Shown here one piece after another: positions 1 to 64,000 of a stretch of DNA of 64,000 nt; within the stretch, counting starts at the first letter, position 1; each line of letters starts with the position of its first letter. Origin of the DNA: Terebella lapidaria (taxonomy: Eukaryota > Annelida > Polychaeta > Terebellida > Terebellidae); assembly GCA_949152475.1 (NCBI GenBank), contig OX424566.1, forward strand, positions 15,523,177-15,587,176. Direction: 5' to 3'. The notes under the pieces were generated by a model, which saw only the letters and a list, made by a program, of their open reading frames with translations, was not told the DNA's origin and ran no database searches. The position numbers and the translations under genes were made by a program.

Positions 1-600
1 CGACCATGTGATTTATGTGTATTCCACAATTTTCTCCTTAACCACACAAAACACGGCAAATGAACATTGAATTAGGTCGGGAACCTTCAACTGTTACCTA
101 GTCAAACAAATTATGACATTTTTTGCGCTCCCAGGCCACGCAGAGTGAAAATTGTGTAATCAGTTAAGGCTACTGTATATTAATTATATTGGCCATTCAA
201 CTCAATGTTAAATTATCTTACTTTGACGGTCCATAACACCTTCCTAAAAAAAAATCCCAGCCTAACCACTATGCTAGTTTTATCCCTCAACGTATTGGGC
301 ATCACGTGGTAAGCATGAATATATTTGACGACACATGGGATTTTTCGCTATTCTGCCTTGAATGGACCCGGGGTGAAAATACCCAAAATTATGGGTACTG
401 ATGCCCATGCAAAACCCCTTTGATTCCCCAGCTCCTGAGAAGAACGCCAACAAGATACTGCCTTGAAAATCGGGTCATTATATCCCAGCACTGCGTTCTT
501 TCAGGTGAATATACACTCGTCCAGAAGTCTGGCCTAAAAAATATATGAGGCGATGTTTAACAACAGTTTCCCTTTAAATTGCCTAAGTGAGGTGAACGCT

Positions 601-650
601 CGCTGATTGGCTGAGGGAATTACTGTACACTGCCCTTAATATATAGGCGT
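601..650 (+). promoter_or_regulatory. Promoter-like CCAAT plus TATA pair inside each satellite monomer
   Basis: Shown for monomer 1 and repeated every 1,321 bp. CTGATTGGCT (602-611) matches the NF-Y (CCAAT box) consensus on the minus strand. An AT-only TATA-like run (about 637-645) lies some 30 bp downstream. An E-box CACGTG lies upstream (303-308). The octamer ATTTGCAT lies at 1070-1077. These are short motifs in AT-rich DNA, so chance occurrence is possible. Transcription is an inference only. Confidence 0.25.
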
Positions 651-1101
651 TTCTGAGATATATGAATTATATTTTGTCAGTAGGTAGTCTTATATGTATG
701 TAATTGTGAAACGAAATATAAACCTGATATCCCGATTCAATTCTCTGTTTCAGCCCATTTAATACATATGCTACATGTGCTGGGATTTGCCAGTCTGCCA
801 AATTCTTAGAATTGAAATTGTTGAAAACTCATTGAGTTTTCATGCAAAAGCCTTGAAAATTTCAGGATGAGTATAGAATATAAGTGCAATTAGCATCAAG
901 ACCCAATCGTTGGTATAATTCAATGGCAGTTTCGATTATTTAGTAAAGTAAGATTAAAGAAAACCGTGAATTTATCACACTAAAAACGGAAAATTATCTA
1001 TAGAACCCATGTGAAACGTAACAAACCACTAATAATTTATTTGGAAAGTCAAGAATATCAAGGGGTTATTATTTGCATGCAACCTTGTGTCTCTAGAATG
1101 A

Positions 1102-1205
1102 TGTCAGGGTCAGGGGGGCTGCTTATGATAAGCGTGAGCTCGGCATAGGGCCGACCTCAATTCTTGTGATCTGGTCCGGTGGTCAAAATTTCCTAGTCCC
1201 TGACA
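1102..1205 (+). other. Potential structured stem region within each satellite monomer
   Basis: In monomer 1, TGTCAGGG (1102-1109) pairs perfectly with CCCTGACA (1198-1205), closing a 104-base interval. Inside are two further perfect short hairpins: GCTTA-TGA-TAAGC, and TCGGC-ATAGG-GCCGA. The segment is more GC-rich than the rest of the monomer and is repeated in every full copy. I could not match it to a hammerhead core (no CTGATGA or GAAA arrangement on either strand) or to another known ribozyme. It could be a small RNA, a protein-binding palindrome or chance. Confidence 0.25.
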
Positions 1206-4200
1206 CCTGTAGAAGGGTGAGCTATTGAAATGCATCAGTATCATTAATATTGTGCAAACAAATTGTAATTCAAGTCATAATTTAGCCGCTGAGGATAGTT
1301 AGAACATTTTTGTATGCCGACCGACCATGTGATTTATGTGTATTCCACAATTTTCTCCATAACCACACAAAACACGGCAAATGAACATTGAATTAGGTCG
1401 GGAACCTTCAACTGTTACCTAGTCAAACAAATTATGACATTTTTTGCGCTCCCAGGCCACGCAGAGTGAAAATTGTGTAATCAGTTAAGGCTACTGTATA
1501 TTAATTATATTGGCCATTCAACTCAATGTTAAATTATCTTACTTTGACGGTCCATAACACCTTCCTAAAAAAAAATCCCAGCCTAACCACTATGCTAGTT
1601 TTATCCCTCAACGTATTGGGCATCACGTGGTAAGCATGAATATATTTGACGACACATGGGATTTTTCGCTATTCTGCCTTGAATGGACCCGGGGTGAAAA
1701 TACCCAAAATTATGGGTACTGATGCCCATGCAAAACCCCTTTGATTCCCCAGCTCCTGAGAAGAACGCCAACAAGATACTGCCTTGAAAACCGGGTCATT
1801 ATATCCCAGCACTGCGTTCTTTCAGGTGAATATACACTCGTCCAGAAGTCTGGCCTAAAAAATATATGAGGCGATGTTTAACAACAGTTTCCCTTTAAAT
1901 TGCCTAAGTGAGGTGAACGCTCGCTGATTGGCTGAGGGAATTACTGTACACTGCCCTTAATATATAGGCGTTTCTGAGATATATGAATTATATTTTGTCA
2001 GTAGGTAGTCTTATATGTATGTAATTGTGAAACGAAATATAAACCTGATATCCCGATTCAATTCTCTGTTTCAGCCCATTTAATACATATGCTACATGTG
2101 CTGGGATTTGCCCGTCTGCCAAATTCTTAGAATTGAAATTGTTGAAAACTCATTGAGTTTTCATGCAAAAGCCTTGAAAATTTCAGGATGAGTATAGAAT
2201 ATAAGTGCAATTAGCATCAAGACCCAATCGTTGGTATAATTCAATGGCAGTTTCGATTATTTAGTAAAGTAAGATTAAAGAAAACCGTGAATTTATCACA
2301 CTAAAAACGGAAAATTATCTATAGAACCCATGTGAAACGTAACAAACCACTAATAATTTATTTGGAAAGTCAAGAATATCAAGGGGTTATTATTTGCATG
2401 CAACCTTGTGTCTCTAGAATGATGTCAGGGTCAGGGGGGCTGCTTATGATAAGCGTGAGCTCGGCATAGGGCCGACCTCAATTCTTGTGATCTGGTCCGG
2501 TGGTCAAAATTTCCTAGTCCCTGACACCTGTAGAAGGGTGAGCTATTGAAATGCATCAGTATCATTAATATTGTGCAAACAAATTGTAATTCAAGTCATA
2601 ATTTAGCCGCTGAGGATAGTTAGAACATTTTTGTATGCCGACCGACCATGTGATTTATGTGTATTCCACAATTTTCTCCTTAACCACACAAAACACGGCA
2701 AATGAACATTGAATTAGGTCGGGAACCTTCAACTGTTACCTAGTCAAACAAATTATGACATTTTTTGCGCTCCCAGGCCACGCAGAGTGAAAATTGTGTA
2801 ATCAGTTAAGGCTACTGTATATTAATTATATTGGCCATTCAACTCAATGTTAAATTATCTTACTTTGACGGTCCATAACACCTTCCTAAAAAAAAATCCC
2901 AGCCTAACCACTATGCTAGTTTTATCCCTCAACGTATTGGGCATCACGTGGTAAGCATGAATATATTTGACGACACATGGGATTTTTCGCTATTCTGCCT
3001 TGAATGGACCCGGGGTGAAAATACCCAAAATTATGGGTACTGATGCCCATGCAAAACCCCTTTGATTCCCCAGCTCCTGAGAAGAACGCCAACAAGATAC
3101 TGCCTTGAAAACCGGGTCATTATATCCCAGCACTGCGTTCTTTCAGGTGAATATACACTCGTCCAGAAGTCTGGCCTAAAAAATATATGAGGCGATGTTT
3201 AACAACAGTTTCCCTTTAAATTGCCTAAGTGAGGTGAACGCTCGCTGATTGGCTGAGGGAATTACTGTACACTGCCCTTAATATATAGGCGTTTCTGAGA
3301 TATATGAATTATATTTTGTCAGTAGGTAGTCTTATATGTATGTAATTGTGAAACGAAATATAAACCTGATATCCCGATTCAATTCTCTGTTTCAGCCCAT
3401 TTAATACATATGCTACATGTGCTGGGATTTGCCCGTCTGCCAAATTCTTAGAATTGAAATTGTTGAAAACTCATTGAGTTTTCATGCAAAAGCCTTGAAA
3501 ATTTCAGGATGAGTATAGAATATAAGTGCAATTAGCATCAAGACCCAATCGTTGGTATAATTCAATGGCAGTTTCGATTATTTAGTAAAGTAAGATTAAA
3601 GAAAACCGTGAATTTATCACACTAAAAACGGAAAATTATCTATAGAACCCATGGGAAACGTAACAAACCACTAATAATTTATTTGGAAAGTCAAGAATAT
3701 CAAGGGGTTATTATTTGCATGCAACCTTGTGTCTCTAGAATGATGTCAGGGTCAGGGGGGCTGCTTATGATAAGCGTGAGCTCGGCATAGGGCCGACCTC
3801 AATTCTTGTGATCTGGTCCGGTGGTCAAAATTTCCTAGTCCCTGACACCTGTAGAAGGGTGAGCTATTGAAATGCATCAGTATCATTAATATTGTGCAAA
3901 CAAATTGTAATTCAAGTCATAATTTAGCCGCTGAGGATAGTTAGAACATTTTTGTATGCCGACCGACCATGTGATTTATGTGTATACCACAATTTTCTCC
4001 TTAACCACACAAAACACGGCAAATGAACATTGAATTAGGTCGGGAACCTTCAACTGTTACCTAGTCAAACAAATTATGACATTTTTTGCGCTCCCAGGCC
4101 ACGCAGAGTGAAAATTGTGTAATCAGTTAAGGCTACTGTATATTAATTATATTGGCCATTCAACTCAATGTTAAATTATCTTACTTTGACGGTCCATAAC

Positions 4201-7200
4201 ACCTTCCTAAAAAAAAATCCCAGCCTAACCACTATGCTAGTTTTATCCCTCAACGTATTGGGCATCACATGGTAAGCATGAATATATTTGACGACACATG
4301 GGATTTTTCGCTATTCTGCCTTGAATGGACCCGGGGTGAAAATACCCAAAATTATGGGTACTGATGCCCATGCAAAACCCCTTTGATTCCCCAGCTCCTG
4401 AGAAGAACGCCAACAAGATACTGCCTTGAAAACCGGGTCATTATATCCCAGCACTGCGTTCTTTCAGGTGAATATACACTCGTCCAGAAGTCTGGCCTAA
4501 AAAATATATGAGGCGATGTTTAACAACAGTTTCCCTTTAAATTGCCTAAGTGAGGTGAACGCTCGCTGATTGGCTGAGGGAATTACTGTACACTGCCCTT
4601 AATATATAGGCGTTTCTGAGATATATGAATTATATTTTGTCAGTAGGTAGTCTTATATGTATGTAATTGTGAAACGAAATATAAACCTGATATCCCGATT
4701 CAATTCTCTGTTTCAGCCCATTTAATACATATGCTACATGTGCTGGGATTTGCCAGTCTGCCAAATTCTTAGAATTGAAATTGTTGAAAACTCATTGAGT
4801 TTTCATGCAAAAGCCTTGAAAATTTCAGGATGAGTATAGAATATAAGTGCAATTAGCATCAAGACCCAATCGTTGGTATAATTCAATGGCAGTTTCGATT
4901 ATTTAGTAAAGTAAGATTAAAGAAAACCGTGAATTTATCACACTAAAAACGGAAAATTATCTATAGAACCCATGTGAAACGTAACAAACCACTAATAATT
5001 TATTTGGAAAGTCAAGAATATCAAGGGGTTATTATTTGCATGCAACCTTGTGTCTCTAGAATGATGTCAGGGTCAGGGGGGCTGCTTATGATAAGCGTGA
5101 GCTCGGCATAGGGCCGACCTCAATTCTTGTGATCTGGTCCGGTGGTCAAAATTTCCTAGTCCCTGACACCTGTAGAAGGGTGAGCTATTGAAATGCATCA
5201 GTATCATTAATATTGTGCAAACAAATTGTAATTCAAGTCATAATTTAGCCGCTGAGGATAGTTAGAACATTTTTGTATGCCGACCGACCATGTGATTTAT
5301 GTGTATTCCACAATTTTCTCCTTAACCACACAAAACACGGCAAATGAACATTGAATTAGGTCGGGAACCTTCAACTGTTACCTAGTCAAACAAATTATGA
5401 CATTTTTTGCGCTCCCAGGCCACGCAGAGTGAAAATTGTGTAATCAGTTAAGGCTACTGTATATTAATTATATTGGCCATTCAACTCAATGTTAAATTAT
5501 CTTACTTTGACGGTCCATAACACCTTCCTAAAAAAAAATCCCAGCCTAACCACTATGCTAGTTTTATCCCTCAACGTATTGGGCATCACGTGGTAAGCAT
5601 GAATATATTTGACAACACATGGGATTTTTCGCTATTCTGCCTTGAATGGACCCGGGGTGAAAATACCCAAAATTATGGGTACTGATGCCCATGCAAAACC
5701 CCTTTGATTCCCCAGCTCCTGAGAAGAACGCCAACAAGATACTGCCTTGAAAACCGGGTCATTATATCCCAGCACTGCGTTCTTTCAGGTGAATATACAC
5801 TCGTCCAGAAGTCTGGCCTAAAAAATATATGAGGCGATGTTTAACAACAGTTTCCCTTTAAATTGCCTAAGTGAGGTGAACGCTCGCTGATTGGCTGAGG
5901 GAATTACTGTACACTGCCCTTAATATATAGGCGTTTCTGAGATATATGAATTATATTTTGTCAGTAGGTAGTCTTATATGTATGTAATTGTGAAACGAAA
6001 TATAAACCTGATATCCCGATTCAATTCTCTGTTTCAGCCCATTTAATACATATGCTACATGTGCTGGGATTTGCCCGTCTGCCAAATTCTTAGAATTGAA
6101 ATTGTTGAAAACTCATTGAGTTTTCATGCAAAAGCCTTGAAAATTTCAGGATGAGTATAGAATATAAGTGCAATTAGCATCAAGACCCAATCGTTGGTAT
6201 AATTCAATGGCAGTTTCGATTATTTAGTAAAGTAAGATTAAAGAAAACCGTGAATTTATCACACTAAAAACGGAAAATTATCTATAGAACCCATGTGAAA
6301 CGTAACAAACCACTAATAATTTATTTGGAAAGTCAAGAATATCAAGGGGTTATTATTTGCATGCAACCTTGTGTCTCTAGAATGATGTCAGGGTCAGGGG
6401 GGCTGCTTATGATAAGCGTGAGCTCGGCATAGGGCCGACCTCAATTCTTGTGATCTGGTCCGGTGGTCAAAATTTCCTAGTCCCTGACACCTGTAGAAGG
6501 GTGAGCTATTGAAATGCATCAGTATCATTAATATTGTGCAAACAAATTGTAATTCAAGTCATAATTTAGCCGCTGAGGATAGTTAGAACATTTTTGTATG
6601 CCGACCGACCATGTGATTTATGTGTATTCCACAATTTTCTCCTTAACCACACAAAACACGGCAAATGAACATTGAATTAGGTCGGGAACCTTCAACTGTT
6701 ACCTAGTCAAACAAATTATGACATTTTTTGCGCTCCCAGGCCACGCAGAGTGAAAATTGTGTAATCAGTTAAGGCTACTGTATATTAATTATATTGGCCA
6801 TTCAACTCAATGTTAAATTATCTTACTTTGACGGTCCATAACACCTTCCTAAAAAAAAATCCCAGCCTAACCACTATGCTAGTTTTATCCCTCAACGTAT
6901 TGGGCATCACGTGGTAAGCATGAATATATTTGACGACACATGGGATTTTTCGCTATTCTGCCTTGAATGGACCCGGGGTGAAAATACCCAAAATTATGGG
7001 TACTGATGCCCATGCAAAACCCCTTTGATTCCCCAGCTCCTGAGAAGAACGCCAACAAGATACTGCCTTGAAAACCGGGTCATTATATCCCAGCACTGCG
7101 TTCTTTCAGGTGAATATACACTCGTCCAGAAGTCTGGCCTAAAAAATATATGAGGCGATGTTTAACAACAGTTTCCCTTTAAATTGCCTAAGTGAGGTGA

Positions 7201-10200
7201 ACGCTCGCTGATTGGCTGAGGGAATTACTGTACACTGCCCTTAATATATAGGCGTTTCTGAGATATATGAATTATATTTTGTCAGTAGGTAGTCTTATAT
7301 GTATGTAATTGTGAAACGAAATATAAACCTGATATCCCGATTCAATTCTCTGTTTCAGCCCATTTAATACATATGCTACATGTGCTGGGATTTGCCAGTC
7401 TGCCAAATTCTTAGAATTGAAATTGTTGAAAACTCATTGAGTTTTCATGCAAAAGCCTTGAAAATTTCAGGATGAGTATAGAATATAAGTGCAATTAGCA
7501 TCAAGACCCAATCGTTGGTATAATTCAATGGCAGTTTCGATTATTTAGTAAAGTAAGATTAAAGAAAACCGTGAATTTATCACACTAAAAACGGAAAATT
7601 ATCTATAGAACCCATGTGAAACGTAACAAACCACTAATAATTTATTTGGAAAGTCAAGAATATCAAGGGGTTATTATTTGCATGCAACCTTGTGTCTCTA
7701 GAATGATGTCAGGGTCAGGGGGGCTGCTTATGATAAGCGTGAGCTCGGCATAGGGCCGACCTCAATTCTTGTGATCTGGTCCGGTGGTCAAAATTTCCTA
7801 GTCCCTGACACCTGTAGAAGGGTGAGCTATTGAAATGCATCAGTATCATTAATATTGTGCAAACAAATTGTAATTCAAGTCATAATTTAGCCGCTGAGGA
7901 TAGTTAGAACATTTTTGTATGCCGACCGACCATGTGATTTATGTGTATTCCACAATTTTCTCCATAACCACACAAAACACGGCAAATGAACATTGAATTA
8001 GGTCGGGAACCTTCAACTGTTACCTAGTCAAACAAATTATGACATTTTTTGCGCTCCCAGGCCACGCAGAGTGAAAATTGTGTAATCAGTTAAGGCTACT
8101 GTATATTAATTATATTGGCCATTCAACTCAATGTTAAATTATCTTACTTTGACGGTCCATAACACCTTCCTAAAAAAAAATCCCAGCCTAACCACTATGC
8201 TAGTTTTATCCCTCAACGTATTGGGCATCACGTGGTAAGCATGAATATATTTGACGACACATGGGATTTTTCGCTATTCTGCCTTGAATGGACCCGGGGT
8301 GAAAATACCCAAAATTATGGGTACTGATGCCCATGCAAAACCCCTTTGATTCCCCAGCTCCTGAGAAGAACGCCAACAAGATACTGCCTTGAAAACCGGG
8401 TCATTATATCCCAGCACTGCGTTCTTTCAGGTGAATATACACTCGTCCAGAAGTCTGGCCTAAAAAATATATGAGGCGATGTTTAACAACAGTTTCCCTT
8501 TAAATTGCCTAAGTGAGGTGAACGCTCGCTGATTGGCTGAGGGAATTACTGTACACTGCCCTTAATATATAGGCGTTTCTGAGATATATGAATTATATTT
8601 TGTCAGTAGGTAGTCTTATATGTATGTAATTGTGAAACGAAATATAAACCTGATATCCCGATTCAATTCTCTGTTTCAGCCCATTTAATACATATGCTAC
8701 ATGTGCTGGGATTTGCCCGTCTGCCAAATTCTTAGAATTGAAATTGTTGAAAACTCATTGAGTTTTCATGCAAAAGCCTTGAAAATTTCAGGATGAGTAT
8801 AGAATATAAGTGCAATTAGCATCAAGACCCAATCGTTGGTATAATTCAATGGCAGTTTCGATTATTTAGTAAAGTAAGATTAAAGAAAACCGTGAATTTA
8901 TCACACTAAAAACGGAAAATTATCTATAGAACCCATGTGAAACGTAACAAACCACTAATAATTTATTTGGAAAGTCAAGAATATCAAGGGGTTATTATTT
9001 GCATGCAACCTTGTGTCTCTAGAATGATGTCAGGGTCAGGGGGGCTGCTTATGATAAGCGTGAGCTCGGCATAGGGCCGACCTCAATTCTTGTGATCTGG
9101 TCCGGTGGTCAAAATTTCCTAGTCCCTGACACCTGTAGAAGGGTGAGCTATTGAAATGCATCAGTATCATTAATATTGTGCAAACAAATTGTAATTCAAG
9201 TCATAATTTAGCCGCTGAGGATAGTTAGAACATTTTTGTATGCCGACCGACCATGTGATTTATGTGTATTCCACAATTTTCTCCTTAACCACACAAAACA
9301 CGGCAAATGAACATTGAATTAGGTCGGGAACCTTCAACTGTTACCTAGTCAAACAAATTATGACATTTTTTGCGCTCCCAGGCCACGCAGAGTGAAAATT
9401 GTGTAATCAGTTAAGGCTACTGTATATTAATTATATTGGCCATTCAACTCAATGTTAAATTATCTTACTTTGACGGTCCATAACACCTTCCTAAAAAAAA
9501 ATCCCAGCCTAACCACTATGCTAGTTTTATCCCTCAACGTATTGGGCATCACGTGGTAAGCATGAATATATTTGACGACACATGGGATTTTTCGCTATTC
9601 TGCCTTGAATGGACCCGGGGTGAAAATACCCAAAATTATGGGTACTGATGCCCATGCAAAACCCCTTTGATTCCCCAGCTCCTGAGAAGAACGCCAACAA
9701 GATACTGCCTTGAAAACCGGGTCATTATATCCCAGCACTGCGTTCTTTCAGGTGAATATACACTCGTCCAGAAGTCTGGCCTAAAAAATATATGAGGCGA
9801 TGTTTAACAACAGTTTCCCTTTAAATTGCCTAAGTGAGGTGAACGCTCGCTGATTGGCTGAGGGAATTACTGTACACTGCCCTTAATATATAGGCGTTTC
9901 TGAGATATATGAATTATATTTTGTCAGTAGGTAGTCTTATATGTATGTAATTGTGAAACGAAATATAAACCTGATATCCCGATTCAATTCTCTGTTTCAG
10001 CCCATTTAATACATATGCTACATGTGCTGGGATTTGCCAGTCTGCCAAATTCTTAGAATTGAAATTGTTGAAAACTCATTGAGTTTTCATGCAAAAGCCT
10101 TGAAAATTTCAGGATGAGTATAGAATATAAGTGCAATTAGCATCAAGACCCAATCGTTGGTATAATTCAATGGCAGTTTCGATTATTTAGTAAAGTAAGA

Positions 10201-13200
10201 TTAAAGAAAACCGTGAATTTATCACACTAAAAACGGAAAATTATCTATAGAACCCATGTGAAACGTAACAAACCACTAATAATTTATTTGGAAAGTCAAG
10301 AATATCAAGGGGTTATTATTTGCATGCAACCTTGTGTCTCTAGAATGATGTCAGGGTCAGGGGGGCTGCTTATGATAAGCGTGAGCTCGGCATAGGGCCG
10401 ACCTCAATTCTTGTGATCTGGTCCGGTGGTCAAAATTTCCTAGTCCCTGACACCTGTAGAAGGGTGAGCTATTGAAATGCATCAGTATCATTAATATTGT
10501 GCAAACAAATTGTAATTCAAGTCATAATTTAGCCGCTGAGGATAGTTAGAACATTTTTGTATGCCGACCGACCATGTGATTTATGTGTATTCCACAATTT
10601 TCTCCTTAACCAAACAAAACACAGCAAATGAACATTGAATTAGGTCGGGAACCTTCAACTGTTACCTAGTCAAACAAATTATGACATTTTTTGCGCTCCC
10701 AGGCCACGCAGAGTGAAAATTGTGTAATCAGTTAAGGCTACTGTATATTAATTATATTGGCCATTCAACTCAATGTTAAATTATCTTACTTTGACGGTCC
10801 ATAACACCTTCCTAAAAAAAAATCCCAGCCTAACCACTATGCTAGTTTTATCCCTCAACGTATTGGGCATCACGTGGTAAGCATGAATATATTTGACGAC
10901 ACATGGGATTTTTCGCTATTCTGCCTTGAATGGACCCGGGGTGAAAATACCCAAAATTATGGGTACTGATGCCCATGCAAAACCCCTTTGATTCCCCAGC
11001 TCCTGAGAAGAACGCCAACAAGATACTGCCTTGAAAACCGGGTCATTATATCCCAGCACTGCGTTCTTTCAGGTGAATATACACTCGTCCAGAAGTCTGG
11101 CCTAAAAAATATATGAGGCGATGTTTAACAACAGTTTCCCTTTAAATTGCCTAAGTGAGGTGAACGCTCGCTGATTGGCTGAGGGAATTACTGTACACTG
11201 CCCTTAATATATAGGCGTTTCTGAGATATATGAATTATATTTTGTCAGTAGGTAGTCTTATATGTATGTAATTGTGAAACGAAATATAAACCTGATATCC
11301 CGATTCAATTCTCTGTTTCAGCCCATTTAATACATATGCTACATGTGCTGGGATTTGCCCGTCTGCCAAATTCTTAGAATTGAAATTGTTGAAAACTCAT
11401 TGAGTTTTCATGCAAAAGCCTTGAAAATTTCAGGATGAGTATAGAATATAAGTGCAATTAGCATCAAGACCCAATCGTTGGTATAATTCAATGGCAGTTT
11501 CGATTATTTAGTAAAGTAAGATTAAAGAAAACCGTGAATTTATCACACTAAAAACGGAAAATTATCTATAGAACCCATGTGAAACGTAACAAACCACTAA
11601 TAATTTATTTGGAAAGTCAAGAATATCAAGGGGTTATTATTTGCATGCAACCTTGTGTCTCTAGAATGATGTCAGGGTCAGGGGGGCTGCTTATGATAAG
11701 CGTGAGCTCGGCATAGGGCCGACCTCAATTCTTGTGATCTGGTCCGGTGGTCAAAATTTCCTAGTCCCTGACACCTGTAGAAGGGTGAGCTATTGAAATG
11801 CATCAGTATCATTAATATTGTGCAAACAAATTGTAATTCAAGTCATAATTTAGCCGCTGAGGATAGTTAGAACATTTTTGTATGCCGACCGACCATGTGA
11901 TTTATGTGTATTCCACAATTTTCTCCTTAACCACACAAAACACGGCAAATGAACATTGAATTAGGTCGGGAACCTTCAACTGTTACCTAGTCAAACAAAT
12001 TATGACATTTTTTGCGCTCCCAGGCCACGCAGAGTGAAAATTGTGTAATCAGTTAAGGCTACTGTATATTAATTATATTGGCCATTCAACTCAATGTTAA
12101 ATTATCTTACTTTGACGGTCCATAACACCTTCCTAAAAAAAAATCCCAGCCTAACCACTATGCTAGTTTTATCCCTCAACGTATTGGGCATCACGTGGTA
12201 AGCATGAATATATTTGACGACACATGGGATTTTTCGCTATTCTGCCTTGAATGGACCCGGGGTGAAAATACCCAAAATTATGGGTACTGATGCCCATGCA
12301 AAACCCCTTTGATTCCCCAGCTCCTGAGAAGAACGCCAACAAGATACTGCCTTGAAAACCGGGTCATTATATCCCAGCACTGCGTTCTTTCAGGTGAATA
12401 TACACTCGTCCAGAAGTCTGGCCTAAAAAATATATGAGGCGATGTTTAACAACAGTTTCCCTTTAAATTGCCTAAGTGAGGTGAACGCTCGCTGATTGGC
12501 TGAGGGAATTACTGTACACTGCCCTTAATATATAGGCGTTTCTGAGATATATGAATTATATTTTGTCAGTAGGTAGTCTTATATGTATGTAATTGTGAAA
12601 CGAAATATAAACCTGATATCCCGATTCAATTCTCTGTTTCAGCCCATTTAATACATATGCTACATGTGCTGGGATTTGCCCGTCTGCCAAATTCTTAGAA
12701 TTGAAATTGTTGAAAACTCATTGAGTTTTCATGCAAAAGCCTTGAAAATTTCAGGATGAGTATAGAATATAAGTGCAATTAGCATCAAGACCCAATCGTT
12801 GGTATAATTCAATGGCAGTTTCGATTATTTAGTAAAGTAAGATTAAAGAAAACCGTGAATTTATCACACTAAAAACGGAAAATTATCTATAGAACCCATG
12901 GGAAACGTAACAAACCACTAATAATTTATTTGGAAAGTCAAGAATATCAAGGGGTTATTATTTGCATGCAACCTTGTGTCTCTAGAATGATGTCAGGGTC
13001 AGGGGGGCTGCTTATGATAAGCGTGAGCTCGGCATAGGGCCGACCTCAATTCTTGTGATCTGGTCCGGTGGTCAAAATTTCCTAGTCCCTGACACCTGTA
13101 GAAGGGTGAGCTATTGAAATGCATCAGTATCATTAATATTGTGCAAACAAATTGTAATTCAAGTCATAATTTAGCCGCTGAGGATAGTTAGAACATTTTT

Positions 13201-16200
13201 GTATGCCGACCGACCATGTGATTTATGTGTATTCCACAATTTTCTCCTTAACCACACAAAACACGGCAAATGAACATTGAATTAGGTCGGGAACCTTCAA
13301 CTGTTACCTAGTCAAACAAATTATGACATTTTTTGCGCTCCCAGGCCACGCAGAGTGAAAATTGTGTAATCAGTTAAGGCTACTGTATATTAATTATATT
13401 GGCCATTCAACTCAATGTTAAATTATCTTACTTTGACGGTCCATAACACCTTCCTAAAAAAAAATCCCAGCCTAACCACTATGCTAGTTTTATCCCTCAA
13501 CGTATTGGGCATCACGTGGTAAGCATGAATATATTTGACGACACATGGGATTTTTCGCTATTCTGCCTTGAATGGACCCGGGGTGAAAATACCCAAAATT
13601 ATGGGTACTGATGCCCATGCAAAACCCCTTTGATTCCCCAGCTCCTGAGAAGAACGCCAACAAGATACTGCCTTGAAAACCGGGTCATTATATCCCAGCA
13701 CTGCGTTCTTTCAGGTGAATATACACTCGTCCAGAAGTCTGGCCTAAAAAATATATGAGGCGATGTTTAACAACAGTTTCCCTTTAAATTGCCTAAGTGA
13801 GGTGAACGCTCGCTGATTGGCTGAGGGAATTACTGTACACTGCCCTTAATATATAGGCGTTTCTGAGATATATGAATTATATTTTGTCAGTAGGTAGTCT
13901 TATATGTATGTAATTGTGAAACGAAATATAAACCTGATATCCCGATTCAATTCTCTGTTTCAGCCCATTTAATACATATGCTACATGTGCTGGGATTTGC
14001 CCGTCTGCCAAATTCTTAGAATTGAAATTGTTGAAAACTCATTGAGTTTTCATGCAAAAGCCTTGAAAATTTCAGGATGAGTATAGAATATAAGTGCAAT
14101 TAGCATCAAGACCCAATCGTTGGTATAATTCAATGGCAGTTTCGATTATTTAGTAAAGTAAGATTAAAGAAAACCGTGAATTTATCACACTAAAAACGGA
14201 AAATTATCTATAGAACCCATGGGAAACGTAACAAACCACTAATAATTTATTTGGAAAGTCAAGAATATCAAGGGGTTATTATTTGCATGCAACCTTGTGT
14301 CTCTAGAATGATGTCAGGGTCAGGGGGGCTGCTTATGATAAGCGTGAGCTCGGCATAGGGCCGACCTCAATTCTTGTGATCTGGTCCGGTGGTCAAAATT
14401 TCCTAGTCCCTGACACCTGTAGAAGGGTGAGCTATTGAAATGCATCAGTATCATTAATATTGTGCAAACAAATTGTAATTCAAGTCATAATTTAGCCGCT
14501 GAGGATAGTTAGAACATTTTTGTATGCCGACCGACCATGTGATTTATGTGTATTCCACAATTTTCTCCTTAACCACACAAAACACGGCAAATGAACATTG
14601 AATTAGGTCGGGAACCTTCAACTGTTACCTAGTCAAACAAATTATGACATTTTTTGCGCTCCCAGGCCACGCAGAGTGAAAATTGTGTAATCAGTTAAGG
14701 CTACTGTATATTAATTATATTGGCCATTCAACTCAATGTTAAATTATCTTACTTTGACGGTCCATAACACCTTCCTAAAAAAAAATCCCAGCCTAACCAC
14801 TATGCTAGTTTTATCCCTCAACGTATTGGGCATCACGTGGTAAGCATGAATATATTTGACGACACATGGGATTTTTCGCTATTCTGCCTTGAATGGACCC
14901 GGGGTGAAAATACCCAAAATTATGGGTACTGATGCCCATGCAAAACCCCTTTGATTCCCCAGCTCCTGAGAAGAACGCCAACAAGATACTGCCTTGAAAA
15001 CCGGGTCATTATATCCCAGCACTGCGTTCTTTCAGGTGAATATACACTCGTCCAGAAGTCTGGCCTAAAAAATATATGAGGCGATGTTTAACAACAGTTT
15101 CCCTTTAAATTGCCTAAGTGAGGTGAACGCTCGCTGATTGGCTGAGGGAATTACTGTACACTGCCCTTAATATATAGGCGTTTCTGAGATATATGAATTA
15201 TATTTTGTCAGTAGGTAGTCTTATATGTATGTAATTGTGAAACGAAATATAAACCTGATATCCCGATTCAATTCTCTGTTTCAGCCCATTTAATACATAT
15301 GCTACATGTGCTGGGATTTGCCCGTCTGCCAAATTCTTAGAATTGAAATTGTTGAAAACTCATTGAGTTTTCATGCAAAAGCCTTGAAAATTTCAGGATG
15401 AGTATAGAATATAAGTGCAATTAGCATCAAGACCCAATCGTTGGTATAATTCAATGGCAGTTTCGATTATTTAGTAAAGTAAGATTAAAGAAAACCGTGA
15501 ATTTATCACACTAAAAACGGAAAATTATCTATAGAACCCATGGGAAACGTAACAAACCACTAATAATTTATTTGGAAAGTCAAGAATATCAAGGGGTTAT
15601 TATTTGCATGCAACCTTGTGTCTCTAGAATGATGTCAGGGTCAGGGGGGCTGCTTATGATAAGCGTGAGCTCGGCATAGGGCCGACCTCAATTCTTGTGA
15701 TCTGGTCCGGTGGTCAAAATTTCCTAGTCCCTGACACCTGTAGAAGGGTGAGCTATTGAAATGCATCAGTATCATTAATATTGTGCAAACAAATTGTAAT
15801 TCAAGTCATAATTTAGCCGCTGAGGATAGTTAGAACATTTTTGTATGCCGACCGACCATGTGATTTATGTGTATTCCACAATTTTCTCCTTAACCACACA
15901 AAACACGGCAAATGAACATTGAATTAGGTCGGGAACCTTCAACTGTTACCTAGTCAAACAAATTATGACATTTTTTGCGCTCCCAGGCCACGCAGAGTGA
16001 AAATTGTGTAATCAGTTAAGGCTACTGTATATTAATTATATTGGCCATTCAACTCAATGTTAAATTATCTTACTTTGACGGTCCATAACACCTTCCTAAA
16101 AAAAAATCCCAGCCTAACCACTATGCTAGTTTTATCCCTCAACGTATTGGGCATCACGTGGTAAGCATGAATATATTTGACGACACATGGGATTTTTCGC

Positions 16201-19200
16201 TATTCTGCCTTGAATGGACCCGGGGTGAAAATACCCAAAATTATGGGTACTGATGCCCATGCAAAACCCCTTTGATTCCCCAGCTCCTGAGAAGAACGCC
16301 AACAAGATACTGCCTTGAAAACCGGGTCATTATATCCCAGCACTGCGTTCTTTCAGGTGAATATACACTCGTCCAGAAGTCTGGCCTAAAAAATATATGA
16401 GGCGATGTTTAACAACAGTTTCCCTTTAAATTGCCTAAGTGAGGTGAACGCTCGCTGATTGGCTGAGGGAATTACTGTACACTGCCCTTAATATATAGGC
16501 GTTTCTGAGATATATGAATTATATTTTGTCAGTAGGTAGTCTTATATGTATGTAATTGTGAAACGAAATATAAACCTGATATCCCGATTCAATTCTCTGT
16601 TTCAGCCCATTTAATACATATGCTACATGTGCTGGGATTTGCCCGTCTGCCAAATTCTTAGAATTGAAATTGTTGAAAACTCATTGAGTTTTCATGCAAA
16701 AGCCTTGAAAATTTCAGGATGAGTATAGAATATAAGTGCAATTAGCATCAAGACCCAATCGTTGGTATAATTCAATGGCAGTTTCGATTATTTAGTAAAG
16801 TAAGATTAAAGAAAACCGTGAATTTATCACACTAAAAACGGAAAATTATCTATAGAACCCATGGGAAACGTAACAAACCACTAATAATTTATTTGGAAAG
16901 TCAAGAATATCAAGGGGTTATTATTTGCATGCAACCTTGTGTCTCTAGAATGATGTCAGGGTCAGGGGGGCTGCTTATGATAAGCGTGAGCTCGGCATAG
17001 GGCCGACCTCAATTCTTGTGATCTGGTCCGGTGGTCAAAATTTCCTAGTCCCTGACACCTGTAGAAGGGTGAGCTATTGAAATGCATCAGTATCATTAAT
17101 ATTGTGCAAACAAATTGTAATTCAAGTCATAATTTAGCCGCTGAGGATAGTTAGAACATTTTTGTATGCCGACCGACCATGTGATTTATGTGTATTCCAC
17201 AATTTTCTCCTTAACCACACAAAACACGGCAAATGAACATTGAATTAGGTCGGGAACCTTCAACTGTTACCTAGTCAAACAAATTATGACATTTTTTGCG
17301 CTCCCAGGCCACGCAGAGTGAAAATTGTGTAATCAGTTAAGGCTACTGTATATTAATTATATTGGCCATTCAACTCAATGTTAAATTATCTTACTTTGAC
17401 GGTCCATAACACCTTCCTAAAAAAAAATCCCAGCCTAACCACTATGCTAGTTTTATCCCTCAACGTATTGGGCATCACGTGGTAAGCATGAATATATTTG
17501 ACGACACATGGGATTTTTCGCTATTCTGCCTTGAATGGACCCGGGGTGAAAATACCCAAAATTATGGGTACTGATGCCCATGCAAAACCCCTTTGATTCC
17601 CCAGCTCCTGAGAAGAACGCCAACAAGATACTGCCTTGAAAACCGGGTCATTATATCCCAGCACTGCGTTCTTTCAGGTGAATATACACTCGTCCAGAAG
17701 TCTGGCCTAAAAAATATATGAGGCGATGTTTAACAACAGTTTCCCTTTAAATTGCCTAAGTGAGGTGAACGCTCGCTGATTGGCTGAGGGAATTACTGTA
17801 CACTGCCCTTAATATATAGGCGTTTCTGAGATATATGAATTATATTTTGTCAGTAGGTAGTCTTATATGTATGTAATTGTGAAACGAAATATAAACCTGA
17901 TATCCCGATTCAATTCTCTGTTTCAGCCCATTTAATACATATGCTACATGTGCTGGGATTTGCCCGTCTGCCAAATTCTTAGAATTGAAATTGTTGAAAA
18001 CTCATTGAGTTTTCATGCAAAAGCCTTGAAAATTTCAGGATGAGTATAGAATATAAGTGCAATTAGCATCAAGACCCAATCGTTGGTATAATTCAATGGC
18101 AGTTTCGATTATTTAGTAAAGTAAGATTAAAGAAAACCGTGAATTTATCACACTAAAAACGGAAAATTATCTATAGAACCCATGGGAAACGTAACAAACC
18201 ACTAATAATTTATTTGGAAAGTCAAGAATATCAAGGGGTTATTATTTGCATGCAACCTTGTGTCTCTAGAATGATGTCAGGGTCAGGGGGGCTGCTTATG
18301 ATAAGCGTGAGCTCGGCATAGGGCCGACCTCAATTCTTGTGATCTGGTCCGGTGGTCAAAATTTCCTAGTCCCTGACACCTGTAGAAGGGTGAGCTATTG
18401 AAATGCATCAGTATCATTAATATTGTGCAAACAAATTGTAATTCAAGTCATAATTTAGCCGCTGAGGATAGTTAGAACATTTTTGTATGCCGACCGACCA
18501 TGTGATTTATGTGTATTCCACAATTTTCTCCTTAACCACACAAAACACGGCAAATGAACATTGAATTAGGTCGGGAACCTTCAACTGTTACCTAGTCAAA
18601 CAAATTATGACATTTTTTGCGCTCCCAGGCCACGCAGAGTGAAAATTGTGTAATCAGTTAAGGCTACTGTATATTAATTATATTGGCCATTCAACTCAAT
18701 GTTAAATTATCTTACTTTGACGGTCCATAACACCTTCCTAAAAAAAAATCCCAGCCTAACCACTATGCTAGTTTTATCCCTCAACGTATTGGGCATCACG
18801 TGGTAAGCATGAATATATTTGACGACACATGGGATTTTTCGCTATTCTGCCTTGAATGGACCCGGGGTGAAAATACCCAAAATTATGGGTACTGATGCCC
18901 ATGCAAAACCCCTTTGATTCCCCAGCTCCTGAGAAGAACGCCAACAAGATACTGCCTTGAAAACCGGGTCATTATATCCCAGCACTGCGTTCTTTCAGGT
19001 GAATATACACTCGTCCAGAAGTCTGGCCTAAAAAATATATGAGGCGATGTTTAACAACAGTTTCCCTTTAAATTGCCTAAGTGAGGTGAACGCTCGCTGA
19101 TTGGCTGAGGGAATTACTGTACACTGCCCTTAATATATAGGCGTTTCTGAGATATATGAATTATATTTTGTCAGTAGGTAGTCTTATATGTATGTAATTG

Positions 19201-22200
19201 TGAAACGAAATATAAACCTGATATCCCGATTCAATTCTCTGTTTCAGCCCATTTAATACATATGCTACATGTGCTGGGATTTGCCCGTCTGCCAAATTCT
19301 TAGAATTGAAATTGTTGAAAACTCATTGAGTTTTCATGCAAAAGCCTTGAAAATTTCAGGATGAGTATAGAATATAAGTGCAATTAGCATCAAGACCCAA
19401 TCGTTGGTATAATTCAATGGCAGTTTCGATTATTTAGTAAAGTAAGATTAAAGAAAACCGTGAATTTATCACACTAAAAACGGAAAATTATCTATAGAAC
19501 CCATGGGAAACGTAACAAACCACTAATAATTTATTTGGAAAGTCAAGAATATCAAGGGGTTATTATTTGCATGCAACCTTGTGTCTCTAGAATGATGTCA
19601 GGGTCAGGGGGGCTGCTTATGATAAGCGTGAGCTCGGCATAGGGCCGACCTCAATTCTTGTGATCTGGTCCGGTGGTCAAAATTTCCTAGTCCCTGACAC
19701 CTGTAGAAGGGTGAGCTATTGAAATGCATCAGTATCATTAATATTGTGCAAACAAATTGTAATTCAAGTCATAATTTAGCCGCTGAGGATAGTTAGAACA
19801 TTTTTGTATGCCGACCGACCATGTGATTTATGTGTATTCCACAATTTTCTCCTTAACCACACAAAACACGGCAAATGAACATTGAATTAGGTCGGGAACC
19901 TTCAACTGTTACCTAGTCAAACAAATTATGACATTTTTTGCGCTCCCAGGCCACGCAGAGTGAAAATTGTGTAATCAGTTAAGGCTACTGTATATTAATT
20001 ATATTGGCCATTCAACTCAATGTTAAATTATCTTACTTTGACGGTCCATAACACCTTCCTAAAAAAAAATCCCAGCCTAACCACTATGCTAGTTTTATCC
20101 CTCAACGTATTGGGCATCACGTGGTAAGCATGAATATATTTGACGACACATGGGATTTTTCGCTATTCTGCCTTGAATGGACCCGGGGTGAAAATACCCA
20201 AAATTATGGGTACTGATGCCCATGCAAAACCCCTTTGATTCCCCAGCTCCTGAGAAGAACGCCAACAAGATACTGCCTTGAAAACCGGGTCATTATATCC
20301 CAGCACTGCGTTCTTTCAGGTGAATATACACTCGTCCAGAAGTCTGGCCTAAAAAATATATGAGGCGATGTTTAACAACAGTTTCCCTTTAAATTGCCTA
20401 AGTGAGGTGAACGCTCGCTGATTGGCTGAGGGAATTACTGTACACTGCCCTTAATATATAGGCGTTTCTGAGATATATGAATTATATTTTGTCAGTAGGT
20501 AGTCTTATATGTATGTAATTGTGAAACGAAATATAAACCTGATATCCCGATTCAATTCTCTGTTTCAGCCCATTTAATACATATGCTACATGTGCTGGGA
20601 TTTGCCCGTCTGCCAAATTCTTAGAATTGAAATTGTTGAAAACTCATTGAGTTTTCATGCAAAAGCCTTGAAAATTTCAGGATGAGTATAGAATATAAGT
20701 GCAATTAGCATCAAGACCCAATCGTTGGTATAATTCAATGGCAGTTTCGATTATTTAGTAAAGTAAGATTAAAGAAAACCGTGAATTTATCACACTAAAA
20801 ACGGAAAATTATCTATAGAACCCATGTGAAACGTAACAAACCACTAATAATTTATTTGGAAAGTCAAGAATATCAAGGGGTTATTATTTGCATGCAACCT
20901 TGTGTCTCTAGAATGATGTCAGGGTCAGGGGGGCTGCTTATGATAAGCGTGAGCTCGGCATAGGGCCGACCTCAATTCTTGTGATCTGGTCCGGTGGTCA
21001 AAATTTCCTAGTCCCTGACACCTGTAGAAGGGTGAGCTATTGAAATGCATCAGTATCATTAATATTGTGCAAACAAATTGTAATTCAAGTCATAATTTAG
21101 CCGCTGAGGATAGTTAGAACATTTTTGTATGCCGACCGACCATGTGATTTATGTGTATTCCACAATTTTCTCCTTAACCACACAAAACACGGCAAATGAA
21201 CATTGAATTAGGTCGGGAACCTTCAACTGTTACCTAGTCAAACAAATTATGACATTTTTTGCGCTCCCAGGCCACGCAGAGTGAAAATTGTGTAATCAGT
21301 TAAGGCTACTGTATATTAATTATATTGGCCATTCAACTCAATGTTAAATTATCTTACTTTGACGGTCCATAACACCTTCCTAAAAAAAAATCCCAGCCTA
21401 ACCACTATGCTAGTTTTATCCCTCAACGTATTGGGCATCACGTGGTAAGCATGAATATATTTGACGACACATGGGATTTTTCGCTATTCTGCCTTGAATG
21501 GACCCGGGGTGAAAATACCCAAAATTATGGGTACTGATGCCCATGCAAAACCCCTTTGATTCCCCAGCTCCTGAGAAGAACGCCAACAAGATACTGCCTT
21601 GAAAACCGGGTCATTATATCCCAGCACTGCGTTCTTTCAGGTGAATATACACTCGTCCAGAAGTCTGGCCTAAAAAATATATGAGGCGATGTTTAACAAC
21701 AGTTTCCCTTTAAATTGCCTAAGTGAGGTGAACGCTCGCTGATTGGCTGAGGGAATTACTGTACACTGCCCTTAATATATAGGCGTTTCTGAGATATATG
21801 AATTATATTTTGTCAGTAGGTAGTCTTATATGTATGTAATTGTGAAACGAAATATAAACCTGATATCCCGATTCAATTCTCTGTTTCAGCCCATTTAATA
21901 CATATGCTACATGTGCTGGGATTTGCCCGTCTGCCAAATTCTTAGAATTGAAATTGTTGAAAACTCATTGAGTTTTCATGCAAAAGCCTTGAAAATTTCA
22001 GGATGAGTATAGAATATAAGTGCAATTAGCATCAAGACCCAATCGTTGGTATAATTCAATGGCAGTTTCGATTATTTAGTAAAGTAAGATTAAAGAAAAC
22101 CGTGAATTTATCACACTAAAAACGGAAAATTATCTATAGAACCCATGGGAAACGTAACAAACCACTAATAATTTATTTGGAAAGTCAAGAATATCAAGGG

Positions 22201-25200
22201 GTTATTATTTGCATGCAACCTTGTGTCTCTAGAATGATGTCAGGGTCAGGGGGGCTGCTTATGATAAGCGTGAGCTCGGCATAGGGCCGACCTCAATTCT
22301 TGTGATCTGGTCCGGTGGTCAAAATTTCCTAGTCCCTGACACCTGTAGAAGGGTGAGCTATTGAAATGCATCAGTATCATTAATATTGTGCAAACAAATT
22401 GTAATTCAAGTCATAATTTAGCCGCTGAGGATAGTTAGAACATTTTTGTATGCCGACCGACCATGTGATTTATGTGTATTCCACAATTTTCTCCTTAACC
22501 ACACAAAACACGGCAAATGAACATTGAATTAGGTCGGGAACCTTCAACTGTTACCTAGTCAAACAAATTATGACATTTTTTGCGCTCCCAGGCCACGCAG
22601 AGTGAAAATTGTGTAATCAGTTAAGGCTACTGTATATTAATTATATTGGCCATTCAACTCAATGTTAAATTATCTTACTTTGACGGTCCATAACACCTTC
22701 CTAAAAAAAAAATCCCAACCTAACCACTATGCTAGTTTTATCCCTCAACGTATTGGGCATCACGTGGTAAGCATGAATATATTTGACGACACATGGGATT
22801 TTTCGCTATTCTGCCTTGAATGGACCCGGGGTGAAAATACCCAAAATTATGGGTACTGATGCCCATGCAAAACCCCTTTGATTCCCCAGCTCCTGAGAAG
22901 AACGCCAACAAGATACTGCCTTGAAAACCGGGTCATTATATCCCAGCACTGCGTTCTTTCAGGTGAATATACACTCGTCCAGAAGTCTGGCCTAAAAAAT
23001 ATATGAGGCGATGTTTAACAACAGTTTCCCTTTAAATTGCCTAAGTGAGGTGAACGCTCGCTGATTGGCTGAGGGAATTACTGTACACTGCCCTTAATAT
23101 ATAGGCGTTTCTGAGATATATGAATTATATTTTGTCAGTAGGTAGTCTTATATGTATGTAATTGTGAAACGAAATATAAACCTGATATCCCGATTCAATT
23201 CTCTGTTTCAGCCCATTTAATACATATGCTACATGTGCTGGGATTTGCCCGTCTGCCAAATTCTTAGAATTGAAATTGTTGAAAACTCATTGAGTTTTCA
23301 TGCAAAAGCCTTGAAAATTTCAGGATGAGTATAGAATATAAGTGCAATTAGCATCAAGACCCAATCGTTGGTATAATTCAATGGCAGTTTCGATTATTTA
23401 GTAAAGTAAGATTAAAGAAAACCGTGAATTTATCACACTAAAAACGGAAAATTATCTATAGAACCCATGGGAAACGTAACAAACCACTAATAATTTATTT
23501 GGAAAGTCAAGAATATCAAGGGGTTATTATTTGCATGCAACCTTGTGTCTCTAGAATGATGTCAGGGTCAGGGGGGCTGCTTATGATAAGCGTGAGCTCG
23601 GCATAGGGCCGACCTCAATTCTTGTGATCTGGTCCGGTGGTCAAAATTTCCTAGTCCCTGACACCTGTAGAAGGGTGAGCTATTGAAATGCATCAGTATC
23701 ATTAATATTGTGCAAACAAATTGTAATTCAAGTCATAATTTAGCCGCTGAGGATAGTTAGAACATTTTTGTATGCCGACCGACCATGTGATTTATGTGTA
23801 TTCCACAATTTTCTCCTTAACCACACAAAACACGGCAAATGAACATTGAATTAGGTCGGGAACCTTCAACTGTTACCTAGTCAAACAAATTATGACATTT
23901 TTTGCGCTCCCAGGCCACGCAGAGTGAAAATTGTGTAATCAGTTAAGGCTACTGTATATTAATTATATTGGCCATTCAACTCAATGTTAAATTATCTTAC
24001 TTTGACGGTCCATAACACCTTCCTAAAAAAAAATCCCAGCCTAACCACTATGCTAGTTTTATCCCTCAACGTATTGGGCATCACGTGGTAAGCATGAATA
24101 TATTTGACGACACATGGGATTTTTCGCTATTCTGCCTTGAATGGACCCGGGGTGAAAATACCCAAAATTATGGGTACTGATGCCCATGCAAAACCCCTTT
24201 GATTCCCCAGCTCCTGAGAAGAACGCCAACAAGATACTGCCTTGAAAACCGGGTCATTATATCCCAGCACTGCGTTCTTTCAGGTGAATATACACTCGTC
24301 CAGAAGTCTGGCCTAAAAAATATATGAGGCGATGTTTAACAACAGTTTCCCTTTAAATTGCCTAAGTGAGGTGAACGCTCGCTGATTGGCTGAGGGAATT
24401 ACTGTACACTGCCCTTAATATATAGGCGTTTCTGAGATATATGAATTATATTTTGTCAGTAGGTAGTCTTATATGTATGTAATTGTGAAACGAAATATAA
24501 ACCTGATATCCCGATTCAATTCTCTGTTTCAGCCCATTTAATACATATGCTACATGTGCTGGGATTTGCCCGTCTGCCAAATTCTTAGAATTGAAATTGT
24601 TGAAAACTCATTGAGTTTTCATGCAAAAGCCTTGAAAATTTCAGGATGAGTATAGAATATAAGTGCAATTAGCATCAAGACCCAATCGTTGGTATAATTC
24701 AATGGCAGTTTCGATTATTTAGTAAAGTAAGATTAAAGAAAACCGTGAATTTATCACACTAAAAACGGAAAATTATCTATAGAACCCATGTGAAACGTAA
24801 CAAACCACTAATAATTTATTTGGAAAGTCAAGAATATCAAGGGGTTATTATTTGCATGCAACCTTGTGTCTCTAGAATGATGTCAGGGTCAGGGGGGCTG
24901 CTTATGATAAGCGTGAGCTCGGCATAGGGCCGACCTCAATTCTTGTGATCTGGTCCGGTGGTCAAAATTTCCTAGTCCCTGACACCTGTAGAAGGGTGAG
25001 CTATTGAAATGCATCAGTATCATTAATATTGTGCAAACAAATTGTAATTCAAGTCATAATTTAGCCGCTGAGGATAGTTAGAACATTTTTGTATGCCGAC
25101 CGACCATGTGATTTATGTGTATTCCACAATTTTCTCCTTAACCACACAAAACACGGCAAATGAACATTGAATTAGGTCGGGAACCTTCAACTGTTACCTA

Positions 25201-28200
25201 GTCAAACAAATTATGACATTTTTTGCGCTCCCAGGCCACGCAGAGTGAAAATTGTGTAATCAGTTAAGGCTACTGTATATTAATTATATTGGCCATTCAA
25301 CTCAATGTTAAATTATCTTACTTTGACGGTCCATAACACCTTCCTAAAAAAAAATCCCAGCCTAACCACTATGCTAGTTTTATCCCTCAACGTATTGGGC
25401 ATCACGTGGTAAGCATGAATATATTTGACGACACATGGGATTTTTCGCTATTCTGCCTTGAATGGACCCGGGGTGAAAATACCCAAAATTATGGGTACTG
25501 ATGCCCATGCAAAACCCCTTTGATTCCCCAGCTCCTGAGAAGAACGCCAACAAGATACTGCCTTGAAAACCGGGTCATTATATCCCAGCACTGCGTTCTT
25601 TCAGGTGAATATACACTCGTCCAGAAGTCTGGCCTAAAAAATATATGAGGCGATGTTTAACAACAGTTTCCCTTTAAATTGCCTAAGTGAGGTGAACGCT
25701 CGCTGATTGGCTGAGGGAATTACTGTACACTGCCCTTAATATATAGGCGTTTCTGAGATATATGAATTATATTTTGTCAGTAGGTAGTCTTATATGTATG
25801 TAATTGTGAAACGAAATATAAACCTGATATCCCGATTCAATTCTCTGTTTCAGCCCATTTAATACATATGCTACATGTGCTGGGATTTGCCCGTCTGCCA
25901 AATTCTTAGAATTGAAATTGTTGAAAACTCATTGAGTTTTCATGCAAAAGCCTTGAAAATTTCAGGATGAGTATAGAATATAAGTGCAATTAGCATCAAG
26001 ACCCAATCGTTGGTATAATTCAATGGCAGTTTCGATTATTTAGTAAAGTAAGATTAAAGAAAACCGTGAATTTATCACACTAAAAACGGAAAATTATCTA
26101 TAGAACCCATGTGAAACGTAACAAACCACTAATAATTTATTTGGAAAGTCAAGAATATCAAGGGGTTATTATTTGCATGCAACCTTGTGTCTCTAGAATG
26201 ATGTCAGGGTCAGGGGGGCTGCTTATGATAAGCGTGAGCTCGGCATAGGGCCGACCTCAATTCTTGTGATCTGGTCCGGTGGTCAAAATTTCCTAGTCCC
26301 TGACACCTGTAGAAGGGTGAGCTATTGAAATGCATCAGTATCATTAATATTGTGCAAACAAATTGTAATTCAAGTCATAATTTAGCCGCTGAGGATAGTT
26401 AGAACATTTTTGTATGCCGACCGACCATGTGATTTATGTGTATTCCACAATTTTCTCCTTAACCACACAAAACACGGCAAATGAACATTGAATTAGGTCG
26501 GGAACCTTCAACTGTTACCTAGTCAAACAAATTATGACATTTTTTGCGCTCCCAGGCCACGCAGAGTGAAAATTGTGTAATCAGTTAAGGCTACTGTATA
26601 TTAATTATATTGGCCATTCAACTCAATGTTAAATTATCTTACTTTGACGGTCCATAACACCTTCCTAAAAAAAAATCCCAGCCTAACCACTATGCTAGTT
26701 TTATCCCTCAACGTATTGGGCATCACGTGGTAAGCATGAATATATTTGACGACACATGGGATTTTTCGCTATTCTGCCTTGAATGGACCCGGGGTGAAAA
26801 TACCCAAAATTATGGGTACTGATGCCCATGCAAAACCCCTTTGATTCCCCAGCTCCTGAGAAGAACGCCAACAAGATACTGCCTTGAAAACCGGGTCATT
26901 ATATCCCAGCACTGCGTTCTTTCAGGTGAATATACACTCGTCCAGAAGTCTGGCCTAAAAAATATATGAGGCGATGTTTAACAACAGTTTCCCTTTAAAT
27001 TGCCTAAGTGAGGTGAACGCTCGCTGATTGGCTGAGGGAATTACTGTACACTGCCCTTAATATATAGGCGTTTCTGAGATATATGAATTATATTTTGTCA
27101 GTAGGTAGTCTTATATGTATGTAATTGTGAAACGAAATATAAACCTGATATCCCGATTCAATTCTCTGTTTCAGCCCATTTAATACATATGCTACATGTG
27201 CTGGGATTTGCCCGTCTGCCAAATTCTTAGAATTGAAATTGTTGAAAACTCATTGAGTTTTCATGCAAAAGCCTTGAAAATTTCAGGATGAGTATAGAAT
27301 ATAAGTGCAATTAGCATCAAGACCCAATCGTTGGTATAATTCAATGGCAGTTTCGATTATTTAGTAAAGTAAGATTAAAGAAAACCGTGAATTTATCACA
27401 CTAAAAACGGAAAATTATCTATAGAACCCATGGGAAACGTAACAAACCACTAATAATTTATTTGGAAAGTCAAGAATATCAAGGGGTTATTATTTGCATG
27501 CAACCTTGTGTCTCTAGAATGATGTCAGGGTCAGGGGGGCTGCTTATGATAAGCGTGAGCTCGGCATAGGGCCGACCTCAATTCTTGTGATCTGGTCCGG
27601 TGGTCAAAATTTCCTAGTCCCTGACACCTGTAGAAGGGTGAGCTATTGAAATGCATCAGTATCATTAATATTGTGCAAACAAATTGTAATTCAAGTCATA
27701 ATTTAGCCGCTGAGGATAGTTAGAACATTTTTGTATGCCGACCGACCATGTGATTTATGTGTATTCCACAATTTTCTCCTTAACCACACAAAACACGGCA
27801 AATGAACATTGAATTAGGTCGGGAACCTTCAACTGTTACCTAGTCAAACAAATTATGACATTTTTTGCGCTCCCAGGCCACGCAGAGTGAAAATTGTGTA
27901 ATCAGTTAAGGCTACTGTATATTAATTATATTGGCCATTCAACTCAATGTTAAATTATCTTACTTTGACGGTCCATAACACCTTCCTAAAAAAAAATCCC
28001 AGCCTAACCACTATGCTAGTTTTATCCCTCAACGTATTGGGCATCACGTGGTAAGCATGAATATATTTGACGACACATGGGATTTTTCGCTATTCTGCCT
28101 TGAATGGACCCGGGGTGAAAATACCCAAAATTATGGGTACTGATGCCCATGCAAAACCCCTTTGATTCCCCAGCTCCTGAGAAGAACGCCAACAAGATAC

Positions 28201-31200
28201 TGCCTTGAAAACCGGGTCATTATATCCCAGCACTGCGTTCTTTCAGGTGAATATACACTCGTCCAGAAGTCTGGCCTAAAAAATATATGAGGCGATGTTT
28301 AACAACAGTTTCCCTTTAAATTGCCTAAGTGAGGTGAACGCTCGCTGATTGGCTGAGGGAATTACTGTACACTGCCCTTAATATATAGGCGTTTCTGAGA
28401 TATATGAATTATATTTTGTCAGTAGGTAGTCTTATATGTATGTAATTGTGAAACGAAATATAAACCTGATATCCCGATTCAATTCTCTGTTTCAGCCCAT
28501 TTAATACATATGCTACATGTGCTGGGATTTGCCCGTCTGCCAAATTCTTAGAATTGAAATTGTTGAAAACTCATTGAGTTTTCATGCAAAAGCCTTGAAA
28601 ATTTCAGGATGAGTATAGAATATAAGTGCAATTAGCATCAAGACCCAATCGTTGGTATAATTCAATGGCAGTTTCGATTATTTAGTAAAGTAAGATTAAA
28701 GAAAACCGTGAATTTATCACACTAAAAACGGAAAATTATCTATAGAACCCATGTGAAACGTAACAAACCACTAATAATTTATTTGGAAAGTCAAGAATAT
28801 CAAGGGGTTATTATTTGCATGCAACCTTGTGTCTCTAGAATGATGTCAGGGTCAGGGGGGCTGCTTATGATAAGCGTGAGCTCGGCATAGGGCCGACCTC
28901 AATTCTTGTGATCTGGTCCGGTGGTCAAAATTTCCTAGTCCCTGACACCTGTAGAAGGGTGAGCTATTGAAATGCATCAGTATCATTAATATTGTGCAAA
29001 CAAATTGTAATTCAAGTCATAATTTAGCCGCTGAGGATAGTTAGAACATTTTTGTATGCCGACCGACCATGTGATTTATGTGTATTCCACAATTTTCTCC
29101 TTAACCACACAAAACACGGCAAATGAACATTGAATTAGGTCGGGAACCTTCAACTGTTACCTAGTCAAACAAATTATGACATTTTTTGCGCTCCCAGGCC
29201 ACGCAGAGTGAAAATTGTGTAATCAGTTAAGGCTACTGTATATTAATTATATTGGCCATTCAACTCAATGTTAAATTATCTTACTTTGACGGTCCATAAC
29301 ACCTTCCTAAAAAAAAATCCCAGCCTAACCACTATGCTAGTTTTATCCCTCAACGTATTGGGCATCACGTGGTAAGCATGAATATATTTGACGACACATG
29401 GGATTTTTCGCTATTCTGCCTTGAATGGACCCGGGGTGAAAATACCCAAAATTATGGGTACTGATGCCCATGCAAAACCCCTTTGATTCCCCAGCTCCTG
29501 AGAAGAACGCCAACAAGATACTGCCTTGAAAACCGGGTCATTATATCCCAGCACTGCGTTCTTTCAGGTGAATATACACTCGTCCAGAAGTCTGGCCTAA
29601 AAAATATATGAGGCGATGTTTAACAACAGTTTCCCTTTAAATTGCCTAAGTGAGGTGAACGCTCGCTGATTGGCTGAGGGAATTACTGTACACTGCCCTT
29701 AATATATAGGCGTTTCTGAGATATATGAATTATATTTTGTCAGTAGGTAGTCTTATATGTATGTAATTGTGAAACGAAATATAAACCTGATATCCCGATT
29801 CAATTCTCTGTTTCAGCCCATTTAATACATATGCTACATGTGCTGGGATTTGCCCGTCTGCCAAATTCTTAGAATTGAAATTGTTGAAAACTCATTGAGT
29901 TTTCATGCAAAAGCCTTGAAAATTTCAGGATGAGTATAGAATATAAGTGCAATTAGCATCAAGACCCAATCGTTGGTATAATTCAATGGCAGTTTCGATT
30001 ATTTAGTAAAGTAAGATTAAAGAAAACCGTGAATTTATCACACTAAAAACGGAAAATTATCTATAGAACCCATGTGAAACGTAACAAACCACTAATAATT
30101 TATTTGGAAAGTCAAGAATATCAAGGGGTTATTATTTGCATGCAACCTTGTGTCTCTAGAATGATGTCAGGGTCAGGGGGGCTGCTTATGATAAGCGTGA
30201 GCTCGGCATAGGGCCGACCTCAATTCTTGTGATCTGGTCCGGTGGTCAAAATTTCCTAGTCCCTGACACCTGTAGAAGGGTGAGCTATTGAAATGCATCA
30301 GTATCATTAATATTGTGCAAACAAATTGTAATTCAAGTCATAATTTAGCCGCTGAGGATAGTTAGAACATTTTTGTATGCCGACCGACCATGTGATTTAT
30401 GTGTATTCCACAATTTTCTCCTTAACCACACAAAACACGGCAAATGAACATTGAATTAGGTCGGGAACCTTCAACTGTTACCTAGTCAAACAAATTATGA
30501 CATTTTTTGCGCTCCCAGGCCACGCAGAGTGAAAATTGTGTAATCAGTTAAGGCTACTGTATATTAATTATATTGGCCATTCAACTCAATGTTAAATTAT
30601 CTTACTTTGACGGTCCATAACACCTTCCTAAAAAAAAATCCCAGCCTAACCACTATGCTAGTTTTATCCCTCAACGTATTGGGCATCACGTGGTAAGCAT
30701 GAATATATTTGACGACACATGGGATTTTTCGCTATTCTGCCTTGAATGGACCCGGGGTGAAAATACCCAAAATTATGGGTACTGATGCCCATGCAAAACC
30801 CCTTTGATTCCCCAGCTCCTGAGAAGAACGCCAACAAGATACTGCCTTGAAAACCGGGTCATTATATCCCAGCACTGCGTTCTTTCAGGTGAATATACAC
30901 TCGTCCAGAAGTCTGGCCTAAAAAATATATGAGGCGATGTTTAACAACAGTTTCCCTTTAAATTGCCTAAGTGAGGTGAACGCTCGCTGATTGGCTGAGG
31001 GAATTACTGTACACTGCCCTTAATATATAGGCGTTTCTGAGATATATGAATTATATTTTGTCAGTAGGTAGTCTTATATGTATGTAATTGTGAAACGAAA
31101 TATAAACCTGATATCCCGATTCAATTCTCTGTTTCAGCCCATTTAATACATATGCTACATGTGCTGGGATTTGCCCGTCTGCCAAATTCTTAGAATTGAA

Positions 31201-32340
31201 ATTGTTGAAAACTCATTGAGTTTTCATGCAAAAGCCTTGAAAATTTCAGGATGAGTATAGAATATAAGTGCAATTAGCATCAAGACCCAATCGTTGGTAT
31301 AATTCAATGGCAGTTTCGATTATTTAGTAAAGTAAGATTAAAGAAAACCGTGAATTTATCACACTAAAAACGGAAAATTATCTATAGAACCCATGGGAAA
31401 CGTAACAAACCACTAATAATTTATTTGGAAAGTCAAGAATATCAAGGGGTTATTATTTGCATGCAACCTTGTGTCTCTAGAATGATGTCAGGGTCAGGGG
31501 GGCTGCTTATGATAAGCGTGAGCTCGGCATAGGGCCGACCTCAATTCTTGTGATCTGGTCCGGTGGTCAAAATTTCCTAGTCCCTGACACCTGTAGAAGG
31601 GTGAGCTATTGAAATGCATCAGTATCATTAATATTGTGCAAACAAATTGTAATTCAAGTCATAATTTAGCCGCTGAGGATAGTTAGAACATTTTTGTATG
31701 CCGACCGACCATGTGATTTATGTGTATTCCACAATTTTCTCCTTAACCACACAAAACACGGCAAATGAACATTGAATTAGGTCGGGAACCTTCAACTGTT
31801 ACCTAGTCAAACAAATTATGACATTTTTTGCGCTCCCAGGCCACGCAGAGTGAAAATTGTGTAATCAGTTAAGGCTACTGTATATTAATTATATTGGCCA
31901 TTCAACTCAATGTTAAATTATCTTACTTTGACGGTCCATAACACCTTCCTAAAAAAAAATCCCAGCCTAACCACTATGCTAGTTTTATCCCTCAACGTAT
32001 TGGGCATCACGTGGTAAGCATGAATATATTTGACGACACATGGGATTTTTCGCTATTCTGCCTTGAATGGACCCGGGGTGAAAATACCCAAAATTATGGG
32101 TACTGATGCCCATGCAAAACCCCTTTGATTCCCCAGCTCCTGAGAAGAACGCCAACAAGATACTGCCTTGAAAACCGGGTCATTATATCCCAGCACTGCG
32201 TTCTTTCAGGTGAATATACACTCGTCCAGAAGTCTGGCCTAAAAAATATATGAGGCGATGTTTAACAACAGTTTCCCTTTAAATTGCCTAAGTGAGGTGA
32301 ACGCTCGCTGATTGGCTGAGGGAATTACTGTACACTGCCC

Positions 32341-32514
32341 TATAGACACTACATGTATGTGCATTGCGGCCAACGAGAAAATGAGTAGGACTAAATGTTC
32401 CATGGGGATTTTGTGTGCGTATAGATATTATTCAATTATAATTCGCAGTGTGTATGTTGACGATATGCCAACAATTACTCAATGATCATGATGATATGCC
32501 CCCAGTTCTGGATA
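32341..32514. other. Unique flank of the satellite
   Basis: The sequence changes abruptly from satellite to unrelated AT-rich DNA after the shared tetranucleotide at 32337-32340. No gene or repeat is recognised here. Confidence 0.6.
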
Positions 32515-32772
32515 ATAGATTATTATCTGCTTATTGGAAGACAGAAACCCGGGATCGGGAAATCCCCTAGACTCTTTCCGATAAATCCCAAGGGATCTTT
32601 CATGTGCCAGATACCATAGACAATATCTGACACCACCCGGCCTTTGTTTTTGCCACCAGTCGGGCTGCACTGGTGTGGGAGGTTTTCAGGCACAAGTGGC
32701 GCTGAGCGGACTCGAACCCACGACCTGTAGATCATGGGCCGAGCGCTCTGCCATTGCACCATCCCGGCACCC
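32515..32772 (-). mobile_element. tRNA-derived SINE
   Basis: The minus strand carries a tRNA-like head with an A-box-like stretch (complement of 32750-32761) and a perfect B box GGTTCGAGTCC (complement of 32708-32718). These are the RNA polymerase III internal promoter elements of tRNA-derived SINEs. The head is followed by a non-tRNA body with GGCACATGAAAGATCCC, a motif type I associate from memory with central domains of invertebrate SINEs. The tRNA arms pair poorly (T-stem mismatches), so it is not a functional tRNA. Ends are approximate, and no target duplication was found. A C-tract abuts the head. Confidence 0.65.
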
Positions 32773-32776
32773 CCTA

Positions 32777-32790
32777 CCCCCCCCCCCCCC
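32777..32790. repeat. Poly-C tract (14)
   Basis: An uninterrupted run of 14 C lies directly upstream of the SINE head. Similar C runs occur at 37713-37730 and 50679-50694. Confidence 0.9.
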
Positions 32791-33043
32791 ATTACCATCG
32801 ACACATACCGCAGAAATGGTTTTATACCACTCGGCCGATACAGCCGACTCCCTCTGCCTCCGGCCCTTGTCGTGTGAGGCCTGTCTCGCGACAGTGCATA
32901 GACCTACATACATGCGGATCAAAACAAACAACGCATGGTTCTGTGATTTTTCTTTAGGTTTATCCATGGCGGAAGATCGTGGGCGTTATCAAACTACTTT
33001 TTACACGGTCGTTCACCTATTTATAGCATATTTACAGCTTTAA

Positions 33044-34123
33044 AGCTGCTGCCTTCGAATGTATGCAATATTTTCTTCAAAACCATTTTTTTTGTCAGAC
33101 ACATCTAAAGGAATATAATATTAGGTGTGTTCAATGATTTTGACGATTACAGTCCGTCCGAGTTGTCTTTTCATCCGTTTTAGTGCCCATTTTGTACCGG
33201 TTTTGTAAATAAACAAACGAAATGTATCCATCAAACCCGAATGTAAACAAATGCTCAAATCGAGCTTGAAAGTCCACATCGAGTACTCTTCCAGTTCGCA
33301 TGTGCATATATACGGTAATTGTGAGAAAATAATCAGTGATATACCATGATATGCGTGGAATTGTTAGTCTATCTCACACTTCTATGCTTTGTTTACATAT
33401 GCGTTTGATGGATACAGTTCCTGTATTTACGCGATAACCGCCTGTTCAAATGAGCAAAATTTCCCTGAGAACTGATTATTTTCATTACATTTGATGCGAG
33501 TATGTTTCATTCAGTTAGTTTAGCATGTTAAAGCTGCTGCCTTCGAACGTATGCCATAATTTTTTCAAAAACAATTTTTGGGTAAACACATCTAACGCAA
33601 TATAACAAAGGTGTCCTCAATGATTTTGACGATTACCGTCCGTCCGAGTTGTCTTTTCATCCGTTTTAGTGCCCTTTTTGTACCGGTTTTGTAAATAAGC
33701 AAACGAAGTGTATCCATCAAAGCCGAATGTAGACAAATACTCAAATCGCGCTTAAAAGTCCACATCGAGTACATTTTCCAGTTCATATGTGCATATATAG
33801 TGTACTTGAGTGAAAATAATCAGTGATATACCATGATGTGCGTGGAATTGTCAGTCTATCTCATACTTCTATGCTTTGTTTACATCTGCGTGTGATGGAT
33901 ACAGTTCCTGTATTTATGCGAGAACCGCCTGTTCAAATGAGCTAAATTTTCCTGAGGACTGGTTATTTTCATTACATTTGATGTGAGTATGTTTCATTCA
34001 GTCAGATTAGCATGTTTAATTTGAAATATAATTTTCAAAAAAATATTGATTGGTTTCGAAGGCAGCTGCTTTAAGTATGAAATATAGTTTTCAAAAAATT
34101 ATGACTGGTTTCTGGCAGCTGCT
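33044..34123 (+). mobile_element. TTAA-flanked foldback MITE, outer copy of nested pair A
   Basis: It begins AGCTGCTGCCTTCGAA after TTAA (33040-33043). It ends with the matching inverted terminus GGCAGCTGCT before TTAA (34124-34127). TTAA duplications are typical of piggyBac- and Kolobok-type elements. The body has no coding frame and contains an internal imperfect palindrome (TGTATCCATCAAAC near 33223, inverse near 33410). The element is interrupted at an internal TTAA by a second copy (33532-34070) in the same orientation. Its right terminus resumes at 34075. It is non-autonomous. Confidence 0.75.
33532..34070 (+). mobile_element. TTAA-flanked foldback MITE, nested copy of pair A
   Basis: This is a complete 539-bp copy flanked by TTAA at 33528-33531 and 34071-34074. 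It is inserted in the outer element just after the shared TAGCATG motif. Both terminal inverted repeats are present (AGCTGCTGCCTTCGAA and its inverse). It is the best single reference copy of this family in the window. Confidence 0.8.
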
Positions 34124-34127
34124 TTAA

Positions 34128-34929
34128 ATCTGTTCCCGAGGCTACTATAAAACCCGTAGCATTTTGGCTTGTGATGTGGTACTTATGCACTTGTTATACA
34201 TCTATTCCATGGGTTTGCTTCGGATAAATGAATTTGTTGTTGGGCAATTGTATAATAATTCCATCAGGTGCACAGTATAAACAATTACATTTCACACAAT
34301 GTCTGTCCCTGATGACGCCAGTGTGTCTTTGGATAAATTATTTGGTAAGGTTTTGTTTCTATTGCAAAATGGTGTATTTTACGTTTGCTATTGGCGTCAT
34401 CCAAATCTAGCTGTATTGGTGGTAATTGTCCGGGCTACCAAAAACGCACTAATTTCAGCTGGTTCCGTTTTGCGAGGTCTCCCGCAGTGACGGGCAGGGA
34501 GTGATTCCACGGTGGACATACGTTGCGCGCTATTGTGCGGGCTTCGCCCACAATGTCAGATGTCAGGGATGTTTGTGTGGTTCAGCGGGGGTCGCAAATA
34601 TTGTCACTCTGTTTGCCCAGGCAGTGATTTTTTGCACGCGCTGATATAACGCTGATGTAATAGAATCATATTAGAATCGCACTTAGAATAGGATATAGGC
34701 ATATGCGCATAAAAAAACCTGGAGTGAAGACTCGATCACTGGGGAATAATAGGCGAGATATCAATTTAATTCATAAATAAAAAAAAAACAGCAAAACATT
34801 TCCTCCGGACATATTCTTAACACTTTCCATTCCTACTATTCTGTAGCTTGTAGATTGATACGTACATCGATAAATTGCCTCCATGGAAAAATAAATAGCC
34901 CAAGGGCTAGATAGGTTACAATTTTGGCT
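34128..34929. other. Intergenic DNA with a diverged repeat shared with gene 1
   Basis: About 34235-34400 is recognisably similar to 41340-41525 in a gene 1 intron. They share TGTTGTTGG, CAATTGTATA, CCTGATGAC and a common right part. It may be a dispersed repeat or a relic of an older receptor copy. At 34898-34920 is one member of a repeat with the palindrome AGCCCAAGGGCTA. Nothing else is recognised. Confidence 0.45.
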
Positions 34930-34933
34930 TTAA

Positions 34934-35938
34934 AGCAGCTGCCTTCGAAACCAGTCATTTTTTTAAAAAACTATATTTCATATTGAAGCTGCTGCCTTCG
35001 AATATATGCAATTTTTTTTTTCAAAACCAATTTTTTGTTAAACACATCTAATGCAATATAACAAAAGGTGTGCTCAATGATTTTGACGATTACAGTCCAT
35101 CCGAGTTGCCTTTTCATCCGTTTTAGTGCCCATTTTGTACTGGTTTTGTAAATAAACAAACGAAGTCCACATCGAGTACATTTTTCAGTTCGTATGTGCA
35201 TATATAGTGTACCGTAGTTATGAGAATATAATCAGTGATATACCATGATGTGCATGGAATTGTCAGTCTATCTCGCATTTCTATGCTTTATTTACATCTG
35301 CGTGTGATGGATACAGTTCCTGTATTTACGCGAGAACCGCCTATTCAAATGAGCAAAATTTCCCCGAGGACTGGTTATTTTCATTACATTTGATGTGAGT
35401 ATGTTTCATTCAGTTAGTTTAGCATGTTTAATATGAAATATAGTTTTTAAAAACTGTTGACTGGTTTCGAAGACAGCTGCTTTGAACATGCTAAATTAAC
35501 TGAATGAGACATACCCACATCAAATGTAATGACTATAACTAGTTTTTATCTAGTTTTGCTCATTTGAACAGGCGGTTCTCACGTAGATGGAGGAATTGTA
35601 TCCATCACACGAAGATGTAAACAGACCATAGAAGTGCAAGATGGACTGACAATTCCACGTATATCATGGTATATCACTGATTATTTTCTCATAGCTACAC
35701 TATATATGCACATACGAACTGGAAAATGTACTGGATGTGGACCTTAAAACGTGATTTGGACATTTGTTTACATTCGGGTTTGATGGATACACTTTGATTA
35801 TTTATATACAATACCGGTACAATATTTGTACAAAATGTGTATTAAAACGGATGAAATGAGAACTCGGACAATTGTATTCGATGATTTCGAGCATACCTTT
35901 TTTGAAAATAATATTGAATACATTCGAAGGCAGTAGCT
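34934..35938 (-). mobile_element. TTAA-flanked foldback MITE, outer copy of nested pair B
   Basis: Same family as the elements at 33-34 kb but in reverse orientation. It is flanked by TTAA at 34930-34933 and 35939-35942. Its terminus (34934-34982) is separated from the body (35486-35938) by a forward copy at 34987-35481. The two copies therefore form an inverted arrangement of about 1 kb. Confidence 0.75.
34987..35481 (+). mobile_element. TTAA-type foldback MITE, nested copy of pair B
   Basis: This 495-bp copy is flanked on both sides by TTGA (34983-34986, 35482-35485), which looks like a mutated TTAA. It is inserted at the same internal site of its host element as the nested copy of pair A, but in the opposite relative orientation. 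Confidence 0.75.
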
Positions 35939-35942
35939 TTAA

Positions 35943-36274
35943 CATCAACATGAACGAAATTTGCATGAAAATTTGCATGGATTTTTTCCCTACCAATCGG
36001 CAGTACTGGGTTGATATCTCTAATTACATGTACGTTATAATTAGTTAATAAAGTCATCAGTTCCCGTCCTCATATGACACATGTTATATAATACCCATGA
36101 TAATAAATATACAAATTCGTCACAAGACGTCTGTCTAGCAGTTGTGAATCAGATGTTATGGTCTAGTGTGCAATATTGCCATTGTAATTTTTTTATACAT
36201 TGAAGATCACTGAGTGCTATATAATGTAGAATATGTTGACATCAATAAAGCCATGCATATAATATGGCAACTGC
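35943..36274. other. Intergenic, nothing recognised
   Basis: AT-rich sequence with no open frame of note and no recognised repeat. Confidence 0.5.
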
Positions 36275-36940
36275 TCCATCGAAAAATTGGGGGTCACGAC
36301 ATTAATTGGTAATTTTACAGCGAATTTTCAGTGCATGCCTGCGCTCCTAACTCGACGATACACAATCCAATCTATCTGAAATTTATAGGGCTGAAGCGCT
36401 ATGGTAATGGCTCGGTCCCCCACAAATTTTGTCATTATCGGATGGAACACGTTGCCATGGCAACGGAAAAAGTGAAAATCACATAATTGTCTATAACTCC
36501 GGTTCTACTTAATATTAATTTTTCCAATTGTTCTTGTGTTTATCTCTGACAAATTCCCGATCGTATGGTGTACGGCCGATGGTAGTACGACGAAAACTCT
36601 TCATTATCGCCCAATTTCGAAAAATTGGGGGTCACATTTTTATGACTTTGGGTGTTCTGAGATTCAAGACCATGACATGTTGCGGAGCCATTTTCAATCG
36701 TTTTGAACCGTTTTTGTTCAGGAGACGTGCCTTGATAATAGAAACAACACAGCACAATATTGAGCGACAAGGTCAAGGTCACACAAAAGGTCAAAATCGA
36801 AAAGTCGCCATAGCTCAGCTTATATTCAGTGTTCATTTCCCTCATTAATTTTGTATTTTTCGATGGTCAATTCCATATCGTTTGCTATATGATCGATGGT
36901 CGTACAATCCAAATTCCCTTTTATTGCCCAAGGTTGACAA
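36275..36940. repeat. Degenerate tandem repeat, about 335 bp x 2
   Basis: AAAAATTGGGGGTCAC occurs at about 36281 and 36620. The following segments align loosely: GATGGTAGTACGAC then TTATCGCCCAA in one, GATGGTCGTACAAT then TTATTGCCCAA in the other. Open frames on both strands across 36540-36848 overlap each other and have no protein features, so I do not call a gene. Boundaries are approximate. Confidence 0.5.
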
Positions 36941-36947
36941 TGTTTAA

Positions 36948-38435
36948 AGGCCCAGTCCCATATGAGGCCGGTGTACTGCGACAATACACGGTGAAGCACG
37001 GCAGGTGGGCCTCCAAGATCGGGGTGCTCCGGCATTGACCGGCATGTCTTTTTCCACGAAAATCATCCCGTTTCACCCCGGTGTGTATTGAAGCCGACGG
37101 TAGGACGGCACATCACGGCAAATCAAGGTGTAGCCCCGGTGGTAGCCGTCACCAACACGATGTCAACACGGCGAATGCAGATGTACCCCGGAGGTCATCC
37201 CGGAGCACCATTCAGTATCCCGGACCATGCCGGCGTCAACACGACACTTCACGGTGACAAGCACGTTGCATCCCGGCGTATGACGGCCAATGCCGGAGCA
37301 ACACGGTTGTAGCCGGTAGTAACACGATGTCCACATGGTGAATGCCGTTGTATCACGACTGAGCCCCGGTAGAGCCCCGGCGTTTCATGGCCTTGATTTT
37401 GTGTTGTAATTAAATACAGATCATGTCTTTGGTTATATTCATAATGAATATTTGAACGCCTGGTAAAGTTTTTTTTAATTTGGAAATTAAATTTGTTTCA
37501 CTGCAATAAAATGGTATTACGAATTAGAAGAAAGTATTCCGAAATGATTAGGAAAATAAGAATGTCAATATGAAGGTCCATATAGTAACTGATTTGAAAT
37601 TATTATTCGCATTTTGCGGTAGTAGCAAAACCTCAACATTATATTCCCGTAAAAGAAAACTGCGGGTCTGTTTCCTCTTGGTATTAGTGCCTACATAACA
37701 ATATTAGCTCCTCCCCCCCCCCCCCCCCCCATGTACCCTACCTTGGAGTTTTTGAATTACGCAAGTTTCGCATGTGCGTATGCCGGAGTTATTTACTGGT
37801 AAATGGGGGTAATAGTGCCACTGTTTTTTTTTAAAATACAAAGTGCTAGTGTTAAAGTTGAAGTGGGGGTACAGTCATAACGGAAATTGTCTTGATTTTG
37901 GCATGTAAATGCAACGCATGGATTAAGCAGTTTTTACACAATGTCGATATCTCAATTTTCCCCGCCAAAATTGACACCTAATTAAGTATTTTAATGAGTA
38001 TTCATGACGTCACACCAGCACTGTAAGATAATTAGTAACATATAATACGTGATATTTGACCTTTTATTTACATTTTGAGTATTAATAACTATTTCGTCAC
38101 ATTTGTCATTAAGAATAATCAGAATTTAATTACCTGATTACTTCACCAAGTGGACAACGTCCGAAATATTGCCTTAGCAACCGCATCACGGCGTTCACAC
38201 GGAGCATGCCAGAAAGAGTCACAGAGCCGGTGCCTCCCGGATGTTTTTGACAGTCCAAAAACTCCGGGCTCGACTGACGGTCACCTACGGTGCACCATTT
38301 TCAATCCCGGAACATCTCGTCACATTGCAACTCGTCCCGACGTCAACACGGCGTCAACACGGTGCAGAGGCCGTTCAACCCCGGTATTTCTCCGGGATGC
38401 ACCTTGCTCCACCGGCACCTATATGGGACTGTAGC
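36948..38435. mobile_element. 1.49-kb non-autonomous TTAA transposon with GC-rich ends
   Basis: The ends are inverted: AGGCCCAGTCCCATAT at the left, and ATATGGGACTGTAGC at the right reads GCTACAGTCCCATAT in reverse. TTAA flanks both ends (36944-36947, 38436-38439), the signature of piggyBac/Kolobok-type transposition. Both ends (about 300-450 bp) are GC-rich and built from degenerate short motifs such as TCAACACGGCG and CCCCGG. The middle (about 37400-38150) is AT-rich with an 18-C tract, and may be a later insertion or a different module. No transposase frame is visible. Open frames in the GC-rich ends look like by-products of motif repetition. Confidence 0.7.
37713..37730. repeat. Poly-C tract (18)
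   Basis: A run of 18 C inside the AT-rich middle of the 1.49-kb TTAA element. Confidence 0.9.
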
Positions 38436-38439
38436 TTAA

Positions 38440-38969
38440 GGGTCATCAGCTTTGATTTTAGTAACTAAATCTGAAGGGGCGAGGGTATGCAATCTCTGAT
38501 TGTCTCGTATTGTATCTGTGTGGCTATCCAGACTTCAAACTTTCACACTTCGGCCGTTCACAGCCAAATGGTATGGTCCCAGTCAGAAGACACTCATATT
38601 TGTGCTTCGGTCTATGTTATTCGAGCCTATTGAAGTGTGTTGCCTATGTCGATAATGTATCGGTTCGACGTCAGAATCAAGAATGCAAATGTGTGGTAAT
38701 AATGTTTCGCGATGCAGCTGAATCCAGTGCAATGTGCTGAAGCTATACATGTGGCTATAATTACCCACAACTAAAAAGAGAAACAATGCCCTGTAGTGTC
38801 ATCACTCAACATATATTTTATCCACTGAGCTTGAGAGAAAAGGAAGCTACTGAACACTAAGCGAGTGTGATAATGTTCACAGATCGTTTAATGATGAGAA
38901 CATGAACTTTAATAACGAATAGGATCAATTTACATATTGAGGATCTGAATACTGCTGTCCATTCAATAT
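38440..38969. other. Downstream flank of receptor gene 1
   Basis: Unique sequence between the TTAA element and the inferred 3' end of gene 1. Short open frames exist on both strands but show no protein features. Nothing further is recognised. Confidence 0.5.
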
Positions 38970-38975
38970 TTTATT
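38970..38975 (-). terminator. Polyadenylation signal AATAAA of receptor gene 1
   Basis: The minus strand reads AATAAA about 250 bases after the gene 1 stop codon (39224-39226). It is the first clear canonical signal in the right place, giving a 3' UTR of roughly 270 bases. Confidence 0.6.
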
Positions 38976-39223
38976 CATGCCGCCTCACCCAAAAGCTCAC
39001 TCAAATCTAAAATAATATCATAACACATTCTCGTGCAACATGAAGTCTGTATGTAACAACTTCGTGTTGAAGCAAATATCTGTTTATAGTACATGTAGTA
39101 GGACAATATTCATGTCAACGTTTATACAAAGATTATACAAACAAAAAGCATGAACGTGTACATTTTGTTCGTTCTGTATCCAATATTTGGCTTTGCATCG
39201 TATCGCGATGCGACACAGCTGGG

Positions 39224-39748
39224 TTACTCTGGCTTCGACTTGTGAACTGCCGCGTAGAGGTCGCCCTCTGGTCCCACATAATGCTCTGTGCCGTTGCTCC
39301 TCTCCTCTCGATTGCCAGACACTGGCGCCGATATATCTCCGTCTGGGGAATAACCCTTCTTCTTCCGCGGTTTTTTCGCGATTTTCGGTTTCATTTTCGG
39401 AGCCCGTTCTTCCATGGACCTCAGGGCAGCCTCACTGGTGCCCCACAATCCTGAGTCGTCGTACATCGTGTTGTCAAACATCATGACACAATCATCGGAT
39501 TCCACGGGTGTATTTGAGCAAGCGCCTTCCATTGATTGAGCTCCTGAAGCATTCTCGAGCGAATACTCTGCCACAGTATTGCGCTCCAGTGAGTAGGTGA
39601 CGCTATTCGCTGGTTGGCTGATCTGTTGCAGTGGCCTTGACCTTGGCATAGATCGTGACTTGTGATAGGTCACCCGGGACCGGGAGGTGGAAGGGGCGCT
39701 ACTCGGCAAACTTGGCCTGGCTGCATTCAGTCTTGGCGTCATCGGTGG
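39224..39748 (-). CDS. Gene 1 last exon: long cytoplasmic tail
   Basis: The acceptor TTATACAG precedes PPMTPRLNAARPSL, in phase 0 with the previous exon, and gives 174 residues to the TAA at 39224-39226. The tail is Ser/Pro/Arg-rich at first, with tyrosines in VTYSLE, AEYSLE, TMYDDSG and EHYVGP. A lysine-rich patch (KMKPKIAKKPRKKK) precedes a C-terminal DLYAAV, which fits the YxxPhi sorting motif. The preceding exon (39955-39873) adds SSYSNV, which matches the ITIM consensus [SIVL]xYxx[ILV], and a proline run (RPAPPP). This tail has no visible relation to the tail exon of genes 2 and 3. Confidence 0.8.
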   Translation of the reverse strand, partial: PPMTPRLNAARPSLPSSAPSTSRSRVTYHKSRSMPRSRPLQQISQPANSVTYSLERNTVAEYSLENASGAQSMEGACSNTPVESDDCVMMFDNTMYDDSGLWGTSEAALRSMEERAPKMKPKIAKKPRKKKGYSPDGDISAPVSGNREERSNGTEHYVGPEGDLYAAVHKSKPE

Positions 39749-42700
39749 CTGTATAACATAATACAGATTGATGAAAACACCTACCAAGAACAAATTTTCT
39801 GCATTTTGGATAGTGAATAATGGTTGGCGTGCCCTTTAAGTTTCCACGGTCACACACCCCTGATCCACATACAACGTTCGAGTAGCTGGAGTCGGGTTCA
39901 TTGTTCGGTGGCGGGGCAGGGCGTGAGGGGTTATGATATTGACGTGCTATACTTCCTGTGAGGGAAATAGAGAGAGATATTGAGAGATAATAGGACAGTC
40001 ACATGGTCCGGCCCAGCAAATTCCCTATATTGACTCTAAAATAAGTCTACATTTGTTGTATTTCTTTCAAATGAGCTTTATTAATGAGCACGTGTTCCTT
40101 GAATATGTTTGAACAACTGAAAGTACATGATAAATTGTTAATATTCACCAGGAAGAATACCATCGCTAATCTTCAGATAGCCTTTCTTCTGTAGAAGAAC
40201 CAGCCTGGAGATAATGAATAAATGTATTCAATACATGCATATATTCAAGAGTATCGTCGAAAGTAAGTTTCACTGTGCATGATTACAAAAAATGGGAGTG
40301 TTTCACGAAAGTAAGGTTATGAGTAGATCTGGCAAAATCCCAATGGCTCTGGGTAATGATATATGTCCTTCCTGGTCGTCATCGAAATTGGTTGTCACTA
40401 AGAATAATAACTAGCAATTACCATCGTAGAGTGGAATATTATATTAGGTATAACGGGCTTACTCACAGTGCAGCAACAGAAACGCAGATCACACACAAAG
40501 CAAGGCCCACTTTCAGTCCCACATCTGACAGGGTAGAATGATGATGTATCACAATTTACAGTCGTAGGTAATGTCTGATATACATGTATATTCATCACTA
40601 TAATGAGATAACAGGCCGAATTTTGATCTGTTTGTCTAATTCATTTCAACATTGAAATTTCGAATGATAATTACATCACGTTTATAATTGCAACTGACGA
40701 CAACACCACTTTAACAATTGTGTTACAGCAAAATTTTTGGATAAAATGCGAATTATTACAACATATGCACGTGCCAGTGATCATTACTGAGAAATTAGTT
40801 TGATTGTTTGAGGAAATTAAGTTTATTATTCGTAGGTTTATTGGACATTTTTGTTTCATGTGACCGCTGTCGAGGCTTGGCGTCGGTCTACAAAAGAACT
40901 TGAACGTATCTAGAATAACGTTATGGTATAGTATAATAGTTCAAATCTATACGAGTTTTTGTGCCGCCAAAGACACTGCCTAAATGGTTATTTGATAATA
41001 TATTCATCATTTTATAGTATTTAATATCACAAAATACTAATACAACTGAATGTTATGTTTACATATCACTATACTTTATGAATTATTCAAGTACCGATTA
41101 TACATGTATCAGTTGCCTACATTAAGCCATCTGATCAAACCATTATCTACACATGCTGGCATCACGGACTTCAGAACATTAATTGAATCACCACTCCGAA
41201 TATCCACAAGGAATATAATCATATGCAGTTCGACCTAATTTAGTATTATTTGCACTAATTGTATTAATCCAATATATTGATGATGGATGCTAATCCACCT
41301 ATTAATCGGGATTTGTTTCCAATTTCCAGTTTTTGAATCGTTTCAATATGTTGTTGGACAATTGTATATCAATTGCATCCAGTGTAACCTACAGAAGGAA
41401 TACTTCATGTATATATTCAACACACGGTCTACTCCTGATGACACAAACTCATGCGTCTTCGGCTGTAAACATTTGGTAGAGTTTGTTTTCCTTTATAATG
41501 TGTTGTATTTCAGGTTTGCTGTTACTTTGTGCTAATACTTTTCACAATACCAGATTAGGAATTTTTAGTTTGGTATGTATGGTCAAGAGTAGTTTTGCCG
41601 CTCATACCATGATCAAGACACTCACGCATTCCTTGACTCCCGTCTCCATCATGACTCCGACCTTGTTTATAACAATAAAGAATAGCCCGAGTTTATATGC
41701 GCCTTTGAATGTAAGGCTTTGAATACAACTTAAATAAGTGAATCTACGTGATTATCTGATCATGAATCATGCATATCAACCTACTGTTATTTGTGGAATT
41801 TCCATCGCCTGAAATGAACAAAACATTGAATTATCTGGGGAACGGATTGCAAGAAAAACAGCCCCCAATTCCACATCACATGCATTATCTTCTTTAATTA
41901 AGAGTAAACAAATTCCACGTTAGGAAACGTGGTTATGCTATAATAAGAAGAGACATATGGAAACCATATAATGATACATTTTATGCGGAATTTGAGCTAT
42001 TCAGTGAACAATCAGAACAAACAAACAGAGATCAGGAGATGAGCTGCGTTCAAAGAATGATTTTACCTTGACAGATAACCAGAGCTGTTGTTTGCTCACA
42101 AGTCTCCGCATGCCATGACATGTTGGTCAGGTTGAGATTCAAGCATGCCTTGTCATCGTCGCGTGCGGAGGCCAGGTTGCTTTTAAAGTAGACTACTGGG
42201 CGGTCTTCGGGCTCACTGTCGCCTGCAGGTCAACATCATGAAATAGACACTAAATTATTACAAAGCGAGTTCTATATAAACTAGACAGTACTATAAAACG
42301 CTCAAATCCCTCAACACGACACGAAAACACTCGTTTGCCACACGTATATATTTTTTCAATAATAAACGTCTATTTTCGCAACAGCCATATCAATCGAGAA
42401 GATCTGCGAGGAAATATATACGTTTGTGTAATTTTTCGTAGATTACGGGGAATTGGAATAAAATTCAGCACCGTTTTCGAGGTGAAAAAACGAAAGATTG
42501 GGGAAATCATCCGATATAAATGTAGGTGAAGTCTGAAAAGTTTAGGAACAAAAACTTATGCTTACCGATCCAGATCCAAGGTTTGTAGAATAACCCCAAC
42601 CAATATGTGCGGGAGTCCGAATCGCTGACATACTCATCCATGGTCCGGAGTCTGCCGCCTCTGTTACTGCACTTAGACTGAGCATCATACCACGTCGTAC

Positions 42701-44216
42701 CGATTTCATTGGTGGTATTAGACCCTGAAACAGAGATACATCAAATGTTCAGCCCAAATCGCTGCACTGGATCAAGGGCAATCAAACTTGATCTATGGTA
42801 TATAATTATCATACAAACTATAATTATTTTGTACCAGTACATCTGACGTATTGGCTGGACGCTACATCTGCGTTTGAAATTGTAGTAACACTTGCGGGTT
42901 CCACGAAAACAGTCGAAAACGAGTTATGCGCTGAAAATTATTGCATGCAATAAGAAATATAAATAATTGTCCCAATGATACACTGCAACAAGGTAATGTT
43001 TTTTTCCGGATATCCACCAGAATAGGCTGAACAGCCAACCTTTTGCATGCTCGATACTATCCTACATACTTTCCATATTTACTGTTACTCAGATATCTTT
43101 GAAATTTTTGAATAATATATAAACTTAGTTACCATGAAATGTATGCAATCAGTTTCTACAAATGACAGAGTGGTGAATGTTGACAACGAAACCAGTGAAA
43201 AAAATTTAGATTACTGCATACAGAGCAACTCAGCTCAAGCAGTTTTGGCACATATATGTAAATCAACGAAAAATCATAGGCTTCCATATCAATTTATCAA
43301 GTATTTAAGGTCTCATACAGCATACAGAGTAATATTCATGCACATGGACGGTATTTCCATCAAGGTATTTACTGAAGCGATCAAAAACCTGTTAAGTCGT
43401 CATTATCGTCTGGCCAATAGTCGGTAAGACTCTCGTTCACCCACGTCCATCCTTTACCGTAGTCCTTCCGTCTAGATCCCAGCCATGCTTTCCCCGTGTA
43501 CCCTAAGCCTGACAACCTAGTTTCCAGGAAATGCTGAATCTCTTGACGCTGTATAGTTAGCAGGCGCTGACTCTGACCTTTACAGGCCAGGTAACTTTGG
43601 CACCACGTGAGCGGGTCACGTGCTATGTACACGTGGTACGTTGTGTTTGTTCCAGTTTCGTTGAATGTGTCAGTAAGTTCCAGAGCAGCCTCTCTACGAG
43701 TTTCTCTGCGACATCTTTCGATTTCTCCAGGGACTACCCGTCCAGTCAGCACGAGCCACATGAAGTCTGTTGACAGAGCGTAGTGAAAGCTCAGGCAGTC
43801 ATCACGGATTTTGTGGGACCGTATATCATAAAGTGGGTCATTCAGATTGGGAAGATAAAAACTTTGCATGTTTATGGTACCACTCCGATTAAATCACCGA
43901 CAACTGGTGATTCCCCCTGGTTTTTTCACCAAAGCTATCTTTGTCAACAGCGTTGTACATCTTTGTGAACATGTCCAATTGTTGATGAAATGAAATTTGA
44001 ATATCGCCATTTTTCATATGTAGAACCCATAACCCCCAAAACTCCCGCCCCCATCAACTTTGATATGGATGCCTAGATGCACGATAGTGTCCAATATCAA
44101 AAGCTTCAGATAATGGAGATCAAATAAATGTGTTATCGCCCAGGAAGCAATTTTCGATAATAACCACATTCGATAGTATACTTACAGACTATTTTGGTTG
44201 AGTTCTTTCCAACCAT
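39224..44216 (-). CDS. Receptor gene 1: type I membrane C-type lectin-like receptor
   Basis: Nine minus-strand exons join in phase: 44216-44186, 43766-43389, 42724-42566, 42222-42067, 41808-41785, 40524-40467, 40204-40149, 39955-39873 and 39748-39224. They total 1,470 nt, or 489 residues. Residues 1-24 are a signal peptide split between exons 1 and 2 (MVGKNSTKIV then YFMWLVLTG). Residues 60-137 are the N-terminal half of a C-type lectin-like domain (WCQSYLAC, then WLGSRRKDYGKGWTW). Residues 138-242 are a complete domain (WYDAQSKC, YWLGL, WHAETC, ALVIC). A short Asn/Ser/Thr stalk follows, then a membrane helix at about 255-275 with stop-transfer QKKGYLK, then a tail of about 210 residues. No EPN/QPD or WND sugar motif is seen, so classical calcium-dependent sugar binding is doubtful. 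NxS/T sites are frequent. The microexon donor (ACA/GTAGGT) is the least certain junction. Likely a surface recognition receptor; the ligand is unknown. Confidence 0.8.
40467..40524 (-). CDS. Gene 1 transmembrane exon
   Basis: The acceptor CCCTGTCAG and donor GTGAGTAAG bound 58 nt encoding VGLKVGLALCVICVSVAA. Joined in phase to the next exon (40204-40149, LVLLQKKGYLKISDG), it makes one hydrophobic helix followed by a basic stop-transfer segment. The phase match at both junctions strongly supports the gene model. Confidence 0.8.
42067..42724 (-). CDS. Gene 1 exons 3 and 4: complete C-type lectin-like domain
   Basis: Exon 3 (42724-42566) follows CTCTGTTTCAG and encodes SNTTNEIGTTWYDAQSKC through KPWIWIG. 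Exon 4 (42222-42067) follows GACCTGCAG and encodes SEPEDRPVVYFKSNL through TALVICQ. Together they give the expected order of the fold: WxxAxxxC, a WxGL core, then the C-terminal CxxxxxxxxxxWxxxxC and a final VIC. Both exons begin and end in the same phase, so the domain can be skipped or duplicated without loss of frame. The canonical EPN/QPD and WND positions are not occupied. Confidence 0.85.
43389..43766 (-). CDS. Gene 1 exon 2: signal-peptide end and half C-type lectin-like domain
   Basis: This 378-nt exon starts after TGTCAACAG, completes the signal peptide (FMWLVLTGRVVPG) and adds a 36-residue linker with NET and NTT glycosylation sites. It then encodes only the N-terminal half of the domain: RDPLTWCQSYLAC, RLLTIQRQEI, KAWLGSRRKDYG and GWTWVNES. 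It ends LTDYWPDDNDDLTG at a GTTTTTG donor; an equivalent position is used in gene 2. The matching C-terminal half (three cysteines and a final IC) is not encoded before exon 3. Confidence 0.85.
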
Positions 44217-45182
44217 TTCAATGTCTCTCAAACGCAGATTGGCATCCGTTTTCCGATCACATTGTAGTAGCGTTTAATGCTCCAGTGCCTTCGTACAAAT
44301 CCAAGAGCACATTAGGTGTTCCAATACAACACATTGCAAGACATATCTGATCGGGGTGAGTGTTATAAAGGACTTGTGCATAATTAGCATTATATACATT
44401 CATTAAATGGAATAACATTCACGAACTAATCACACAATTTGAGCCAGATCTGTAATATGATTAAATGCCCAGCAAATTCAATTTTGACGAATTGTCCTCG
44501 TGATCGGGATACCTATTAAACGTCATATTAGTGTGACTCGTGCATCATGCATCAATTATTCCACAAAAGCGGAAGTACCGTGTACAATTTGTCAAAATTG
44601 GCGTTAATATTACTGGTGTGAGTCTAACACTTTATCACATGTATCAGATACTAATGTGTGATTGGAAACTAAATAAATACTAAATAGATAATGAATTATA
44701 AGTATATTCTTTGAAACAGTAGTGCTACAAATGAGAGGCATTTATCTCAAATTTGATGATAGGTAAACTTTAATGTCCCCCCCCCTTCCCTGGCCCAGTC
44801 GGGTAGTGATTCCCATAAGACAAGGGATACACAAGGGATACAAAAGTTAAACTCATGGATATTTATCTTGAAGACCTTAAAAAAATGTAGTGATTTTCAT
44901 CAAGCTTAAAACAATAAAGTTGAAGCACTTTTTTATTCCAAAATCTGGATGTGGTGATTAACAACTGATATGCATACATAATCATGATAATACATACATA
45001 ATGCACACATACATACACTTACAGCTATTTATATGTTATATAACCTACATGTAATACTCGGACGATATAGAGTATACATTACTGTACAAGAAAAATACAG
45101 TGAAGGAAATTGCATTATTATATAATTATATAATTGGGTGGCCAGCAACAATGGTATACTGGCCCTTTTCGATGAGTTGTTA
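44217..45182. other. 5' flank of receptor gene 1
   Basis: This includes the 5' UTR and likely promoter of gene 1. Its homologue lies upstream of gene 2. A minus-strand TTTATAA-like box near 44360 is a possible TATA element, with no further support. A short C-rich stretch lies near 44777. No other gene is seen. Confidence 0.45.
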
Positions 45183-45762
45183 TGCCCCTATTCCACACCG
45201 ACCAAGAAGCCCACGAATCGCTACGATTTGAAAATTTTTGGGATGCGTAGTTGAATCGTAAACAGTTCGTGAATTTCTCAACTGATTCGTATTTATTCGT
45301 AGTCCGTTCTTGCAATTCTTGAGCGATCGGGAATTCGTGGCCAAAGTTTTGAGCTGTTCAAAATTTTGGACACGATCTCCTGATTCCAAAATATCGTAGT
45401 TAATTCGTAACCAATTCGTAGTTCATTCTTGGGCTTCTTAGGCTTCGTAACTGAATCGTAAAGGATTCGTAGACATTCGTAGTTATACTTAAGTCATTCG
45501 TGGTTCGTGCATTCGTGGCTAGACCACGAATTGGATACGAATACTGTCACGAATCCCATGAGTACACATCTTAAATTATTCCTAACGTTCTTGCAGTATT
45601 CGTAATTGAGTCTTGAAAATTGGTGTTGATTCTTGGTAATATTTTCCGTTACTCCAGCAGAATCCCACGAATAGTCATAATGCTATCGTACCTGTGTCGT
45701 AACAGAATCGTAGAGCGTCACGAATGGGACAAGGGATTCGTGGTCGGTGTGGAATAGGGGCA
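45183..45762. mobile_element. 580-bp MITE with 22-bp perfect terminal inverted repeats
   Basis: The left end TGCCCCTATTCCACACCGAC is exactly inverted at the right end. Flanks read TTA (45180-45182) and TCA (45763-45765), compatible with a 3-bp PIF/Harbinger-type duplication with one change. The interior is rich in degenerate TTCGTGG and TTCGTAG motifs. The homologous position near 58460 in unit B lacks the element, so the insertion postdates the duplication or occurred in one copy only. No transposase is encoded. Confidence 0.8.
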
Positions 45763-46132
45763 TCACCAAAATCGTTCATTTTCCCAATATACATACAACA
45801 ACGCTCTGAGGAACCCACATTTCATTTTGCGAGCAGTGTCATACAAAAGTATGTTCGTCGGTATTTCTGTGTGCTCAACATCAAAACGCGCCAGCATGGA
45901 GCCCTTATGGAATGCGAAGTAACATCCAACTAGTGTTACCAGCCAAATATAGATCAGCGTGGCACTCTGATGGCTAAGTATTGTGTTTGTTCCTGTGTTA
46001 TAATTCACTTTCCATTTTTGATGAAAAATCTTTTCATTCATTAGGTAATTATGTACACAATTATATGACAAACGTGACGTCATTGATTTTCCTATAATCA
46101 ATTTTCCTGTTATGATTCAATTCAATTATTAC

Positions 46133-46426
46133 CTAATTTTTACTCAGAGTACACGTTCTGATGTCCGAACTGCTGAAACAGGTGTATGTAATGCCCACAC
46201 TGAAGTCGACATTCAAGTCACCATGATCTGATTGAAGGTTACGCCAAGCCTGTCACACATGTGATGGAATAATTGCATCATCTCACCCTAATGCATGGTT
46301 GTCGCATACGGGGTAGGAGATGTTCACCCTTCTGGAGCACCTGAGCTCACACTCAGCTGGCTGGGTGTCTGTGATGTTTACGTAGCTTTGACTTACTTTA
46401 TTATCACTTGGATTTGACCGCTCACA
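46133..46426 (-). CDS. Candidate small cysteine-rich gene (PAN/apple-like), partial
   Basis: Two exons join in phase. Exon 46426-46287 follows TTTTACAAAATCAG and ends at GG/GTGAGA. Exon 46199-46133 follows GTCGACTTCAG and ends at TAG. The product contains VNITDTQPAECELRC, NISYPVC, ITYTC and a final RTCTLSKN. The spacing of cysteines with a closing C-T-L resembles PAN/apple domains. A Kazal-like reading was also considered but its spacing fits worse. Upstream exons, including any signal peptide, are not identified; an open stretch with good splice sites (ERSVEFGGNFYELV, near 46600) is one possibility. No homologous segment exists in unit B. It could be a gene fragment or chance. Confidence 0.35.
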
Positions 46427-48645
46427 CTGATTTTGTAAAATTTTCCAAGGCCAAGGACAGTGTCTACTCAACAACATTAGCATTGTAGGTGTTTATAGAT
46501 GTCACGGGTGATTATTTGTAGAAAACAATTTTCAGTCAAAACTCCAGATGTCTGACCTGAAATATGTGAATGGACTAGTTCATAGAAATTCCCGCCAAAT
46601 TCTACCGAGCGTTCCTGAAAATATTAGACAGCCGACCAATGACTGCTGCGCGTAGGTTTTGAAGCGAATGTGTCAACGACGGTAATCACTTCGATATCAT
46701 CTGCATCGAGTACCCACCTGACCTTCCAAATTCTCAGCCGTTATGACTGTGTAAACCGCAAATAGACAGTCTACATGTCTTTATGTTGTTATATCTCAAG
46801 TTTAGATTTCTTTTAGAGTTTATTGAAAATAATCGCCGGCTCGCACAACATTGCAATTTTAAACCGACACATGTCACGCGCATAATTTATAACCACGTCC
46901 GTGAGTCTACTGATTTCCGAATGTGTTTACACACATTTTGGGTTTTTCCGTATGTGGTTACACTTGTTGCCTGGGGCAACGCACACAGCTATGATTGGTC
47001 CATTTGAAACTAGAGATTTCCGAAGATTAGCACCTTTGGCCTCAACAAACAAAATGCTCCTAGATTTATGTTCGTATCATGAGCACATAGGAAGTCATAA
47101 ATGGCACATCTGTTGATGACCTTGAAGTTGACTCCACGACCTTGAAGGCTTAATCTCGAGGTCGATCCTCAACTGAAATGTGTAAATTGGTATCTACAGA
47201 CAAAATACTTGTGGATAGAGCTTATATTTGTATTATGAACAGATAGAAATTCATATGCAATGATGTTATTGATTGGCAAGTCTCAAGGTCGTATATCATC
47301 TGCAATGTTTAAAACCAAAATTGTCCTGTAACCTATCTTTGCCCTGGCGCTAATTTATTTGGTATCCTAGCACTATTCAATAACAGGAAAATGAAATTCA
47401 ATGAAAAAAATGGGGAAGAAATATAGCTTTTGCATAAAATGCAAAACTATTTGAAAATATCATTACAAATGGTATATTTCCAGTGTTATAATGGTCGTTC
47501 ACACAAAAATCAGATGACTTATTTATCAGTTTTATCACATAAACAATCCTAGTAACAAAATGCCCATATACAGGAAGACAAACTATCAATGTGAAGATAG
47601 TACATTGACTCTATCTTCACAGTAAATAATGACTTCGGACTCCTTTACATTTCCCGATGTCCCACACAGGAGTCAAGGTACACACTGCAAGGTGACACCT
47701 GTCTTCTACTACATTTCCAGACGCTCCGGTATATTTTCCAACTATTCTACCTTGACTGCCTATATTGGTCGGCAAGGTGAAACACACCTATATGTACTCA
47801 ACCAGGCAAAATTATTTAATTTATCTGACGGTCTACACTACGTTAGGTATTATAATTTAATGTATATCTGGATACATATAATTTGATATAATACGTAAGC
47901 TGTATTCAGACATACACATTCATCTATCAGGGAAACACATGAGGCTTTCAAATAGCGTTGTAAACTGGTGCTATTACTTCGTTCTGGGATGCAAGGATTT
48001 TACTTGACCAGAATAGCAATGAGAATGGTGTTATGTGTAGATATTTGCAAACACATCATGGCGCAATTTACTACTCTACAATTCACAGTGAACCTGGGTA
48101 TTATTGAAATTTACACTAAAACGTCTCTGTTTGTCTGTACATGCACATAATGATATATACATCACTTTACAAGTATGTATTCCTCAAGCATAACGTTCGT
48201 GTCTTGATGACAGTGTCTTTTTCCGACCTAACAGTTCCAACGACTGAGAAGGAATTAAGTGAGTTACTCGGAGCACACTATTATTGACACTTGTGCCCTT
48301 TGTTGTCAAATACTCATCATGGCAGACTTATCCTAAGTCTCTCAAACGTTGTGATGTATGTCTCGTTACATGTCACTTTCGCCTCATCATCCATTAAAAC
48401 AGTTTGTTCTTCGATATTTGTTGTGTTTGACAAATCGTGGCATCCTCGGTATCCATTAAAACAGTTTGGTCTTCAATATTTGTTGTGTTTGACACGTCGT
48501 GTCATCCTCGGTATTCATTAAAGCAGTTTAGTCTGTGTATGACATGCTATGTGTCAGCCTGTTTTCATGTCTATTGTGAAAGGAAGTCTTTTCCTTGTAT
48601 TTGCTCTCATTGAAAATGGTTTTGTTCAGAGCTACTTTCTGGTTC
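46427..48645. other. Spacer between gene 1 upstream region and gene 2 downstream region
   Basis: 47,110-47,596 matches 58,560-59,135. 47,603-48,645 matches 59,551-60,503, the 3' flank of gene 3. Short open frames are not conserved between these copies. ATAGTA at 47597-47602 is the unoccupied site of the LINE found at 59142-59544. Confidence 0.55.
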
Positions 48646-49040
48646 TTATCTCTCTTGTTCAATGACATCTGAAGCATTTGATGAAGCCCTCTATTCCAGG
48701 TAATCATGGCCAACCGCTTGTTCCTGCATGTTAATGTATATCTTGCTTTCCTGTTCTTCCTCGTGTATGATTACATTGGTAACGGTTGTTGGTCTTGCAT
48801 TCTCACTTGTGCATAGGTACTCTTCTGTTTAGGTCTCAGCAAACATGCCTGGCATCACTTCTCTTGAATCATTTACTGTCATCATTGTTTGTCCACCGTT
48901 TGAAACTGAAAATTTCCTGGAGAATACTGGTCTTGTATCTTGGAAAGCTTGGTCATACGTATCATCACGCTCCGGTAGAGATGGCCCCACACGAAGGAGT
49001 GAATTGCGTACTAATTTTGTCTCATCCAGGTCTCCATACA
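48646..49040 (-). pseudogene. Decayed remainder of the gene 2 cytoplasmic tail
   Basis: It is homologous to the last two thirds of the gene 3 tail, including YGDLDETK, DDTYDQAFQDTRP and IYINMQEQ. Against gene 3, a 1-bp loss near 49,110-49,130 takes the upstream exon out of this frame. In this frame there are also a TAA (complement of 48829-48831) replacing a CAA, and a TAG replacing the YLEM methionine codon. Those tyrosine motifs are therefore not part of a gene 2 product. Confidence 0.7.
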
Positions 49041-52000
49041 TCAATCCTGAGCAAGGTCGTGCCTGGACATCGTCCCCTGGTAAAGTTCCAGTAATGCTTC
49101 AGTCCAGGACCGTTGTTCTTTTTGTTCACACGTGTCTGGCTGCAATGTGCCTGGCTTGTGTGACATCTTTTGTTCCTTCCTTGCAATTGTGTATTTTTTC
49201 GTCTGGCACTTCCGGGCACACCTTCAGAAACCATATGAATATATCGCAAAAATATTGAAAATGTGTACGATATGCAATTTTAAAACACCATGCTGCTTCA
49301 CATGCATACAACAGTGTAACAGACTAGAATTAATAATAATAGTGTCCTTCAAACTTTGCCCAAGTGTACAGTGTTCATAATATTCATTTCTCCCAGCCTA
49401 CCCCAATCTTACCTCGTTATCATTGCAAGTGCATACAGTATACTACTTCCGGCAGCAATAAGGAGGATAACCCTGATTTGGAGCACCAGATGTCTGTTCA
49501 GCTACACAGCAACTTTGTGCATAAAATTAGCCCAAGGGCTAGGAAAGGCTACCGGAGAATACATAGTTGCTGTTTTGATCATCACAGCTCAAATTCAAGG
49601 TCACTACTGAAACCACCATCTATGGTTTCCTATTTTGATTAGCCAATATTCGTGTGTGTTTTTCTTGAAGAATTCTATAAGTTTACTCCACCAAGCTCTC
49701 ATTATGAAGAAAAAATTAGACGAAATTTTATATAAAAAAAAACAAAAATAAAATTTTTGTTGGGACAATTTTTTTTACCAATTTATTTCTGTTGCTGGAT
49801 AATGCTCAAAAAAGGGGTGGTTCGATTTCTGCTTAGACCGACACTTCAAAAGCAATGTTCTAGTACACATCACAAGGGGACATATGGGGACTTGATTTGG
49901 GTCCAAATTTTTTTCTTTGCTGACTCGCCACGAAATCAAAATGGCTGCCATGTGCAGACCGGCAAATTATGGAGGGAGGGGGGGGGGGCTGCTCAACAGA
50001 TTTCAAGAAAATAACCGGGAGAGTCATTGTTTTTGACAAGAATATTTTTGAGATAATTTTATGTATGGTCAAGGGTATTCTCTCCCGTTTACGTCATGAT
50101 CAAAACACTCACTCATTTATCAACTTTTATCACACAATATAAAGTATAATGCTACATTACTCAAAAAGGTGTGATACCTTTTTTCTGTATCACCCTACTT
50201 CAAATTGTTCTGTATTACTCGCTGAGCGACATCGGGCCAAAACTACATTTTTACTGTGGATTACGTGAAGATCTAGCATTATGTCTGAACAGTTGTGTGT
50301 GATAAAATAAAAACCACGCTCGTGTGTTTTCCGCAAAAAAAATATCGGTCTCGTTTGGTCTGGTGGATGAACACAGAATACACTCATAGCTACTCGTCCT
50401 TCGGACTCATGCATCCTGATTCCATCCGCTAGACCAAACTCGACCGATATCTTTTTGCGGAAAACACATTCGCATGTTTTTATATATATGCACCTTTGAA
50501 TGTAAGACTTTGAATACAACTTGAATAAGTGAATCTTAGTTGATGTCCAATAATGAACCATGCATATCGACCTACTTGTATTTGTGGAATTCGCCTGAAA
50601 AAACCAAGACATTGAATTATCTGGGAAACAATGACTTCATTCATGTTAATAACAGAACAACAGTCAAGTCCAATTCCACCCCCCCCCCCCCCCCATGCAT
50701 TAACTTTGAGAATGAGGAGTAAGAGTAACCAAAATCGACGCTTAGCCTAAGAAACTTCAGTTATGCTATAATAAATATAGACATAATAATGATACTTTAT
50801 ATGGGTATGGGGTTGGTATTTCAGTGAGCAATCAGAACAAACACACACAGATCATGAGATGGGCTGTGTTCAAAGAATAATTTACCTTCACAGATAACTA
50901 GAGGTGTTGATCGCTCACAAATCTCTGCATGCCATGACATGTCGGTCAGGTTGAGACTCAGACATGCCTTGTCATCGTCGCGTGCAGATGGCAGGTTGCT
51001 TTCGAAATAGATTACTGGACGGTCTTCGTGCTCGGTGTCACCTGCAGGTCACATCATAGAGCATGTTTCTTTTGTTTCATAGAGGGCCCTATTTTACGTT
51101 ACCGGACCTATGGTCAGATAACCTATTGCCATGGCGTTGTGTCCACCGTCCGTCAATTTTTTTATCTTTGAAGTTTACAGTCAAATCTTTCTGAAATTTT
51201 GCACAAGAATGCCTAAAAATATTTCAAGATTGAGTTATTTTTTTTATTTTTTTTTTATTTTAGCATTTTTTCTCACAAAAAGGCAGCCATTTTTGACGGA
51301 AACTGGCCAATTTTTTAATTTAGGCAGTCATTTTCTCAAAACCTGTTCAGTAACTTTTTCTTATTGATCCAAACTGGGCCTGAATGGGACTTTCCCATGT
51401 TAAATTTCTCCTATGCTCTATAATGGGACACATTTTAGACAATTTTTGGACTTTGACAGTTTTCTCAAAATCTGTTCAGTAACCTCTTTTATTGACGCAT
51501 CGAAATGCGCCATTTTGGGCTCGAAATCAGCCCAAATGGGACTTTCCCATGGTAATTTCTCTATGCTTCATAATGGGGAACATTTTTTCAAATATCTCAA
51601 TTAATATTGAGATTAGAGATTAGGAATCAATTGTGGACATATAGACAATGATATATGCTGAATAATCTCATGACCTTGACTTTGACCTTTGTCCTCATTT
51701 TCAAGGTCACAGGACAAAATGGCTAATATCTCGCTTATTATCGTTTTTACAGCTTAGGAATCAAATGTCAACATATAGGAAATGATAAATTCTTAATATT
51801 ATCGTGGCCTTGAGTTTGACCTTTGACCTAATTTTCAAGGTCACATGACATAATGAATATATCTCGCTTATTATCGATTTTACAGTTAAGGAATCAATTA
51901 TGAACATATAGGAAATGATATATACAGATTATTCTTGTGACATTGAATTTGACATAACTAACATAATTACACCGATTATTTAATTTTGTCCCTGGATTTT

Positions 52001-55000
52001 GAGTTTAGTCTTGCGGATTATTTGGTGTTTGGTATCACACTTGTCTCTGACCTAAATTTCAAGGTCATATGACAAAATGACTAATATCTCACTTAATATC
52101 GACTTTACACGTAAAAAATGATGTATGCTGAACTTTGCCATGACCTTGAAATCGACCTTTGACCTCATTTTCAAGGCCCCATTACGAGAATGAAAAAATA
52201 GAAAAAAAAACATTTAGGGTATCACGCAACTACCTGAATGACTGTATATAATTTTTCCATAATAAACGCCTATTTTCCAAACAGCCACTTCATTCAGGAA
52301 GATCATTGAAAAAATATACTTTTGTGTTATTTTCATTAATTACAGCAACTGGGATACATTCAGCACTGTTTTTCGAAGTGAAAAAAAACAACGATTGATT
52401 AATATCATTTGATATCTATGCAGGTTAAGTCTGAAATGATTAGGAACAAACACTTATTTATGATGTGCGCTTCTAGATAAATGAGTGTTTACCGATCCAG
52501 ATCCACGGCTTGTAGAATAACCCCAACCAATATGTGTGGGAGTCCGAGTCGCTGACATACTCATCCATGGTCCGGAGTCTGCCGCCTCCGTCACTGCACT
52601 TAGACTGCGCATCATACCACGTCGTACTGATGTCATCAATGTTATTGGACCCTGATCAGAGTTACAAAAAAATATTTTGTCATGAATTTTGATCAGGACA
52701 AGGTTTGATATTGATCTATAGTTCATATAAATTACCTCCTTCAGCACCAGTACATCCGGTGTATACACTGGGCAAATTTTCGTTCATATAATTTGCGCCG
52801 CATTGCCAGGTTTCAGGAAGACGTTCGAATATGGGTTACTTGCTGAAAAGAAACCCATAACTGTACAGAGGTACATAACTACAGTACATAACTGTACAGA
52901 AGGTAAGTAAAAATGTCCTTGATGTTCACCATGCTGAGTTCATGTGAGTATTTTCATTCACAATGAGGGTGAGATAGAAAATAAGGAACTTTTTATGTAT
53001 TCCTATTGGGGGTGAGTGGTTGATGATAAACAGCTAACTTCTCGCAGGATTGATTAGATACTAACTCTACATACGTTCGACATTTGATGCTACACATATT
53101 TATCTTAAGTAGGCCCAAAATGTGTCGGTTATTTCTGAGCTTTCAATGGATATATACTTTATAACTAAATGACATTATCTGATTGTTTATGATGAGACTA
53201 ATTAAAAATTAACCCAAGAGCTGGATAGATTACCGGAGAAATATTTAGTGTTAAACTAAAACTTTTTTCATCAAAATTGCCGCATTGACCTCTCAAGGTA
53301 ATTAAAAGTTAAACTTATGGTCATCAATAAATGTACAATAGATGATTTCTCATTTGATACTGCCATTATTTAAGATCTATCTTGAAATGTTATAGGAGTT
53401 TACTCCATACAGCTCCCATTATGAAGGAGAAATGAGGTAAAAGGTCAAATTCAAGGTCACAACAATATTCACTATATATTATTTCATCAGGTCACAATTG
53501 ATTCCTGAGGCATAAAGTTGATAACAAAGAGATTAGTTATTTTGTGCTTCGACCTTGAAAATAAGATCGAAGGTCAAGTTCAAGGACATGAGAATATTCA
53601 GCTTATATCATTTCCTATATGTACACAATCTATTACCTAACCGTAAAATCGATAATAAACAAGATATTTGTCCTTTTGTGCTCTGACCTTGAAAATAAAT
53701 CAAAGGTCAAGTTCAAGGTCATGACAATATTCAGCATGTATCATTTCCTTTGCGTTCACAATTGATTCCAGAGCTGTAAAGTCAACAATAAGCGGGGTTA
53801 TTAGCCATTCTGAGTTCTGGCCTTGAAAATGAGGTCAAAGGTCAAGTTCAAGATCATGACAATATTCAGCGTATCAATTGCTCTACGTTCATAATAACCA
53901 ATAGCTATGCACTCATGATAATAAGCAAAATAATAATCAATTTGTGCTTTGACCTTGATAATGAGGTCAATGGTCAAATTCAAGTTCTTCAGAGTATTTG
54001 GTATACATCATTTCCTATATGTTCGGAATTGATTCCTGCAAAGCTGCAAAGTAGGTAATAGGGCACAGGAGTCATATTTAAAACGTCACGTTCTTTTGCG
54101 TTATTTCGTCATTTTGGAGACACACAACTTCCCCGCCAAATTTTCTGAAAAATTGTGAATATTGTAATTGTTCAGTTCCAAATAATATCAACGTAAATCA
54201 ACGGAAATTCATCGGAATTTTATATTACCATTTTTGACACATTACAACCGCTATCAGATCGATGAATGTATTATTCCTCGTATATTTCCTACCGATTGAA
54301 GAGCTTGAATAATCCATGTTTCTGGGCATTTGAGCCGCGATCTTTACGCCGGAAAATGTTCCAAGGCTTTTAAATTGAGTCGAACATATATTTTCTTTTC
54401 GTGTTTCGAGTAACTACACAAGAGGAGAGACATATTTTGTCCTATTTCAAGTTTAAAATAACAAATATTTGTGTTATAATCGAATTTGTGCCTCAGAAAT
54501 GCACTCTCAAACATAACTTGAACAGGGCGCATTTTCAGTTTGAAAAATACACCTGATTTTGTGTAAATTGTGTAAGTAAATAACTCGGAGTACTTTCATT
54601 ACATTCAAGAATGAGCTAGGAATATATCTCCGAAATTTTTAAATTTTGTTGTACGGTATTTGTGAATTCAAGCTAAATCAGCAAAAGTGACAACGTGGCA
54701 AGCCTTGTCCCCGGAAGTACATAATTGCGTCATGAATGTGTAATTTTTGGACACATGTGGAACGAGACTTCGGTGCCCTATAAGCGATGTCAGGTGTTCT
54801 GACCTTGAAAATAAGTTCAAAGGTCAAGTTCAATGTCATGAGAATACTCAGCATATAAATTATCATTTCATTTAAGCTCACTTTTGGGTCTTAAGCTGTA
54901 AAATCGATAATAAGCGAGACATTTTGTACTCTGATCTTGAAAATGAGGTCAAAGGTCAAATTCAAGGTCATGACAATATTCAGCATTTATCATTTCCTAT

Positions 55001-56366
55001 ATGTCAGCAATTGATTCACAAGCTCAAGATTCAGCACTAGATTCACAAATTGATATTAGGTCGACAATAAACAAGATATTAGCCATTTTGTGCTATGACC
55101 TGGAAAACGAGGTCAAAAGTCAAATTCAAGGTCATGACCATTATCACCATATGTCTTTTCCTATGTGTCCACAATTGGTTCCTAGTCTCTAATCTCAATA
55201 TTGAGTGAGATATTAGGCATGATGTGTGCCAATATAAAGCATAGGAGTATTTAACATGGGAAAGTCCCACTTGGGACCAGTCGAGAAAATGAAAAAGGCT
55301 GCGACGAGCAGAAAATGAAAAAGGCTCCGAAACTTATACACACCACAGAGGTATTGAAGCAAAGATTTTAAAACTGTCTGAACAGTTTTTGAGAAAATGG
55401 CGTTAAAATGGCCGCCACTTCAAAAAAAATCCGAAATTCAAAAAACAAAAAATACCCCCTTTTCAAAATATTTTTAGACATTTTTGTGCAAAATTTCAAA
55501 AAAGATAACCCGTAAACTTTAAAGATAAAAATATGGATGGACGCTAATGCCGACAAATAGAATTCAAGTATTGAATGTTTCAAATAATATTATATAGAAA
55601 TATTCTATAGCCACACGAATGGACTTTTCAAAAGTTATCAAATGAATGGATTTCAAACCTGTCAGCTGTCTACAGATATGTTGTTGACAATCGGTGAGAC
55701 TCTCGTTCACCCACGTCCATCCTTCACCATAGTCCTTCCGTCTAGATCCCAGCCATGCTTTCCCCGAGTTCCTCGGGCCTGCCAGCCTAGTCCCCAGGAA
55801 ATGCTGGATCTCTTGACGCTCTATAGTCAGCAGGCGCTGGCCTTGACTTATACAGGCCTGGTAACTTTGACACCACGTGAGGGGGTCATGTGCTTTGTAC
55901 ACGTTGTACATTGTGTTTGTTCCAGTTTCGTTGAACTTATCAAAAAGTTCCAGAGTAGCATCTCGAGGGCTTTTTCCACGACATATTTCAATGGTTTCAC
56001 TGATTACTCGTCCAGTCAGCACAAGCCACACCAAGTCTTTTGACAGAGCAAATGTGAAAAGACAAGCACTCATCACAAATTTTGTGAGATTGTAGGTTAT
56101 AAAAGGAGCGTTATATATCTTTGTAAAAATGTCCAATTGTTGAATATTCAGGTAGAGATATGAAATTTGGATATCATTTTTTTCATATGGAGAGCTTGAG
56201 TCCCAAAAAAAAAACCCGCCCCTTCATCTATGAAATGGACGCCTAAATGCATAAGAGCATCTAATATCAATCAAAAATTCAGATAATTTTTTTGACACCT
56301 ATTTTGACAGTAACCACAATCGCTAGTATACTTACAGAGAATTTTGGTTAAGTTCTTTCGAACCAT
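49041..56366 (-). CDS. Receptor gene 2: C-type lectin-like receptor with truncated tail
   Basis: Exons: 56366-56336, 56036-55659, 52651-52493, 51041-50886, 50594-50576 (tentative), 49472-49413 and 49221-49041. They total 984 nt, or 327 residues. The signal peptide is split as in gene 1 (MVRKNLTKIL then YLVWLVLTG). The half domain has WCQSYQAC and WLGSRRKDYGEGWTW. The full domain has WYDAQSKC, YWLGLFY, WHAEIC and PLVICEG. The membrane helix is ILLIAAGSSILYALAMIT and differs from gene 1. After the basic segment CARKCQTKKYTIARK a frameshift relative to gene 3 leads to TGA at 49041-49043. The resulting tail is about 60 residues and has no ITIM or YxxM site. The 19-nt microexon is 5 bp shorter than in gene 1, but the frame still closes with the GTAGGT donor. 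It could be a weakly signalling or decoy form, or an early pseudogene. Confidence 0.65.
49413..49472 (-). CDS. Gene 2 transmembrane exon
   Basis: A 60-nt exon between CTCCAAATCAG and GTAAGATT encodes VILLIAAGSSILYALAMIT. It is homologous to the gene 3 exon at 61319-61260 and starts and ends in the same phase. It is not homologous to the gene 1 transmembrane exon. Confidence 0.75.
50679..50694. repeat. Poly-C tract (16)
   Basis: A run of 16 C in the intron upstream of the gene 2 microexon. The homologous position in gene 1 (near 41865) has only five C. Confidence 0.85.
50886..52651 (-). CDS. Gene 2 exons 3 and 4: complete C-type lectin-like domain
   Basis: Exon 3 (52651-52493) and exon 4 (51041-50886) have the same lengths and phases as in gene 1 and are open. 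Differences from gene 1 are scattered substitutions (for example SDGGGRLRT for SNRGGRLRT, LVICEG for LVICQG). The intron between them has gained a block of repeats at 51.1-52.2 kb. Confidence 0.85.
51131..51600 (+). repeat. AT-rich repeat block, left arm of a spaced inverted pair
   Basis: TTTTTTTATCTTTGAAGTTTAC, then GAAATTTTGCACAA and CTAAAAATATTT, recur in inverse orientation at 55,300-55,555. The block contains long T runs and short internal repeats (CTGTTCAGTAAC twice, GGGACTTTCCCATG twice). Its inverse lies on the other side of gene 2 exon 3. Confidence 0.65.
51605..52195 (+). repeat. Tandem repeat, about 140 bp, with nuclear-receptor half-sites
   Basis: About four degenerate units of the pattern TGACCTTTGACCT, then CATTTTCAAGGTCA, then AATATCTCGCTTATTATCG. 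One perfect DR1 element lies at 51817-51829 (TGACCTTTGACCT), and two further one-mismatch versions lie near 51681 and 52153. The block is in the intron between gene 2 exons 3 and 4. Confidence 0.7.
53400..55210 (-). repeat. Tandem repeat, about 140 bp, with DR1 motifs, inverse block
   Basis: About a dozen degenerate units read AGGTCAAAGGTCA, AGTTCAAGGTCATGAC, AATATTCAGC, ATTTCCTATATGT, AATTGATTCC and GATAATAAGCGAGAT. Perfect DR1 elements (two AGGTCA separated by one base) lie at 53832-53844 and 54946-54958; others have one mismatch. Unit integrity is broken at about 54,050-54,780 by unrelated AT-rich sequence. It lies in the intron between gene 2 exons 2 and 3. Confidence 0.7.
55230..55560 (-). 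repeat. AT-rich repeat block, right arm of the inverted pair
   Basis: Inverse copy of the block at 51131-51600. Together with the adjoining tandem units it forms one composite family present twice in opposite orientation around gene 2 exon 3. Confidence 0.65.
55659..56036 (-). CDS. Gene 2 exon 2: signal-peptide end and half C-type lectin-like domain
   Basis: The exon is 378 nt, exactly as in gene 1, fully open, with acceptor TGTCAAAAG and donor ACAG/GTTTGA. It encodes VWLVLTGRVISE, HDPLTWCQSYQAC, RLLTIERQEIQHFLGTRL and WLGSRRKDYGEGWTW. It ends LTDCQQHICRQLTG, where gene 1 has an acidic segment. As in gene 1, only the N-terminal half of the fold is present. Confidence 0.85.
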
Positions 56367-56510
56367 TTCAAATGTCCCTCAGACACTGACGGCATCCGTT
56401 TTTTTTTCACAAAGCAGTAGTTGTCCAATTCTCCGAACAGCACAGAAACCAAGACCTACTCCACAACCCATTACAAGGAACATCTGATCGGGGTGAGTGT
56501 TGTAAATGAC

Positions 56511-57741
56511 GCGTAAATCGTGAGTATTATGCGTTATTCGTGAGGAAATTGCACAGGAAACGACATAGGTCCCCACTTCAAATGATGTGAGGTCGTGAAA
56601 AAGTTCAATTTCTTCCTAAAATTTTGTTTCCACGAAACATCCCAATGAGCAAACATCACGTATGCTACTATTATTACTTGCATACATCGTTATATTTACG
56701 AAAATGGACACACAGTTCAACACCCGCACGCTTGCGACTCGTTTGTGAAGTATCATCGGCTATCAATTGAAACCAACAAAGTGCATGTTGGTAAATCATA
56801 GAATGCTCACAGAAATCTTTCTTTATTGTTACACCATGCAACCAGTTGTTTTTATCGAGTATTTTATGAAATGAGAAGCTTTTTATGGTTTACGCGTATC
56901 AGCCTGAGAGAGAAATTCTACACACGCGTTACAGCATGAGGAAACATATGAGCGTTGTCGGGGATGGTAGAGGTGGCAATTCATACATAGATATTTTTAA
57001 AGTATGATTTGAGGCTGCACATGTTCCAAGTACTGACGACACTTTTCATTTATCATTATCCTCCATATGTTCCTCCCAATCTTCATAAATCTGAAATTGA
57101 CAATACTAAGATCTTCTCGTGTCTTTTACACAAAAGCTCACCGAGTGAAAGCATTATCTCTTGAACTTGAATTTATCTCATCAATTGAGCAGTAAAATTG
57201 GAGAAAAATTCGCATTAAAAAAAAGAAATATCTCAACCTCAACAAAATATTTACTCATGCACATGCGCGTAATGACCTCACGCAAATCGCGTAAAGTATA
57301 GCGAATAAACAAATGACATATTCAACCTAGATTCGTGGCGCTTGCGACCATTGTGAAACATTTTGAAGGCAGGCACATGTGAAGCCCATACTATCAATAT
57401 CATAGACCCCTCATTCTATCTACAATAATGCTGATATATAACATTTTTCAACCTCCAAACCGAGGAGAGCGGCTGTCGAAGCGAAATTGACAGATATTGT
57501 GCAGCCGAAGGTATCGCTACGCTGGCTTATTTATTTAATTTAAACTCTCAACAACAACCATGAATATGTGTAATGTTCCGTGCAAACCCAAATCCGACAT
57601 TTCAAAACGGTAAAATTAGCGAAATTGTATGTACTTCCTGCTAGGGGTCAACCAGAGGCTGTCATTTCCTCACGAATAACGCGTAATACTCATGATTTTA
57701 CGCGGCACTCCCTGAATAACGTGTAACGCCTAGCCACCGTG
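56511..57741. mobile_element. 1.2-kb insertion with 40-bp terminal inverted repeats, upstream of gene 2
   Basis: GCGTAAATCGTGAGTATTAT (from 56511) is inverted at 57664-57703 with about 90 percent identity over 40 bp. The homologous site upstream of gene 1 (near 44376) lacks the whole segment, which confirms an insertion. About 38 bp lie outside the right repeat, so the true right end is uncertain. No coding frame is seen, so it is non-autonomous. Confidence 0.65.
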
Positions 57742-59141
57742 GTGTGCATATTTAGCATTCTTTACATTGATTAATATGGAATTACGTTCACGAACTAACA
57801 TTACAGTAATATTACAGCTAGATCTGTAATATGATTGAGTACCTCAAGATATAAAGTAAGCATTTTATTAGTGTAACTCGTGCATCATGTATCAATTATT
57901 CCCCAAAAGCGGAAGCACAGTGTACAAGTTGTCAAAATTAGTGTCAATATTAATTAGTCTTAACACTGTATCACATGTTTCGGATATATCAATATGTGAA
58001 TAAACAAGTGAATAATTAGATAATGAATTATAGGTTCATTCTGTGAAACAATAGTGTTATAAATTAGAGGCATTCATCTCAAATTTGATGACAGGGGAAC
58101 TGTAATGTCGCCCTCCCCTCCCTGGAACCAGTCAAGTTGTGATGCCCATATTACGAGGAATACACAAGTGTTAAACTCACAGATATTTTTCTTGGAAACC
58201 TTTAAAAGGTAGTGACTTTTCATCAAGCTTTAAACAATAAAGTGAATATATTACCAGATCCAAATGTGATGATTAACGATTGGTATATAACAACTGGTAT
58301 GCATATATAACATACACATACATACATCTATATATTATAGCATATATACATGGAATACTAAAAAATTATAGATTATATATTACTCTACATGTAATCTACA
58401 GTAGATAAAATTATATACATGTGTGACTAGCAGCAATTATTTATTAGCCTTTTTCGATCAGTTCTCACCAAAAATTGCTCTTTTTTCCAACATACATACA
58501 ACAACGCCCTGAGGGACACACAATTTATTGTAAAATATTATTTGTATAATGTCCACTTAGTCATAGCACATCATTTGATGAGATTAAACTTGACCCACCA
58601 CATTGAAGGCTAAATCACGAGGTCAATCCTCACCGGAAATGTGTAAATTGGCATCTACAGACAGAATGTTTGTAGATACATGTAGAGCTATTGTTTGTAC
58701 AAGTAAAAAGACATGCAGCACACCTATAGGTGACATTGAAGTTGACAATGATGACATTGACTGGCAAGTCTTATCACCTGCAATGCTTAAAACCAAGATA
58801 GTCCTGTAATCTTAGCCCTTTGGATATTTTTTCCTAGGTAAAACGTTTTATTTTTTCCTAAAACTATTAAAAAACAGGATTATGTAACTGTAATTAAAAG
58901 TTAAATAACGAAATGGGGGAAAAATAGAAGTTTTTGCATAAGAACCGAAACTATTGAAAAATATCATTACAATTTTCCATACTTCAACAACTCAGTTTTT
59001 CAGCGTTATATTCTTTAATACTAAATCTCACACTTAGTCGTTCACGAAATCGAATGACTCGTTCATCGGTTTCATCGCATAATCAATCCAGACAACAAAA
59101 GGACCACATACAGGGAGACAAACTATCAATGTGATATAGTA
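57742..59141. other. Upstream flank of gene 2, homologous to 44.4-47.6 kb
   Basis: It matches the region upstream of gene 1, but lacks the 580-bp MITE and the segment at about 45,850-47,110 that holds the cysteine-rich candidate gene. No gene is recognised. Confidence 0.55.
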
Positions 59142-59544
59142 TGATTTGATTTGATTCTTTATTTTGAATCATTTATTAGAGTGACCAAGGCACACACAAA
59201 TTCAATAACAATATAACAATTCAATACATTTGATACCTCCAGCCACAGAGGGCTAATTAGTCACTATAAAAACACGTGTATATAGACATGGTGAAGATAA
59301 AAGCACAAAATTGAAAATAAATCACTACAAATATATGATATTCTATTGATATAAAATGGATTTACGGTGTTCCAATGAATCACAGAGATATATGGCTAAA
59401 AAAATTTGACATTTTTTAACAATATTTACGAACTTATCATGATCATCATTTTACTCAAAATTTGGCAAACTATTTTTAACACAATTATACAATGTAGATC
59501 TGAAGGTTGCATAAGCGGGACAAGATATTACCAAATGAAATTTA
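59142..59544 (-). mobile_element. 5'-truncated LINE, 3' end only
   Basis: A 403-bp insertion with 6-bp target duplication ATAGTA (59136-59141 and 59545-59550). The unoccupied site is present once at 47597-47602. On the minus strand it starts inside a reading frame, KFHLVISCPAYATFRSTLYN, ending at TAA (59451-59453). That resembles the C-terminal end of CR1/L2/Jockey-type reverse transcriptase proteins (HLxxxCPxYxxxRxxLY). A 3' UTR follows with AATAAA and a terminal AATCAAATCAAATCA repeat, as in many such LINEs. The exact clade is not determined. Confidence 0.75.
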
Positions 59545-59550
59545 ATAGTA

Positions 59551-60503
59551 TATCGACTGTATCTTCGCAATATATAATGACTTCCGACTCTTTCACATTT
59601 CCCAGTGTTGCACACAGGAGTCAACTTACACACTACAAGGAGACACCTGTCTTCCACTATGCTCTGGCATGTACTCCAACTATTTCAAATTGACTGCCTA
59701 TATTGGTTGGCAAGGTGAAACACCCCGATATGTACTCAACCAGGCAAAAATATATTATTTATCTGATGCTCTTCAATACGTTAGGTATTATATAATACAA
59801 TGTATATCTGGATACACAAAAACATTTGATACAATACGTAACCTGTATTCAGACATACATATTTTATCCATCAGCGAAACACATGAGGTTTTCAAATACC
59901 AATGTAAACTGGTGCTATTACTTCGTTCTGTGATGCAAGGATTTAACTTGACCAGAATAGCAATGAATATGGTGTTATGTGTAGATATTTACAAGCACAT
60001 CATGGCGCGAATTACTACTGTACAGTTTACAGTGAACCTGGGTATTATTGAAATTTACATTAAATCTGTGTGTCTGTACATACACATAATGATATACATG
60101 TACTTTACAACTATGTATTCCCCAGGCATAACGTTCGTGGTCAGTGGCCTTTTCTGACATGCGACTGTTCCATCGACTCAGAATGAATCAAGAGAGTTAC
60201 TCGGAGCACACTGCCCTTGCCAATTGTGCCCTTTGTTGTCAAACACTCATCATGGCAGACTTATCCCAAGTCTCTCAAACTGTTGTGAGGTATGTCTCGT
60301 TACATGTCACTTTCGCCTCATCATCCATTAAAACAGTTTGGTTTTCGATATTTGTTGTGTTTGACACGTAGTTTCATCCTCGGTATCCATCAAAACAGTT
60401 TCATCTGTATTTGACATGCTATGTGTCAGCCTATTTTCATGTTTGTTGTCAAAGAATTTTTTTTCCTTATATTTGCTTTCATTGAAAATATATTCTCTGG
60501 TTC
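59551..60503. other. 3' flank of receptor gene 3
   Basis: It is homologous to 47,603-48,645. No conserved open frame is seen. Within it the phrase AAACAGTTTGGTCTTC-like is repeated two to three times near 60,330-60,400 (and near 48,390-48,540), a short tandem duplication of about 65 bp. A polyadenylation signal was not identified with confidence. Confidence 0.5.
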
Positions 60504-61080
60504 TTATCCCTCTTGTTCAATGACATCTGAAACATTTGTTGGAGCCCCCATTTCCAGATAATCTTGGGCAACCGCTTGTTCCTGCATGTTAATGTATATC
60601 TTGCTTTCCTGTTCTTTCTCATGTATGATAACATTGGTAACGGTTGTTGGTCTTGCATTCTCACTTGTGCATAGGTACTCTACTGTTTGGGTCTCAGCAA
60701 GCATGCCTGGCATCACTTCTCTTGAATCGTTTACTGTCATCATGGTTTGTCCACCCTTAGAAACTGAAATTTTCCTGGAGAATACTGGTCTTGTATCTTC
60801 GAAAGCTTGGTCATACGTATCATCACGCTCCGGTAGAGATGGCCCCACACGAAGGAGTGAATTGCGTGCTAATTTTGTCTCATCCAGATCTTCATACATC
60901 AATCCTGAGCAAGGTCGTTCCTGGACATCGTCCCCTGGTAAAGTTCCAGTAATGCTTGAGTCCAGGACCATTGTTCTTGTTGTCCCACATATGTCTGGCT
61001 GCAATGTGCCTGGTTTTTGTGACATTTTTCGTTGCTTCCTTGCAATTGTGTCTTTTTTCGTCTGGCGTTTTCGTGCACAC
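60504..61080 (-). CDS. Gene 3 tail exon with ITIM-like and YxxM motifs
   Basis: The basic juxtamembrane segment CARKRQTKKDTIARKQRK is followed by five tyrosine contexts. LMYEDL matches the ITIM consensus [SIVL]xYxx[ILV]. DDTYDQAFED and TVEYLCT have no assigned motif. KIYINM and DYLEM are both YxxM, the PI3-kinase SH2 site, and YIN also fits the Grb2 pYxN rule, as in CD28 YMNM. The stop is TAA at 60504-60506. In the unit B copy the frame is broken. If expressed, the protein could recruit both SH2 phosphatases and PI3-kinase; this is inferred from motif consensus only. Confidence 0.75.
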
Positions 61081-61853
61081 CTTCATAAACCATATGAATA
61101 TATCAGAAAAATATTCAGAATTACAATATTGAAACACGATGCTGTTTCACATACATACAACAGTGTAACAGGCAGGAATTAATGACATTCTCCATTAGAC
61201 TTTTTCCATGTGTACAGTGTACATAATAGCTATTTCCTCCACCCCTCCCTCAATTTTACCTTGTTATCACGGCAACTGCACACAGTATACTACCTCCCGC
61301 AGCAATAAGGAGGATATCCCTGATTTGGAGCACCTGATGTTTTTCCGGCACCACGGCAACTTTGTACATAAAATTAGCGAAGGGCTATGAAAGGCAACAG
61401 GAGAATACAAAATGCTGTTTTGACATTCCATGATCATTATAGATCAAGTTCAAGGTCACTACCGAAACCACCATATATCATTTGAATGTGCCAATATTCG
61501 TGTTTCTATCTTCTTGAATAATTATATAAGTTCACTCCATCAAGCTCTGATTATGAAGAACAAATTAGATGAAAATTTTCCAAAAATTACTCCAGAATAA
61601 TTTTTGATGGGACAAATTATTTCATGGCTGAAAATGGCTCTAAACAGATAGTGATTTGATTTTTGCACAGACCGGCACTCCAAAAGCAGCGAAACTAGTA
61701 ATAGTACATATCAAAAGGAGACATATGGGGAATCAAATAATGATATTTAAGTATGACAGCTTGAATATGACAACTTGAATAAGTGATTCTAAGTGATTGT
61801 CCAATAATGAACCGAGCATATCGACCTACTGGTATTTGTGGAATTCACATTGC
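60504..61853 (-). CDS. Receptor gene 3, 3' half: stalk, transmembrane and signalling tail
   Basis: Exons 61853-61826 (tentative stalk microexon, NVNSTNTS), 61319-61260 (membrane helix ILLIAAGGSILCAVAVIT) and 61080-60504 (tail) join in phase. The extracellular exons expected above 62,077 are absent from the window. They may lie beyond a large insertion or be lost, so this is either a partial view or a truncated gene. The tail frame is fully open over 191 residues, in contrast to the decayed unit B copy, which suggests it is or recently was under selection. Confidence 0.65.
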
Positions 61854-62077
61854 CTGAAATATTCAAGACATTGAATTATCTAAGGAACAATGACTTCAAC
61901 CATGATAAAAACAGTTCAAGTCCAATTCCAAGTTCCATGCATTAACTTTAAAAAAAATAAGGGTGAACAAAATCGACGCTAAGAAACTTCAGTTATGCTA
62001 TTGTGAATATAGACATAAGGAAGTCAACAAAATAATACATTATATGCGTAATGAGGTTGGTGTTTCACTGAACAATC

Positions 62078-63010
62078 TGGAGGGCTATTCATGAAGACTT
62101 CGTAAAGGACACGAAGGGAAAAGTTGTGCGTAAAAGAATTCGCGTAAAGAAATCCTATTCATAAAGCGAACGCACTTGGAGCCGTTCATAGATTGCGTGC
62201 GTACATTTACGCCAGGTCCGACCTGTCGTACATGTCCGAAGTCGCTCGTATATGGATGCGACAGTGCATTCGTAAAATCGTACCCTCTAAAAGTATAAAT
62301 GAATGAAGTTTTATGGGATTTTACATTAGCACGTGTAACGTGATAATATTCAACAAGATAACAGTTTCGACAATGACATCTCACAATATTCATAGGCTGA
62401 CAGATTGATAATTGAATACCAAGTAATTAATATCTTAGCAGCAGTGATCGCGCACCTGAAAGTATGAAACCGATTGCACAGTGAATTCACATCAACGTTT
62501 ATATTTTTGCAATGTGACAATATTAAACCACTGGAATTTGTGTATTATTTCCAAGCTGACACAGCATTCAGTGTCTCAACAGGAACAGTGAACGCGTATC
62601 ACTCGAACACAATTATTGTGTCCATTGGCGCATCACCATTACAGGTAGAACTGTGACACTATCATAAGCACGGAGTATACTCAGGGGTGGATACAGAATT
62701 TCCAGAGAGAGGGGCGCAGATGGGTAGACTGACCTAGCCAACAGGTCTGGGGCCGGCCCAGGACATCAGAAGCCCGCCCAATATATGTACGCTTTGTGGT
62801 GGATTCTGAGGCTCTCGGAGCTTGGAAATATGTTGCTGAGAAGCAGACAATTTTTATATGATACTATATTTTCAAATCATAACGCATTTAAAATGCTCAT
62901 CAAAAGTGAAAGAAGAATCACTGCATAATAGCCAACAAACTAATGTGATGATTTTCTATTGTCATATTGTAGAATGACTGTGTCGGCCTGTAACTCCCCA
63001 CCCCCCTTAA
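62078..63010. other. Unrelated repeat-rich DNA beyond the duplication
   Basis: Homology to units A and B ends at 62077. The first 200 bp are rich in CGTAAA and TTCGT motifs, like a MITE interior, but I found no convincing opposite end. At 62681 CAGGGGTGGATACAGAATT resembles the CAGGGGCGGATCCAGG start common to hAT-like MITEs, again without a paired end. No gene is recognised. Confidence 0.4.
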
Positions 63011-63395
63011 GGTAGTCCACTCCAAACAGTGAGGGAAGGGGGTCAAAAGGTTTTCTAAAATGATTACCTGTATCAACATATTTTAGAGAGTAACTGTTCA
63101 GCATCCTAAAACTGAAAAGAAAATAGGGGGTCACCGTATCCATTCGCACGGAAAACATGAAGCAAGATGTGAATATGGACAAAAAAATTTGCAAAAATGC
63201 CAGAATTTATGTCATTCTAAGTAAATATGTGTGATTTTGATTGAATATGTAGAAGAAACTATTTTCTTTTCAGTATTAGGATGCTGATCATTTACTCTAT
63301 AAAATAATGTCATTTTGAAGAGATAATATTCAAGAAATGACCTTTAAATTTTGACTCTCCGTTACCATGGTTACCTCACTGTTTAGCGGACTATG
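63011..63395. mobile_element. 385-bp TTAA-flanked foldback MITE
   Basis: TTAA at 63007-63010 and 63396-63399 flanks inverted ends (GGTAGTCCACTCCAAACAG; the right end in reverse reads CATAGTCCGCTAAACAG). An inner inverted pair is also visible (CAGCATCCTAAAACTGAAAA near 63100; its inverse near 63270). Nearly the whole element can fold back on itself. It has no coding capacity. Confidence 0.75.
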
Positions 63396-63482
63396 TTAAA
63401 CGTGCACGTGCCATACATACATGATCAATACACACACACCACAAACCCTAGCGCCTTTATATATATGTACATGTACTATGGC

Positions 63483-63817
63483 AAAAAAAAGTATTATGGT
63501 TCTGGTTAGGCACGCGTGTCAGTTTTACCCCGTGCAACACTAATTTTTTTTCAAAAAAACACCGATTTTTGGGAGATAATGATCAAGTAAAATAGTCTCG
63601 AGTGTCTTTGACATTACAAAACTTAGTGTATGGCTGGCCAAACAGGGCAAATTCAACCAGATCGCTTATCTACAGCAAATTTTAGGGGAAAATGGTTGAC
63701 CAAATGGGCCCTATTTGACCGGATCAGTCATCGGCCGCAAATTTTAGCAAAAAAGGAAATCACGTCTTCGCATCACTTTTACGGGAACCTCAATAACCAG
63801 AACCATGATACTTTTTT
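63483..63817. mobile_element. 335-bp foldback element
   Basis: AAAGTATTATGGTTCTGGTTA near 63488 is inverted as TAACCAGAACCATGATACTTT near 63794. Inside, a segment of about 66 bp ending GCAAATTTTAG is repeated twice in tandem (about 63640-63685 and 63705-63750). No target duplication is clear. Confidence 0.5.
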
Positions 63818-64000
63818 GGGTCTATTCCAAGCAGCTAACATTCACCTACATCATGCGTACGGATCATGACATCACGTCATTATCAACCGATAAGTCACAA
63901 CACCGCGTCTTTAGGCGGAAAATTCCAGACACCACGCTTGCCCCTTTGGTTAGTTGTGAGTTTGACATCCTAGTGAGTAATGGATACTCCGATGAAATTT

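Follow-up and report, generated by a model that had tools for sequence, protein, structure and literature searches.

The window analysed here is a 64,000-nucleotide stretch of the Terebella lapidaria genome (GCA_949152475.1, contig OX424566.1, positions 15,523,177 to 15,587,176), and it covers one end of an array of 12 genes, all on the same strand, at C13:15,562,400-15,798,310. These genes encode predicted cell-surface receptors which have a lectin-like outer part in common but differ in their tails, some of which are reshuffled or broken. Three of the genes lie partly or wholly in the window: gene 1 (k), gene 2 (j) and gene 3 (i). Scans of the window with Rfam (gathering threshold) and for tRNAs gave no matches. 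Searches for the molluscan haemocyanin domain and for MHC class I were empty too, but all 14 control genomes were equally blank, so these two results say nothing about the taxon. The features, in window coordinates, are as follows.

44186..44216, minus strand: gene 1 exon 1, coding part from the ATG
43389..43766, minus strand: gene 1 exon 2, signal peptide-like start followed by the first half of a CTLD (indicated by phmmer matches in PDB for its homologue, gene i)
42566..42724, minus strand: gene 1 exon 3, first (N-terminal) half of the second CTLD (exons 3 and 4 together match Pfam Lectin_C at residues 146-241)
42067..42222, minus strand: gene 1 exon 4, remaining (C-terminal) half of that CTLD (Pfam Lectin_C)
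41453..42070, no strand: part of intron 4 where the modules meet (homology with the T2 genes b, i and e stops at 41,453)
40467..40524, minus strand: gene 1 TM1 exon of module T1 (58/58 nt identical to gene c; hydropathy peak 3.03)
40161..40204, minus strand: gene 1 TM1b exon of T1, helix end and QKK stop-transfer (1/44 nt differs from gene c; phase-compatible)
39873..39955, minus strand: gene 1 tail exon T1a (83/83 nt identical to gene c)
39224..39748, minus strand: gene 1 last tail exon T1b, up to the stop codon (long frame)
56336..56366, minus strand: gene 2 exon 1, coding part
55659..56036, minus strand: gene 2 exon 2
52493..52651, minus strand: gene 2 exon 3
50886..51041, minus strand: gene 2 exon 4
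49413..49512, minus strand: gene 2 TM2 exon (premature TAG at 49,502-49,504, nt 9-11 of the exon)
48646..49221, minus strand: gene 2 T2 tail exon (frameshifted by a 1-bp deletion at nt 95; further stops)
61260..61359, minus strand: gene 3 TM2 exon
60504..61080, minus strand: gene 3 T2 tail exon, intact (open for 192 codons)
77,492-79,828, outside the window: gene 3 ectodomain exons, beyond a 16.1-kb intron 4

A sequence-only reading of this DNA had proposed that exons 1-4 of genes 1 and 2 match in length and phase. This is correct, and it extends to the whole array: the lengths are 31, 378, 159 and 156 nt in 12/12 genes (exon 1 being counted from its ATG), every exon ends in phase 1 and the splice sites are kept. 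In genes 1 and 2, each of exons 2-4 has an AG acceptor and each of exons 1-4 a GT donor. The ectodomain is open in 11 of the 12 genes and has undergone no length changes, and its dN/dS of 0.42-0.72 indicates mild constraint only. Pfam Lectin_C (PF00059) matches two stretches in each of genes i and k, the best being residues 146-241, with 50.1 and 49.7 bits against a curated cut-off of 22.6, and residues 57-123 of gene i match CTLD receptors in a phmmer search of PDB. By these matches, the predicted ectodomain is half a CTLD (exon 2) followed by a whole one (exons 3-4). EPN or QPD and WND are calcium-site motifs of sugar-binding C-type lectins, and none of these strings was seen when translations of the exon 3-4 CTLD were inspected by eye. 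The exon order of signal-like start, CTLD, TM and tail indicates a predicted type I topology. Protein identity between the gene 1 and gene 2 ectodomains is only 74% (84% in DNA), and gene 1 reaches only 82% with its nearest sister, so ligands may differ.

Downstream of the ectodomain, the genes carry one of two mutually unrelated TM and tail modules: T1 in two array genes (k and c) and T2 in the other ten. For gene 1, the earlier exon set stood for exons 1-4, but the small exon TM1b and the tail exon T1a had to be added. Splicing TM1 straight to T1a was abandoned once the k/c alignment revealed TM1b between them, and the T1a donor (39,873), which was picked from phase and change pattern, is a candidate and not proven. 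We prefer the long frame of T1b because it is the only one whose terminal stop stands alone in both k and c; its dN/dS is 0.46. A shorter reading of T1b was ruled out, the other two frames having 5-7 stops and dN/dS values of 0.91 and 3.79. T1 tails are intact in both carriers, and the two copies of T1 sit in different flanks.

T2 is more often damaged: it is intact in four genes, frameshifted in four, stopped before the membrane helix in one and dead in one. Altogether, the tail is broken in six of the 12 genes, and in one of these six the ectodomain is broken as well. The lesions are a 1-bp deletion at nt 308 in a, f and h, a 1-bp insertion at nt 299 in b, and in j the 1-bp deletion at nt 95 together with the TAG before the helix. 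At least three independent events have thus broken T2 tails while the ectodomain exons of the same genes stayed open, which bears out the suggestion that some of the signalling tails are disabled. It had also been suggested that genes 2 and 3 have this module in common, intact in gene 3 and truncated in gene 2. The first part holds, but gene 2 is not merely shortened: its ectodomain is open, and the TAG precedes the membrane helix, 89 nt ahead of the last junction.

No ITAM pattern occurs in the T1 or T2 tails, and each tail has one ITIM-like match where shuffling leads one to expect 0.21-0.28 (P 0.19-0.25), which is chance level, so an ITIM/ITAM reading is unsupported. T2 has two YxxM motifs (P 0.015, uncorrected), both of whose tyrosines are replaced in the C5 copy that was read. 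Inspected by eye, the T1 and T2 TM segments have charged residues near the outer edge only.

The contrast between similar fronts and unrelated tails is visible in the alignments. The BLAST match between genes 1 and 2 ends at 41,694/50,485, and that between gene 1 and three other T2 genes (b, i and e) ends at 41,453. This bears out the claim that genes 1 and 2 have unrelated TM and tail exons. The position 41,578, near which the recombination point had been placed, is between these two ends. Along gene 1, the closest partner switches near 42,000: identity is c-like below this and b-like at exon 4, and the promoter and exon 1-2 region is 96-100% like gene b (exon 2 alone about 86%) while the tail region is c-like. 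The data support a refined picture in which the T1/T2 boundary near 41,453 is old, the junction near 42,000 is a younger, second level, and the T2 genes have also been reassorted among themselves.

Tree tests also show reassortment. Grouping of the two T1 genes, k and c, is rejected by the AU test, at p 3.1e-5 for the 5' part, p 0.022 for exons 1-2 and p 3.0e-5 for exons 3-4. Among T2 genes, the T2 sequences reject a0+d and b+e+g+i, and the ectodomain sequences reject b+d and a0+e+g+i (p 2.9e-5 or lower). All the clades put to the AU test were chosen after inspection of the identity tables. Genes a0 and d differ at 9/724 ectodomain nt, but their T2 exons are 91.0% identical. Since the clades of the ectodomain tree are rejected by the tails and vice versa, recombination or gene conversion has repeatedly reassorted the two halves between genes of the array. 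The identity profile and AU tests thus uphold the idea of one ectodomain family whose alternative TM and tail modules are exchanged around intron 4.

T2 reaches beyond this array. On C5, a different chromosome of the same genome, an Ig-like exon is followed by TM and tail exons that are homologous to T2 and have the same splice phases. Ig-like genes lie at C5:17.21, 17.37 and 17.58 Mb. The Ig-like exon falls below the Pfam cut-off for ig (E 0.0092, 16.7 bits against 21.8), and in PDB its best match has an E of 3.6e-4, the best 60 of 66 matches all being Ig-domain or antibody proteins by name. Comparison of C13 with C5 gives no sign of constraint on the first 60 T2 codons (dS 0.37, dN 0.39). 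Neither T1 nor T2 matches adjoin the CTLD relatives on C5 (26.4 and 43.6 Mb).

We think it fairly probable that this is a tandem array of type I CTLD-like receptors whose reassorted tails give different signal outputs or none. Every ectodomain exon is phase 1, as is the entry to each TM module, so a crossover or conversion tract between exon 2 and intron 4 would keep the reading frame and yield receptors whose binding front is similar but whose signal output is different or absent. Different signals would then come from the full T1 and full T2 forms, tail-truncated forms would be weak or decoy receptors, and the gene 2 product would be soluble, unless gene 2 is a pseudogene. The likeliest setting, by analogy with vertebrate paired receptors, would be defence cells that recognise self or microbial ligands.

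Ordinary birth-and-death could account for much of this with a single tail capture, default homogenisation of ectodomains by conversion, broken copies that are dying pseudogenes and no selection for different outputs. The six broken tails (one with its ectodomain also broken), the many near-identical duplicates and the mild ectodomain constraint fit such a history, but the preservation of the ectodomain in frame and length, the intactness of both T1 tails and four T2 tails, and reassortment in T1 and T2 genes alike fit it less well, and we judge it possible but distinctly the less probable course. Exchange could instead occur in RNA, with read-through splicing sharing tails between neighbours (e.g., the gene 2 ectodomain joined to the T1 of gene 1). 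The shared strand and compatible phases of the genes suit this; however, every gene has its own downstream TM exon and the mosaic is present in the DNA itself, i.e., exchange took place at the DNA level, which makes this explanation very unlikely.

Assembly artefact, with spurious tandem copies and joins arising from haplotypes or collapsed repeats, is similarly improbable. Two tandem 40-kb stretches are 99.8% identical at an offset of 36,276 bp, and C40 apparently duplicates C5:43.6 Mb; some copies are near-identical tandem duplicates and could be recent or an assembly artefact. On the other side, the first 264 kb joined contain no N, and T1 is found twice in different flanks. Genes k, j, c, b and a0 are well diverged from one another, so the reassortment seen in k/c and b does not depend on the near-identical copies.

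On a bolder and less probable reading, the array may belong to a combinatorial system, possibly an invertebrate one, in which a phase-1 TM and tail cassette moves between the unrelated CTLD (C13) and Ig-like (C5) folds and is repeatedly reassorted in the lectin array. Similar fronts would then have full, alternative, truncated and perhaps soluble outputs, and a paired-receptor-like system would have arisen independently with its own conserved tail core instead of ITIM/ITAM.

At this locus, the reassortment of recognition and signalling halves in lectin-like receptors is visible in the DNA and backed by statistical tests, and one tail is common to lectin-like and Ig-like receptors. If these genes are expressed in invertebrate defence cells, the pairing of receptors through exchanged tails arose independently, and the conserved core of T2 is a directly testable signalling motif. 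Among the openly accessible journal papers listed in searches of the C-type lectin literature, no such array appeared in titles or abstract openings.

The earlier analogy with vertebrate paired receptors stands for gene organisation, as the genes are clustered and similar ectodomains sit on different TM/tail modules, while in the tails no ITAM pattern and only chance-level ITIM-like matches were found. Several known systems offer partial parallels. Like the Botryllus fester co-receptors and Hydractinia alr, this is a non-vertebrate multigene receptor cluster, and in those systems tyrosine motifs vary between tails; however, the fester co-receptors have Ig and sushi domains with canonical ITIM or hemITAM (PMC12065747), whereas the array has CTLDs and only YxxM above chance. 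Like Ly49/NKR-P1 and KIR, these are clustered, fast-changing receptors, with those of the NKC also being CTLD-type and output set by TM and tail (PMC1193534). The NKC lectin receptors are, however, type II with an N-terminal tail, an arrangement that the signal-CTLD-TM-tail order of the array does not have, and vertebrate NK lectin-like and Ig receptors form separate clusters in that account (PMC1193534), whereas here lectin and Ig-like groups have homologous TM and tail exons.

Among the systems compared, the closest mechanism appears to be that of dog CEACAM1/CEACAM28. There, a gene with another tail received the 5' flank, the leader and the first ectodomain exon of a second gene by gene conversion; the authors state that TM and cytoplasmic exons were exchanged jointly, and some relatives have prematurely stopped tails (PMC2110893). 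Both cases thus involve clustered genes, exchange between front and tail, and some stopped tails, but the dog genes have Ig ectodomains, ITIM versus ITAM distinguished by motif and expression demonstrated by RT-PCR (PMC2110893), whereas the array has CTLDs and no established motif.

We read the window (C13:15,523,177-15,587,176) together with 212 kb beyond it (continuing the window numbering past 64,000) and searched the whole genome (761.6 Mb) by place; match counts from that search are lower bounds. The receptor array consists of 12 ectodomain genes, all on the minus strand between 39,224 and 275,134, named from low to high coordinate k (gene 1), j (gene 2), i (gene 3), h, g, f, e, d, c, b, a and a0. 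Genome-wide, exon 2 has at least 19 matches, 12 of them within the array, and exons 3-4 have at least 35, of which the array accounts for 24, or two for each gene. In 12/12 genes the CTLD-type ectodomain exons 1-4 have lengths of 31 (counted from the ATG), 378, 159 and 156 nt, with AG acceptors (exons 2-4), GT donors (exons 1-4) and phase 1 ends throughout. The ectodomain reads open in 11/12 genes, the exception being d, which has one TAG.

Two unrelated transmembrane (TM) and tail modules follow this ectodomain. T1 has four exons (TM1, TM1b, T1a and T1b), and the two genomic copies of its last exon are those of k and c. T2 has two (TM2 and T2) and is carried by the remaining ten array genes. 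The gene 3 ectodomain lies beyond the window (77,492-79,828), and its intron 4 is 16.1 kb long, compared with 5.5 kb in the similar gene e. Within this intron, the opposite strand has long open frames resembling those of retroelements (continued coordinates 64931-75671), in sequence that is absent from the matching part of e. Oppositely oriented arrays of a repeat of about 133 bp lie on both sides of gene 2 exon 3 (window 51531-55275) and might promote rearrangement.

Ectodomains and tails have been reassorted within the array. Among the T2 genes, a0 and d differ at 9/724 nt of the ectodomain, and their T2 exons are 91.0% identical; in T2, a0 is 99.7% identical to i, and d is 97.2% identical to b. 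For TM2+T2 the AU test, a tree test of whether a named clade is rejected, excludes the clades a0+d and b+e+g+i; for the ectodomain it excludes b+d and a0+e+g+i (all p ≤ 2.9e-5; AU p values are generous here because clades were chosen after viewing the identity tables). The pairing of ectodomain and tail in d spans a 13.9-kb intron with a second TM2 copy inside it.

Gene 1 is a mosaic. T1 is common to k and c, yet the AU test rejects a k+c clade, p being 3.1e-5 in the 5′ part, 0.022 in exons 1-2 and 3.0e-5 in exons 3-4. In 100-bp windows along k, the 43.8-46.1 kb stretch is 96-100% identical to b versus 57-90% to c where alignable; i and e are also near k here (mostly >90%), and exon 2 proper is just 80-86% identical between k and its sisters. 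Exon 4 of k is closer to b (97%) than to c (87-88%). In four of the five windows from 41.5 to 42.0 kb, c (82-92%) resembles k more than b does (66-84%), and below 41.5 kb c is the sole match of k among seven sister genes compared (71-100%, mostly >90%). We locate the old T1/T2 boundary at about 41,453 and the younger junction of k at about 42,000.

T2 is intact in a0, e, g and i (466-aa product). A 1-bp deletion at nt 308 truncates it in a, f and h (387 aa), and a 1-bp insertion at nt 299 does so in b (392 aa). Gene j combines a TAG ahead of the helix with a 1-bp deletion at nt 95, and d has stops in both ectodomain and tail. Since a, f and h are near-identical copies, we score their lesion as one event; tails were thus disabled on at least three independent occasions in genes with open ectodomain exons. 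The stop of a, f, h and b falls within the last exon, which predicts a stable, shortened receptor. In j it lies 89 nt upstream of the last junction, and the message may be subject to decay. The T2 core (48-51 residues) can be aligned in all ten array copies with no stop, although in j the upstream deletion shifts it out of frame; the frameshifts of a, f, h and b are located at its end.

The genome search also found T2 relatives on C5, another contig of the assembly (the window is on C13), where four Ig-like exons (69-100% identity) lie on the same strand:

C5:17,203,511, T2 relative
C5:17,211,998, T2 relative with one TAA
C5:17,369,668, T2 relative with one TAG
C5:17,583,999, T2 relative
C5:17,205,301, same strand as the T2 relatives, Ig-like exon
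C5:17,213,492, same strand, Ig-like exon
C5:17,387,629, same strand, Ig-like exon
C5:17,585,467, same strand, Ig-like exon

The distance from Ig-like exon to downstream T2 exon is 0.9-1.2 kb in three cases and 17.5 kb in the fourth. In L046, the one C5 gene read, the Ig-like exon runs from phase 1 to 1, the TM exon from 1 to 2, and the tail is entered in phase 2, matching the lectin genes; an additional exon probably lies between Ig and TM. The Pfam Ig match of the Ig-like exon is under the cut-off; with phmmer it matched 66 PDB sequences (best 3.6e-4), the best 60 of which all bear names of Ig-domain or antibody proteins. This exon (L046:1845-2261, minus strand) has a single cysteine, in GQYTC, and the usual partner cysteine is missing from it. 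Searched genome-wide, the Ig-like exon has no match on C13, and no genome-wide match to exons 2-4 is closer than 8 Mb to the T2 genes of C5. The tail core YEDLDETKLAR..SL.RVGPSLPERDDTY.QAFEDTRPVF is almost unchanged in the C5 copy read, and both T2 YxxM tyrosines are replaced. Weaker core matches at C15:16,394,450 (65%; open frame of 348 aa) and C5:17,173,630 (44%; 284 aa) are perhaps other receptors using the T2 core.

Between C13 and C5, dN/dS for T2 is 0.50 overall, with dN 0.15 and dS 0.56 in the core; the first 60 codons give dN 0.39 and dS 0.37. Ectodomain dN/dS is 0.42-0.72 (15 pairs from six distinct copies), that of k/b exons 3-4 alone is 1.35 on 17 changes, and that of T1b (k versus c) is 0.46.

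Other duplicated sequence was also seen. In window 1-32341 a 1,321-bp unit is repeated head to tail some 24.5 times (99.8-99.9% identity), and Rfam and tRNA scans gave no match there. The segments 53315-93676 and 89604-129964 (continued coordinates) form a tandem duplication (36,276-bp shift, 99.8% identical over 40 kb) that reflects either a very recent event or an assembly error. The small contig C40 (C40:32394-34320) seems to carry a duplicate of a CTLD gene at C5:43.64 Mb, with identical scores and an identical TGA (loci L036 and L037), perhaps as a second haplotype.

The arrangement of the array would work like that of vertebrate paired receptors, though we do not claim that it belongs to that class. 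Tail motif counts are at chance level; the exception is YxxM in T2 (P 0.015, uncorrected). Non-vertebrate clusters known to vary in their tyrosine motifs have Ig or other ectodomains (PMC12065747). The nearest documented mechanism that we found for the tail exchange is dog CEACAM28, in which conversion placed the 5′ flank, leader and N exon of CEACAM1 in front of a different tail, TM and cytoplasmic exons being exchanged together in those authors' account (PMC2110893).
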